DNA of 64,000 nt from Pagrus major (taxonomy: Eukaryota > Chordata > Actinopteri > Spariformes > Sparidae): assembly GCF_040436345.1 (NCBI RefSeq), contig NC_133223.1, positions 5,865,847-5,929,846 on the forward strand, given 5' to 3'. A model generated the notes under the pieces. It made no database searches. It was not told the DNA's origin and was given only the letters and a program-made list of their open reading frames with translations. Below are positions 1 through 64,000 of this stretch, piece by piece. The translations under genes and the position numbers were made by a program. Position 1 is the stretch's first letter. Every line of letters starts with the position of its first letter.

Positions 1-2
1 TG

Positions 3-2564
3 GCCAGCCAGATTAAACTTGTTCCCCCTTTCCAGAAAAGGGATGTTGAAAGATTCTTCCCCCACTTTGAACGTGTAGCAGCTACCTCAGAGTGGCCAAA
101 AGAGTCGTGGACGCTGCTTCTGCAGAGTGTCCTGGTTGGCAAGGCGCAGGAAGCTTATTCCTCCTTGGCAATTGATCAAAGCTTGGACTATGATCTGGTT
201 AAGGAAGCCATCTTGAAGGTGTATGAGCTGGTTCCAGAGGCATATCGCCAGCGTTTCAGAGGTTCTATTAAGCAGGATAAGCAAACCTATGTGGAGTTTG
301 CACGGGAGAAAGAAGGCCTATTTGATAGGTGGTGTTCTTCCCAGAAGGCTGAGTCCAGAGAGCAGCTTCGGCAGCTCATGTTGTTAGAGGAATTCAAGAA
401 TTGTGTGCCACCGCCTGTGTGTGTGTATTTGAATGAGCAGAAGGTGACAACATTGAACCAAGCTGCTGTGTGTGCGGATGAGTTTGTCCTCACGCATAAG
501 GCTGTTTTTCAAGGACACCATTCTCCTGGCAGGGGGAGGAGGGTACCCTTTAAAGGCAGTAAACCAACTTCTCCGCCTGGAGGGCCCTCTCTTACTCCCC
601 CGTCAGACCGGCTGTGTTTCTATTGCAAGAAGCCTGGACATGTTGTTGCTGATTGCAGTGTGCTAGTTAAAAAACAGAGGTCTGCCAAGCCAGTAGCCTT
701 TGTAAAGGTGGAGAATGCACCTTTGGGGCCACCTGGTGACCTCTCTGAAAAGGTGCTGGCAGGTTCCTCCTCATTTTTAATGGATGGTTTTATGTCTTTA
801 ACTTCTGCTCCTGAGACGAAATATCCAGTTAAAATATGGCGAGACACTGGAGCTTTTCAGACTGTGGTGCTCCAGGATGCCCTCCCCTTTACTGAGAGTT
901 CTTTTCTTGGGACTTATACGTTGGTGAAGGGGTTTGGTGACAGGGTTTTGAGCCTTCCTCTACACAAACTCACTCTTGACTCAGGGTTGGTATCCGGTGA
1001 AGTTGTCGTTGCTCTCTCCCAGCAGCTTCCAATTGATGGTGTCTCACTGCTTCTAGGAAATGATCTTGCTGGTGGCAAAGTTTGCGCTGCTCCCAAAGTG
1101 ACCTCTAATCCTCATTTAAACAGTCCTGACGATTTACAGCAAGTTTATCCAGGTATTTTTCCTGCTTGTGTCATCACCCGTGCCATGTCCAGGCAAGTGA
1201 AAGGTGAAGCCACTGTGTCTGACCCATTCGATCTTTCAGATACATTTATGGCAAAAGGTGGTTTGGATTTGGCTGGGTTTGGTAAAACAATGCCCTCTCA
1301 TGCTCAGTTGGTGTCGGAACAGAAGGCAGATCCCACTCTGTGCAGTCTGTTTAAAGAAGCTGTAGCAGAGAATGACCTTACTGATGAGGCCTGTGGTTAC
1401 TTCTTCAGTAATGGGGTTTTGATGAGGAAGTGGACTTCCCCTAGGGTTTCAAGTCAAGACGACTGGAGCAGTGTATTTCAGATTGTTGTTCCGACCTGTT
1501 TCAGGACTGAGATACTGCATTTGGCTCATGATCATTGCCTTTCTGGTCACAAAACTTGCAATCGTGTGCTAAGGCATTTCTATTGGCCTGGTATTAAGAC
1601 TGATGTTTCCCTGTATTGTAAATCATGTCATGTGTGCCAAATGGTTGGTAAACCAAACCAAAAGATCCCTGCAGCTCCTCTTCACCCTATCCCTGCTGTT
1701 GGGGAGCCCTTTGAACGCGTTTTGATTGATTGTGTTGGACCTCTGCCGCGCTGCAAATCTGGCAACCAATATCTTTTGACCATTATGTGTGCTGTAACTC
1801 GGTTTCCAGAGGCAGTTCCCCTGAGGAAGATTACAGCACCAGTTATTTCTAAGGCCTTGGTTAAGTTTTTCACCTTGTTTGGCCTTCCAAAAGTTGTTCA
1901 ATCGGATCAAGGCTCAAACTTTATGAGCCGGACCTTTTCTCAGGTTCTCAAACAGTTGTCTGTTCAACATTGTACCTCCTCTGCATATCACCCAGAGTCT
2001 CAGGGTGCCCTAGAGAGGTTCCATCAGACTCTCAAAACCATGTTGAAAGCTTACTGTTTGGAGTTTGTGAAAGATTGGGATGAGGGGATACCCCTACTGT
2101 TGTTTGCTATTAGAGAGGTGGCCCAAGAGTCTACAGGGTTCAGTCCAGCAGAACTTGTGTTTGGGCATACTGTGAGGGGCCCTTTGAAGCTCCTGAAGGA
2201 GAGATGGCTGGGTAACGACTCTAGCCCCACCAACAATCTGCTTGACTATGTTAGTGACTTTAGGTTCAAGCTTACTAGAGCTTGTGAGCTTGCCAAGTCA
2301 AACTTATGTGTTGCACAGGGAAAGATGAAGAAATGGTTTGACAGTAGGGCTAGACATCGAGTTTTCTCTCCTGGTGACCCGGTCCTTGTGTTGCTTCCCC
2401 TACCTGGGTCGGCCTTGCAAGCTCAGTACAGTGGTCCCTACGTGATAGAGCGACAAGTCGGGTCATGTGACTATCTGGTTAACCCTCTAGGCGCCAGAGT
2501 TTATTTAGGAAAATATTCTGTTTGGATTGTAAGATTTCAAAAGGCTGTAGCTTGGAAGTGGTGA
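3..2564 (+). CDS. Gmr1-like gag-protease-integrase polyprotein, 5' partial, 3' end replaced by piggyBac sequence
   Basis: The frame is open from the window edge, so the true start is upstream. In order: a SCAN-like capsid helix region (about residues 50-125); a CCHC zinc knuckle near residue 204 (pattern C-x2-C-x4-H-x4-C); an aspartic-protease-like DTGA motif near residue 280; an H2C2 zinc-binding domain near 505-545; and an integrase core with Asp in LIDC, Asp in QSDQG and Glu in ALERF. The last two are separated by exactly 35 residues (D35E). The SH3-like GPY/F tail begins at the GPY motif and stops being genuine at position 2482. The last ~27 codons and the stop come from the piggyBac insertion. 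Polyprotein for packaging, maturation and integration of the element. Confidence 0.88.
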   Translation, partial: ASQIKLVPPFQKRDVERFFPHFERVAATSEWPKESWTLLLQSVLVGKAQEAYSSLAIDQSLDYDLVKEAILKVYELVPEAYRQRFRGSIKQDKQTYVEFAREKEGLFDRWCSSQKAESREQLRQLMLLEEFKNCVPPPVCVYLNEQKVTTLNQAAVCADEFVLTHKAVFQGHHSPGRGRRVPFKGSKPTSPPGGPSLTPPSDRLCFYCKKPGHVVADCSVLVKKQRSAKPVAFVKVENAPLGPPGDLSEKVLAGSSSFLMDGFMSLTSAPETKYPVKIWRDTGAFQTVVLQDALPFTESSFLGTYTLVKGFGDRVLSLPLHKLTLDSGLVSGEVVVALSQQLPIDGVSLLLGNDLAGGKVCAAPKVTSNPHLNSPDDLQQVYPGIFPACVITRAMSRQVKGEATVSDPFDLSDTFMAKGGLDLAGFGKTMPSHAQLVSEQKADPTLCSLFKEAVAENDLTDEACGYFFSNGVLMRKWTSPRVSSQDDWSSVFQIVVPTCFRTEILHLAHDHCLSGHKTCNRVLRHFYWPGIKTDVSLYCKSCHVCQMVGKPNQKIPAAPLHPIPAVGEPFERVLIDCVGPLPRCKSGNQYLLTIMCAVTRFPEAVPLRKITAPVISKALVKFFTLFGLPKVVQSDQGSNFMSRTFSQVLKQLSVQHCTSSAYHPESQGALERFHQTLKTMLKAYCLEFVKDWDEGIPLLLFAIREVAQESTGFSPAELVFGHTVRGPLKLLKERWLGNDSSPTNNLLDYVSDFRFKLTRACELAKSNLCVAQGKMKKWFDSRARHRVFSPGDPVLVLLPLPGSALQAQYSGPYVIERQVGSCDYLVNPLGARVYLGKYSVWIVRFQKAVAWKW

Positions 2565-2614
2565 GAGATAAATTCATAGTGTAAATGAGAAAAATATTCA
2601 TAATGACCTAAAGT

Positions 2615-2935
2615 TTGTGATGGGAGTAAATTTAATCATCTAATTTGCATATTGTGACGTCACCAGGTGACTGAAAGTAACTTTCAGTAAAACTGATTTT
2701 TGAACATATTTACACAGAAAAAAAATATTTATATTGTCATCTCATCCTCAAAATAAAGGAACAGGAGTTTGATTGGAGTAAATTTACTAATCTAATTTGT
2801 ATGTCACCAGGTAAAATTCAGTAAAACGGAATTCTGAACATATTTACACAGTAGATTTTTTTTTTTTCATCCTCTCATCCTCAGAGTAAATGAACAGGAA
2901 TCTGATAGGAGTAAATGTCCTAATCTAACTTGTAA
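2615..2935. repeat. Degenerate tandem repeat inside piggyBac-like element
   Basis: A block of roughly 130-150 bp (GGAGTAAATTTA..., CTAATTTG, CACCAGGT, TTCAGTAAAAC, GAACATATTTACACAG, TCATCCTC) occurs about 2.2 times, with block starts near 2623, 2776 and 2909. The copies have diverged and the T-rich runs vary in length. No coding potential was seen. Confidence 0.6.
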
Positions 2936-3003
2936 AAAGAAAAGAAAACTCGCTGTGATCAGCGTGTGTTGCTTGTGTGACAGTGTGCGCAGCTGCAGCA
3001 TCG

Positions 3004-3117
3004 TCAGTCACTCGTCTCTGACGAGCGATCGTCATCAGAGGGCAAATCGTCCCCTTCTGAATCGCGATCAAAGATCTGTGCAAGCACCTCATCCGCACTG
3101 TAAAGTCTTTTGGGCAT
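3004..3117 (-). pseudogene. N-terminal remnant of piggyBac transposase
   Basis: A 37-codon frame starting MPKRLYSADEVLAQIF and continuing into an Asp/Ser/Glu-rich stretch. This is the usual look of a PGBD/piggyBac transposase N-terminus (a short basic start, a helix with an EVL motif, then acidic residues). It stops immediately and no DDD catalytic core is present before the element ends, so the gene is an internal-deletion remnant. The start is the ATG at 3117, chosen because the similarity begins there. The family assignment is supported independently by the TIRs and TTAA sites. Confidence 0.55.
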
Positions 3118-3440
3118 TTTGTTTTTTATTACAAAAATCGCTATCTGTCTCTCGATCTGTCCAGCACACTTCCGCCACTGCTCCGCGGCTCTCTCCTCTC
3201 CCACTCTGCCCGCTTAGCCGCTGCCGCTCCGACAGCCGGTGTCGGGTTTCAAACTTTTTTTTCTCAGGTATTTTGCATAGAAACACACCCCCAAATGACG
3301 TCAGGATTGAAGCTGAATCTATTGGCTATCTAGTGGTAGCAAGCAGTAACAGCACAAGGCAGTAGATTTAAAGATATGGGCTGTTTTAATGAGCAATGTT
3401 GCCTGTCGCAAAATTGCGACTTTGGCGCCTAGAGGGTTAA

Positions 3441-5058
3441 AACTCCAGATCGTAGGCGTAAAACTCGTCTGTGTCATGTAAACCTTCTGAAACCATATTT
3501 TGCTCGCAGCTCGACTGTTTCACCTGTGGTAAAGTCTTTTGCAGTGCTAAACGTTCCCCCTGCACTGAGTGTTGTTCCCCCTGACCCAGCTCGACCTGCT
3601 GTTGATGAGTTCACCAACTCAGGTGAGGCTTTTCAGATCCGGCTGCCAAACTCAAAGGTCCTGGCTGGTCTGAACAATCATTTGCTCTACCTATCACCCG
3701 CTGAGCGAGCTGACATCACACACCTAATTGAGCATCATCCCTGTCTGTTCTCTGACGTCCCCACTTGTACCAGTGTGCTTCATCATGACATTGATGTGGG
3801 TGATTCAGCCCCTATTAAACAACATCCATATAGGGTAAACCCCACTAAGCGTCAGCTGTTAAGTAAAGAAGTAGCTTATATGCTCGATCATGGTATTGCT
3901 GAGGCTAGCTCCAGCGCTTGGAGTTCACCCTGCCTGCTGGTAGACAAGTCTGATGGGTCCCTACGTTTTTGCACAGATTTCCGTGAAGTCAACGCCATCA
4001 CCAAGCCTGACTCTTTCCCTCTTCCTCGTCTGGATGGCTGCATTGACCGCGTTGGTTCGGCCCGATTTGTGACGAAGCTGGATCTCTTGAAGGGGTACTG
4101 GCAGGTGCCTTTGACCCCACGGGCATGTGAGATATCTGCCTTTGTTACCCCTGATAGCTTCTGTCAGTACAAGGTTATGGCTTTTGGAATGCGCAACGCC
4201 CCTGCAACTTTCCAGAGGTTGGTTAACCAGGTTTTGGAGGGGATTGCAGGATGTGAGGCATACCTGGATGACCTGGTCATTTATAGCAGTACTTGGGGTC
4301 AGCATGTTCAGCAACTGTGGGAGGTGTTTGGTCGGCTTGCTGCTGCCAATTTGACGTTAAACCTCTCAAAGTGTGACTTTGGTCGTGCTACGGTGTCATA
4401 CCTGGGTAAAGTTGTTGGCTGTGGTGTTGTTAGACCTATTGATGCTAAGGTGGAGGCCATTTTGAACTTTGGTACTCCCTCTACTCGGAGAGAACTGAAA
4501 AGGTTTCTTGGAATGACAGGCTATTATAGGAGTTTCTGCTGTAATTTTGCCACTGTTGCTGTTTCTTTGACCAACCTGTTAAGTCCTAAGGTCCCTTTTG
4601 TCTGGACAGAAAAGTGTCAGGTTGCCTTTGAACATCTCAAAGCGTTGCTTAGTAATGCTCCGGTCCTTGCTTCTCCAGATTTTGACAAGCCCTTTAAGTT
4701 AGCCGTTGATGCTAGTGATGCAGGTGCTGGGGCTGTCCTGCTACAGGATGATGCCCATGGGGAGGAGCATCCTCTGTGCTACTTCTCTAAGAAGTTTGAT
4801 GTCCACCAGAAGCACTACTCAACTATTGAAAAAGAAGCTTTTGCGTTAATTCTTGCTTTAAAACATTTTGATGTCTATGTTTCAGGTGCCCCCCTGTTGG
4901 TGTACACCGATCATAATCCCTTGGTATTTCTCAACAGCATGACTGGCACCAACCAACGACTCATGCGGTGGAGTCTTTTTCTACAGGGGTATGACCTCAA
5001 GATTTGCCATGTTCGTGGCCGGGACAATGTCCTGGCTGATGCCCTCTCAAGGTCCTGA
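3441..5058 (+). CDS. Gmr1-like reverse transcriptase-RNase H (downstream half of interrupted polyprotein)
   Basis: The first codons from 3441 encode the missing end of the integrase GPY/F domain, in the same frame as the upstream half. A linker follows, then reverse transcriptase: the CTDFREVN motif, and YLDDLVIYS carrying the two catalytic aspartates (YxDD box). The RNase H domain begins at DASDAGAGAVLL, with later residues in YSTIEKEAFA and YTDHNPL and the closing motif NVLADALSRS. It ends at TGA 5056-5058, about 60 bp before the 3' LTR. The RT and RNase H motifs look intact. Translation in the present allele would need a new start, because the piggyBac insert separates this part from gag and integrase. 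It makes DNA from the element RNA. Confidence 0.9.
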
Positions 5059-5112
5059 GGGTCTTTTGCCTTATTTCTGTTATTGTTAGGTTGTCCCTGG
5101 GCAACCATATTA

Positions 5113-5122
5113 AGGGTGGGGG
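5113..5122 (+). other. Polypurine tract before 3' LTR
   Basis: AGGGTGGGGG lies directly upstream of the LTR start TGTTACAG. In LTR elements this purine run primes plus-strand DNA synthesis. The position is exactly as expected. Confidence 0.65.
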
Positions 5123-5425
5123 TGTTACAGACCTCGTGTTATGTTCATATTATGTTTGTTTGCCTGCTTGTGCTTTTGTTTTTGTCCAGGCCCTCTCACT
5201 TCCTGGTGCTGATCGTGGTCACATGGCCTCCTGCTTAAAAGAGCAGGCCACACCTCCTTCTCCCTCTCTCACACTCCCATTGACAGCAGGCCATGCTGCA
5301 GCATCCCTGGCTGCTCATCCCTTTGTTCTGTTTCCTGTGTTTTCTTACATTAATAAACCGCCTTGCACTTTGTTTTGGTCCCCCTTGTTTCATTGTGTTG
5401 CTTCCCTGGAGCCGGGGATGTAACA
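5123..5425 (+). repeat. 3' LTR of Gmr1-like element
   Basis: A 303-bp LTR starting TGTTACA and ending TGTAACA (inverted ends, TG...CA). It contains an AATAAA polyadenylation signal at 5352-5357. The following host sequence CAAGACAGTTTATTGG matches positions 13483 and 23349, where no element is present, which fixes the 3' boundary. No second LTR is visible because the 5' end lies outside the window. Confidence 0.85.
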
Positions 5426-6002
5426 CAAGACAGTTTATTGGTGAGTTGGCAAATCTTCATAGATGCTAGTTTGTTTTTTCATTGACTGTACTTTGCTAAT
5501 GTGGTTTTATCTTGAAGTGGTTTATATGAATAGACTAATGAGAATCTACACTTTCTAACAATGTATGGTATGTCTGTACATTAAATTGAGACGTTTGCCT
5601 ATTTGCTTAGCTGTGACTGTAAAGTTTGGCGAACTAGCCAGATGCTGACTTTTAAGAGGTTAACAGCACATGACTTCTCTGATTCAGTTCCAGGATGTCC
5701 AGTGTTATTGCGTGAGTGTCTATTCACCAACAGGAACAACACTTTACTGTACCCTAGCCTTAAGTTATTGTGTAACGGCACACATTGAGAGTGTGTGAGT
5801 CTGTGTGTTTGAATTCAATTGAGCCTCTCAATGAATGGATGTATTCACCAGTCACTCTTTCTTCTCTTTACGCTCTCTTATGTGCATTCATTCCTTGAAG
5901 TACAGTTCCCCTGCAACTCCATTCAGATCAAGTCAACATTATAGTACAATTCTAATAATGATAAGCGGGGGTGAAAATCAATCTACATTTTAATCCTGTG
6001 TC

Positions 6003-6473
6003 TGTAGGCGTGGCAGCGGTGACAACAGCAGCAGAGAGGCACACCTGCAGATCATCACCTCATCAACGTCTGCTATTTATTCCCAGTCTCTTCTCCGGTG
6101 CCAGGTTGTTCCGTTCCGTATGGTGATTGTATCAGTGCCGCTTTCTATTGTGTTTAGCTATCTTCGAAAGTATTTTGTAGTGTTGAGATTTCTCCTGTGC
6201 CTATGCTCCAGTGTTTTTCCCTGTCTGGGCTTTGTCTCATGCTTGTGTTTTGTTTCCCTCGTATGCAGAACTTCCCGCGCCTCTCTGTTCCGCTTCCTGC
6301 TCCAATGGCTCACCTGAGTTCCCTCCATGCTGCCACTAGACAACCCTGCCTGCATGCTGCCCTCCTCGTCCGCTATTTCCTCAAGAACTCAGTCCTGTAA
6401 TAAATTCCTTTTAAACCTGATTTCCAGCCTCTGATCTCTGCATTTCAGGTCTAGACCAAAACCCACCGTAACA
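6003..6473 (+). repeat. Unclassified LTR-like repeat (copy in unit A)
   Basis: The block starts TGTAGGCGTGG and ends CACCGTAACA, with AATAAA about 70 bp before the end. That resembles a solo LTR. However, no target-site duplication is visible (TGTC before, CATC after), so it may be the tail of another element. Equivalent blocks are at 14049-14524 and 23926-24400. Confidence 0.35.
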
Positions 6474-7164
6474 CATCAAATGTCTAGGAGCCTTTCATGC
6501 GTCAACAAGCCAGCACAGCTGAGTGACTTTTATAAAAAGGTCTGGTCTATCCAGTGTCATGTGACTCTCAAGTAACTACATTGTCTGACAGTCCAGCAAT
6601 CTGTGGTTGTAGCGCCATGGTTCACAAAACTCAACGTCCTAATAATCAAGCTTTTTGGCTTTGGCAGCTTCTCGTATTTTCAAGGCCACTGTTTTGCATG
6701 ACTTATTGTGCAGTGAGGTTGTAATGTTTGTATTATGTTCTGAAATTAAGGTAATTCAATCACAGAGAATGGCTGGTTGCCTTCACTGATAAAGTCAAGC
6801 AAAGCCTTGTCTAAGGTTCCCTGCCTTACCTGTAGGACAGACAAGGAAAAGGCACTTACATTTGCATTCTTAAAGTTAGGTTGAGTCTTTAATGTAGAGT
6901 TCTATGAGGTACTTATCCCTAGTCGATGAATTACCTTCAGCAGATCTCCCCTTGTGTGGAGAAGCAGTGCGTAGCATCTACAGGGAAGCAGAGTATTGTC
7001 CTGCTGTGCACTTCTCCATACAGGAGGACTGACAGTCATATACTGCAGGTAATTAACTGTTACCAACAAAAGCAATGAAGGACCCACTTCATGTATAACA
7101 GCATTTAATAACAATGACACAATAATTATAATGCACATATATACACGTACCATTTCAGTGAGAC

Positions 7165-8200
7165 AGGTGAACCTTAGCTGTGGTGATCTTTGTGGCAGTG
7201 AGAGCAGAAAAGCATTTCACACAAAGATAGGTTGTTACAAAAGGCATCAAAAACTACATAGCTTTCAGAGATGATGCTGCGTACTCAGCCTGTTGTTGGA
7301 TCCAAAAATTAACAAGTGACATTTTGGGGAATTCCAAAACCAGAATGCTGTCTGATAATTCACGCAGCATCTCCTGTTCAGCACCTGTCAGATCATCTGG
7401 TATTTCTGTTGCGTCAACAGAAAAGGGGTCTCTGATCCAGCCAGGCCTGGCCTCAACTGAAAGTTACTCTGTGAACTGGTCTGCCATGGGTAAGAGGTGC
7501 CAAGACATTGCATCTTGAATCGAAGTGTCAGATGAACCCAGCTTGAGATAGGTCTCCAAAGGTGGAAAAGCAGCAACACCCCCAGCCCTGACTTTTGTGG
7601 CAAGCAGCTGCAGCTTTTTCTTCATGACAGTGATTTTGTCATGGACCTCAACAATTGTCAGACTGTATTTCTGTAGTCCCATGTTGTGCTAATTCAGATA
7701 TGAAAATGTATGCTGGATAGGCAAAATGTCCCAGCCACTGTGGGTCATAGAACAGATTAGACTGTTGCTCTAGGAAAAAAATATCCTCACTTCATAATGC
7801 ATTTGTAGAGCCTGGTTAGCACTTTACCTCTCAACAGCCATCTAACTTCTGTATGCAACAGAAGTTGCACATGTTTACTGCTCATTTTTTTGCAGAGCAC
7901 ACTGAAGATATGCAAGTCCATAGGTCAAGCTTTGATGTAAGTGTCTATGACAGCACTGTCTAGCATGGACTTAAGTTCCTCTGGCTTTTCTCTTGGTGTA
8001 TGCTGCACTGGCTCCAGTTGACATTTGGGACTTTCTGTCATATCCTTGCCACTACACCACTGTTTCGCCCAGTAATGACTTTCACTCCATCTGTACAAAC
8101 ACCTGTGCATTTGGTCAAGTCAATGCCATTCTCTTTAATAAATGTGACAAAAGATTTGCTCTCCAGTTGTCCTGGTCAGACAAACTCAAACTCATATCTA
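7165..8200 (-). pseudogene. hAT/ZBED-like (GTF2IRD2/SCAND3-type) transposase relic, copy A
   Basis: Minus-strand frames, broken by stops and frameshifts, follow the order of a domesticated-type hAT transposase. A GVCTDG motif after an IDLTKC segment is near 8110. A QLLLHTEVRWL motif followed by a WL...AY stretch is near 7860-7740. The C-terminal dimerisation region FVTTYLC..CFSALTA is near 7220. In intact relatives this protein binds terminal repeats and cuts DNA. The same disabling stops appear in copies B and C, so it was already dead before the duplication. The N-terminal zinc finger is not present here. Confidence 0.7.
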
Positions 8201-8940
8201 ACACATTGTGGCCTTTGCTGCTCCTCTGGCCCTGTGATGGTAAATCCCAAATTGAGATGCCTGAGCCTGGTAACCTCTTTTTACTTTCTTGCTAGAAGTG
8301 GTGCTGCCTGGCTTCAGCACTGGCGCCTCGACATGGCATGGAGTTCATTTGACCAATCATGGCCAGCTTTGTCACTTGTCTTTGTCACTATTTAAATATT
8401 CCACTCATGCAGCTTTTTAAGTCCCAATCTAACTGCATTCGATGGCTTACTAGTTCATGTTGGCTGTCACGTTCATTGACGTATAAGTCACGTCATTTCA
8501 CATTCAACCAAGGTCCAAACTAATCAAAGAATAACTGTGGTATAAATTTACAGAAAGAATGTATGACTTGTGCATTGTTTAGGTGATTTGGAAGTCTCAG
8601 AGTCCTTCGCACTTGCAGAGGTAAAGATAAAGATATAATGCAGAGCTTGTTGTTATGTACCAGACTCCCCTGATGTTACTGAATGTGAAATGACATTGAC
8701 AGAAAGTTACCCACATTGTTCGCATTCTCCAAGGCACCATTATTTTACAGGACTGTAGATGCCTTGGAAAGTCTTGCAAAATGCCATGACATTAAACCTT
8801 TTGATATTTGACTGTGTCCATGTATTTGTGTCATAATAAACTATATTCACGTGAGGACAAGTGAAGCTTATTGGGTTTATTAAGTTTATTGATTTATTCA
8901 TTAAAGCAATGAGCTGTCACTCGAAGCAGGCTGAGGCTTC

Positions 8941-9893
8941 ACCTCAGTGCACAAAAAGTTCAATATGTTCATCATGAAATGTTCCGTTTTTGTGTCACTT
9001 ATTTATGAGATTGCTTTGTTATGAGATTACTAAACTGGATTGGTAAAAATGAATAAAATCAACTTTAAAAGTGCTATGTGTAATATAAATGACCAAGGAA
9101 TACAACAATGTATAATTTATCTACATCAAATTGAACATTAATATGTTTATCATTTGGGCTCTGTTTATACCTTAATAGGGCAACGTATCCTTGGAGATAC
9201 AACTCATAAGATCCAAAATACTGAATATATGTATATTTTGAATGTGGAAATATTTTTCTTAGGGCCTAAAGAGATGAGTGATGACATTAAATTATTTTTT
9301 GCAACTTAGTTTCCACTCCTGCCTGTTTTAGGGGTAGCATAAGCAATGTAAAGACAAACGTGATTCACAGCATTTAATTACTCTTCACCGTGACATGTAC
9401 GTTTGTCTATTCATGCTCAGGGTCTCATTTCAGGCCCCATGCAGAGTGTCTCTACAGTATGTTTGCCTCACTGGAGTCAGGCTGCACCTCAGTGCACAAA
9501 AAGTTCAATATGTTCATCATGAAAAGTTCCGTTTTTGTGTCACTTATTTATGAGATTGCTTTGTTATGAGATTACTAAACTGGATTGGTAAAAATGAATA
9601 AAATCAACTTTAAAAGTGCTATGTGTAATGTAAATGACCAAGGAATACAACAATGTATAATTTATCTACATCAAATTGAACATTAATATGTTTATCATTT
9701 GGGCTCTGTTTATACCTTAATAGGGCAACGTATCCTTGGAGATACAACTCATAAGATCCAAAATACTGAATATATGTATATTTTGAATGTGGAAATATTT
9801 TTCTTAGGGCGTAAAGAGATGAGTGATGACATTAAATTATTTTTTGCAACTTAGTTTCCACTCCTGCCTGTTTTAGGGGTAGCATAAGAATAA
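8941..9893. repeat. Local tandem duplication (~545-bp period), unit A only
   Basis: The sequence beginning CACCTCAGTGCACAAAAAG occurs at ~8941 and ~9485 in nearly identical ~410-bp blocks, with a third, truncated start near 9931. Copy B has one full block plus the truncated one. The extra block in A carries a duplicated TAAR 3' end at its junction, which points to unequal crossover. Confidence 0.8.
9361..9484 (-). pseudogene. Duplicated TAAR 3' end fragment
   Basis: These ~124 bp match 10012-10135, i.e. the last ~11 codons of TAAR gene 1 (the terminus reading QPDSSEANIL), its stop codon and adjacent 3' untranslated sequence. Nothing upstream of the gene is included. The fragment ends at CAGGCTG, a short sequence also present at the start of the neighbouring repeat block, a likely crossover point. 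It is non-functional by itself. Confidence 0.75.
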
Positions 9894-10102
9894 AATCAAG
9901 CATAAGAATAAAATCAACAGGCTGAGGCTTTACCTCAGTGCACAAAAAGTTCAATATGTTCATCATGAAATGTTCCGTTTTTGTGTCACTTTTTTATGAG
10001 ATTGCTTTCTTTGATTCACAGCATTTAATTACTCTTCACCATGACATGTACGTTTGTCTATTCATGCTCAGGGTCTCATTTCAGGCCCCATGCAGAGTGT
10101 CT

Positions 10103-11267
10103 CTACAGTATGTTTGCCTCACTGGAGTCAGGCTGCAGTATCTTAAATGTAACTATGAGTTTAATTGATTTTCTTAACCAGGGATAACAAAAGGCATAAA
10201 CCACAGGATTTAGACAGGAGTTAAAATCATACAACCAGAAAATAAAGGCAGCAGATGAAGCATTGAGCAAGTTATCTTGGCCTGTAAGAGCAACACAATA
10301 ATATGGGCAGAGACATATTAGAAACAAAACTACAACAACACCAAGAGTCCTGGCTGCTTTCATTTCAGATTTCTTTGCAGTTACTTTCCCTGATTGTGTG
10401 ACAGCTGCAATATGAGACCGCATGGCACGAGCCTGAGACACAGCCACCACAAATACTCTCATATACAAAACAACAATAACAGTAATGGGAACAATGAAGG
10501 AAAAAGTGAGATCTGCAAGTCCAGCAATGTAGTTAATGAAAAATATACACTCTCCAATGCAGGAGTGATACCTGCCTGGTTCTTTCATTATATCCTTCAG
10601 GATCAGACTTTGAAAAATTACAGAGCATATCCAACACAGACAAACACACACCTGAACTCTTTTTTGTGTGATTTCACTGGAGTAATGCAGAGGATGACAA
10701 ATAGCCACATAGCGGTCAACAGATATGAGCACCATGGTTCCTACTGAGGCTGAGGAAATAACATAATCTACATACTGATACACAGTGCACATGAGGTCAC
10801 CAAGGTACCAGCAGCCGTCTACGACGACAATTTGAAAGAACACGAGGAGACCAATGAAGAAATCTGAGACAGCCAGAGAGAGGAGGAGGAGGTTTGTGGG
10901 AGTGTGGAGCTGCCTGTAAAGGAAGAACAGCATGAATTTATCATTATTAATCATATCAATCATCATTCAGATAACAGATGATCGAGCACATGACTGAAAT
11001 ACGATCAGATTACTATCAAAAAAATCTGATTGTCACAGTTTAAATGTCAATACTTTTTACTACTATTCATTAGTTTATTAAATTAATGAATGTCTACTTG
11101 AAGTGGGAGATGGAGATGATGACCAGCAGGTTAAGAGCTGCAGTGAGCATAGAGCTGAAGGACAGCAGAATGTAAATCGGCATGGTCTCAAAGTGAGGAC
11201 GTATTGGCTTCCTGCAGGAGCTGTTGAGTTGTGGAAAGCAGAGGTCAGTTCCCTCCAAGGTCTCCAT
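10103..11267 (-). CDS. Trace-amine-associated receptor-like GPCR 1 (two exons)
   Basis: Exon 1 is 11098-11267 and exon 2 is 10103-10913, with a 184-bp intron (donor GTAGAC, acceptor TTTACAG). Total 981 nt, 326 residues. The start is the ATG of METLEG, because the ATG 20 codons upstream is missing in TAAR gene 3 while this one is shared by all four genes. Seven membrane segments are recognisable: TM1 before the splice site, QLHTPTN at TM2, Cys3.25, the DRY motif at TM3, a long TM5, FLICLCP at TM6 and NSCLNPVVY at TM7. NSCLNP...YPWL approximates the TAAR fingerprint (Leu replaces the final Phe). Amine contacts: Asp3.32, Asp5.42 and an unusual Asp7.43. An NSS glycosylation site is near the N-terminus. 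Expected role: olfactory amine receptor, G-protein coupled, plasma membrane. No disruption seen. Confidence 0.92.
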
Positions 11268-11480
11268 CACCAGAGAGAGGAGAACCTGCTGAGCTCTGGC
11301 AGCTTTTTGACCAAAGCTTTCCGTCATACAACTAATTTATCACTATCCTTCCAGCCCAGCCCTCCTTCCTCCTCACCTCTGCTGCTTTGTTCCTCTCCAT
11401 AGAGATTGAAGTATTAGGCCTTCTTTGTTCATCCTCCTCAATGTTGGTGACTTTGGTTTATGTTTATCTCCACCTTTGGC
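11268..11480 (-). promoter_or_regulatory. Conserved 5' flank of TAAR genes
   Basis: About 150-200 bp upstream of the start is well conserved among all four TAAR genes (here; 21131-21345; 30485-30690; 46247-46460), although the surrounding DNA differs for genes 3 and 4. It includes a pyrimidine-rich block on the plus strand (CCTTCCTCCTCACCTCTGCTG) and a GTGAGG on the gene strand that could be a 5' exon donor. I infer a shared promoter or 5' untranslated exon; no specific factor site is claimed. Confidence 0.4.
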
Positions 11481-11815
11481 CATCTGCCAGATGTCACAGG
11501 TCAAAGTTGGCTGAGCTCAAGTGGTAAATGTTGCTCTTTGTGAGAGTACATTCTTGCTCTAATCTTTGTGCACTTGAGATTATCCCAGCTGGTAGAAATC
11601 CCATGAACTTGTTCCTATTCCTGGAAATGTATGTAAAATTATAACAAAACACCTATCCCAGTCTAGCCCAAAGTAAATATAAAGCTGTTGGTGAACCATT
11701 TGGAGTACAGACATGGTTTGGGGCTCTCTTGAAAGGTTATTAAGATTACATCTTTTAATCCAAAAATAAGCCTGAAGATGATCTGTAACGGCCTCTATCA
11801 GCTGGAAGACACAAT

Positions 11816-12902
11816 GGGCCCTATTTAGGCAGTCTATAGCGCTCGGTCTAAAGCGTTGCACGCTAGTGCATTTAGGGCGTGTCCAAGTCCATTTTGCTAG
11901 TTAAATGATAGATAATCTGCAAGCAGGTGCACAGAGGTGGTATTTTGACTCTGAATTAGTCATGGGTGTGTTTTGGGTGGAACATAAATCAAACTAATCT
12001 GAGTGTCATCTCCCATTCCCTTTAAGAGCCAGGTGAGCCAGGGCCTGACACATTAAACAGTGGCATTCATCTTTGCTGAGGGAAAGGGATGTGGTCCTCG
12101 GCTGGTGGACCCTCTGCCCCGCCGTTTCAATCATCTGTCCCATCAACAACTCTGTTTGACTGCATATGAAAAAATACACAGATATTTAACTGAGGAGGAG
12201 GAGAAGTGCTGCTGCTGCGTCCCTCTGTGTTTGCAAGGATCTCGGTTTGTAGATCAGAAGAGTCATAAAAAGTATCATCCTGATCAATAACCGGTGGGAT
12301 GAGAGGGGAGAAATACGTCCTTAATGAGGAAAATATTAATGACATTACCTGCAGCAACTCTCCAGCAGTAGAAACTTTATGTGTATCTCTACATTAACAT
12401 ATGCATTTGCGCACATGGAACATCTGATAAACTTCATTGATTATTTAAAACTCCTAACTCGTTTCCTTTGGAGAGTTTATAACTACAGCTTTTAGTTTGT
12501 CATGCTATTTGATACAGTACATGACTGCATTCATGGAAATGTTTAAATTAACTGAAAGCAGCCTCTCCACTCATAAAATCAGAGTGTATGAACGCTGTCA
12601 ACCCATCAGTGTAGGCGCATCTGATGTGCTCTTTAAATAGCAGGAAACAGACTGCGCTTTTGACTTTAGCCCAGCGTTTTGTTCGTCCATGGCACAGTCA
12701 CTTTCCGCTGCCTCAAGATAGAAATCCGTCATCAGCAAGCCTGACCACACCTCATTTTAAGACAAACGCCAAGGAGCGCACGGGTGGGTGCAAGTAGATG
12801 TGCTATTTACACAGTGTGGGCGCTGGGCGTGAAAATGACAGCTGTGTCGGTCTGAAAACTAGCAAAGAGCACTTTGTGCTGAGTGTAAGATAGAATGGGT
12901 CC
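11816..12902. mobile_element. Candidate non-autonomous DNA transposon, copy in unit A
   Basis: It begins GGGCCCTATTTAGGCAG and ends with an imperfect inverted match (AAGATAGAATGGGTCC). The interior has repeated GTGTGGGCGCTGGGCGTG-type words and segments such as TTCCCTTTAAGAGCCAGGTG that I recognise from a very common teleost element. No transposase is encoded. The target-site duplication is not clear, so the superfamily is left open. The same element is at 21679-22766 in unit B. Confidence 0.5.
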
Positions 12903-13482
12903 ACATCATGTAGTCTTACATGGTCCAAGTTCAATTTACTAACAATATTACTGAAAATGGGCTCTTAACACTTATAGACTCTTAACAAATATCCAGGCGC
13001 TTGGCAAAACAATGCTATTGTATGACCTCAAAATACCCCTGATAGCCTCAGCAGAGTAACACGGGCAAAAACTCATTATAGTTCTTTATTTCCTTATTTA
13101 CTTTAACTTTGTGCATATAAAATAGTCAAAGGTGCTTAAAGCCTATTAAAAGAAAAAAAAGTGCATAAAACTATATAAACTTGATTTTAAATTTATAGCT
13201 TTAAAAACAGAAATAAACTACATATTACTGGATTTAAAATCTCAGCTGTAGTTTTGGTTACATGATGCATCAATCATTCGGAGGCTTGTGTGTAAGTGGC
13301 TCAGGAGAGAGGATCACTCATTGGTTAAAGGCTCTAGGGCGGACATAGAAGCTCATATCTGCTCAAATGAGCTGTCGATCAAATGGCTGCCATCTCAGGA
13401 TCTCCGGTGGAGAGGGATAATGGTGTCTGCGAGGAGTTGTTTGACAGATAAAAGCATGAATAAGCATCCGTGATCGCAACAC
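12903..13482. other. No gene seen; AT-rich intergenic sequence
   Basis: Rich in A/T runs and short poly-A. It matches 22767-23348 in the next unit. No coding frame, RNA gene or repeat structure was recognised. Confidence 0.6.
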
Positions 13483-14048
13483 CAAGACAGTTTATTGGTG
13501 AGTTGGCAAATCTTCATAGATGCTAGTTTGTTTTTTCATTGACTGTACTTTGCTAATGTGGTTTTATCTTGAAGTGGTTTATATGAATAGACTAATGAGA
13601 ATCTACACTTTCTAACAATGTATGGTATGTCTGTACATTAAATTGAGACATTTGCGTATTTGCTTAGCTGTGACTGTAAAGTTTGGCGAACTAGCCAGAT
13701 GCTGACTTTTAAGAGGTTAACAGCACATGACTTCTCTGATTCAGTTCCAGGATGTCCAGTGTTATTGCGTGAGTGTCTATTCACCAACAGGAACAACACC
13801 TAGCCTTAAGTTATTGTGTAACGGCACACATTGACAGTGTGTGAGTCTGTGTGTTTGAATTCAATTGAGCCTCTAAATGAATGGATGTATTCACCAGTCA
13901 CTCTTTCTTCTCTTTACGCTCTCTTATGTGCATTCATTCCTTGAAGTACAGTTCCCCTGCAACTCCATTCAGATGAAGTCAACATTATAGTACAATTCTA
14001 ATAATGATAAGCGGGGGTGAAAATCCATCTACATTTTAATCCTGTGTC

Positions 14049-14524
14049 TGTAGGCGTGGCAGCGGTGACAACAGCAGCAGAGAGGCACACCTGCAGATCA
14101 TCAACTCAACAACCTTTGCTATTTATTCCCAGTCTCTTCTCCACTCCGGGGCCAGATTGTTCCGTTCCGTATGGTGATTGTATCAGTGCCGCTTTCTATT
14201 GTGTTTAGCTATCTTCATAAGTATTTTGTAGTGTTGAGATTTCTCCTGTGCCTATGCTCCAGTGTTTTTCCCTGTCTGGGCTACGTCTCATGCTGGTGTT
14301 TTGTTTCCCTCGTGTGCAGAACTTCCCGCGCCTCTCCGTTCTGCTTCCTGCTCCAATGGCTCACCTGAGTTCCCTCCATGCTGCCACTAGACAACCCTGC
14401 CTGCCTGCTGCCCTCCTCGTCCGCTATTTCCTCAAGAACTCAGTCCTGTAATAAATTCCTCTAAACCTGATTTCCAGCCTCTGATCTCTGCATTTCAGGT
14501 CTAGACCAAAACCCCACCGTAACA
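14049..14524 (+). repeat. Unclassified LTR-like repeat (copy in unit B)
   Basis: Counterpart of 6003-6473 with the same TG start, CA end and AATAAA. It shares the absence of a visible target duplication. Confidence 0.35.
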
Positions 14525-14797
14525 CATCAAATGTCTAGGAGCCTCTCATGCGTCAACAAGCCAGCACAGCTGAGTGACTTTTATAAAAAGGTCTGGTCTA
14601 TCCAGTGTCATGTGACTCTCAAGTAACTACATTGTCTGACAGTCCAGCAATCTGTGGTTGTAGCGCCATGGTTCACAAAACTCAACGTCCTAATAATCAA
14701 GCTTTTTGGCTTTGGCAGCTTCTCGTATTTTCAAGGCCACTGTTTTTCATGACGTTATTGTGCAGTGAGGTTGTAATGTTTGTATTATGTTCTGAAA

Positions 14798-14890
14798 TTA
14801 AGGTAATTCAATCACAGAGAATGGCTGGTTGCCTTCACTGATAAAGTCAAGCAAAGCCTTGTCTAAGGTTCCCTGTCTTACCTGTAGGAC
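14798..14890 (-). pseudogene. Small hAT transposase fragment
   Basis: The minus-strand frame reads KALLDFISEGNQPFSVIE, resembling the FI...QPFSVVE segment that precedes the catalytic domain of ZBED/hAT transposases. It lies downstream of the larger hAT relic on the same strand and may be part of the same dead element, rearranged. Counterparts are near 6755-6845 and 24674-24766. The match is short, hence low confidence. Confidence 0.3.
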
Positions 14891-15216
14891 AGACAAGGAA
14901 AAGGCACTTACATTTGCATTCTTAAAGTTAGTTTGAGTCTTTAATGTGAAGTTGTATGAGGTACTTATCCCTAGTCGATGAATTACCTTCAGCAGATCTC
15001 CCCTTGTGTGGAGAAGCAGTGCGTAGCATCTACAGGGAAGCAGAGTATTGTTCTGCTGTACACTTCTCCATACAGGAGGACTGACAGTCATATACTGCAG
15101 GTAATTAACTGTTACCAACAAAAGCAATGAAGGACCCACTTCATGTATAACAGCATTTAATAACAATGACACAATAATTATAATGCACATATATACACGT
15201 ACCATTTCAGTGAGAC

Positions 15217-18200
15217 AGGTGAACCTTAGCTGTGGTGATCTTTGTGGCAGTGAGAGCAGAAAAGCATTTCACACAAAGATAGGTTGTTACAAAAGGCATC
15301 AAAAACTACATAACTTTCAGAGATGATGCTGGGTACTCAGCCTGTTGTTGGATCCAAAAATTAACAAGTGACATTTTGGGGAATTCCAAAACCAGAATGC
15401 TGTCTGATAATTCACGCAGCATCTCCTGTTCAGCACCTGTCAGATCATCTGGTATTTCTGTTGCGTCAACAGAAAAGGGGTCTCTGAGCCAGGCCTGGCC
15501 TCAACTGAAAGTTACTCTGTGAACTGGTCTGCCATGGGTAAGAGGTGCCAAGACACTGCATCTTGAATCGAAGTGTCAGATGAACCCAGCTTGAGATAGG
15601 TCTCCAAAGCTGGAAAAGCAGCAACACCCCCAGCCCTGACTTTTGTGGTGTAGGAACACATGTCCATCGCCTCTGCATTACATTGAGGCCCTGTTGTTCT
15701 TGTTAACCCTTTTCATCTGGATGAAGACGATTTACAGGAAGGAGGCGTCTTCCAGGCTGACCATCTTATCTCCTGGCAGAGAGGATAGTGTTTTCCTGGA
15801 CCATAAAGACTTCAAATGAGGACAGTTTAATTAATTTACAACTAAACTCCCATTTCTGAACTCTCTTTCCCCTCAAAACAGATAAATCCTTCCCTCACAG
15901 GTCAGTCTGAGGAAACATGGAGTTACCTATTCTCTCCACATCAGGAGGGACCGGAGCCATCTGGTTATCAGAGACTGTGTGAATACAATGTCTTTACATT
16001 TGCAGATTAAGTAACACGCCTGATCTCTCTCTCTTTCTCTCTCTGTCTCTATGACTTCTGATCCACAAACACACTCTCCAGAGTGGACACCAGACACCTT
16101 CTGACGTGTTGTTCTATGCTATTACTCTGTCTTCTGTTATTTACGACACATCTGGTCTCAACTATCTGTGGGACATTCCATTCAAATGGCCTCTGTATTC
16201 TTCCAGATTTCAGACCATTTCTAATTAACCATTAAGTCAGTATCTCACTCTCTTAATTCTAACCAATTAAGAAACAGTAAAAGAAGTTCATAAAACTGAT
16301 CTTTTTCCCGTTTCTCTACGATTAAGATTGACTGAGATCAAGTTTTAATGTTTAATCTGTACTGTGTTCGGTGGAACCACAGCACCTCCTGATGGTGAGT
16401 CCTGGTACAGTTGGACGAGAAATATTCTGTTTAATATGTTCATGGTTATAACCAGTAAAGGACTCTGATATGTCTTTGTTTTAACAAGTATTAAGCTGAA
16501 ATATGTATAATTAATGTTTAATCACGTCATAATCCTTTTCATGATAGACAAAGTACATCTATGAAGCCATGGTGAAATTCTGTGAGAAGGTGAAGCACTG
16601 TTTTTAACGTTTAAATCTTGGAGATAAAAACCGGTAAGCCCCGCCTAGACACGCCTCGATTTGCAAATAATAAAACGGAGAGATCACGTCTCTCGAGTCA
16701 GTTTTAGTTTTTAGTTTTTAGAGGTTTTTTAGTTTTTGAGTTTTAGTCCAGTTTGAGTTTTGTTTTAGTTTGTTTTAAGTTTTTCTTTTGTAACTTATTT
16801 TTGAAGCTTTTTACTTTACTTTGAAACACGCTCCAAGACAGCGATCTCAGCAGAAGTGCTCACGCGTTGATTTTTCTCACTTTATATTTTTCTCAGTATT
16901 GATTAGCTTCTTTTATTAAGTTTGTACCAGAACAAAGTTCTGTTTTAATTTGTTTTATACCGTTAAGTATCGTAACTTGCTTTTGAAGAAGTGAACTTAA
17001 TTTAGATTATCTTGCATTAACTAACAACGGAAGATCCGCCTGATCAACGTATCATCCTCAGTTATTTTATTCAAGAAGTTAAAATTAGTTTACAAAGTCA
17101 GAGCCTGAGAACCACTCGAAGAAACGAAGAAGAACATCTTTATCAATCATCATCACGACACTACAGCAACTTGCTGTGTCCGAGACCGTGAAAGCGGTTT
17201 TCCAACGAAAGACTCTGTTGACAAGCCCCCAGCGCTCGCTAGCGGTACCATCCCGCTGGGCATTGAGCCAAGATCTGCACCGGATCGGTACGGGACCAGC
17301 TGCCCTCTTCCTAAGACAACGGACCGAGGTGCCCAACCGACTGATACCGGACGAGCTGACCACCGGCCATTGGACCGGGACTGCCAGCTAGAGCCGCAAA
17401 TCACCCGAGGGAATCCGCTGCCGCGGACTCCGCAACTCTGCTAAGAAAGTAGGCTCTCCATCACTCACAACAGCTGGATTCACACATGATACATGAGATG
17501 GTGTATATGGCTCTGGTTCTGATCTTGTAGCTTAAGAGAAATTCGGTTAGGGTCTCGCTAGTATTAAAATTACTACCGTAATATTTAAATGCTTCAACCT
17601 AACTCGTGATCTCACCATCAGCCCATATTCCACTAATAACCCATTACTTAGTTATTTCACATTTCCTGTTACCTGTTGTTATTCATTTAAATTGCCATTT
17701 CATTTATTTAACCTGAATTATTTAGTCAATAAACATATTTAACCGTATGTCGTTGTCTGTGCAGGTTTGTTTTTAATGTGGAGAACCGATGGATATGTGT
17801 AGAATTCACTACTTCATTTATGAGATTGAATAAATTGATCTGAAATTGGTTAGAATTGATACAAGTTAAACTTGTCCAGTCGAATTTGATTAATTACCTC
17901 CAGATTATTCAAATAGACAAAACAACGGAGGTGGTGCCCCATTAATGAGTGTTTTATTAATCGCCAGTGATTAATAAATTACATTTATTATTAGTGTATC
18001 TCCTACAGTGGCAAGCAGCTGCAGCTTTTTCTTCATGACAGTGATTTTGTCATGGACCTCAACAACTGTCAGACTGTATTTCTGTAGTCCCATGTTGTGC
18101 TAATTCAGATATGAAAATGTATGCTGGATAGGCAAAATGTCCCAGCCACTGTTGGTCAATAGATTAGACTGTTGCTCTAGGAAAAAAATATACTCACTTC

Positions 18201-18607
18201 ATAATGGATTTGTAGAGCCTGGTTAGCACTTTACCTCTCAACAGCCATCTAACTTCTGTATGCAACAGAAGTTGCACATGTTTACTGCTCATTTCGTTGC
18301 AGAGCACACTGAAGATATGTAAGTCCATAGGTCAAGCTTTGATGTAAGTGTCTATGACAGCAGTGTCTAGCACAGACTTAAGTTCCTCTGGCTTTTCTCT
18401 TGGTGTATGCTGCATTGGCTCCAGTTGACATTTGGGACTTTCTGTCGTATCCTTGCCACTACACCACTGTTTCGCCCAGTAATGACTTTCACTCCATCTG
18501 TACAAACACCTGTGCATTTGGTCAAGTCAATGCCATTCTCTTCAATAAATGTGACAAAAGATTTGCTCTCCAGTTGTCCTGGTCAGATAAACTCAAACTC
18601 ATATCTA
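15217..18607 (-). pseudogene. hAT/ZBED-like transposase relic, copy B, split by LTR insertion
   Basis: Same relic as 7165-8200, with the same broken frames and motif order, but interrupted at 15649-18007 by the LTR-like insertion. C-terminal sequence lies at 15217-15648, the rest at 18012-18607. Loss of function predates the insertion, because copies A and C share the stops. Confidence 0.7.
15649..18007 (+). mobile_element. Long solo-LTR-like insertion (2359 bp), unit B only
   Basis: It begins TGTAGGA and ends TCCTACA, a 7-bp inverted end with TG...CA. GTGG at 15645-15648 is repeated at 18008-18011, whereas the uninterrupted sites in units A and C have a single GTGG. An AATAAA is near the 3' end (about 17730). 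The middle has a TTTTAGTTTTTAG-rich stretch and then a GC-rich 17150-17450 block. No gag or pol is recognisable. I read it as a solo LTR of a large LTR element (some fish retroviral-type LTRs exceed 1 kb). A non-autonomous LTR-like element of another kind is possible. Confidence 0.65.
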
Positions 18608-19962
18608 ACACATTGTGGCCTTTGCTGCTCCTCTGGCCCTGTGATGGTAAATCCCAAATTGAGATGCCTGAGCCTGGTAACCTCTCTTTACTTTCTTGCT
18701 AGAAGTGGTGCTGCCTGGCTTCAGCACTGGCGCCTAGACATGGCATGGAGTTCATCTGACCAATCAGGGCCAGCTTTGTCACTTGTCTTTGTCACTATTT
18801 AAATATTCCACTCATGCAGCTTTTTAAGTCCCAATCTCACTGCATTCGATGGCTTACTAGTTCATGTTGGCTGTCACGTTCATTGATGTATAAGTCACGT
18901 CATTTCACATTCAACCAAGGTCCAAACTAATCAAAGAATAACTGTGGTATAAATTTACAGAAGGAATGTATGACTTGTGCATTGTTTAGGTGATTTGGAA
19001 GTCTCAGAGTCCTTCGCACTTGCAGAGGTAAAGATAAAGATAAAATGCAGAGCTTGTGGATGTACCAGACTCCCCTGATGTTACTGAATGTGAAATGACA
19101 TTGACAGAAAGTTACCCACATTGTTTGCATTCTCCAAGGTACCATTATTTTACAGGACTGTAGATGCCTTGGAAAGTCTTGCAAAATGCCATGACATTAA
19201 ACCTTTTGATATTTGACTGTGTCCATGTATTTGTGTCATAATAAACTATATTCAAGTGAGGACAACTGAAGCTTATTGGGTTTATTAAGTTTATTGATTT
19301 ATTCATTAAAGCAATGAGCTGTCACTCGAAGCAGGCTGAAGCTTCACCTCAGTGCACAAAAAGTTCAATATGTTCATCATGAAATGTTCCGTTTTTGTGT
19401 CACTTATTTATGAGATTGCTTTGTTATGAGATTACTAAGATGGATTGGTAAAAATGAATAAAATCAACTTTAAAAGTGCTATGTGTAATATAAATGACCA
19501 AGGAATACAACAATTTATATTTTATCTACATCAAATTGAACATTAATATGTTTATCATTTGGGCTCTGTTTATACCTTAATAGGGCAACGTATCCTTGGA
19601 GATACAACTCATAAGATCCAAAATACTGAATATATGTATATTTTGAATGTGGAAATATTTTTCTTAGGGCCTAAAGAGATGAGTGATGACATTAAATTAT
19701 TTTTTGCAACTTAGTTTCCACTCCTGCCTGTTTTAGGGGTAGCATAAGAATAAAATCAAGCATAAGAATAAAATCAACAGGCTGAGGCTTTACCTCAGTG
19801 CACAAAAAGTTCAATATGTTCATCATGAAATGTTTCGTTTTTGTGTGACTTTTTTATGAGATTGCTTTCTTTGATTCGCAGCATTTAATTACTCTTCACC
19901 GTGACATGTATGTTTGTCTATTCATGCTCAGGGTCTCATTTCAGGCCCCATGCAGAGTGTCT

Positions 19963-21130
19963 CTACAGTATGTTTGCCTCACTGGAGTCAGGCTGCAGTA
20001 TCTTAAATGTAACTATGAGTTTAATTGATTTTCTTAACCAGGGATAACAAAAGGCATAAACCACAGGATTTAGACAGGAGTTAAAATCATACAACCAGAA
20101 AATAAAGGCAGCAGATGAAGCATTGAGCACACTATCTTGACCTGTAAGAGCAACACAATAATATGGGCAGAGACATATTAGAAACAAAACTACAACAACA
20201 CCAAGAGTCCTGGCTGCTTTCATTTCAGATTTCTTTGCAGTTACTTTCCCTGATTGTGTGACAGCTGCAATATGAGACCGCATGGCACGAGCCTGAGACA
20301 CAGCCACCACAAATACTCTCATATACAAAACAACAATAACAGTAATGGGAACAATGAAGGAAAAAGTGAGACCTGCAAGTCCAGCAATGTAGTTAATGAA
20401 AAATATACACTCTCCAATGCAGGAGTGATACCTGCCTGGTTCTTTCATTATATCCTTCAGGATCAAACTTTGAAAAATTACAGAGCATATCCAACACAGA
20501 CAAACACACACCTGAACTCTTTTTTGTGTGATTTCACTGGAGTAATGCAGAGGATGACAAATAGCCACATAGCGGTCAACAGATATGAGCACCATGGTTC
20601 CTACTGAGGCTGAGGAAATAACATAATCTACATACTGATACACAGTGCACATGAAGTCACCAAGGTACCAGCAGCCGTCTACGACGACAATTTGAAAGAA
20701 CACAAGGAGACCAATGAAGAAATCTGAGACAGCCAGAGAGAGAAGGAGGAGGTTTGTGGGAGTGTGGAGCTGCCTGTAGAGGAAGAACAGCATGAATTTA
20801 TCATTATTAATCATATCAATCATCATCCAGATAACAGATGATCGAGCACATGACTGAAATACGATCAGATTACTATCAAAAAAATCCGATTGTCACAGTT
20901 TAAATGTCAATACTTTTTACTACTATTCATTAGTTTATTAAATTAATGAATGTCTACTTGAAGTGGGAGATAGAGATGATGACCAGCAGGTTAAGAGCTG
21001 CAGTGAGCAGAGAGCTGAAGGAAAGCAGAATGTAAATCGGCATGGTCTCAAAGTGAGGACGTATTGGCTTCCTGCAGGAGCTGTTGAGGAGTTGTGGAAA
21101 GCAGAGTTCAGTTCCCTCCAAGGTCTCCAT
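19963..21130 (-). CDS. Trace-amine-associated receptor-like GPCR 2 (two exons)
   Basis: Exon 1 is 20958-21130 and exon 2 is 19963-20773, with a 184-bp intron (GTAGAC...TCTACAG). Total 984 nt, 327 residues. In exon 2 only four residues differ from gene 1: Leu to Phe before Cys3.25, Asp to Gly at 5.42, and two loop-3 residues (SV instead of NL). Asp3.32 and DRY are kept, and 7.43 is Asp as in gene 1. The 5.42 change is one base (GAT to GGT), which removes the second amine-binding acid while leaving the classical one. It has seven membrane segments, a Cys pair and the NSCLNP motif. No disruption. Expected to be an olfactory amine receptor with altered ligand range. Confidence 0.92.
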
Positions 21131-21678
21131 CACCAGAGAGAGGAGAACCTGCTGAGCTCTGGCAGCTTTTTGACCAAAGCTTTTTGTCATACAACTAATT
21201 TATCACTATCCTTCCAGCCCAGCCCTCCTTCCTCCTCACCTCTGCTGCTTTGTTCCTCTCCATAGAGATTGAAGTATTAGGCCTTCTTTGTTCATCCTCC
21301 TCAATGTTGGTGACTTTGGTTTATGTTTATCTCCACCTTTGGCCATCTGCCAGATGTCACAGGTCAAAGTTGGCTGAGCTCAAGTGGTAAATGTTGCTCT
21401 TTGTGAGAGTACATTCTTGCTCTAATCTTTGTGCACTTGAGATTATCCCAGCTGGTAGAAATCCCATGAACTTGTTCCTATTCCTGGAAATGTATGTACA
21501 ATTATCACAAAACACCTATCCCAGTCTAGCCCAAAGTAAATATAAAGCTGTTGGTGAACCATTTGGAGTACAGACATGGTTTGGGGCTCTCTTGAAAGGT
21601 TATTAAGATTACATCTTTTAATCCAAAAATAAGCCTGAAGATGATCTGTAACGGCCTCTATCAGCTGGAAGACACAAT

Positions 21679-22766
21679 GGGCCCTATTTAGACAGTCTAT
21701 AGCGCTCGGTCTAAAGTGTTGCACGCTAGTGCATTTAGGGCGTGTCCAAGTCCATTTTGCTAGTTAAATGATAGATAATCTGCAAGCAGGTGCACAGAGG
21801 TGGTATTTTGACTCTGAATTAGTCATGGGTGTGTTTTGGGTGGAACATAAATCAAACTAATCTGAGTGTTGTCTCCCATTCCCTTTAAGAGCCAGGTGCG
21901 CCAGGGCCTGACACATTAAACAGTGGCATTCATCTTTGCTGAGGAAAAGGGATGTGGTCCTCGGCTGGTGGACCCTCTGCCCCGCCGTTTCACAATCATC
22001 TGTCCCATCAACAACTCTGTTTGACTGCATATGAAAAAATACACAGATATTTAACTGAGGAGGAGGAGAAGTGCTGCTGCTGCGTCCCTCTGTGTTTGCA
22101 AGGATCTCGGTTTGTAGATCAGACAAGTCATAAAAAGTATCATCCTGATCAATAACCGGTGGGATGAGAGAGGAGAAATACGTCCTTAATGAGGAAAATA
22201 TTAATGACATTACCTGCAGCGACCCTCCAGCAGCAGAAACTTTATGTGTATCTCTACATTAACATGCACATTTGTGCACAAGGAGCATCTGATAAACTTC
22301 ATTGATTATTTAAAACTCCTAACTCGTTTCCTTTGGAAAGTTTATAACTGCAGCTTTTAGTTTGTCATGCTATTTGATACAGTACATGACTGCATTCACG
22401 GAAATGTTTAAATTAACTGAAAGCAGCCTCTCAACTCATAAAATCAGAGTGTATGAACGGTGTCAACCCATCAGTGTAGGCGCATCTGATGTGCTCTTTA
22501 AATAGCAGGAAACAGACTGCGCTTTTGACTTTAGACCAGCATTTTGTTCGTCCATGGCACATTCACTTTCCACTGCCTCAAGATAGAAATCCGTCATCAG
22601 CAAGCCTGACCACACCTCATTTTAAGACAGACGCCAAGGAGCGCACGGTGGGTGCAAGTAGATGTGCTATTTACACAGTGTGGGCGCTGGGCGTGAAAAT
22701 GACAGCTGTGTCGGTCTGAAAACTAGCAATGACCGCTTTGTGCTGAGTGTAAGATAGAATGGGTCC
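21679..22766. mobile_element. Candidate non-autonomous DNA transposon, copy in unit B
   Basis: Counterpart of 11816-12902, beginning GGGCCCTATTTAGACAG and ending AAGATAGAATGGGTCC. A minus-strand frame of about 117 codons crosses it but shows no family features and is broken in unit A. Confidence 0.5.
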
Positions 22767-23925
22767 ACATCATGTAGTCTTACATGGTCCAAGTTCAATT
22801 TACTAACAATATTACTGAAAATGGACTCTTAACACTTATAGACTCTCAACAAATATCCAGGCGCTTGGCAGAACAATGCTATTGTATGACCTCAAAATAC
22901 CCCTGATAGCCTCAGCAGAGTAACACGGGCAAAAACTCATTATAGTTCTTTATTTCCTTATTTACTTTAACTTTGTGCATATAAAATAGTCAAAGGTGCT
23001 TAAAGCCTATTAAAAGAAAAAAAGTGCATAAAACTATATAAACTTGATTTTAAATTTATAGCTTTAAAAACAGAAATAAACTACATATTACTGGATTTAA
23101 AATCTCAGCTGTAGTTTTGGTTACATGATGCATCAATCATTCGGAGGCTTGTGTGTAAGTGGCTCAGGAGAGAGGATCACTCATTTGTTATTGTAGGCTC
23201 TAGGGCGGACATAGAAGCTCATATCTGCTCAAATGAGCTGTCGATCAAATGGCTGCCATCTCAGGATATCCGGCGTAGAGGGATAATGGTGTCTGCGAGG
23301 TGTTGTTTGACAGATAAAAGCATGAATAAGCATCCGTGATCGCAACACCAAGACAGTTTATTGGTGAGTTGGCAAATCTTCATAGATGCTAGTTTGTTTT
23401 TTCATTGACTGTACTTTGCTAATGTGGTTTTATCTTGAAGTGGTTTGTATGAATAGACTAATGAGAATCTACACTTTCTAACAATGTATGGTATGTCTGT
23501 ACATTAAATTGAGACGTTTGCCTATTTGCTTAGCTGTGACTGTAAAGTTTGGCGAACTAGCCAGATGCTGACTTTTAAGAGGTTAACAGCACATGACTTC
23601 TCTGATTCAGTTCCAGGATGTCCAGTGTTATTGCGTGAGTGTCTATTCACCAACAGGAACAACACTTTACTGTACCCTAGCCTTAAGTTATTGTGTAACG
23701 GCACACATTGAGAGTGTGTGAGTCTGTGTGTTTGAATTCAATTGAGCCTCTCAATGAATGGATGTATTCACCAGTCACTCTTTCTTCTCTTTACGCTCTC
23801 TTATGTGCATTCATTCCTTGAAGTACAGTTCCCCTGCAACTCCATTCAGATCAAGTCAACATTATAGTACAATTCTAATAATGATAAGCGGGGGTGAAAA
23901 TCCATCTACATTTTAATCCTGTGTC

Positions 23926-24400
23926 TGTAGGCGTGGCAGCGGTGACAACAGCAGCAGAGAGGCACACCTGCAGATCATCAACTCATCAACCTCTGCTATT
24001 TATTCCCAGTCTCTTCTCCACTCCGGTGCCAGATTGTTCCGTTCCGTATGGTGATTGTATCAGTGCCGCTTTCTATTGTGTTTAGCTATCTTCATAAGTA
24101 TTTTGTAGTGTTGAGATTTCTCCTGTGCCTATGCTCCAGTGTTTTTCCCTGTCTGGGCTTCGTCTCATGCTTGTGTTTTGTTTCCCTCGTGTGCAGAACT
24201 TCCCGCGCCTCTCCGTTCTGCTTCCTGCTCCAATGGCTCACCTGAGTTCCCTCCATGCTGCCACTAGACAACCCTGCCTGCATGCTGCCCTCCTCCTCCG
24301 CTATTTCCTCAAGAACTCAGTCCTGTAATAAATTCCTCTAAACCTGATTTCCAGCCTCTGATCTCTGCATTTCAGGTCTAGACCAAAACCCACCGTAACA
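23926..24400 (+). repeat. Unclassified LTR-like repeat (copy in unit C)
   Basis: Counterpart of 6003-6473 and 14049-14524, with the same boundaries and polyadenylation word. Confidence 0.35.
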
Positions 24401-25092
24401 CATCAAATGTCTAGGAGCCTTTCATGTATCAACAAGCCAGCACAGCTGAGTGACTTTTATAAAAAGGTCTGGTCTATCCAGTGTCATGTGACTCTCAAGT
24501 AACTACATTGTCTGACAGTCCAGCAATCTGTGGTTGTAGCGCCATGGTTCACAAAACTCAACGTCCTAATAATCAAGCTTTTTGGCTTTGGCAGCTTCTC
24601 GTATTTTCAAGGCCACTGTTTTTCATGACGTTATTGTGCAGTGAGGTTGTAATGTTTGTATTATGTTCTGAAATTAAGGTAATTCAATCACAGAGAATGG
24701 CTGGTTGCCTTCACTGATAAAGTCAAGCAAAGCCTTGTCTAAGGTTCCCTGCCTTACCTGTAGGACAGACAAAGAAAAGGCACTTACATTTGCATTCTTA
24801 AAGTTAGTTTGAGTCTTTAATGTGAAGTTGTATGAGGTACTTATCCCTAGTCGATGAATTACCTTCAGCAGATCTCCCCTTGTGTGGAGAAGCAGTGCGT
24901 AGCATCTACAGGGAAGCAGAGTATTGTTCTGCTGTACACTTCTCCATACAGGAGGACTGACAGTCATATACTGCAGGTAATTAACTGTTACCAACAAAAG
25001 CAATGAAGGACCCACTTCATGTATAACAGCATTTAATAACAATGACACAATAATTATAATGCACATATATACACGTACCATTTCAGTGAGAC

Positions 25093-26125
25093 AGGTGAAC
25101 CTTAGCTGTGGTGATCTTGGTGGCAGTGAGAGCAGAAAAGCATTTCACACAAAGATAGGTTGTTACAAAAGGCATCAAAAACTACATAACTTTCAGAGAT
25201 GATGCTGGGTACTCAGCCTGTTGTTGGATCCAAAAATTAACAAGTGACATTTTGGGGAATTCCAAAACCAGAATGCTGTCTGATAATTCACGCAGCATCT
25301 CCTGTTCAGCACCTGTCAGATCATCTGGTATTTCTGTTGCGTCAACAGAAAAGGGGTCTCTGATCCAGCCAGGCCTGGCCTCAACTGAAAGTTACTCTGT
25401 GAACTGGTCTGCCATGGGTAAGAGGTGCCAAGACATTGCATCTTGAATCGAAGTGTCAGATGAACCCAGCTTGAGATAGGTCTCCAAAGCTGGAAAAGCA
25501 GCAACATCCCCAGCCCTGACTTTTGTGGCAAGCAGCTGCAGCTTTTTCTTCATGACAGTGATTTTGTCATGGACCTCAACAATTGTCAGACTGTATTTCT
25601 GTAGTCCCATGTTGTGCTAATTCAGATATGAAAATGTATGCTGGATAGGCAAAATGTCCCAGCCACTGTTGGTCAATAGATTAGACTGTTGCTCTAGGAA
25701 AAAAAATATCCTCACTTCATAATGCATTTGTAGAGCCTGGTTAGCACTTTACCTCTCAACAGCCATCTAACTTCTGTATGCAACAGAAGTAGCACATGTT
25801 TACTGCTCATTTCGTTGCAGAGCACACTGAAGATATGTTAGTCCATAGGTCAAGCTTTGATGTAAGTGTCTATGACAGCAGTGTCTAGCACGGACTTAAG
25901 TTCCTCTGGCTTTTCTCTTGGTGTATGCTGCACTGGCTCCAGTTGACATTTGGGACTTTCTGTCGTATCCTTGCCACTACACCACTGTTTCGCCCAGTAA
26001 TGACTTTCACTCCATCTGTACAAACACCTGTGCATTTGGTCAAGTCAATGCCATTCTCTTTAATAAATGTGACAAAAGATTTGCATTCCAGTTGTCCTGG
26101 TCAGACAAACTCAAACTCATATCTA
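25093..26125 (-). pseudogene. hAT/ZBED-like transposase relic, copy C
   Basis: Third copy of the broken hAT relic, uninterrupted, with GVCTDG, HTEVRWL and TTYLC..CFSALTA motifs in degraded frames. Shares the stops of copies A and B. Confidence 0.7.
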
Positions 26126-26862
26126 ACACATTGTGGCCTTTGCTGCTCCTCTGGCCCTGTGATGGTAAATCCCAAATTGAGATGCCTGAGCCTGGTAACC
26201 TCTTTTTACTTTCTTGCTAGAAGTGGTGCTGCCTGGCTTCAGCACTGGCGCCTAGAAATGGCATGGAGTTCATCTGACCAATCAAGGCCAGCTTTGTCAC
26301 TTGTCTTTGTCACTATTTAAATATTCCACTCATGCAGCTTTTTAAGTCCCAATCTCACTGCATTCGATGGCTTACTAGTTCATGTTGGCTGTCACGTTCA
26401 TTGACGTATAAGTCACGTCATTTCACATTCAACCAAGGTCCAAACTAATCAAAGAATAACTGTGGTATAAATTTACAGAAGGAATGTATGACTTGTGCAT
26501 TGTTTAGGTGATTTGGAAGTCTCAGAGTCCTTGCAGAGGTAAAGATAAAGATAAAATGCAGAGCTTGTTGTTATGTACCAGACTCCCCTGATGTTACTGA
26601 ATGTGAAATGACATTGACAGAAAGTTACCCACATTGTTTGCATTCTCCAAGGTACCATTATTTTACAGGACTGTAGATGCCTTGGAAAGTCTTGCAAAAT
26701 GCCATGACATTAAACCTTTTGATATTTGACTGTGTCCATGTATTTGTGTCATAATAAACTATATTCAAGTGAGGACAACTGAAGCTTATTGGGTTTATTA
26801 AGTTTATTGATTTATTCATTAAAGCAATGAGCTGTCACTCAAAGCAGGCTGAGGCTTCACCT

Positions 26863-29343
26863 TGCTAATTCCAGTCACTGAACTTGCTTCTCAGCCTTGT
26901 TTGTGATGTCTTTTGGAATTTTTATATAGCAAATATTGGAAAAATAATGTGGCTCACTGAAGCTATAGGGTAAGGCACCAGTGTCAAGATAGCAACCCCT
27001 GATAACAGACAGACCGCTGCTGGAGCTGGCAAGCTCTGGAGGAGACAGCCCGGGCAGAGGCCAGAGCTTCTAGAGGGATACACACCAGGCAGTCCAGGAA
27101 AGCACATAGTTTATTTTTTAAATTAAAAAATGAAATTGAAAATTCTAAAGTGGATTTACAGTATATTCTTTTTTGCTTCTCAACCTCTGCAACAGTGAGC
27201 ACAGAGCTGCTTAAGTCCTCTGTAGATTGCTGAATGGAGAGGAAATGTTCTTACTTCATTAACATACAGAGAGGAGAGTGGGAAAAAAAAGAGACACTGG
27301 AGGATAATGGAAATGTAATAAAGGAATAGCTGAATGTGGCTATCCTGTCTTGACTGTTGCCGGTTTGGGGAAACAAACCCACCATAGATGGCCGTTCAGA
27401 ATCATGAGGAGCCAGTAGTTCAGGTTTAATTAAGTTCTTTATTGATGCTTGTGATTGAAAGCATAATAGGTGTGTGGTTTATAGATAAGTACGCACACCA
27501 TGCTGAGGGACAAAAGGACTGGCTGTGTGGGAAAGGATTGACTATATAGGGGATGACAGGTTTGCTAATTAGGTGCACTGCCGGTTTCACTGGCCCATCC
27601 CCCGGAATGTACCATTGCTGTGGGGGAGTATGATTATCTTTTGTACAGGAAAGAAATGGAATATCTATAGTCTACCCAAGCTCCACCTTTTTACCCATCA
27701 GATACTGCCAAGATGGTGACGACTGGTACCATCCACTCTAAGGCTGTAGCGCTGTTATTATGTCACTTTATTAAGTTTTAATATTTTTTCATGCGAGAAA
27801 GTAACCGTTTAGATCCCCAATGTGTGGTTAGTTTACCCAAATGACAGTTGTTTAGTAATTTGCCTCGATGTTTTCGGAGAAGTGAAGCTCCACCTGAAGG
27901 ACTAACCCTCCGGAAGGAGCGGGTCATCTCAGAGGCAGCAGCCCCGTCTCCAGAGGTGTTCCGCTGGCTAACATGCATCGTCGTCCTGGGGGAGACAGCA
28001 AGCCAGTTATCTTAACCACTGCTCTTTGAAGATTAACCGCCAGAGGGAAGCTTCATGTTTGTAGTGGACAGTATACAGTATAGCGCTGTCTCGGGAGCTC
28101 TGTATGTACAGAAATCACCAAATATTAATAAAAAAAAATGTTTTAATTAACAGAGTACTTTTTTTCATTTCATATGTACAACAGCCTGGATTTCTATTGT
28201 ACCTATATAGCTTTTGTCACAATAGTCAAGTAGCCTATGCACTGTCATTTGTATTCCTCGGGAACGCTCCCTTGCTCCACCATTACGTTTTTTAATCCAG
28301 ACTTTAGCGCATTGCATTGTGGGAAACAGTAGGCAGAGTAGACTGGTCGGATGCATACTGGAAATATTTTCCGAATCAGTACAACATCCAGGAACTTTTC
28401 GCATACTGTAGATTTTGCTTTTGTTTGCATACTGCATACTACATACTACATTTTGGCCAAATCAGTACGTACTAGCAGTATAGTATGCGGTTTCGAATAC
28501 AGCCTAAGCCTCTCGCAAGCCCTTCAGAAACCTATGAGTAACATCACGCTGGCTTGTTATACAGTCAGTGGTCACAGCGCATCATTTTGAAAGCTGGGAT
28601 AACTTTCCATCTCTTGTGATAGATAACACTCCTTGGAGTTTTCCACACTGACTCCAGGTATTTATTCTCCAGATGGTCTGGCTCCAATTCAGAATTTCTA
28701 GCCGACCCTAAGCAGCTGAGCAGTGGCTCCTGCCCCCACTCTGCCCAGCCCTCCACACAACCCTCCACAAACTTATGTTTGTTTTGATAGAGAGCCTGCT
28801 GGCAGAATTTACATATTGTACATTTAAAAGTTTTTGTGGGTGTTCACATACAAAATGGACCTAATCTAGCACTGCATCCCCAGTGAAGACACAGTACCTG
28901 CTAATGTCTGTGGGCTACAGTATTCAGTCATGTATAAAATAGGGTGCACTTTCAGACAAGGTTCTTCTAATTAACCTCTGAAAAATAGGACTACAAGTTG
29001 GGAATGAAAGCCTACAGTTTCCTTTAGAATCCACTGTGCTTAACACACTGCCATCAAAACAAAAATAGGTTACAGTCCTGATATTTACAGACTACACAGT
29101 AAATCCAAGAGATGCTGTTTTGGAAAAATAACAGAAAATGAGCAAACCTGAAGTAGCTTGTCTGTTCTCCACTCAGTGGCTTCACTCAGTCATTCTTCAA
29201 GAATATAATAATGTACCATAAGCAATGTAAACACATAGATAAGATGAGCAGCATTTGATTACTTTACTGTCATTATTTCACCATGACAGAGTACATTTTT
29301 CATTCATGCTGAGGGCCTAATTTCAGGCCAATGCAGAGTCTTT
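26863..29343. other. Intergenic region with weak repeat signals
   Basis: No gene is supported. Near 27354-27450 the minus strand has AATAAA followed by sequence ending in CCGGCAACA, which could be the 3' end of a solo LTR. Near 28430-28505 a GCATACT/ACATACTAC-rich stretch ending AGTATGCGGTTTCGAATACAG resembles the terminal repeat of fish hAT-type MITEs. Boundaries could not be fixed for either. Coding frames here are short and without recognisable features. Confidence 0.35.
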
Positions 29344-30484
29344 CTACAGTATGTTCAACTCACAGGAGTCAGGCTGCAGTATCTGAAATGTAACTATGAG
29401 CTTAGTTGATTTTCTAAACCAGGGATAATAAAGGGCATAAATTACAGGGTTTAGGCAGGAGTTAAAATAATACAGACATATTACAAAGGCAGCAGATGAA
29501 GCATTGAGCACACTATCTTGGCCTGTAAGAGCAACACAGTAAAATGGGCAGAGACATATTAGAAACAAAACTACAACAACACCAAGAGTCCTGGCTGCTT
29601 TCATTTCAGATTTCTTTGCAGTTACTTTCCCTGATTGTGTGAAAGCTGCAATATGAGACCGCATGGCACGAGCCTGAGACACAGCCACCACAAATACTCT
29701 CATATACAAAACAACAATAACAGTAATGGGAACAATGAAGGAAAAAGTGAGATCTGCAAGTCCAGCAATGTAGTTAATGACAAATACACACTCCCCAATG
29801 CAGGAGTGATACCTGCCTGGTTCTTTCAATATATCCTTCAGGATCAGACTTTGAAACATTACAGAGCATATCCAACACAGACAAACACACACCTGAACTC
29901 TTTTTTGTGTGATTTCACTGGAGTAATGCAGAGGATGACAAATAGCCACATAGCGGTCAACAGATACGAGCACCATGGTTCCTACTGAGGCAGAGGCAAT
30001 AACATAATCTACATACTGATACAGAGTACACATGAGGTCACCAAGGAACCAGCAGCCGTCTATGAGGACAATTTGAAAGAACATGAGGAGGCCCACGTAG
30101 AAATCTGAGACAGCCAGAGAGAGGAGGAGGAGGTTGGTGGGAGTGTGGAGCTGCCTGGAGAGGAAGACCAGCAATATATTTATCAATATTTATAGTGATT
30201 TATAGCACATGACTGAAATACAATCAGATTACTATGAAAAAAATCCTCTGTTTCTCACAGGCAAGACTCTTTGTTACTATGTATCAGTTTTATGAATTAA
30301 TGAATGTCTACTTGAAGTGGGAGATGGAGATGATGACCAGCAGGTTAAGAGCTGCAGTGAGCAGAGAGATGAAGGACAGAAGAATGTAAATCAGCATGGT
30401 CTCAAAGTGAGGACGTATTGGCCTCCTGCAGGAGCTGTTGGGGAGTTGTGGAAAGCAGAGTTCAGTTCCCTCCAAGGTGTCCAT
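29344..30484 (-). CDS. Trace-amine-associated receptor-like GPCR 3 (two exons)
   Basis: Exon 1 is 30312-30484 (starting MDTLEG, under 60 codons) and exon 2 is 29344-30154, with a 157-bp intron (GTAGAC...CTCCAG). Total 984 nt, 327 residues. It keeps Asp3.32, Asp5.42 and the more usual Tyr7.43, so all three contact positions look like a di-amine receptor of the TAAR13c type. The C-terminal fingerprint NSCLNPVIY...YPWF is complete. Position 6.48 is Leu as in its neighbours. It is more diverged than genes 1 and 2 from each other, but a short loop-3 patch (SVLNAS) equals gene 2. No disruption seen. The upstream in-frame ATG used by the longer alternative in the other genes is absent. Confidence 0.92.
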
Positions 30485-30690
30485 CACCAGAGAGAGGAGA
30501 ACCTGCTGAGCTCTGGCAGCTTTTTGACCAAAGCAAACAACTAATTTATCACTATCCTTCCGGCCCAGCCCTCCTTCCTCCTCACCTCTGCTGCTTTGTT
30601 CCTCTCCATAGAGATTGAAGTATTATGCCTTCTTTGTTCATCCTCCTCAATGTCGGTGACTTTGGTTTATGTTTATCTCCAACTTTGGCC

Positions 30691-31527
30691 ATCTGACAGA
30701 TGTCACAAGTCAAAGTTGGCTGAGCTCAAGCCGTAAATGTTGCTATCTGTGGGAGTACATTCTTGCCCTAATCTTTTTGCAACCGGGTTATCCCAGTTGG
30801 TAGAAACTCATGAATAGCACTGACTTCTTTGATTCAATTTCAGGAAGCCATATGGTCTGTTTACCCAAACACAAAGCAAATTTTGCATTATATTACTCAT
30901 GTGAGTTTGATCACAGGGATCTGTTTTGTTTACTTGCCCCAGACAGCTACGACACTTTATTGTGCATTATCCGTAAGCTAGCGAGCAAAGGCACACGACT
31001 GTCAACGAACAGTATTCACCAGATACTCCGGTCCTTCTTTTCTGTGCATTCATAACTTGAACTAAGTCTATGGGTGTTGGAATTGATAGTAGGGCAGGTG
31101 TGGTTATTAGAAATGAATAATTATTGATAGTTTTATTAAAATTAAATTAATAAAAATTAATAATCAAATCATTAAAAACGGGGCACCACCCTGGAATCAT
31201 GGACCAATAACCAGACCAAAAACAGTCTCAAAGAAGGGTTCACTTTAAATGTAAATATTTGTGAAATATTTTGAATTAAAGGAACAGTGAAGGAAATTCA
31301 TTCGAGCACTGACCATCACAACCAGTGATTACCACAAAACATATGCACAAAATAATCACAGAAAACTGCTCTGTACAGTATAATAGAATTGATTAATGTT
31401 AGCAAATTGATCAAATCAAAAATACTTCAATCAACAAAAATCCGTCATTCAACTACAGCAGCTAAACTATGAAACCAACACACTAAGACAAACTCAAGCA
31501 ACAAATAACCAAGAAGCATGCCGTATT
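30691..31527. other. Intergenic, AT-rich; no gene seen
   Basis: It contains an AT-rich stretch near 31120-31170 and a GGGGCACCACC word that is also present, reversed, in the long LTR-like element at ~17930, hinting at a related element relic. No boundaries or coding region could be supported. Confidence 0.4.
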
Positions 31528-31546
31528 TGTGTGTGTGTGTGCGTGT

Positions 31547-31708
31547 GTGTGTATGTGAATGACGTCGGCCATCTTGATGACGTCACGGAGTGTTCAAGCC
31601 TTGCACAGGCTTGAACACTCCTTGCACAGGCTTGAACACTCCTTGCACAGGCTTGAACACTCTGTGACGTCATCAAGATGGCCGACCTCATTCACATACA
31701 CATACACA
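31547..31708. repeat. Hairpin-forming inverted repeat with three 21-bp units at its centre
   Basis: The left arm (31547-31600) and right arm (about 31650-31708) are near-perfect inverted copies that include GGCCATCTTGATGACGTCAC. Between them, 21-bp units starting TTGCACAGGCTTGAACACTC repeat at 31601, 31622 and 31643. TG-rich microsatellite flanks the left arm and CA-rich microsatellite the right. Each arm holds a perfect CRE-like TGACGTCA (31578-31585 and 31665-31672). This is probably the end or ends of a foldback element. Confidence 0.8.
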
Positions 31709-31741
31709 CACACACACGCGCGCACATTTTTGATGTCTCAA

Positions 31742-32602
31742 AGGGCTGACAAAACAAAGCCAAACCATGCTGCCCAAAGAGCTCAAAAATGTGTCCACCG
31801 TACAAGCTGGCTGTAGCCAAAAGCCGCAAAGCAACGCCACCAAGCAGCACAGAGCCGCAGAAAAGGGCAGCAATAAATAAGTCACCAGGAGACAAAGTCT
31901 GACAAAGCAGGGGACAACGTAGTGTACAAGCAGCAGAGACAAAACAGCAGCGGTCCCAATCAGCTGGTGGTAAAATCACGTGATTCACCACCAGTGGATT
32001 TCAGCCAGCTTTTGAGTGTTTCCTGACAGTAAACATAAAAGTAGCATGGCTAAGCTACATTTACAGAGGCTTTTGAGAGGTAGATTTAAAGTAGCATACC
32101 TGTTTTCAGAGTCAAAACCTGCACAGGGAGAGGGAGGGTGAGAGAGACCCACACGGCTGCGGACATCTACCTGTGACCACATGAGCGTTAGCCACAGGAT
32201 AGCATTCGGTGTAACACAGAGAGAAAGGACACTTACTGCTGATTTTATCATGTCCCAATTTAGATGTGGACATGAGTGGAGTGAAGGTCCCTTGTTTGGT
32301 GGATACTGGTTCCATGGTGTCTACTATTTCTGAGAGCTTTTTCTGCCAGCATTTTGAGCCTTGGGGTCAGGAGTGCTTCCGATCATGTCACTGGCTGCAG
32401 CTTAGAGCCGCTAATGGCCTGGTAATCCCTTATATCGGCTACTTGGAGCTAGAGGTACAACTTTGTGGTAAATTGATGCCCCACTGTGACCCCCCTGGTG
32501 GTGTGCCTGCTCAAGTGCCTGGTGTCCTGAGGATGAATGTTATCCGTAAATGCTACCAAGAGCTCTTTGGGCAGCATGGTTTGGCTTTGTTTTGTCAGCC
32601 CT
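31742..32602. repeat. 43-bp perfect inverted repeat pair
   Basis: 31742-31784 is the exact reverse complement of 32560-32602. The plus-strand copy is part of the protease-region reading frame (ELFGQHGLALFCQP); the left copy is therefore a short inverted fragment of the same retroelement. It suggests a local inversion or foldback repair. Confidence 0.85.
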
Positions 32603-32679
32603 GTGTTTCTGAGGCCCCAGGGCCTATTGTGCAGGCACTGCAGCGGTGCCATCGTGCGAAGGTCCCGCAGGACCTCTGA
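32266..32679 (+). pseudogene. LTR retroelement protease fragment
   Basis: The frame shows the aspartic protease core VPCLVDTGSMVSTI with the catalytic DTGS, followed by LRAANGLVIPYIGY and VLRMNVIRKCYQELFGQHG, the usual sequence after the protease in fish gypsy-type elements. There is no start context and no RT follows; the frame ends where a gag fragment begins on the opposite strand (~32690). Cleaves the element polyprotein when whole; here a broken relic. Confidence 0.7.
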
Positions 32680-32689
32680 ACAATTCTCT

Positions 32690-33374
32690 GGCTCCACAGT
32701 GTTGTTTGAGCCCCTGGACTCTGGTTTGCCGAGTGGCTTGCTTGCTTCCCCTGCCCTGGTTCTGTGTGTTAGAACATACTCATCAGCCAAGACTGCAGCC
32801 TCTCTGGGAGTTTTTACTTTATGTTCAATAATGTATGTAGCTACACGCTCAGGCACAGAGTTTTTAAGTTGTTCCAGTACCACCAGGTTGCAGAGATCAT
32901 CAAATGTATCAACTGCAGATGCTGCACACCAGCGGTTAAACTGGGAATTAAGTCACGGGCAAATTCAGTGTAGGTTTGATTATCCAGCTTCTTCCTAGAT
33001 CTAAAATGCTGGCGATATGCCTCTGGCACAAGTTCATACACCTTCAACACTGCTGCCTTCACTGTGTCCTAAACCTTACTCTCAGCTACACTTAAAGCTG
33101 AGTAGGCTTCCTGGGCCTTACCAGTCAGAACACACTGTAGCAACATGGTTCTGCCTGAATCTGGTCAGTCTCGAGCATCTGCTATCCTCTCAAACAGGAA
33201 ACAATGAGTCTGGATCAGACTCGCTGAACCTGGGAAGCAAGCAGAGATTATTAACCAGGTCAAACTGAGAAGACTTGCCCTCTGAGGCCTCAAGACTATC
33301 AGCTCTGCACACATCTGAAAGTTTACCCTCTTTTACCAGCTGCAATTGATACTGTTGCACTTCCAACTTTGCCA
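32690..33374 (-). pseudogene. Gmr1-like gag (SCAN-like) fragment
   Basis: Minus-strand frames with at least two breaks encode a gag like that at the window start. A LEVQQYQLQLVKEG helix comes first, then FDLVNNLCLLPRFSESD, KAAVLKVYELVPEAYRQHFR (the SCAN-like core), LKNSVPERVATYI and REAAVLADEYVLTH. The homologous segment in the first element reads LVKEAILKVYELVPEAYRQR. The N-terminal piece probably lies at 42470-42773, separated by nested insertions. The right end abuts the plus-strand LTR remnant at ~33369. Confidence 0.8.
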
Positions 33375-33402
33375 GGATTCCCCTAGGCCCTGGTCTTAAC
33401 AA

Positions 33403-33420
33403 TTGGGGCTCATCCGGGAT
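33403..33420 (+). other. Primer-binding site (tRNA-Pro type)
   Basis: TTGGGGCTCATCCGGGAT one base after the 5' LTR remnant. It differs at two positions from the common proline-tRNA primer site. Minus-strand DNA synthesis would start here. Confidence 0.6.
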
Positions 33421-34033
33421 CGGAATGCCCATGAGGTGAGGTAAATGTGGTTCAGTTTTTGACTGTATTAGTGGCCTTTAGTTAAGTTTAGTGGTCATCT
33501 CGTTTGTTAGATATTTTGTCATTGTTGCTGCATGTCAAGCTGTGTTTTTGACTGAGCACCCTGACTAGATAGCCGCCGGGCAAGTTCAAGAATTTGCCAC
33601 TTTATTATTTTGCCTTTCTTATTTTGGTGGTAATCCTGAGTGGGGGCACGCTTCAGTCTATCGCAGTTGACTAGATTCCTGGGGCCTCATTTATCAACCG
33701 TGCGTACGCACAGATGTGTGCGTAATGAATGCGTAAGAACTTTCCCACGCAAAGTATGAAATTTATCAACTTGTACTTGTGCTTAGGAACGTGTGTAAAT
33801 TTAAGCACAACTCTGACCATGCTTACACACAAAATCTAGTGGTAGAACAGTGAAACTACAAATAGAACCCATTAAGAGTGTTCAGCAATCTCAAACTTCA
33901 CACATGTTCCCTGTTTCCTCTAATTAATAAACATTCTCAATTAGTAGCAGACACTTTGAATAATGGGTGTGACAAGCTATAAAAGACAGCTGTGACAGGA
34001 CAACCTGAAAAGAAAACTTGAAATACAAGTACC

Positions 34034-35133
34034 ATGGCCTATCTTGCACTATTGGAGGATTTGGAGAACCGTGCGCTCCGCAGGGAGCGCGTTTTCAAAG
34101 AGCGTGCTGATGTGTTCAGTGAGAGCACAGAGTGGCTTCTCAGCAGGTACCGCTTCCCAAAAAACATATTGATGGATCTATGCCGTGATTTACGACCCAT
34201 GTTGGAGCGAGAGACAAAACGCACCGAAGCCATCCCAGTGCACATCCAGCTTGTGTCCACCCTGGGATTTTTGGCCACCGGAACATTTCAACGAGAGATT
34301 GGAGACATATGCGGCATCTCGCAGCCGACACTTAGCAGAATCATGCCGGCAGTGTTGGATGCAATAATTTCTCTAGCCCCAACTTACATCCAGTTCCAAT
34401 ACAGACATCACCAACAAGCCGAAATTAAACGAGGATTTCACGCCATCGCCGGATTCCCAAACATAATTGGAGCCATAGATTGCACCCACATCGCAATAAA
34501 AGCACCATCACACAATGAATTCAGTTACGTGAACAGGAAAGGATTTCATTCAATCAATGCACAAATAATCTGCGATGCAACTATGTCTCTGTTAAACGTT
34601 GTTGCCCGGTGGCCTGGAGGAACGCATGACTCATTCATTCTGCAGAACAGCTCTGTGGGTGTGCACCTCCAAGCAGGAGCTGTTGAGGATGGCTGGCTTA
34701 TTGGTGAGTGTTACAACATTTCGAAATTATTTTCTGGGCTTCGTATGGTATATTATAACATCTCTATAGGTGATCGGGGATATCCACTAAAGCCGTGGCT
34801 GATGACCCCCGTAGCCAACCCGAGGACCCCGCAGGAGCAGCACTACAACCGGGCCCATGCACGCTCAAGAACGGTCGTTGAACGCGCAATAGGCCTGCTA
34901 AAAGGCCGATGGCTGTGCCTGTCCACCGCGGGGGGGGGGCGCTTCAGTATAAGCCTGAAAAAGTCTGCCACATCATCTTGGCTTGCTGTGTGCTTCATAA
35001 CTTGGCCATCAGACAAGGCGTCCCTCTGCAGGAACCCCCTAGAGCAGATGAGCCCATGCCTAACGCAGAGCCTTTCCCACCCCCCCATGCCACTGCCATT
35101 CAAACAAGAGAGAGGATCATACAGAGATTTTAG
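34034..35133 (+). CDS. Harbinger transposase (HARBI1-like DDE nuclease) with one frameshift
   Basis: Starts at ATG in a good context (ACCATGG). An N-terminal helical part includes REIGDICGISQPTLSR (helix-turn-helix). The DDE_Tnp_4 catalytic residues are Asp in GAIDCTHIAIK, Asp in GDRGYPLKPWL and Glu in VVERAIGLLKGRW. A 66-bp segment at 34704-34769 begins GTGAGT and ends ATAG; splicing it out restores the family WLIGDRGYPL motif, and because it is 22 codons long the frame also stays open unspliced. At a run of nine G (about 34930) the frame shifts: the family-like C-terminus (HIILACCVLHN, then IQTRERIIQRF) continues in another frame to 35133. Either a disabling indel or a sequencing error in the homopolymer. 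It recognises the TIRs together with the Myb-like partner. Confidence 0.85.
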
Positions 35134-35225
35134 GTGAGTCTGCCTGTTGGCCGATCTTTGAAAAGTGAGATATACCGAAAATGTGCGTGGGAAAATAATC
35201 ACAACATCATTAAACATTTTAAAGT

Positions 35226-36034
35226 TTATTTATTTAACATTTGCGATGCGCATGCAGCAATCTGTTTCAGTGACTCGTTTATTTGCTGTAAAGTATTTGC
35301 GATGTTGGTCAGTTGATCCTTTATTTCATTTATGGATTTTGTGGTGTCTTGTTGGTTTTGCAGCACTGCCTCCGTCAGCACCCTCGCCCCCCCAGGACGC
35401 ACCAAATGGGTTTTGGATGGCCCCGGCTGCTCCTGTTTCTCCAACTCGCCCGGCTCCTCCACCGCCTCCGGCTCCTGGGCGCAGGCGGGACTGGCTTGAG
35501 TTTCTGAGTTATTGAAGAAACGTCACATTATTGTCATGTTTATTTTCATTCAAATTCACAAATTAAACTGTCTACGTGTTTATCAAACACCTCAGCCCAG
35601 CTTTTTATTTTACCTGCAGTGTGACTGGTCGATGGTCCAGCCTGTTCTGTTGGGAGCGTGTCTGTATCTCCACCAGATATAATGCCACATAGTGCTGTGT
35701 CCCCGATGATGCTGGCAATACGGGTATCCATAGGTGAAAGCTCGGTTGTTGCTTGTCCTCCTCCAGTAACAGATATTTCGTGTCTGTGGGCTGTGACGCG
35801 TTTTTTGGCACCGAGTTTGATATCAAACCATTTCTTTTTTATTTCTGACAGTGACCTTTCCTCTGACCCAACAGAATTTACAGTCGTTACCCTCTCCCAC
35901 GCAGCATTTTTTCTTTTGTTGGTCACACCTGCATTTAGTGTTCCAAACAGTATGTTTTGGTTTGTTTCAACTTCTCCTACCAGTACCTCTATCTCGGTGT
36001 CGGAGAAGTTCCTCTTCTTCGCCCTCTTTGCCAT
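35226..36034 (-). CDS. Harbinger Myb/SANT-like accessory protein (two exons)
   Basis: Exon 1 is 35614-36034, exon 2 is 35226-35503. The donor is CTGCAG|GTAAAA and the acceptor ACTCAG; lengths 421 and 278 nt join in frame to 232 residues. The N-terminus KKRNFSDTEIEVLVGEVE with AWERVTTVNS and IKKKWFDIKLGAKKR is the trihelix Myb/SANT DNA-binding domain seen in Harbinger partner proteins and MSANTD/NAIF1 relatives. The C-terminal exon forms a coiled coil (QQDTTKSINEIKDQLTNIAN). The partner carries the transposase to the nucleus and the element ends. No disruption seen. Confidence 0.85.
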
Positions 36035-36883
36035 GATATCGGTGTGGAGGGAAAAAAATCAATTCACGCATTATTAAAGGGATTGTTGCTACCATATATG
36101 GTCAGTTGGGGGCGTTTCTGAATGCAAATGACCCTAACCATGCACGAGCATGGTAGTTAAGAACAGGTGGGATTTATCATCACTGATTACTTACTAGTGT
36201 GCGTACGACAGGTGTCCGCACGTTTGATAATTACGGATTTCTTTGTACTTACACACATTCTAAGTTTCATTCCTACGACAGAATTTAGAACCTTTTCTAT
36301 GCACGGTTGATAAATGAGGCCCCTGGTCTTCGGTGATGCTCTGAGTTCCGCATTTAAAGATGCCTGGAGCTCGGCAAGCCACTGAAGACTAGCTAGGTGA
36401 GTTAGCCATCTTGGTAGGCAGGTAAAGTTTGGGTGTCTCTGCAGTCTGTTTTCCTTCCTTTCAATACTTTGCACAGCAGTAATTAAAGGGAAATTGCTGT
36501 TTTTTACAACCTAGACCTTATTTCTAGCATAAAATACAATCATTTACTCACCCAGATAACTTTGGTATCATTTGGAGTCGTTCGGACGAAATTAGATCCA
36601 GTGGAGCGCCGCCTATATCCATATAATGCGAGTGATTGGGGCACCGAAGCGCAGCCTCTATATAACGCATTATCTGCCGCGAAACTAGTTCATTTCACCA
36701 ATATTTTGTTATGATACGCTAGTGCTATTCCCCTCTGAGTCCGGGGTTGCCTGTTATCAACATCCGGGGTCTGTAGGTTGACCTACTAACCCCTGACCTG
36801 GATGATGTCATCTCTGAGCACCGCGCGCACCCACAACAGCTGGCTTGTTTACCTGTAGTTTGCTACTGCTAGTTTTTTGCAAC

Positions 36884-37545
36884 ATGGCTGAATATTTTTC
36901 CGATACTGAGGTGGTGGACGATGACTTTGTTTGTGCTGGACGTCCTTACCGTTTTGAGCCAGAGTACACGGATGAGGAGCTCGTTGAAAGGAGGATGCGG
37001 AGGCAGAGAGAGGAACAGCTGGCCAAAGAAAAACAAACGGCTGCACATCCGCGAGTAGATGGTAACTGGTGGTGTTCTTTTTGGACAATGTTCATCTATG
37101 ACAACAGAGGAGGAATGCCTCTGTTGCTCAGAGTGGGATTTGAGGCCAGGAGATACGCGTCTGGATGTCTCAATAAATGTCTGTATCACCACACTGGAGG
37201 ATTTCCGTTCAATGATAAACCGGGCTGTGGTAGAGACTTTTTTTCGTGTCCCGAAAGTCAACTGGAAGACCCAGCCAAAGCCTGCAGGACCAAATGGGCA
37301 ACTTTCGATTGAGTAAGTAGCTCACACACATGCATAGTTTGTTTATTTGCCTTCAATTTGTTTGCTTTACGTATAGAAAGCTGGACTTCATGAATGCAAA
37401 CTTTTCTCCCTCCTCTGAATTTACTTTCTTCTAATCAACTTGACCCTCTGTCCTATAGGCAATGCAGACTCGTAGCATATCGCAGCAAAAAATTTCTCTT
37501 CAAGCCTAAGTATGAAATACAGGACTGTAAAGCTAAGTTTACAGT
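36884..37545 (+). pseudogene. P2X7-tail-like zinc-binding protein gene of the Kolobok element, frameshifted
   Basis: Starts MAEYFSDTEVVDDDF, then an acidic/basic helix (ELVERRMRRQREEQ), then a cysteine cluster. NWWCS continues, after a one-base frameshift in a T run near 37077, into QCSSMTTEEECLCCSEW. This WC..CG.C...T..E..CC.E pattern is that of the intracellular tail (ballast) domain of P2X7 receptors and related stand-alone fish proteins. Exon 1 ends at a GTAAGT donor (37313); a second exon from 37459 continues with YRQCRLVAYRSKKFLF, which fits the same family. Function in the element is unknown. The frame break suggests decay; a base-calling error in the T run is possible. Confidence 0.55.
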
Positions 37546-37986
37546 ATGTATGTTGCAGATTATGGCAGAGATTTCATATTTTAGGTCATTATGTTTCCAG
37601 AAGTGGAAACAATCAAAATCCTATTCTGGTCCTGAATAGTATCTACGATTGTAAAACAATAAGAGCATGTTTTTTTTATGTTTTTTTTTTTTTTTACTTT
37701 CTAAATCATTCTTCATCATACTTCCTGATCTCCCTTTGAGGATTCACAGGACCAATACAGATGGTTGGTATTGGCTTTCAGCCAAGGCAGGAGGTCTTTG
37801 CTGTCCTTCCTGTTCGATGCAGCAACAATTTTCTTCTTGACACCTGAAAAAACACACACAAATAAAACAATCACCCAATCAGTAAATAATACAATATGAA
37901 CACATGCTAGGAATTGGATTGTAAATTACTTCTCCTTTCTATAACTCAACTTCTATGCTGTGTGTTAGATAATAAAATGTGTGGGC

Positions 37987-40242
37987 TTATAACAGTAACT
38001 TACCCTTGACAACATGCCAGGGGTCAAACTCATGACAGATTTGGGGATATTCTTCTCTCAATAGTTTCCGGATGGAGGGTGATCGGTCAGTGGTCATCAC
38101 GGCCACATCCACCCCACAATCCAGCAACTCGTTCAGGCCCCTCTGAAATCCCATCACCTCTATCGCGACAGAGCTTGTTGCTTCTGACACCTAGAGCATA
38201 ATGGATATTCAAAAGTTATACATCCACAGGTGTTTTTCCCCTTGTGAAAGCAGCCTTCTATCACAGTGCATTTTAGTTTTGGATAGATAAATTACCTGGA
38301 CCAATTCAAAATTGATAATTTGCTTGGTGACGTCATTTTGGAAAGAGTAGGTGGAGTACTTTGCACTGTAACCTTAGAAGAAAAACACAGATGGTACAGT
38401 TTCCCGTTGGAGGGGGGTTAGGGTTATGATGGTGTATGAGATGATTATGTAATATTGCTAACAATCTAACATTTACCTGGACTATCACACCTTGCATCAC
38501 CACAGAGTTCAAGCCTCTTTCCGGATTGTGAGTCTTCAATGAGCTGAGATATGATTTGGTCACGTTTATCTTGGTAGGCAGACTGTATGGCGGGTAGAAG
38601 ATAGGTCCTCTGAATGTTGTAGAACTTTGTTTGGTGAGGAATGGGAATGTTTAGAAGAGTTGCCTAGTCTGCTAAGTCTGTGTACATGGATCCAGTGAAA
38701 ACTGTTGATGCACAGATTTGCAGATTATTTTCTGGCATGCCTCTTCGGTTAGGACATGATTGCCAGTAACCAGAGTGTTTCCCACAGGTCCATTGGATTT
38801 TGATTTGGCTGCCTTTGGTGGTGGTTGTAGTCTCAGCTATTGAACTGGTACACTTGGGACAAGTTTGGAAAAGTTGAAGGAGGTGTGTTTTTTCGGCCCA
38901 TCCTGTTGCGTTGTCTCCAGAAGAGCTTACAGACCCAGACGTAGTCCCTGTGCTGGAAGGCGAGCCGGAAATTGGTGGTACAAAGCTGGTGTCTGTGGGC
39001 TCTAGAACCAAGTCCCCAAAACTCATGCTGACATCACGCACTTCTGGGTCCATTTCACCTTCCTCTTCACTCTGAAGACACAAGATAGTTTTGGAATTTT
39101 TTCACAAACTCACATATGGTCAAGTAAGAAATTTTCACTATCATAGTAACATTTAGATGACAACTTTTTTTTATGCAGACATGTTTGTCCTTTTACAAAG
39201 AATAAAAGACAAGCCTCTCAACTCATTTGCAGTGATGGCAATGATGTAGAGGCAGAAGGGTGTGCAGTAATCAAAGTGGAGGTTGATGTGGATGGGATCG
39301 GGTCCTAGTGCACACAAAAACAATACACATTGTGTCAGTGTAATAATGGAGGGGCAAAATAGATACTCTGCTAATATCCATAAAAGACATTTTTGCTGCT
39401 GTGCTTACCACTGAGTGTGACCATGTAGGGGCCAAAGCAATGTATTTCCCAGATAGGGATCGTCTTGTGCGTGGTGTTGTCTGAGGTGGACTCGTGAGCA
39501 CTAGAGTCAATGCAGAGGATAAATAAGGCCAAGACGATCCAGATGGCTCCTCAACTGCTCTGTGTTGGCTTTTGATTGGAGTGGATTGCAGGTGTGTTTC
39601 AAAGTCTGGTTCTGGAAAATATACCTCACCACTGGCACTTTCCTAAAAAATAAAATAAGTATGTGACACAACATCATAAAAAAAACAGCTTTTAGTTGAA
39701 TACACTGTTGATGAGGTTTCTATTTGTAGCCTACACGTAGGTACGGGTGCGTGTCTATGTTCCCATTTAAAATTGCTATTTTATTATCTATAGGTTGTTC
39801 TTTTTATTCCTTGTGTTGTTATTGTCACTATGTGTAATGCTGCTGTTGCACTGTAATTTCCCAGCTTGGGATGTATAAAGTCTATCTATCTATTTATCTA
39901 TATTACACCAATCCATGTGCACAGGTTATAGCCTAATAAAATCATTACCCAAACCTGCATTAGAAATGCATCACCTCCGTTGGTTCAGACGGTTCAGACG
40001 CTGAATTTTCTGGCCTTCTCTCATTGGCTTTGGAGGAAAAAAGTCATCCTGCGTGAAGTGAGCACTGCAAACCCGATGATTCGCACCTCTCAATGCTTCC
40101 ACTTGAGTATTCGGGTCCATTTTCAGCGCAACTAGCCAGAGTTGAGTAAGTCCAGGTTGCGAGGAGGAAGCCTGTGGAAGCTGAATTTTGTCCAATTGGT
40201 CATTTTGTTCGGACAATTTGGAAATACGCAGTAACGAACCAT
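37987..40242 (-). pseudogene. Kolobok THAP-domain transposase, multi-exon, degraded
   Basis: The gene starts at ATG 40242 with MVRYCVFPNCPNK and FSFHRLPPRN. After a frameshift near 40140 it continues LWLVALKMDPN and HRVCSAHFTQDDFFPPK, giving the C2-C-H zinc signature of a THAP domain. Further pieces on the same strand: a Ser/Thr-rich linker (39083-38900); a cysteine region LLQLFQTCPKC with WTCGKHSGYWQSCP and NNLQICASTVFTGS (38860-38670); and a catalytic-type segment GVDVAVMTTDRSPSIRKLL followed by HEFDPWHVVKGKL (38110-37990). These follow the order of known Kolobok transposases. Exon borders between pieces were not resolved and the end is missing. Confidence 0.65.
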
Positions 40243-40667
40243 AGCAGTGCCAAATTGCAGCTAAACGAGCCGACCGCCGCAGAGTGGCTGTGCGCGGCGC
40301 TCAGAGATGACATCATCCAGGTCAGAGGTTAGTAGGTCAACCTACAGACCCCGGATGTTGATAACAGGCAACCCCGGACTCAGAGGGGAATAGCACTAGC
40401 GTATCATAACAAAATGTTGGTGAAATGAACTAGTTTCGCGGCAGATAATGCGTTATATAGAGGCTGCGCTTCGGTGCCCCAATCACTCGCATTATATGGA
40501 TATAGGCGGCGCTCCACTGGATCTAATTTCGTCCGAACGACTCCAAATGATACCAAAGTTATCTGGGTGAGTAAATGATTGTATTTTATGCTAGAAATAA
40601 GGTCTAGGTTGTAAAAAACGGCAATTCTCCTTTAATACTTTTGTGCAGTGACTAGTAGTTTGTGACC

Positions 40668-41814
40668 TTTGTTGGGTCACTTGTGGTTGCAGCTTAGGTG
40701 TAAGCTGGCAACATTTGTGTGTAGTACTGACTACACAGTGCCGCCTTTTTGTGTGGTGGTTGTTGCAGTCCACTTTTGGTGTGGTCATGTAGGTGTTACT
40801 GCTTTAGTGTATTTAATTACAGTTGGTGTGTTTGGGATGGAGGCACTCTACAGATCAGTGGATCTTGAATGGTGGGTAGTGTTGTTTTTGGCGGCCTGTT
40901 TTAATTTTAGTTTTAGTCTAGTCTTTGTGTCAAATTGTCATTTTAGCTTTTATTAGTTTTAGTCACGTTTATACTCTTTTTAGTCTAGTCAAGTTTCAGT
41001 TGACTGAAAGTCTGAGCATTTTAGTCTTTAGTCAGAATTATCCATGACTATTTTCGTCTAGTTTTAGTCGACGAAAACTGATGACATTTTAGTCTAGTTT
41101 TAGTCAATGAAAATTGCAAATGTCGTTTCCTCTTTTTCTCCCAAAGACAAACCCTGGCTGGCCGGCCATCGGTCCCTTTCTTTGTGTCAGACTTAACTTT
41201 GTGTCTTGAGTTGTCGTTAACGTTAACCCACAGCAGCTGCATCTTCTAAATAATGCTGCGCGAGTGGGGATTGAGGAAGCGACGTCGCCTGCGTCTGCGT
41301 AGTGCGACCTGATGCAGCCCCTGAATTGAGACTCAGGAAACAGAAATATTGCAAAATAATAACAGCGAGATGAAATAACGTTATAACATTTTGTCTCATC
41401 TTGTTTTGGTCAACGAAAATGAAAATATATTTTAGCAGAGTTTTTATTTTGTAAACCACATTTAGTCCCCTTTTTATTCGTCAACAATATTGCATTATAT
41501 ATTTGATTATAGTTTTCGTCACATGACCACCATTTATGTTGCTTCTCGTCTCGTTTCCGTCAAAGGTTCATTGACAACAATATTTAGTCATAATTTTCAT
41601 TGACAAAAGCAACACTAGTGGTGGGTGTGGCTTCCTAATTTGTCTGGTCACTTTGTTTCTTTTGTTACGATCTCCATTACAGTAATGTGTGGTTGGAGAC
41701 CACAAGGTGTCCATTTTGTGTCATGGTAGTGGCAGTTCGCTTTTGTTGGGTCACTTGTGGTTGCAGCTTAGGGGTAAGCTGGCAACATTTGTGTGTAGTG
41801 GTGACTACACAGTG
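40668..41814 (+). repeat. 73-bp direct repeat in LTR element interior
   Basis: 40668-40740 and 41742-41814 are nearly identical (TTTGTTGGGTCACTTGTGG ... TGACTACACAGTG), differing at about three bases. The hAT MITE lies between them. Probably an old tandem or direct repeat of the LTR element leader or 3' region. Confidence 0.8.
40877..41617. mobile_element. hAT-type MITE, 741 bp
   Basis: Ends are TAGTGTTGTTTTTG and CAAAAGCAACACTA. The flanks ATGGTGGG and GTGGTGGG form an 8-bp target duplication with one mismatch, the size typical of hAT. The body is full of TTTTAGTC/GACGAAAA words. No transposase; non-autonomous. Confidence 0.7.
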
Positions 41815-42097
41815 ACCCTTTGATTTTGTGGCTGTTGCACTCCACTGTTGTGTTGGTCACCTGTTGCTGTTTTGTGGTGTGTGACCACAGTAATTGTGTT
41901 TAGTTTTGTGTTCTCTCCTTATGGCGGTAGCCATTTTGTTAGTGGGAGTGGCACCCACCGATTTGAAGTATCGCTTTTATGTAGACTGTGTGGTTCAGCA
42001 CGACAGAGTGACGGACTTGTGATAGCTGAACACCCTATTGCATCTCTAAAATTGAACATTTCTTTGGGGGAGAATTGTTCAGTTTTAAGTGGGGAGG

Positions 42098-42153
42098 TGT
42101 TACGACCCCAGAGGTCGTATAAATATTTCTATTGTCTCCCTGCTTAAATAACC

Positions 42154-42199
<46 letters not shown>

Positions 42200-42462
42200 T
42201 TGCAGGTGTGTTTGTGCGATTGTAGGTTGTCCAGGGAGCTGATTGGTTCCTGCCTCGAAGCCAGGAGTTTAAAGGCCGGCTCCTCCAGTTCCTGTGGGCT
42301 CTCCTCTCTCAGCCAGACTGCCAGCATGTCTGTTTGTGTGTGAGATGTGTTTTTAAATAAAACCTTTAAAAATGCTTCTCTGCTGGTGGTGCTTGGGTGA
42401 TGGAAAGGGGGAGTCTCATTTTCATTTTGCACCAGGGTTTCCCCTAGGCCCTGGTCGTAACT
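42098..42462 (+). repeat. 3' LTR of the non-autonomous LTR element
   Basis: Starts TGTTACGACC and ends GGTCGTAACT (the last base differs from the expected A). It contains a TATAAA at 42119, a (TG)n microsatellite at 42157-42198 and an AATAAA at about 42356. It shares its last ~33 bp with the 5' LTR remnant at 33369. Confidence 0.75.
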
Positions 42463-42469
42463 ATTTCCT

Positions 42470-42773
42470 TTTCAAATTTCAACCTCCAAGTCTAACAGCG
42501 TTAATTGCAACTGCAGCAACTCCTTCTGTCCTAAAACGTTAGAGCTCCACGATTAGGCACCACACTGGTCACTGGACTGCTAACTGGCTGCCAGCAAAAG
42601 ACTCCAGTCTCAAACAAACTATCCTTTAAGCATGTTTTCACACTCTCCTTTAACTTCTTATCTGGAATGTCATCTTCATAGTGCTCTGCGATCCTAAGAA
42701 GCTGTTCTTTATTGCACTGCTCTAGCAAAGACTCTGAAGGATCCTGGATGAAACTCTCCACAAGGGAAGCCAT
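42470..42773 (-). pseudogene. Gmr1-like gag N-terminal fragment
   Basis: Starts MASLVESFIQDPSESLLEQC, then NKEQLLRIAEHYEDDIPDKK and KESVKTCLKDSLFETGV. After a frameshift comes KELLQLQLTLLDLEVE. This is the N-terminal helical region that precedes the SCAN-like core in Gmr1-type gag. It stops against the plus-strand LTR end at 42462. The SCAN-like remainder on the same strand is at 32690-33374, so the two were most likely one gene before the nested insertions. Primer site and LTR follow upstream on the minus strand. Confidence 0.65.
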
Positions 42774-43472
42774 CCTCAAAACCAATCAGCCAAACAAGTT
42801 ACCAACCTTGACTGGGACACACAGAAAACCCAAACCTGGGGTAACAGGTGAACAGGAGCCTCACCCCTATCCTGATGCTAACCACAACCATTAAGGCTAA
42901 GCTAACTAACTCATCCCTAGTCTTCGTGCAGTTAATGGTGGGGGGTAATTATGCATGCTAAACCAGCGGTGTGAAGAAAGCAACCAGAAGACTGGAAACC
43001 CTCTCACAACCACGGAGATGCTCCCGAGCTAAAAGCTCTAACCACCTTCGCCACAGCCTGAAAAGTAGTCACCACGAGTCCCCTCGAGGAACCCGCTGCC
43101 AAGCCTAACAGGGGAGAAGGAACTCCTGCTCAAACAAACACCAAAATACCCCAGATAGGGCCCACCACAAAACTCCAGTCAAGTCCAATCAAGCTCACAA
43201 CAAAACAGAAAGGGACCAAATATCTCTCCTAAATCTCCTACAACCTTCTTACAGGAAGCAACCAGCACTAACAACCTGACATTTCACCTCCCAAAACAGT
43301 TGGTGAATACCCACAGCACAGACAGCTATGTCCAAAAACCACTAGTGTACACTCCAACAAGGCAAACCAAAGACCATTGTCTGCAATAGGAGGAAACACA
43401 CCAACCTGAATCGGGCCAATTTATCAGCACAGACCAAATTATATTTAAGATAATTTAATACCAATACTGGAT
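42774..43472 (-). other. 5' leader of minus-strand Gmr1-like relic
   Basis: Between the gag start and the primer site; no coding frame of note. Polypurine/AACC-rich, consistent with an untranslated leader. Confidence 0.4.
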
Positions 43473-43490
43473 CAGCCAGACAAGCCCCCA
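43473..43490 (-). other. Primer-binding site of minus-strand Gmr1-like relic
   Basis: On the minus strand TGGGGGCTTGTCTGGCTG lies two bases after the LTR end. It resembles the tRNA-Pro primer site with several mismatches. Confidence 0.4.
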
Positions 43491-43492
43491 CT

Positions 43493-44013
43493 TGTCATAA
43501 ACTGGCAAAGAGGGGAGACAAGTCAAGATTTAAGTGCAAATGAAAATGTTTTATTGTAACTTTAACAACATAACTATCTACAAAAGCATCAGTTGTGGAG
43601 AGTAGCGGCATCAGTAGTGAATGCAGTGTGCGGATGAGTGAGGCGTATGTGTGCTGCTGTTGAATGCATAAGAAAACACCAAAACGAACCCAGAACCTGT
43701 AGCGGTGTGGAGCCTAGGAGAGAGAGACAATGAGACCAAGCTGGGGGTGGCTGTGGCTCAAGGGTAGAGCCAGCATCTTCTTATCGGAAGGGCGCTGGTT
43801 CGATTCCCCTGGTCCACATGTCGAAGTGTCCCTGAGCAAGATACTGAACTCCAAATTGCTCCTGATGTGCTGGTCGGCACCTTGCATGGCAGCCACTGCC
43901 ATCAGTGTATGAATTACTGTAACTTGGACAAAAGCATCTGCTAAATGTAAATGTAAGCTGGCATTTATAACCTTGGTAGAGGCCTAGCCAGGTGTCAGCA
44001 CCTTGCCCTAACA
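43493..44013 (-). repeat. 5' LTR of minus-strand Gmr1-like relic, with SINE inserted
   Basis: On the minus strand it begins TGTTAGGGCAAGG, has TATAAATGCC, an AATAAA about 60 bp before the end, and ends TTTATGACA. After subtracting the ~215-bp SINE the LTR is about 306 bp, close to the 303-bp LTR of the first element. The start is less certain than the end. Confidence 0.5.
43741..43955 (+). mobile_element. tRNA-derived teleost SINE
   Basis: An A-box-like TGGCTCAAGGGTAGAGC and a B box GGTTCGATTCCCC lie about 40 bp apart, an RNA polymerase III promoter from a tRNA. A conserved central part CATGTCGAAGTGTCC...GGTCGGCACCTTGCATGGC follows, and the tail is built of TAAATG repeats. V-SINE-like. It lies inside the LTR of the minus-strand Gmr1-like relic. 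Confidence 0.8.
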
Positions 44014-44038
44014 ACGCTCCTGAACATAAAGGGAGGGG

Positions 44039-44254
44039 TCAGGCTGATTTAGCTATTTCTTCTGCCACTATAAAACTAGTTTTAATGGCAGCCTTAACTC
44101 TTGTATCTGCTGTATGTCCAGATCCTTGATACTTGTCCTGGTGTATCGTTTCACAGTGTCGTCTTGTGTTATATTCTTTAATTACAGCCACATCAGCTCC
44201 GCACACAAGACAAACAGGTTTACCCTTTATGTTAGCCACATAGCCCACATTCAT
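44039..44254 (-). pseudogene. ZBED/GTF2IRD2-like hAT zinc-finger fragment
   Basis: The frame reads KPVCLVCGADVAVIKEYN then RRHCETIHQDKY, i.e. a C-x2-C...H-x4-H finger exactly like the N-terminus of the hAT-derived GTF2IRD2/ZBED family, followed by KTSFIVAEEIAKSA. It ends without a catalytic domain. The hAT relics in units A-C lack this part, but there is no evidence that they are connected. Confidence 0.6.
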
Positions 44255-44765
44255 ATTATAAACAGCAAACAGTGAATAATTGTTGTCTATATTAACATTT
44301 GACTAATTTAAGTCGGGCTGTCAAATATTAAATGGTATGTGAGGATTAAGGTGTGAAGCCTTGACAATATAAATATGTGACAGATCAATAATGTAAACTA
44401 TTGTCTTGTATTTTTCCTTTGTGTTTGACTTTTAGTGTATTCCAGTTATTAATGTGGTCTGAGAGGGACAGGTCTGGACAGCATCAAACTGATATGAAGC
44501 TGATTTACATGAGAATTTATGTAAAATGGAGGTTGATCCATGAACAGAAATCACAAATCGCCTGTATAGCGCTTTAGTTTCAAATTTGATTTTTTTAATC
44601 AATTATTTTTTTTTTTAATTAACAAACCTTTTGTCCTTGATCTGGCTCCATACACAGTCAACCCTAGAGGCTTCTTTGTAAAACAACAACTGATTAAACA
44701 AACCAGCAGTAGCGTCACACAGTCATTCTTAGAGAAGATCATATTGTAGTCTACACAATGTGAAG
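44255..44765. other. Intergenic, no gene seen
   Basis: AT-rich, with no long open frame and no recognised repeat. Confidence 0.5.
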
Positions 44766-44990
44766 ACAAATACACACTGATCAGCCACAACATTAAAACC
44801 ATTGTCATCAATCAGCCACAACATTTCAAAGTCATCAGATCAAGCCGTTGCCATGAGGGGGTGTACTTGGTCTGCAGCCGTGCCCAGATAGTTGCTAATA
44901 TCTGTCAACGAACATCCACTTGACCACTTAGCAGAACATTGCCTTGTAAAGAAATGATCAATGTCATTCACTTCACCTGCAGGCAGTTTT
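44766..44990 (-). mobile_element. Tc1/mariner-like relic, inverted relative to 46888-47481
   Basis: Contains terminal words CAGCCACAACATTAAAACC and CACTTCACCTGCAGGCAG, plus a 26-bp segment (44851-44876 region) that is the reverse complement of 47032-47057. The coding part is gone. It lies about 100 bp from the 3' end of TAAR gene 4. Confidence 0.5.
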
Positions 44991-45084
44991 GACCTTATAT
45001 GATCTTGTGTATGATCTTGCAGTATGACAAAGTATGTTTTTCAGTCATGCTGAGGGCCTAATTTCAGGCCCATGCAGAGTCTTT

Positions 45085-46246
45085 CTATAGTATATTAAAC
45101 TCACAGGAGTCAGACTGCAGTATCTTAAATGTAACTATGAGCTTAATTGATTTTCTAAACCAAGTATAAAACAGGGCATATATTACAGGGTTTAGGCAGG
45201 AGTTAAAATTGTACATGCATATTACAAAGGCAGCAGATGAAGCATTGAGCAACTTATCTTGGCCTGTAAGAACAACACAATAATATGGGCAGAGACATAT
45301 TAGAAACACAACTACAACAATACCAAGAGTCCTGGCTGCTTTCATTTCAGATTTCTTTGCAGTTACTTTCCCTGATTGTGTGACAGCTGCAATATGAGAC
45401 CGCATAGCACGAGCCTGAGACACAGCCACCACAAATATTCTCATATACAAAATGACAATAACAGTAATGGGAACAATGAAGGATAAAATGAGATCTGCAA
45501 GTCCAGCAATGTAATTAATGACCAATATACACTCCCCAATGCAGGAGTGATACCTGCCTGGTTCTTTCATTATATCCTTCAGGATCAGACTTTGAAAAAT
45601 TACAGAGCATATCCAACACAGACAAACACACACCTGAACTCTTTTTTGTGTGATTTCACTGGAGTAATGCAGAGGATGACAAATAGCCACATAGCGGTCA
45701 ACAGATATGAGCACCATGGTTCCTACTGAGGCAGAGGAAATAATATATGCTAGATACTGATACAGAGTACATATGAGGTCACCAAGGAACCAGCAGCCGT
45801 CTATGAGCATAATTGGAAAAAACATGAAGAGGCCAACGTAGAAATCTGTGACAGCCAGAGAGAGGAGGAGGAGGTTGGTGGGAGTGTGGAGCTGCCTGGA
45901 GAGGAAGAACAGCAATATATTTATCAATATTTACTGTATCAATTACCATTGAGATAACAGCAGATAGAGCACATGACTGAAATACAATAAGATCACCACC
46001 ATTTTTCACAGTTTATTATCAGGCAATACTTTTTATTACCATTCATTAGTTTCATGAATTAATGAATGTCTACTTGAAGTGGGAGATGGAGATGATGACC
46101 AGCAGGTTAAGAGCTGCAGTGAGCAGAGCGATGAAGGACAGCAGAATGTAAATCAGCATGGTCTCAAAGTGAGGACGTATTGGCTTCCTGCAGGAGCTGT
46201 TGAGGAGTTGTGGAAAGCAGAGGTCAGTTCCCTCCAAGGTCTCCAT
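45085..46246 (-). CDS. Trace-amine-associated receptor-like GPCR 4 (two exons)
   Basis: Exon 1 is 46074-46246 and exon 2 is 45085-45895, with a 178-bp intron (GTAGAC...CTCCAG). Total 984 nt, 327 residues, start METLEG. It has seven membrane segments, DRY, Cys3.25 with the loop-2 CIGEC, and NSCLNPVIY...YTWF at TM7. The classical amine anchor Asp3.32 is Ala (QYLAY where the others read QYVDY), while Asp5.42 is kept; 7.43 is Asn. That is the pattern of non-classical teleost TAARs, where the acid in TM5 takes over amine binding. Leu at 6.48. No disruption. Flanked by inverted Tc1-like relics. Expected to be an olfactory receptor with a changed binding orientation. Confidence 0.92.
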
Positions 46247-46887
46247 CACCAGAGAGAGGAGAACCTGCTGAGCTCTGGCAGCTTTTTGACCAAAGCTTTC
46301 CATCATACAACTAATTTATCACTATCCTTCCGGCCCAGCCCTCCTTCCTCCTCACCTCTGCTGCTTTGTTCTTCTCCATAGAGATTGAAGTATTAGGCCT
46401 TTTACGCTCATCATTCTCAGTGTTGATGACTTTGGTATCTCCTTCTTTGCCCATCTGCCAGATGTCTGAGCTCAATGTTGCACTCATTGTATCACACCTG
46501 GTGGAAATCCCATCAAAAGTACATGACTTGTCTGTTTCTGGTTCAGTTTTGGGGAAAGTTATGGTTTCATTTGGAGTTAGCTGTCGATTTAAGCAAATTC
46601 ACATTGACAGCGACATTGACAGCGTTTAGTGAACGTCTTTTCATGTCTTATATGAATCTGGAAAAACAATGGATGTAAACTGCAACTTAACTGGTACATG
46701 GTATTTTATTTTTGTCTAGAAATGCTAGCTGACAAGCAAAAATGCTAATATCAGGGAAATGCAAAAAGTGTACTAGAAAGAGTAAGTAGTTTTAAGTAAC
46801 CCTGACATAAATCAGTAGATTGTGGTTATTCAATAAGACAAACAAAAGCCCACAAAAAATACTGCAATGTGCAAACACAGAATTAGT

Positions 46888-47481
46888 GTTGAATATACAT
46901 CAATAAGCCACAACATTAAAACCACAGGCAGGTGAAGTGAATATTATTTACCATCTCGTTACAATCAAAACTTCTGCTGGGAAACCTTTGGTCCTGACTT
47001 GAGATACACCACCCACCCAATCATGGTTGCAGACCAAGTACACCCCCTCATGGCAATGGCACTCCCCAATGGCAGTGTACCCCCTCAGCAGAGCAATGCA
47101 CCCTGTAACACTGCAAAAACGGTTCAGGAATGGTCCGAGGAGGTCAAGGTGTTGAACTGGCCTCCAGATTTCCCAGATCCCAATCAGTTTGTGCATCCGT
47201 GGGATGTGCCAGAACATGTCTGATCTGTGGAGGCACCAAATTGGACTTGGCTCTAACCCGTTAATGCATGAGCACAGGCCCTCTGAGGGATTCCTATCGT
47301 TTCTGTCAGTGGGGGAGTCCCGTAGACATGTGGGGGTGGTATTGGTCTACAATGGTGTTTGGGTGGGTGATTCCGTGTCAAGTGGCATCCACATGAATGC
47401 CAGGTCCCAAGGTTTCCCAGCAGATCAATGTTTGTTGGTTCACTTGTTAGTGGTTTTAATGTTGTGGCTGATTGGTGTATA
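46888..47481 (+). mobile_element. Tc1/mariner-like element, decayed
   Basis: Ends are CATCAATAAGCCACAACATT and, reversed, TTTAATGTTGTGGCTGATTG, with TA at both flanks. The interior keeps one recognisable coding stretch, LNWPPDFPDPNQFVHPWDVPEHV-like (about 47150-47220). It corresponds to the DWP..SPDLNPIEHLWD segment of Tc1 transposases, with the catalytic Glu position changed. At ~590 bp it is much shorter than a full 1.6-kb element. Not functional. Confidence 0.75.
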
Positions 47482-48028
47482 GCGGGCAGTAGCCTCTGTT
47501 TTGGGGGACACACAGATGCTCATTTTGCTGCCTTACGTGTGTGCCTTCTATTGCTCCTACCACATTTGGAAATCCTGCTTTTGCCCAAAACTCCACTTTT
47601 ACCTTATTCAGAGCCATAGTGCTTGTTGAAAATAAAGTAAGCTTCTTTCACAGTTCACTTGATACCCTTTAGGTAATCCGCGATGCAGTTAGTTTGCATA
47701 GTCCAACAGCATCACCCAGTGAGTTTAGGTAACTTCCTTTAGCATAAGGCTGTAACACTACATACACTTGCAAAACTGCAGGAACATGATGGTTTCTTGC
47801 TGTTGCAGGGTTTATGGTATCCTAGAGTTTGCCAGCCAGCAAAACGATAGTTTCTCTAGAAAACCGAAATCTCTCGACTAGTTCTTGATTGTTACATCTA
47901 TCTAGTGGATTCTTTCTATCCCTTAAGAGTCTCTCCCTTCTACGGGCTCTTTCCAAAATCCAAATATTTAACTTGGGGCAAGCAATGTTTTATTCCATCC
48001 TGAAGCAACAATCCTTCAGTGTAGTTTT
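47482..48028. other. Intergenic, no gene seen
   Basis: No frame with family features and no recognised repeat ends. Confidence 0.5.
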
Positions 48029-48208
48029 GTCAAGGTTCTATCAATTAATCAATCAATCAATCAATCAAAGCTTTATTGTCATTTAGCTGTAACAACAAGT
48101 GCAGCAAAAATGAGATTGCGTTTTACGATCCTATGACACGAACACAACAAATACACACAATACATTACTATAGTAATTTAAATAATTTAAAACTAAAACT
48201 ATGACTAA
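48029..48208 (-). mobile_element. 3' tail of CR1/Rex1-like LINE (detached piece)
   Basis: On the minus strand it ends in a tandem ATTG run (TCAA repeats at 48043-48066 on plus), a typical simple-repeat LINE tail. Text such as CTTTATTGTCATTTAGC precedes it. It joins, across the Harbinger insertion and its TAA duplication, to the LINE body at 58873. Confidence 0.65.
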
Positions 48209-48461
48209 AAGCCATTTCACACCAAGTGCGAATTTCCGTGCAGATTATTCGCACGGAAATTTATAAAAAATGATTTTGTGGGTATTAAGGTGAGCTTGCA
48301 CACCAGGGCGGAACTTTTGTGTGGCAAAAAAAAATCTGGAACCACTTTGTCGTCTGCGGAATTCCGTCTGCGAAACTACACGCTTGACCAATGAAATCGT
48401 TTGCTTTGTATGATGTCACTTCCCGCCTCATCATACAAAGCAAACTATTATAGCTGATAAA

Positions 48462-50609
48462 ATGAGCGAACAATTAATCATTCTGGTGTCCCAGCACCCT
48501 ATTTTATTTGATAAGAGTGTGGATAACTATCTCAACACGGAGGTGAAAGACAACATTTGGCTTTCGATTGCTCAGAAGCTTGGCTACGGGGATGATGGTA
48601 AGTGCTGAAGCTGAACGTAACGTTGTACTTGCAGTGAAGCTAGCTAGCCAGGATAGCAAAAATGCTAAAAACAAAATGTAGATGTCCTGCTGTAATGATT
48701 AATTTACTATTATCATTATTGCTATTGTTATTAGCCGGCTCTGTGGGTGCTGAGGAGCTTGAGCACTCCTTATATCCTCCCCGCCGCCAATATACAGTAG
48801 GTTATAACGTTATATCGTAGCCTATATAACGTTATACGTATGTTTAGCCAAAACAAATAGACATTGGACGTTTACATGCACGCCCATAATACGATTATAA
48901 TGCAATTAAGACCATAAATAAACACCTGATTATGTTAATGCCATTATGCTCATATTGCAGTAAATATGTGGTGTGCACCGATCGTAATCACATAAATAAA
49001 CATGTTTTAGAACATGTGTAGTTGTTGAAATGTGACTATGAAGTTGCGCATGTGTCCAGCTCTATAAATAAATATAAAGATAAAGTGGAATTGTACTGGC
49101 TGGATTATGGAGTTATTCTTACCAATATCTACTATCCACAACTGTTTGTAGGATATTTTTCAGTTGATGAAATCCCAATATCAATCTGCGAAGGCAGAAG
49201 GACAGTTGTGCTTGCCATCTGCAGCCTCTTTTGAGGGATATAGGTGCGCATTTTCAAAGTGCTGCGTAATTATGCACACCTCTTCCAATGTGGGTACCTT
49301 GATTAAATCTTATGCAGCCTCTTGCCAAATTGGTACACAAGCCTCTGTGCTTTTGTGCACACCAAACTGATTGGCTATAGCACAGGTTCCAAGTTTCTAC
49401 AGTGCAAAACATCAGGAATAGCCTACAGGAAAGCTATGTATGTATTCAATTTCCATGATTCTGTCTGGATAATCGAAATACATACAGGTAAACGGGATTG
49501 TTGTTGAGTAAACCTGATATCTGGGATGAGATTGGTTGTGTTACTTACATTACCCACAATTATTTCAATTGGCGCCTATTATTAGCGGTAGAAAAGTTGC
49601 AGAGTGGCTCCAAATTATTTATTTTTTTATGGAGATTCTGAATGTTTCTTTCAGCTTCGATATGTAAATAAAGCTATCCTTTCTTGGTAGTCACACACTG
49701 TATTTTTTTCTCCATAGCTGCTTTAATCAAGAAATTATGGAGGAACCTTTGTGACACGTACATGAAGAGAAGGAGAGAGGAGCTGGTAACCAAAAGTGGC
49801 CAGGCCAGCAAGTCCAAGAAGAAGTGGAAGTACTTTGATGCATTGTCCTTCCTTATTCCAACATTGCACAGCAGGAGGTAAAGTGATGATTGCAGGGCAC
49901 AAACTTTACAGAGTACTGGTTCTTTGTAAGGATAGATGTTCTGTGATTGGCATTGGGATAGGCATTTCTATTACAGCAGTGCTGATGAGGTAGCCTACAG
50001 TGAGAGAGTAGATTAGATTAGAGTGATGTAACTGTGGCATAGTGATGTTAAACAAATTTACCATAGTGATTTATAGCTACACTATGACTTCTTTTTTTTT
50101 TTACTTTAAAGTAACCTAGAATCTATAGAAGTCTATAAAATGACTGCATGCTGTGACTTGCATTTTACAACAGGGTATCCAGTAATATTGACTGTGGGGG
50201 AGAGGCAGATGAAGATGAAGGAGAGACAGTTAAGGACAGTGAGGATGAGGGGCAACCAGAAGTCAGCACTTAGCCAGGAGACAGGGCCAAGAAGATAGGT
50301 GAAGCTGCAAAGAAGAAGGCAAGGTGCAGCCAGGCAGATTTCCTGGAGAAATACCTGGAGAGGAAAGAGGCTAGGGAGCAGGCCAGGCAGAGGGAGGTTC
50401 AGGGTGACAAGGATGGGGTGCAACACTTCCTTCTTGGTTTGGTACCCCAGATGAAAAGGCTTGCACCAGAGAAGCAGTCCTGGGTCAGGCTCAAAATGAC
50501 TGAACTCCTGCATGAGGCAGAATTTGGTGCAGCATACCAGCCGCAGGGAGGTTACTTTGACCAAGCATTTGGTCAACTTGGTAACTCCACCAGCTTTATC
50601 TCTATGTAG
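48462..50609 (+). CDS. Harbinger MADF-BESS accessory protein (three exons, one nonsense codon)
   Basis: Exons 48462-48597, 49718-49877 and 50174-50609 (136+160+436 nt, in frame to 243 residues), with donors GTAAGT and GTAAAG and acceptors CCATAG and CAACAG. Exon 1 begins LIILVSQHPILFDKSVDNYLN and exon 2 has LIKKLWRNLCDTYMKRR with KKWKYFDALSFLIP: together the MADF DNA-binding domain. Exon 3 is acidic, then basic, and ends in a BESS-like motif (FLLGLVPQMKRL, SWVRLKMTELL). One TAG near 50269 (after EVST) interrupts exon 3; a CAG-to-TAG change would explain it. It probably partners the transposase, replacing the Myb/SANT protein of Harbinger 1. Confidence 0.75.
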
Positions 50610-51103
50610 TGTTGCTTAGTTTTACTAAATGTATTTGTTATTATTGTTGACTTAATTAACTTCCAATATATTCTTATTCTCAACTTATTTGTTGTATTTA
50701 TATGATTCATTGTTTTATTGTTATTAAACTATTTCATATGGATACCTTGTATGTGTTTTATTAAGTATTTAAGGTGTATTAAGGTTAACTGACTATAACC
50801 CCAGTAATTTCCTGTTCAGTATGGGTAAACCTATCTGTAGTAGGCACATGGGAATCATTTATTCAAGTTTTACTTGTAGGGATATTGCTGGATATTGTGT
50901 GGGAGAGTGTTATATGGATGGATCTGGTTTGTAGTTTTAACTCTTTCTCTAGCTGAAACATGAAGATCTACTTTATTGTCCTATTTTATATACTCGAACC
51001 TACTAAAAGTTATGACATTTATCTATAGCTTCTATAGCTGTACTGTATGCTTGCTCAACATGACAGTATGCTTTGAAAATGTTAGGTTTTGCAACAACAG
51101 TAG
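50610..51103. other. 3' flank of MADF gene within Harbinger 2, no gene seen
   Basis: AT-rich, with AATAAA-like words; no coding features. Ends at the Ngaro boundary. Confidence 0.5.
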
Positions 51104-51746
51104 TTCAGTCAGGACCACTTTTGTCAAAATAATCTTTATTTACTTGCACAGTTTTATTTGGCGGTATGATACTGTTCTGGGGCCCGCTGCTCTTCCACGC
51201 GCTTGCGTGGAAAGCCTGAGGCAGGAAGAGCACCTTCCTGCCCTTCACGAGCCATCATGAACGGCATAAGCAGGGAGCGCAGCAGCAAAAGAAAACCCAG
51301 ACAGAGCAGAGCAACCAACATGAATACAGGAGGAGCTGGGGTGGAGGTGGGTTGCGAAAGTGCCAGCAGCAGAGGAAGCAGGAAGGAGGGTCGGGCGAGA
51401 GCAGATTAAATACCCCGCTCTTAATGCAATTTCCCAATAGGGAGCGGGCACGCAGAGTCAGCTGAGCCATCAGCTGATCTGCGCCGGCGATGACAGCTAT
51501 GCAGTTAGAGCTTGACGTCGTGGCCTGCCAGAACTAACGCTACGCTCCATTTCAGTCAGGACCACTTTTGTCAAAATAATCTTTATTTACTTGCACAGTT
51601 TTATTTGGCGGTATGATACTGTTCTGGGGCCCCCTGCTCTTCCACGCGCTTGCGTGGAAAGCCTGAGGCAGGAAGAGCACCTTCCTGCCCCATCACGAGC
51701 CATCATGAACGGCATAAGCAGGGAGCGCAGCAGCAAAAGAAAACCC
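51104..51746 (-). repeat. Ngaro 3' split direct repeats (Y-X-Y block)
   Basis: Block Y (TTCAGTCAGGACCACTTTTG ... GAAAACCC) occurs at 51104-51298 and 51551-51746. Block X (TTGCGAAAGTGCCAGC ... CTACGCTCCATTT) occurs at 51352-51552 and again at the 5' end, 56066-56266. Y contains a perfect short stem TTCCACGCGCTTGCGTGGAA. About 53 bp between Y and X are unique. Confidence 0.9.
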
Positions 51747-51943
51747 CCAAAACGACCATACCGGCAAATCCTGGAACCTCTGCTACAAGAGATGCCAGGA
51801 AGCTATCTAGGATGGAAATAATTTGTATACAATTTAATAGGGAATAAGCCACATGCTGCCTCTTAATAATAACGATGATAATACAATAATATAGTAATAA
51901 CAATATAATAATAATATAATAATATAGACGTAACCAATCATGC

Positions 51944-53002
51944 CTATGAATGAATATTTATTATATCAAGAATTACAGTGAGGCTCATGGCTTTTTGAGC
52001 ATCTAGGATGGCTTTATTGCCAGGACGCACGTAACGATTGAAAGCAGAAGAAGACCACCTGCCCATAGCTTTCAGGGTGGCCACAGGAGCGACCATTGCT
52101 GCTGTCGTAGCTGCTCCTATGCGGAACGAATGAGGCGTGTAGCGTTCCGGAGGGAGACCGCAGAGTTGGCAAAGGAGGCGGAGGCGAGAGGCGAACCAGG
52201 CTCGTGACAGGGGCTCCCCTCTCTCCGTGACGAACAGCGGCTCCTGAGGGCTGGCTTGGGCACGGCTTTTCAGATAGCGGACCATGGAAGACAATGGACA
52301 GAAATCAGAGTTAGTTTGAGAAATGATGACTGATGTTCCCCTTCTATCTCTGTCAGTTTTAGAATGTTTTAAGAGGATACAAAAGTAGTGACTGTGAACT
52401 GATACATCGCCTATGGTGAGGTCTTGTGAAGGATCAAAAGATCGTGAGCGTGTAGTGAATTCTCCGCACCTTAAGAACCCATAAAAAGCTATGAGGAAAA
52501 CAGTTTCTAACAGTGAGTCTGTATATGGACCAAAGCACCCGTTCCTTAAGTGAGTGATTAACTTGTGCTGAAGTGGAGGAGTAAAAGGGAGACGGATGTC
52601 ATTGCCTTGAGGTTTCTCTCTTTTAAAGCCGTTTAGCAGAAGCTTAATGGATGGATTTTCTAGTAAGCTGTTGGAGGACGGGTCCAGGCAACGCAGGTGA
52701 AACTGGACACCTGCGAGGAGGCCTTTGATGGAGGACGGCTGCAGTTTGCGGGACTCAAAACAGTGAACCAGAAAAGCACATACAGTGGGAATACTTATAG
52801 GAAGAATTGCAACAGAGAAAGAGAAACAAAATGCTGTGAAATAGGACCATGCAGAGTCATACAATTTTAATGTAGACTTCGCTAAACCAGAACGCATATA
52901 GCCAGCAGCTGACAGCATGTATTTTTGCAAGGTGCTGTCTAATCTAGCACCGCATGGTGGAAGGGGGGGCAAGGCAGGCTGGAGGGCGCAGCTTCCGGAC
53001 AC
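51944..53002 (-). CDS. Ngaro tyrosine recombinase
   Basis: A 352-residue frame overlapping the end of the RT gene by 64 nt. The N-terminal SAM-like arm-binding half includes GLAKSTLKLYDSAWSYFTAF. The catalytic half has Arg in GFLRCGEF, Lys-bearing LLKHSKTD, HSFRIGAAT (His-x-x-Arg), GRWSSSAFNRYVR (Trp and the nucleophile Tyr). All catalytic positions are present. It integrates the circular DNA copy without target duplication. Confidence 0.9.
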   Translation of the reverse strand: MSGSCALQPALPPLPPCGARLDSTLQKYMLSAAGYMRSGLAKSTLKLYDSAWSYFTAFCFSFSVAILPISIPTVCAFLVHCFESRKLQPSSIKGLLAGVQFHLRCLDPSSNSLLENPSIKLLLNGFKREKPQGNDIRLPFTPPLQHKLITHLRNGCFGPYTDSLLETVFLIAFYGFLRCGEFTTRSRSFDPSQDLTIGDVSVHSHYFCILLKHSKTDRDRRGTSVIISQTNSDFCPLSSMVRYLKSRAQASPQEPLFVTERGEPLSRAWFASRLRLLCQLCGLPPERYTPHSFRIGAATTAAMVAPVATLKAMGRWSSSAFNRYVRPGNKAILDAQKAMSLTVILDIINIHS

Positions 53003-54621
53003 AGTCTGTGGAATTTCTGAAATTCAAATCGAGACAGAGCATCAGCAATATTATTATCCAATCCTGGAATGTGCGCTGCGCGGATGATGAAGTTCCCCAG
53101 CACGGATGCCCAAGTAAGGCGTCTTACAAATCTGTTAATAAATGGAATAGAGGAACGCCCTTTGTTGATAATGTGGACAGCTGCTTCATTGTCACAAAAG
53201 AAAATAATTTTCCTCCTGGACCAGGATTTCCCCCAGAGAAGACAAGCTATAACAATTGGGTATATTTCCATAAGCGCAGAGGAAGAAGCACTAGCTGGCA
53301 GAGATGACAATTCTTTTGGCCATACATCAGCAAACCACTGATTATCAAAGAACCCCCCAAAACCCACGGAAGGAGCTGCATCTGTGAATAATCTAATGGC
53401 CAAAGATGATTCAGTATTGTCGTTATAGAAAAATGAAATGCCATTCCATTTCTCGAGCAGCAAAGACCAAAACCGGAGCTCTGATCTGCACCCTTCATCC
53501 AGAGTTACTGTGTCATGAAGCTTTTCAACTGACTTTGAGAGGTCGAGAAGCCTGGATATGAATGAGCGGCCCTGAGGAATCACGCGCATGGCGAAATTGA
53601 GATGACCTAGGAGGGAGAGCAGATCTCTTTTTGAAATGGACTTTGAAACCTGTTCCTTCATAATTTCTCTGATGCGGTTTAATTTCTCGAGAGGCAGGGA
53701 AGCTTGCATGAGGACACTGTCTAGTTTGATACCTAGAAATTCGCTGGCTTGAAGTGGACCTGAAGTTTTCTCCTCAGATAAGGGGACTCCCAGGTTTTTG
53801 AAAGTATCTTTAAGAGTGATGATTGCGTGGTCTGGCTTGGCATGAGGATAATCTACGAGCAAAAAATCGTCTAACAGGTGAAGCACGAAAGGCAGCTTGC
53901 AATTGTTTAAGAGAATCCAGCAGAGAGCTTCAGACAATGTGTCAAAGATTTTTGGACTGCTGCGACACCCAAAAGTGAGCCTAACTGCAAAATACAATTT
54001 CTCTCTCCATTTCACGCCGAACAGATGCCATTGGGAAGGGTGCAAAGGCATGACTTTAAACGCATCTGTGATGTCGGCCTTTGATAACCATGCTCTTCTA
54101 CCTGCTTGTTTGATGAGCTTAATGGCATCGTCGATTGAGGCATAATACAGAGAGAACGGCGGGAGTGGAATGAGACTGTTAATACTTTGGACTTCATCAT
54201 GATGAGGAGCTGATAAATCTATAATGAGACGCTTTTTACCAGAATATTTCCGGGTAGCCACACCTATGGGGTTTATGCGAGATACGGGGAAAGGGGATTT
54301 ATCCAGAGGACCGATCATAAAACCCTTCCTGACTTCTTTTTTCAGCAGAGTGTCGACAACTTCAGGCTCTTTTAGAGCAGACTGCAGATTGCTACAAGAA
54401 AAAGACAATTTAGGCAACCACAATAACCCAGCCATGAATCCTTGAACCAGTCCGGTAAGCAAATAATTGACAAAGCAGCGGTTCGGATGCTTCTTTAGAG
54501 CCTTGCCCAGCTCAGCCACGTTGACTGGGGTTGAAGGTTTTATTTTTTCTTTTCCTTCCTCACAAGGCGGGTTCGTCGGGGGCACACAGACTTTGGATGA
54601 CTGTCCCCACAATAGCTGCAA
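52939..54621 (-). CDS. Ngaro reverse transcriptase-RNase H
   Basis: A 560-residue frame. RT motifs are SKADITDAFKVMPL (first catalytic Asp), FGCRSSPKIF, and VLHLLDDFLLVD (the DD pair). RNase H follows: LFTDAAPSVGFGGF (Asp), SSALMEIYPI (Glu), FFCDNEAAVHI (Asp) and NNIADALSRF (Asp). This matches the Ngaro/DIRS group. Overlaps gag by ~80 nt upstream and the recombinase downstream, both in other frames. Intact. Confidence 0.92.
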   Translation of the reverse strand: MQLLWGQSSKVCVPPTNPPCEEGKEKIKPSTPVNVAELGKALKKHPNRCFVNYLLTGLVQGFMAGLLWLPKLSFSCSNLQSALKEPEVVDTLLKKEVRKGFMIGPLDKSPFPVSRINPIGVATRKYSGKKRLIIDLSAPHHDEVQSINSLIPLPPFSLYYASIDDAIKLIKQAGRRAWLSKADITDAFKVMPLHPSQWHLFGVKWREKLYFAVRLTFGCRSSPKIFDTLSEALCWILLNNCKLPFVLHLLDDFLLVDYPHAKPDHAIITLKDTFKNLGVPLSEEKTSGPLQASEFLGIKLDSVLMQASLPLEKLNRIREIMKEQVSKSISKRDLLSLLGHLNFAMRVIPQGRSFISRLLDLSKSVEKLHDTVTLDEGCRSELRFWSLLLEKWNGISFFYNDNTESSLAIRLFTDAAPSVGFGGFFDNQWFADVWPKELSSLPASASSSALMEIYPIVIACLLWGKSWSRRKIIFFCDNEAAVHIINKGRSSIPFINRFVRRLTWASVLGNFIIRAAHIPGLDNNIADALSRFEFQKFHRLCPEAAPSSLPCPPFHHAVLD

Positions 54622-56012
54622 GCATGAATATATTTACAATTTACAAACCTGCACACATTCTCATTGAAATTATGGCACATGGGAGTCCAAAAAGGTGTCA
54701 CCTTAGTCTCATCGGATTGCGGGACTGCCGGCGGATGAACTATAGCCACGGATTTGGGACACATATTGGGAGAGTGCGAGAAAGAGCCACAAATGGAGCA
54801 GGAGAGAGCTTGGCGGCCAGTGCAGTGCCTGCTGATTAGAGCCAGGTCGACTACAGACCAGTCCAGTCTTTGGTTAAACCTCTGAATGAACATGGCGGCC
54901 TTGGCAGAGAATGATTTATGATATTCATAGAACAAAGTTCCACCGTATGTTAAGGCAAGATCTGCAATGATGGCCAGATAGGTGTCCAATTCTGCTCGAC
55001 GGGATGGATAGACCTCACAGATTACATCTCTGAACACACCAAAAGCAACAGTAAATTCTGCTAGAGTCAAGGTCTTTGAAAGTCTAGGGTCACTATCCTT
55101 TAGCATCACAGACACATCACCACAATCTACCACACGCTTGTCACTAAAATCTGAGCACAGCAGGATTTTCACTAAATTGACATCATTACCTGCAAGGATC
55201 TGGTTTCTCAGATTGAAGGAGATGGCAGCAGCAGGAGGGTAGAATGGCACACCGGTGGAGATTGGGACTGCACTACCCAGAATCCTGCGCGGGATAGAGA
55301 TGCCGTCGAGGGGCGCCGGAGTGACGTCACTGAACTGCGTCGCGGAAGAGGCAGCAGCAGCAGGTTCCCGGGATGTAAACACGGCGGCCTGGAACGCAGA
55401 GCTGGTGGATGGAACGGCGGCGGCTTCTAAGGTCTGGATCCTTGAATTCATGCTGGAAAGGGAAGACTGAATAGAAGACAGCGCTGCCAAGATGGCGTCG
55501 TTTGCCGGAGCTGAGGAGGCGACTGCTGTGGCCGGGGCTCTGGCTCTTTTGGCCGGCGGGGCAGCGGCTGGAGTCGGAGCGACTACTGAGTTCTGGGACC
55601 AGTGTTTGCGCTTTGACTGCGCTTTCCGAGGAGCGGAGACAGGAGGAGCGGCGGCAGAAGGAACGGAGACAGAAGGAGCGGAGACAGTAGGAGCGGAGAC
55701 AGGACGCTGAACTACAGGTGGAAACCCAGCGCAGTTCAGGAACAGCGCAAACAGTTCCCGGTGAGACGCTCCGACCGGAGCAGAAACATCATTACAAAAC
55801 AGGAACTCCAACAGTTTAGGAATCGGCCAGTCATCGATTGATGGTGCGATTTGGCCGGTACCCTTTCCTGCTAGGCGAGAGCTTCGACGGAGAGAAGAAG
55901 GAGCCCTCTCCTCGTCGATGGCTTCCTCTGATTCAGAGACTCGGTGAGGCTCCACCATGATGCCGTCGGATTGCCACGGGTCTTCATCATCGTGGACGAG
56001 GGGCGACGACAT
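54540..56012 (-). CDS. Ngaro gag-like protein
   Basis: The frame is open from 56165, but the first ~34 codons lie in or next to the terminal repeat; I prefer the ATG at 56012 (MSSPLVHDDEDPW). An Ala/Pro/Ser-rich low-complexity middle (SAPTVSAPSVSVPSAAAP) is followed by a folded region (AEFTVAFGVFRDVICEVYPS, then FNQRLDWSVVDLAL). Two zinc motifs close it: CSICGSFSHSPNMC, and CRFVNCKYIHAC with CSYCGDSHPKSVC. The C-terminal basic tail overlaps RT. Nucleic-acid-binding structural protein. Confidence 0.85.
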   Translation of the reverse strand: MSSPLVHDDEDPWQSDGIMVEPHRVSESEEAIDEERAPSSLRRSSRLAGKGTGQIAPSIDDWPIPKLLEFLFCNDVSAPVGASHRELFALFLNCAGFPPVVQRPVSAPTVSAPSVSVPSAAAPPVSAPRKAQSKRKHWSQNSVVAPTPAAAPPAKRARAPATAVASSAPANDAILAALSSIQSSLSSMNSRIQTLEAAAVPSTSSAFQAAVFTSREPAAAASSATQFSDVTPAPLDGISIPRRILGSAVPISTGVPFYPPAAAISFNLRNQILAGNDVNLVKILLCSDFSDKRVVDCGDVSVMLKDSDPRLSKTLTLAEFTVAFGVFRDVICEVYPSRRAELDTYLAIIADLALTYGGTLFYEYHKSFSAKAAMFIQRFNQRLDWSVVDLALISRHCTGRQALSCSICGSFSHSPNMCPKSVAIVHPPAVPQSDETKVTPFWTPMCHNFNENVCRFVNCKYIHACSYCGDSHPKSVCPRRTRLVRKEKKK

Positions 56013-56439
56013 CGGGAGCAACAAGGTAAATACGAAAACGAGCAAAATGTTCTTCATGCGGGAGCTTGCGAAAGTGCCAGCAGCAGAGGAAGCAGGAAGG
56101 AGGGTCGGGCGAGAGCAGATTAAATACCCCGCTCTTAATGCAATTTCCCAATAGGGAGCGGGCACGCAGAGTCAGCTGAGCCATCAGCTGATCTGCGCCA
56201 GCGATGACAGCTATGCAGTTAGAGCTTGACGTCGTGGCCTGCCAGAACTAACGCTACGCTCCATTTTATTATTCAACATTACAATCTGAAAACTGCTCAT
56301 CCTTAGTAAATAATGAATAGGGATGTAAACACATGGAATAAACAAACAAATAAATGATTGGTTGATGAATAGGTAGAGAACATGAATCAATAAACACACA
56401 GTGGGTCAGTTAAATATCACAACATCAGTTAGTGCTCCT

Positions 56440-58719
56440 CTAACTGAAGACACCGCGACGGACACGGGAGTATTGCCAGGGGACGCTGCCAGCGGGCAAT
56501 GCAAAAAAATGGTGGAGGGTATCCTGGACCCGTATGGCCTCAAGTGAACCGCGGTTTCCCTGCAGAGGCCTGAGGTTACGCAGGGTGGGCTCGGGGTCAT
56601 TATCACCATCATCATCATCACCTGTGACATCCCCTTCATCCTGGTGGTCTCCATCACTTGGACGCAGGTAATTGCACAACACGCAGGTGGCTTTGATGAC
56701 CTGATCCATTGTGCTGGGCTTGAGCTGCATCCTCCGCTGGTAGACCCTCCAACGATGGCTCAGGATGCCAAACGCATTCTCAGATATGCGGCGCGCTCGA
56801 GATAGGCGGCAATTGAAGATGCGCTTATCCTCGGGGAGGTGTTTTCCCGCATATGGCTTCATGATGTAGGCCTTCAGGGGGAAAGCATCGTCTGCCACAA
56901 TGGCAAAAGGGAGGTCTCCGAGCTGTGGTGCAGACTCAAGTGGAGCAGGGGGTGGCACATTCAGGGCACCTGCTTCAAGAGCCCTACCAAGAGCAGATTT
57001 GGCAAAAATGCCACCGTCGCTGTTGCTGCCGTAGGCCCCAATATCCACAGCCAGGAATCTGTAGTCAGCATCCACGAGGGCAAGGAGCACAATCGAGAAT
57101 GTCCCCTTGTAATTCCTGTAGGTGGAGCCTGAATGAGCCGGTTTTTGAATGACAACATGTTTGCCATCCAATGCTCCCAGACAATTGGGGAAGTTCCATC
57201 TTTCTATGAATCGCTGCGCCATGTTTCTCCAGGTCTCCTCCGTGGGCACCGGCATGTATTGGCCCTTGAGCTGCTCCCAGATCAGTCGACAGGTTTCTTT
57301 AACTATTCCAACAACCGTGGAAACCCCGAGCCGAAAGCTTGAAGCAATAGTTACAAAAGAGTCCCCAGTGCTGAGGAACCTGCAGAGTAAATTAAATTAA
57401 ATTACACAGATTAGATCTTATTTCCATTATTTTATAGCCTACATACATTCATGTCTGTTCAAAGGATTTTGAGAGGAATGATATGTGTGTAACTGGTTCA
57501 CAAGGAGTCAATTGCCCTTTAAATGCATTTATCTTATTTTCTTTATTAATGACCTTTAATTACATTAATAGCCTAGTAAAGTAGGCTACTACATCACACA
57601 ACTACTTAAATTTAAATACACCTTTTGTAAATACTGAGCTTGGTGAAACTGGTTTTCTTTGTTAAGAGAAGAGATGAACATGATACAAAATTAGGCCTAG
57701 GCCTACTCACATTGTTTAACCAAACTAACTAAACGGAAGGTGTTGAGTAAATTGACTTTGTCTGATCATTATAGTGTAACTAGGTAGAGATTCTCTCATA
57801 ATTTCAGGTACAATATGCAGACGAAAAGGCATCAGTAATAATCTTTAATATTTATAAAAACGAAAACATCTCTATTGATATAAGGAAGACTAGGAATTGG
57901 CATATAAAAAAATAATTTGTATGCCGGCGGCTGCGGTCATAGAAATATATGTTATGTAAGCTACTGGTTTTATTTAACTCCATTCATATAGGCAAACATT
58001 TATTATTTTTATTTATGTCCTGAACTCAGCCAAACAATGTCCTCAATGAGCTTTTATCCCGGCCCAGTTGGAGAGCGGCTGTAATCTTGGTGGCATGTTT
58101 ATGCTTCACAGCTGGACAACATCGAGGCCAATATGAAAACATTTATACCGGTTGGCTCATCGTTAGGCATAGGCTACTAGCTATTTGGCTATATGCCAAG
58201 CCACTGATTAATATATTATATCTTCGCTTTATGCACTTTCTAAAAAACAAGTCATCATGTGTCCATATAGCCTGTGACCACACCGTCGTGCGCCTTTACG
58301 CACACACTCTGATTTGGCTAGGCAGGCTATATGGATGCTATATCCCCAGCTAAAAGTATCTCCTGTCAAACTGAGAGTATGGTTACGCTTCACAGACAGC
58401 ATATATAGCCTAAATGACTTTCTTACCTCAAACATACAGCAAGCCGTTGCTCAGGATCGATTGGCTCACGGTAGTTGGTTCGTGTCCTCCTGAGGTGAGG
58501 ACCCAGTATCTCCAGAAGGGCTTTAAACTGTGCTATCAACATCCTGAAGTATTGTCTGAAGCGTGGATGATAAAGGCGCAGCTCTTGGATGAGCCTATGG
58601 AACTCTCCATGTTCTGCCCGCCTTTCCAAAATAGGATGGACCCAAAACTTTCTCTTCTTTTTCTTGTTTAAAAGAATGAAAATAACATTGTCGTCGCTGC
58701 TACTGCTTACTATGTCCAT
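56440..58719 (-). CDS. Harbinger 2 transposase (DDE, two exons)
   Basis: Exon 1 is 58427-58719 and exon 2 is 56440-57379, with donor TTTGAG|GTAAGA and acceptor CTGCAG. 293 and 940 nt join in frame to 410 residues. The N-terminus has a basic stretch and an FRQYFRMLIAQFKALLEIL helix with DPEQRLAVCLRFLSTGDSF, then SSFRLGVSTV (helix-turn-helix). Catalytic residues: Asp in LGALDGKHVVI, Asp in VADDAFPLKAYI and Glu in RRISENAFGILSHRW. DDE_Tnp_4 family, ALP1/HARBI1-like. No stop or frameshift, in contrast to Harbinger 1. Confidence 0.9.
57380..58426 (-). other. Intron of Harbinger 2 transposase
   Basis: 1047 bp between GTAAGA and CTGCAG on the minus strand, AT-rich. No other feature seen. Confidence 0.75.
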
Positions 58720-59160
58720 TTTCTGTCAGATAATGAACTGCGACTTTTTCTTCGTTTGGTGCGAAATTAGAACACAAGAATGCGAACATTTCGCATCGGA
58801 GTAAAATTGCCGCACGGATATATTCCGCAAATCCGTGCCGCATTTTCGTATCGCACCGGTGTGAAACGGCTTTAAGGCTCATGAAGTGCAGTAGTTAGCA
58901 TGCTCCAGATCAGCAGTTCAACAATCTAACAGCTTGTGGAAGGAAGCTGTTGATTAGTCTGTTTGTTCGACCTTTTAGAATCCAGAACCGTTTTCCTGAT
59001 GGGAGCAGTTCAAAGAATGTGTGGAGAGGGTGGGAGGGGTCCCTTAGGAAGAGTTCTTGGACAGAGGGGAGGGAAACTCCAATGACCCTCTCAGCTCCTC
59101 TAACTATTCTGTGCAGGGCTTTTTTGTCTGACATACTGCAGCTGGAGTACCATGTCGAGA

Positions 59161-59573
59161 TACAAATTCAAATTCAAAGGGGGCTTTATTGGCTGTCTCT
59201 GCTTTCTATCTCTGACGGTAGAGAGATATTCTGCTAATTCATAATCTCTTTGTAGGGCTAGATAACATTCTAATCTACTTTGGCTTTTAGTTTCTTTTTT
59301 CCAATGTTCCAGATAGGTTTCTTTACATTGCGTTATAATTTGCTTTACTCTGATTGGTGTTTGGAGAGCAGCGTTATTGTGAGGCTGGTCAGACTGTGTC
59401 TGAGAGGGGGCAGTTCAGTACCAACTGACATAGGGGACTCTTTTCTGGGCTCAGCTCTTGAGTTTGGAGGGCTTTGGAGTGGAGGGTGTCTTGGGGGTTG
59501 AATTTCAGGTGGTTAAAAAAGGGGAGTGTTCTCTTTTGAATGTTAATTATCAGTGGGTAAACATTAAAGTACA
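59161..59573 (-). mobile_element. Short LINE-tail-like insertion in the LINE
   Basis: It begins AAATTCAAATTCAAAGGGGG, interrupting the LINE text between GTCGAGATAC and GTCAGAACGC. The CAAATT-type repeat followed by CTTTATTGGC looks like the reversed 3' end of another fish LINE (L2-like). Exact borders and duplication are not resolved. Confidence 0.45.
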
Positions 59574-59725
59574 ATACAATATGTCAGAACGCTCTCCACC
59601 ACACCACTATAGAAGGTCCTGAAGATGCTGATGGGGAGAGAGGCTTGTTTCAGCTTACTCAGGAAGTACAGTCTCTGATGGGCCCGTTTCATGATCCCTG
59701 AGGTGTTCTTTTTCAAGCTTAGGTC

Positions 59726-60586
59726 CTACAAGATCTGCACTCCGAGGAACTTGATGTTCTCCACTCTCTCTACTGTGTGGCCACTGATGCTGCGAGGAGC
59801 GTGCTCGGGCTGAGACCTCCGGAAGTTGATAATCATCTCCTTTGTTTTGTCCGCATTGAGCACCAGATTATTTTCTCTGCACCATCCCTCTAGGTGTTTA
59901 ACTTTTTCTCTGTACATTGATTCCTCATTTCTATGAATGAGTCCCACCACTGTGGTGTCATTCGCAAACTTGATGATCTGGTTCCCCTCGTGCCTGGATG
60001 CACAGTCTTGTGTTAGCAGTGTAAACAACAATGGACTGAGTACACAGCCTCAAGGAGATCCAGTGCTCAGTGTGATGGAGTTGGAGGTGTTATTTCCGAC
60101 ACAGACAGACTGAGGTCTCTCCGTCAGAAAGTCCCGGATCCAGAGACATGTGGCGGTGTTTAGGCCGAGTAGGAGAAGTTTCTCCATTAGTCTCTGGGGG
60201 ATGATGGTATTAAATGCTGAACTGAAATCAATGTACAAGATTCTGGCATAGGTGTCGTTCTGGTCCAGATGGGTGATGACTGAGTGCAAAGTGGTGGATA
60301 TTACATCCTCTGTGGAGCGGTTGGGACGATAAGAAAACTGGTGTGGGTCATATGATGCAGGGAGGCTGGCTGTGATGTGTGGTTTGACAAGCCGCTCAAA
60401 ACACTTCATCACAATTAATGTCAGTGCGACGGGGCAGTAGTCGTTCAGACAGGATACAACTGATTTCTTTGCTACTGGTATTATAGTGGATGTTTTGAAG
60501 TATCTGGGGACAATGGCCTGACTGAGGGGGATGTTGAAGATGTCAGTCAGGACATCTGCTAGCTCACCAGCGCAGGTTCTGAGCAC
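59726..60586 (-). pseudogene. LINE reverse transcriptase, broken
   Basis: RT motifs: [19 protein letters not shown] (normally DYRPVALT), [59 protein letters not shown], then, after a frame break near 60040, IIKFANDTTVVGLI and LVLNADKTKEMI. The catalytic FADD box reads FAND, so an essential Asp is lost. Copies the element RNA when intact. Confidence 0.8.
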
Positions 60587-61077
60587 ACGTCCCGGAATGT
60601 TATCCTGGCCTCCCGCTTTCTGTGAGTTGACCCTGTTAGGGCCCTGCGTGTGTCTGCTGCGTTAATGGTGAGGGCTGGCCCGATAGATGGTAGAAAAGGA
60701 CTAGCCCACACTCTGGTTGTCGGGTTCGGTGCTTCAAAGTGTGCAAAGAAGTTGTTGAGCCTGTCTGGAAGAGAAGCATCACCATCGTTGACCCCCTGCC
60801 TGGACTTGTAATTCATCAGCACTTGGACTTCTTGCCTCATCCGCCTGGTGTTTCCTGTGTGGCGGAGGTGTCCCTGGATTTTCTCTGCATAGGTGCCTTT
60901 CACAGGCTTGATTCCCTTTGAGAACTCAGACCTGGCTGAGCGGACAGCAGTCATATCCCCTGCCCTGGATAGATGATCAGAACGGCCAAGGTGGGGGCGG
61001 GGCGTTGCCTTGTATGTATCTGGGGAGTTTGTATACGCCAGGTCGAGCATGTTCTCTCCTCTGGTTTTAAAGTCCAC
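60559..61077 (-). pseudogene. LINE linker region between endonuclease and RT
   Basis: Starts DFKTRGENMLDLAYTN and HLGRSDHL, the end of the endonuclease domain in CR1-type elements. It then jumps to SARSEFSKGIKPVKGTYAEK, omitting roughly 60-70 residues found in intact relatives (estimate from memory of the family). FFAHFEAPN is a typical pre-RT motif. Confidence 0.65.
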
Positions 61078-61120
61078 AACTTGCTTGAACTTGGGGAAAA
61101 TAGCCTTTAAACTGGTGTGG

Positions 61121-61795
61121 TTAAAAACCCCCTGCTACCACTACAAAGCTGTCTGGGTGTTTAGTCAGGAGCTCACTGATGGCATCATGTAACCCTCCAA
61201 GTGCCTCGTTAGCATTAGCTTTAGCATTTGCACTAGGAGCTATGTAAACAACGGCCACAATCACTATGGTGAAATCCCTTGGCAGATAGAATGGCCAGCA
61301 TTTCACGATGAGGAACTCCACCAGCTGAGAGCAGTGTTTAGTGGCTAACGTGGCGTTTACACACCAGTCTTTGTTGATATAGATGCACAGACCCCCTCCT
61401 TGACTTTTACCGGAGGTAGCTGTATCTCTGTCCGCCCGGAAAGCCGTCATCCCCTCCAGCTGTATGGCCACGTCTGGGATATTGTCCTGGAGCCATGTTT
61501 CCGTGAAAGCAAACACACAGCAGTCTTTCCACTCTCTGTGGGTTTCTCTCAACAGACGTAGCTCATCCAGCTTGTTGTCGAGGGAGCGGACGTTGGAGAG
61601 TAGGAGTGACGGTACTGCTGGTCTGGAGGGGTTAGCCTTAAGCCTAGCATGGATCCCTGCTCTCTTCCCCCTCTTTTGTTTACGTTTGCACCACTTCCGC
61701 CTTCTCTTCTTATGGTTGGCTGGCTCCAATAAGATCCCGTGCTGGCGTAATATGTCCAAATCACAACCAAGCGTCATAGTTTTAGCAGCCTGCAT
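61121..61795 (-). pseudogene. LINE endonuclease (APE-type) domain
   Basis: After a basic N-terminus: [27 protein letters not shown] (catalytic Glu), [13 protein letters not shown] and [10 protein letters not shown]. The segment where GDFN should follow reads VVVAGGF and then leaves frame, so the Asp of that motif is lost. It nicks target DNA for LINE insertion when intact. Confidence 0.78.
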
Positions 61796-62184
61796 TACCC
61801 TGATTTAGTGTTGTAGTACTTGAGATTGGTCTTAGTCTCGAGACTGGTCTCGAGACCATTTTTTGAGGTTCTTAGTCTTGTCTTGGAATCGAGGGCATTT
61901 TTACTCGGTCTTGTCTCGGTCTCGGACTGGGCGGACTCAGGTTTTTTGAACGAGACCGGTCAAGACCACCGCTGATAGGCTTTTTGTCCATGCCTTACTG
62001 ATAAGAGTGAAAAAGGACCCTCTCAAAAACAGCTAATAACTTCAAATCATTGGTAATGTAAAGATTTCCCCCAGCTGCAGCTGCTACCTGCCTGGTGTCA
62101 GTGTGAGAGTGCCTGACACGCCCCCCTGCACACAGAGTATGGAGACGACAGGAGGAAAGCGGCTGTGTGAACTCGTAAAGAAAG

Positions 62185-62357
62185 ATGTCTGCCAACTCGG
62201 CTATAATTAAATTTGGTTTTACACACCACAAGGAGTTTATTTGTAAAAGTAAACGAAAACACTAGGCAGTGTGCAAATTCTGCAATGCTCTGCTCACCAA
62301 AACAGCTGGGACGACTACAAACTTTTACCGTCACCTCGAAAGGAAGCATAAGGACAG
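62185..62357 (+). CDS. hAT transposase exon 1 (BED zinc finger), one nonsense codon
   Basis: Begins MSANSAIIKFGFTHHKEF, then VCKFCNALL and FYRHLERKHKDR: the C-x2-C...H-x4-H pattern of a BED finger, which binds the element ends. The exon ends at a strong donor AG|GTAAGC. A TAG sits eight bases before the VCKFC codons. It is either a disabling mutation or evidence that the reading start lies later. Confidence 0.65.
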
Positions 62358-63139
62358 GTAAGCTAACAGTTACCATACAAAGTTTAACATTAACATTATA
62401 TCAAAGTCTTGGTAAATTTCAACTCCCCCATCCAGAGACAATAAGCGAAAATAAGCTCAACTCTTTCTATGGTCATTTTAGGCATTTATTTGCTGACTTT
62501 CAAAGCACCGACTATATTAGCCTATAGCTAAGTTAGCTTGCATGGCATTGTTGTCACAAGCAAGATAACAGAACAACATCGATGAAATGGGCCATATTTC
62601 TTCCCCAAAATGTGTGATACACACACAAGGCTTTGTCAAGTCAAACTGGAGTTGTGTGTGCTAGTATAGAAAGAACAGGCATGGAGGAATAATGTATGGG
62701 TAAAATATAAATCAGGCAAAATTAATGGTTTAAAACACATTGTTTCAAAAGAAATATAGCTGAAATCAAGCTTACAATAGCATGTAGATGTAGCTGTAAA
62801 ACAAATTGCACATTTAATCTGTTTTCATTATGTGAATTATTTACAGTAAGATTTTTTAATGAAAATATGGCAGATAATTTTAAGAAACAACAGTCAGAGA
62901 AAATACCACAAACTAGAATGACAGACTCCTCAGCTCAATAGTTTAATATTTGTTTGATAAAAATATAAAAATGTTTAAAAGCTGCATTCAAGATACTCAA
63001 AACATGGTAAGTAATGCTAATGCATGAAGTTTAAAAGATTGTTTAAAAGCATTAATTAAAAGTGATGTTTAATTTCATTTTATAAAAAAGTGAATATATT
63101 GAGTATCGCAGTGATGCATGGTGTGTTGGCACTAAGCAC

Positions 63140-63192
63140 AAATATATCTATCTGTCTGTCTGTCTATTAATAGATAGATAGATAATGTATAT
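63140..63192. repeat. TCTG/TAGA microsatellite
   Basis: A short run of TCTGTCTGTC followed by TAGATAGATAG, inside the intron of the hAT gene. Confidence 0.7.
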
Positions 63193-63565
63193 AGATGTAT
63201 GTATTGTTTCCTGTTCAAAGAGCTTTCATCAAAGCACCCAACACGGCTTACACCGAAAATCTTAAGGCAAACAAAGTTAATAAACTAAAAAAACAACTAA
63301 ATTAATTAAATTTAAACTGCAAATAAATTAAATTACTTTACTAAAATTTTTTGAAAAAAATGGGGAAAATATTTGAATCTAGTGTACTTTTAAGTGGAGA
63401 AATAATATTTTTTTAAATATTTGCACATCAATTAGGCAACTTGACAGGATTTGACACCTTTTCTCTCTGCACAACTTAAACCATTATTTCTGAGAATTCT
63501 CTCTTGGTGTTTGTTTCACCTAATCATTTTATTTCCTCCTCAATTTCCGGTTCCTGGTCTACAAG

Positions 63566-64000
63566 GCAGGACAACAGGCAGATGTTACACAGCCAACCAT
63601 CCTATCCTTTGCCCAGAAAGTGCAGCTCTACAGTCTACATTCCCCATGGCAGCAAGCCATCAGTGAGGCCATTGTCAAAGATTTGATAATTGGGTGTTGT
63701 CTGCCACTGTCCCTTGTGGAAAATGAACATTTTAAACACTTTCTTGAGACTGTGGATATCAAGTACACACCAATCTCAAGAAGAACAATTACTGAAAAAT
63801 ACATACCAGTTTTGGTAAAGCAAGTTAAGGAGACTGTTTTGGAGAAGCTGAAGAAAAAATCAACAGTGTCCTTAATTACTGACATCTGGTCTGATCACAG
63901 GCTTCACTCCTTCCTTGGAGTAACAGCTCATTTGTGCAACAAGTCAAAGGATTGCTATGCCCTTGAATCCTACTTGCTGGACTGTAGACGTTTCCCAGGC
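63566..64000 (+). CDS. hAT transposase catalytic exon, truncated by window end
   Basis: The frame is open to the last base. It reads TILSFAQKVQLYS, EAIVKDLIIGCCLPLSLVEN, KYTPISRRTITEKYIPVL, then SLITDIWSDHRLHSFLGVTAH: the hAT-Ac/ZBED1 order ending in the first catalytic Asp (TDIW). No stop is present in the visible 145 codons. The junction to the BED exon is unresolved: the AG sites near 63565 do not match the phase of the BED donor, so another exon may lie between. It excises and inserts the element when whole. Confidence 0.78.

Follow-up and report, generated by a model that had tools for sequence, protein, structure and literature searches.

The window, the 64,000-nucleotide stretch of the Pagrus major genome that was analysed, carries four intact two-exon TAAR genes on its minus strand, all with GT-AG introns (Table 1). 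The predicted proteins comprise 326 (gene 1) or 327 (genes 2-4) amino acids. That these are TAARs, as an earlier note on this DNA had proposed, was confirmed by two comparisons. The best 15 distinct solved class A receptor sequences that were matched each contain a TAAR (several are fusions, one including part of the beta-2 receptor), and the two genes scanned for domains, genes 1 and 4, gave strong matches to 7tm_1 (PF00001; E 7e-45 and 1.4e-44, respectively). The TAAR signature of TM7, NSxxNPxx[YH]xxx[YF]xWF, fits genes 3 and 4, whereas in genes 1 and 2 the final residues are WL, not WF. In a published set of 157 teleost TAARs, as given in the available part of that paper, the signature is only weak in 32 and absent from 9 (PMC4786312). 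Cichlid TAARs, as far as the available text of Azzouzi et al. 2015 (PMC4415300) describes them, likewise have two coding exons with an intron in the first intracellular loop, but that intron lies near codon 55 in phase 0, whereas in the window genes the intron falls at codon 57/58 and, judging by GT-AG boundaries, splits a codon; that text contains no analysis of the acid positions.

Table 1. Features of the TAAR array, in window positions (residues given with their generic receptor numbers)
Feature	Positions	Strand	Remarks
Unit 0, right part of a third copy	5422..9343		
Remnant of a further TAAR copy	9361..9486	-	last codons (..QPDSSEANIL*) and 3' flank
Tandem copy A (gene 1)	9481..19340		~7.5 kb without a 2,359-bp insertion at 15649-18007
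Gene 1 (L009) exon 2	10103..10913	-	TM2-TM7; D3.32/D5.42/D7.43, W7.40, L6.48
Gene 1 exon 1	11098..11267	-	N-terminus with NSS sequon, TM1
Tandem copy B (gene 2)	19341..26862		
Gene 2 (L010) exon 2	19963..20773	-	D3.32/G5.42/D7.43
Gene 2 exon 1	20958..21130	-	
Gene 3 (L017) exon 2	29344..30154	-	D3.32/D5.42/Y7.43, C7.40, F6.51
Gene 3 exon 1	30312..30484	-	starts MDTLEG
Gene 4 (L023) exon 2	45085..45895	-	A3.32/D5.42/N7.43
Gene 4 exon 1	46074..46246	-	

Residues were numbered by HMMER alignment to zebrafish TAAR13c (9m2s) and TAAR13d (9m0x). The sites of interest align with Asp112(3.32), Asp202(5.42) and Tyr299(7.43) of TAAR13c, and in TM3, TM5 and TM7 the alignment runs ungapped from anchor to site; the TAAR13c numbers are those of PMC4914996, in the available text of which Trp296 is 7.40, so that Tyr299 is 7.43. 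The numbering proposed earlier thus agrees with the alignment, which places the acids nowhere else, and the four distinct residue sets at 3.32/5.42/7.43 hold at the level of codons: D/D/D in gene 1 (GAT, GAT, GAT), D/G/D in gene 2 (GAT, GGT, GAT), D/D/Y in gene 3 (GAT, GAT, TAT) and A/D/N in gene 4 (GCA, GAT, AAT). The array therefore does contain receptors with both the TM3 and TM5 acids, with the TM3 acid alone and with the TM5 acid alone, as had been claimed. Asp3.32 and Asp5.42, the pair of the TAAR13 diamine receptors, occur together only in genes 1 and 3. None of the four has the aminergic D3.32-W6.48-Y7.43 core, all having Leu6.48, and only gene 3 combines D3.32 with Y7.43. In exon 2, genes 1 and 2 are distinguished by the four residues previously counted (3.23 L/F, 5.42 D/G, 6.61 N/S and the residue following it, L/V), the TM5 acid (GAT versus GGT) being one of them; exon 1 separates them further by D8E, by 1.44 M/L and by one codon that is deleted from gene 1. 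Because 58 of the 327 columns vary among the four genes, a change at any single named site is unremarkable, and a survey of the genome carries more weight than variation among these four.

Genes 1 and 2 lie in tandem copies of one unit. By BLAST, copy B is 98.06% identical to copy A over 6.2 kb, and a global alignment gives 94 substitutions in 6,165 sites. The remnant beside copy A is 99% identical to gene 1. The gene of unit 0 is best taken to be L011, which lies 4.2-5.0 kb beyond the left end of the window, is 98% identical to gene 1 and reads A3.32/D5.42/D7.43. Copies as alike as A and B, judged from the assembled sequence, might represent alternative haplotypes, or a single locus that was placed twice, with the codon differences as consensus errors. 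We regard such an artefact as very improbable, given that there are three related units, one of them (copy A) set apart from copy B by the 2,359-bp insertion, which has a GTGG repeat at its flanks, and by sequence duplicated locally at the left edge of the copy, that no frame-breaking indel interrupts any of the four genes, and that Asp7.43 recurs in two further loci, L013 and L012, ~231 and ~250 kb away. In the whole-genome assembly the same sequences stand as separate genes. At gathering scores, Rfam had zero matches in the window. Of the ORFs repeated with the tandem unit, the two copies scanned (one of 156 aa, one of 143 aa) lacked a Pfam match at E 0.001, and the 156-aa copy likewise matched nothing in the PDB at E 1. 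Among viral contigs and prokaryote genomes there were 69 and 22 pattern matches, respectively, with no confirmed relative among them, as expected for a fish gene.

To place the four genes in the P. major repertoire, we compiled 80 TAAR or TAAR-like loci from 142 scored matches among 813 candidates, a number that is a lower bound because only those 142 were scored. All but two of these loci (78 of 80) reach TM7; the partial loci L087 and L088 are excluded from the TM5-TM7 counts, and L041, in which a one-residue deletion removes 7.43, was scored as not Asp. In a quick protein tree (simpler model, no bootstrap, no published clade III core sequence included), 50 loci form a single clade (SH-aLRT 100) beside a clade of TAAR13c and C10 genes, and the four window genes sit in a 15-gene subfamily of the 50. 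L086 and others of the 28 loci outside this clade are only 30-40% identical and are termed TAAR-like. Asp5.42 is present in 49 of the 50 clade loci, genes 1, 3 and 4 included, and gene 2 is the sole exception. Asp3.32, by comparison, is found in 14 of the 50 and lacking in 36. At 7.43, a site that we chose only after seeing its variation, Asp occurs in 5 of 78 loci, every one in the 15-gene subfamily: genes 1 (D/D/D) and 2 (D/G/D), and the A/D/D paralogs L011, L012 and L013. Tyr is the commonest 7.43 residue overall (48 of 78 loci), and the clade itself has Y 25, S 8, L 6, D 5, N 2, F 2, H 1 and one gap. Since the site is so variable, Asp there may be one of several tolerated replacements. Tyr7.43 accompanies Asp3.32 in 11 of 14 clade genes, versus 14 of 36 genes without Asp3.32 (Fisher p = 0.013, not corrected for relatedness); of the three Asp3.32 genes that lack it, two are genes 1 and 2.

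These counts resemble those of the clade III teleost TAARs described by Li et al. 2015 (PMC4695389), which mostly keep Asp5.42 and lack Asp3.32. In the available part of that study, Asp5.42 is present in 91 of 112 zebrafish TAARs, and 7 of the 91 have Asp3.32 as well; removal of Asp3.32 from clade I receptors or of Asp5.42 from clade III receptors abolished responses, and responses to dications were reduced or abolished by removing either acid. The authors proposed that clade III first gained Asp5.42 and later lost Asp3.32. Because teleost TAARs with Asp3.32 only, Asp5.42 only or both are thus already known, the 3.32/5.42 combinations are not new. The five genes with Asp7.43 and the single gene with Asp3.32 but not Asp5.42 differ from clade III as reported in the sections available to us, where neither is described. 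Zebrafish TAAR13c and TAAR13d share both acids with genes 1 and 3, but they retain Trp6.48 and Tyr7.43, whereas the window genes have Leu6.48 and D/D/Y/N at 7.43; TAAR13c, the one of the two placed in the tree, clusters with a 22-gene C10 group (SH-aLRT 99), apart from the window genes.

The unusual aspect is the acid at 7.43. In the TAARs studied, as available in these papers, Tyr7.43 hydrogen-bonds Asp3.32 (PMC8546428, PMC11364543, PMC4914996), and in lamprey TAAR365 five replacements of this Tyr lowered cadaverine potency by up to 1000-fold (PMC8546428). The earlier note had treated 3.32, 5.42 and 7.43 as equal contact sites; the placement of the residues stands, but the note passed over Asp at 7.43 as the odd part, where studied TAARs have the Tyr that bonds Asp3.32. 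Overall, that interpretation is partly supported. Lamprey TAAR365, mouse TAAR9 (PMC8546428) and lamprey TAAR348 (PMC12476453) offer a parallel: according to the portions available, TM6 and TM7 residues help to hold extra amino groups in these receptors and 7.43 matters for polyamines. Those receptors, however, have Tyr at 7.43 and carry their extra acid as Glu7.36 or Glu6.58, whereas here the Asp is at 7.43 itself. A literature search for Asp7.43 in TAARs or GPCRs gave no match, which is no proof of absence, as notation such as Asp299(7.43) could escape the search and few subscription journals were covered.

Within exon 2, the most discordant history belongs to a short TM3 stretch that bears the Asp/Ala switch (GAT/GCA). 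On a zero-based nucleotide count that starts with the Gln codon of QLHTPTN, eight successive variable sites at nt 141-164 have a mean excess change of 2.9, compared with 0.6 at 119 others, the top rank among 120 such runs. L011 is closest to genes 1 and 2 outside this stretch, yet over nt 107-185 (79 nt) its TM3 matches L013, which lies ~246 kb away, without a single difference. Of the 10 nt at which exon 2 differs between gene 3 and L018, 5 fall in TM3, the GAT/GCA switch among them (scan p = 0.0105); the scan of gene 1 and L011 was weaker (p = 0.07), both p values being uncorrected in a scan of the 22 closest of 105 pairs. At 3.32, 14 of the 15 subfamily genes use GAT or GCA, and the fifteenth uses GCT. 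The TM3 acid switches repeatedly among paralogs, by what appears from the sequences to be either recurrent change or gene conversion over short tracts. Substitutions that recur could pass for conversion, and repeated point mutation, perhaps with diversifying selection, would fit both the sites that change most (3.36, 7.40, 3.31, 7.43, 3.34 and 3.32) and the breaking of site combinations within <10 nt, very short for conversion. We nevertheless consider it the less probable origin, although a possible one: the two-base GAT/GCA change would have to recur leaving no surviving intermediates in 14 of 15 genes, and the 79-nt tract of L011 matches L013 exactly.

Two broader processes were considered and set aside. 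Homogenisation of whole exons by conversion is suggested by synonymous divergence below that of the intron, yet this divergence is near that of the aligned upstream flank (8-12%), and strong homogenisation is therefore not claimed. Pocket-specific positive selection would account for the enrichment of amino-acid-variable columns in the pocket (13 of 35, versus 28 of 186 other TM columns; four genes, p = 0.004) and for changes per site in the 15-gene subfamily (pocket 1.23 versus 0.40), yet pocket N:S was not significantly raised (p = 0.67 for four genes, p = 0.15 for 15).

That last result is also what drift under relaxed constraint would predict, with copies randomly losing or swapping pocket residues, some of them, chiefly gene 2, becoming pseudogenes, and the residue sets having no ligand meaning. 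Pairwise dN/dS of 0.26-0.82 across the four genes, the broad variation of 7.43 within the clade and broken relatives nearby (L022 with an internal TAA, and the partial L087 and L088) point the same way. Divergence between genes 1 and 2 is 1.4-1.6% per 500 bp near the exons and 0.2-3.4% in the remaining unit; as the exon region does not exceed the rest, the loss of Asp5.42 from gene 2 could itself be drift. As an account of the whole array, however, drift seems unlikely to us, because all four genes preserve their reading frames, splice sites and class A anchors, dN/dS between genes 1 and 2 is at the low end (0.26), and Asp5.42 is retained in 49 of 50 clade loci whereas 3.32 varies freely.

We favour, at a probability of about 0.6, the reading that these are candidate olfactory receptors of an Asp5.42-marked teleost clade of the clade III type, arranged in an expanding tandem array, with the acids serving as amine anchors. 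Each acid would lie in the orthosteric pocket, paired with a protonated amine. An AlphaFold model of gene 1 exon 2, with the other three genes as alignment, had a mean pLDDT of 35.4 and a pTM of 0.31, and at this low confidence the pocket geometry rests on homology and published work. Ligand assignments for all genes are accordingly predictions from residues. Gene 3 would be a candidate diamine-type receptor, and gene 4, with Asp5.42 alone, is predicted to bind monoamines in inverted orientation. Gene 2 would have lost the TM5 anchor and would use the TM3 acid, its Asp7.43 adjoining where Tyr7.43 would brace Asp3.32. As a di- or polyamine receptor, the strongest candidate is gene 1 with its three acids. 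In the A/D/D paralogs, Asp7.43 may stand in for the lost TM3 acid, and the anchor would thereby have shifted to another helix. A short exchange between paralogs, or repeated substitution, may flip the TM3 acid, and tandem copies could thus be quickly retuned. Extended further, Asp7.43 might constitute a third vertebrate amine anchor: the acid would have moved from TM3 to TM7 (A/D/D, a TM5-TM7 di-acid pocket), exchange would have restored Asp3.32 (gene 1), and loss of Asp5.42 would then have left a TM3-TM7 pair (gene 2). We put this sequence of steps forward as speculative and doubtful.

In this array the TM3 acid switches among paralogs that are nearly identical, one copy has lost Asp5.42, and an acid occurs at 7.43. 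Because these closely related receptors differ at the small set of acids expected to grip amine odours, they offer natural near-mutants for tests of ligand change in smell receptors. Genes 1 and 2, which differ by seven residue changes when exon 1 is included (one a deletion), and gene 3 with L018 are natural near-single-site variants, in which the ligand effect of each acid is directly measurable. Elsewhere in the genome, sites such as C10:1228511-1229336 and C18:33749075 may be more broken TAAR pieces.

Four complete TAAR genes, all with two exons, lie on the minus strand of the window (C9:5865847-5929846; genome 786 Mb, 25 contigs). In each, a short exon 1 encodes the N-terminus and TM1, and an 811-bp exon 2 follows after a GT-AG intron of 157-184 bp that falls within the first intracellular loop. 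Cichlid TAARs are described alike, with two exons and an intron in that loop, in excerpts of PMC4415300. An alignment search of solved structures found a TAAR present in all 15 best relatives. The earlier note's observation that these neighbours differ in their amine-contact acids was right as a whole. Numbering from DRY (3.50), Pro5.50 and NPxxY (7.50), cross-checked by alignment with zebrafish TAAR13c and TAAR13d, gives D/D/D/A at 3.32, D/G/D/D at 5.42 and D/D/Y/N at 7.43 (genes 1 to 4), and genes 1 and 2 indeed differ at four exon-2 residues, 5.42 among them. Two further points were absent from that note: Leu replaces Trp at 6.48 in all four genes, and 7.40 reads W/W/C/C.

Most of the acid variation in the window is a local instance of known TAAR variation. 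Teleost TAARs with Asp3.32 alone, Asp5.42 alone or both are established; in zebrafish, Asp5.42 is present in 91 of 112 TAARs, 84 of which lack Asp3.32, and a single TAAR has neither aspartate. Mutating either aspartate reduced or abolished dication responses of TAAR13a, 13d, 13e and 14d, and both are termed essential in TAAR13c (all from excerpts of PMC4695389). The unusual features are Asp7.43, the sole loss of Asp5.42 among 50 clade loci and a switching TM3 stretch. In studied TAARs, 7.43 is a Tyr hydrogen-bonded to Asp3.32 (PMC4914996 and PMC11364543, in excerpt); the excerpted text of the latter states that Tyr7.43, Asp3.32 and Trp6.48 are absolutely conserved in mouse and human TAARs. In lamprey TAAR365, five replacements of Tyr7.43, none of them Asp, reduced or abolished responses (excerpts of PMC8546428).

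We surveyed 80 loci of this genome, fetched out of 142 matches scored among 813 candidates and so a lower bound on the repertoire, of which 78 extend to TM7. In a quick protein tree, 50 loci on C9, C1, C24 and C11 formed a single clade, and TAAR13c joined a separate 22-gene cluster on C10 outside it. Thirteen clade loci carry both Asp3.32 and Asp5.42, 36 have Asp5.42 without Asp3.32, and gene 2 has Asp3.32 without Asp5.42; because Asp occupies 5.42 in the 49 other loci, its Gly is derived. Asp7.43 occurs in 5 of 78 loci: gene 1 (D/D/D at 3.32/5.42/7.43), gene 2 (D/G/D) and L011, L012 and L013 (A/D/D each). The window-gene subfamily (L009-L023, n=15) comprises five A/D/S, three A/D/D, three D/D/Y and one each of D/D/D, D/G/D, A/D/Y and A/D/N. 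Its closest outside relatives on the tree, L024-L031, are D/D/Y, A/D/Y or N/D/Y; all carry Tyr7.43, which indicates that Asp7.43 derives from Tyr. Position 7.43 is loose in the clade, with Tyr in just 25 of 50 loci versus 23 of 28 others. Within the clade, Tyr7.43 is associated with Asp3.32: it is found in 11 of 14 loci having that acid and in 14 of 36 lacking it (Fisher p = 0.013, relatedness ignored). Only three clade genes have Asp3.32 but no Tyr7.43, among them genes 1 and 2. Trp6.48, present in 24 of 28 loci outside the clade, is missing from all 50 clade loci (L009-L058: F 19, L 18, V 5, I 4, H 2, Y 1, S 1), so receptor activation must do without the usual toggle residue.

Genes 1 and 2 lie in ~7.5 kb tandem copies (A and B) that are 98% identical; the gene of a third, partial copy (unit 0, 5422-9343) is best taken as L011, immediately left of the window. 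With the TM3 and TM7 segments left out of the tree, seven changes across 27 genes were needed at 3.32 (scored as Asp or another residue) and two for Asp7.43. Fourteen of the 15 subfamily genes use GAT or GCA as their 3.32 codon, and codons 3.31-3.38, eight consecutive variable sites, showed the greatest excess change of 120 such runs (2.9 versus 0.6 per site at 119 others). L011 and L013, ~246 kb apart, are identical over exon-2 nt 107-185, the TM3 stretch (counted from 0 at the Gln codon of QLHTPTN); outside it, L011 is nearest to genes 1 and 2. Short conversion would explain this discordant stretch well. Repeated substitution is a possible alternative, as site combinations within the stretch dissolve over a few bases, and clustering tests on single pairs were mixed (uncorrected p = 0.0105 for gene 3 and L018, 0.007 for gene 2 and L011, 0.07 for gene 1 and L011).

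Of 35 pocket sites, chosen on what is generally known of aminergic receptors, 13 are variable among genes 1-4, as against 28 of 186 TM columns elsewhere (p = 0.004). Changes per site in the 15-gene subfamily were likewise higher at the pocket (1.23 versus 0.40; Mann-Whitney p = 2e-5), counted on a tree without two segments in which pocket sites are concentrated, an omission that raises the pocket counts artificially. Silent changes were also elevated and the pocket N:S ratio was not significantly higher (43:22 versus 93:68, p = 0.15, 15 genes; p = 0.67, genes 1-4 alone). For these reasons, we make no claim that the pocket is under positive selection.

The acid sets suggest how ligands might be held. 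Gene 3 would be of the diamine type, and gene 4 may hold a monoamine in inverted orientation by Asp5.42. Gene 2 would use the classical orientation via Asp3.32, with an acid where the bracing Tyr7.43 would stand. Gene 1, with three acids, could accommodate diamines or polyamines; alternatively, two of its Asp residues might share a proton. In the A/D/D paralogues, Asp7.43 may substitute for Asp3.32.

Elsewhere in the repertoire, 17 receptors of the C10 cluster (1.12-1.23 Mb; L059, L062, L064, L066-L073, L075-L080) have Glu at 3.32; their residue 5.42 is Ser in 12 cases, Gly in four and Thr in one, and 15 of the 17 retain Trp6.48. Glu3.32 TAARs have no known ligand according to excerpts of Li 2015 (PMC4695389). 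TAAR copies with in-frame stops (L022, C9:6175053; L078, C10:1157288; L087, C9:6163443) and partial matches (L087 again and L088, C9:6118416-6118988) are signs of gene turnover.

The window also contains mobile elements and other repeats. The 2,359-bp insertion lies in copy A and is absent from the corresponding places in unit 0 and copy B. We take the DDE_Tnp_4 and Myb/SANT pair to resemble a PIF/Harbinger element, and the reverse transcriptase and recombinase pair presumably resembles a DIRS-type element.

Mobile elements and other repeats in the window
Feature	Position	Remarks
Insertion, 2,359 bp	15649-18007	TG...CA ends; 4-bp GTGG repeat on either side
Reverse transcriptase / RNase H ORF, LTR-type retroelement	3433-5058	Pfam; adjoins truncated third tandem copy
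DDE_Tnp_4 transposases	34022-36058 and 56440-57396	First adjoins Myb/SANT ORF on opposite strand
156-aa and 143-aa ORFs recurring with tandem unit	14798-15268, 24674-25144 (-); 7964-8395, 18371-18802, 25889-26320 (+)	No Pfam family found in one scanned copy of each kind
Reverse transcriptase ORF overlapping integrase-family recombinase ORF	51944-54633	
Inverted pair, ~400 bp	36470-36871 and 40242-40647	93% identical
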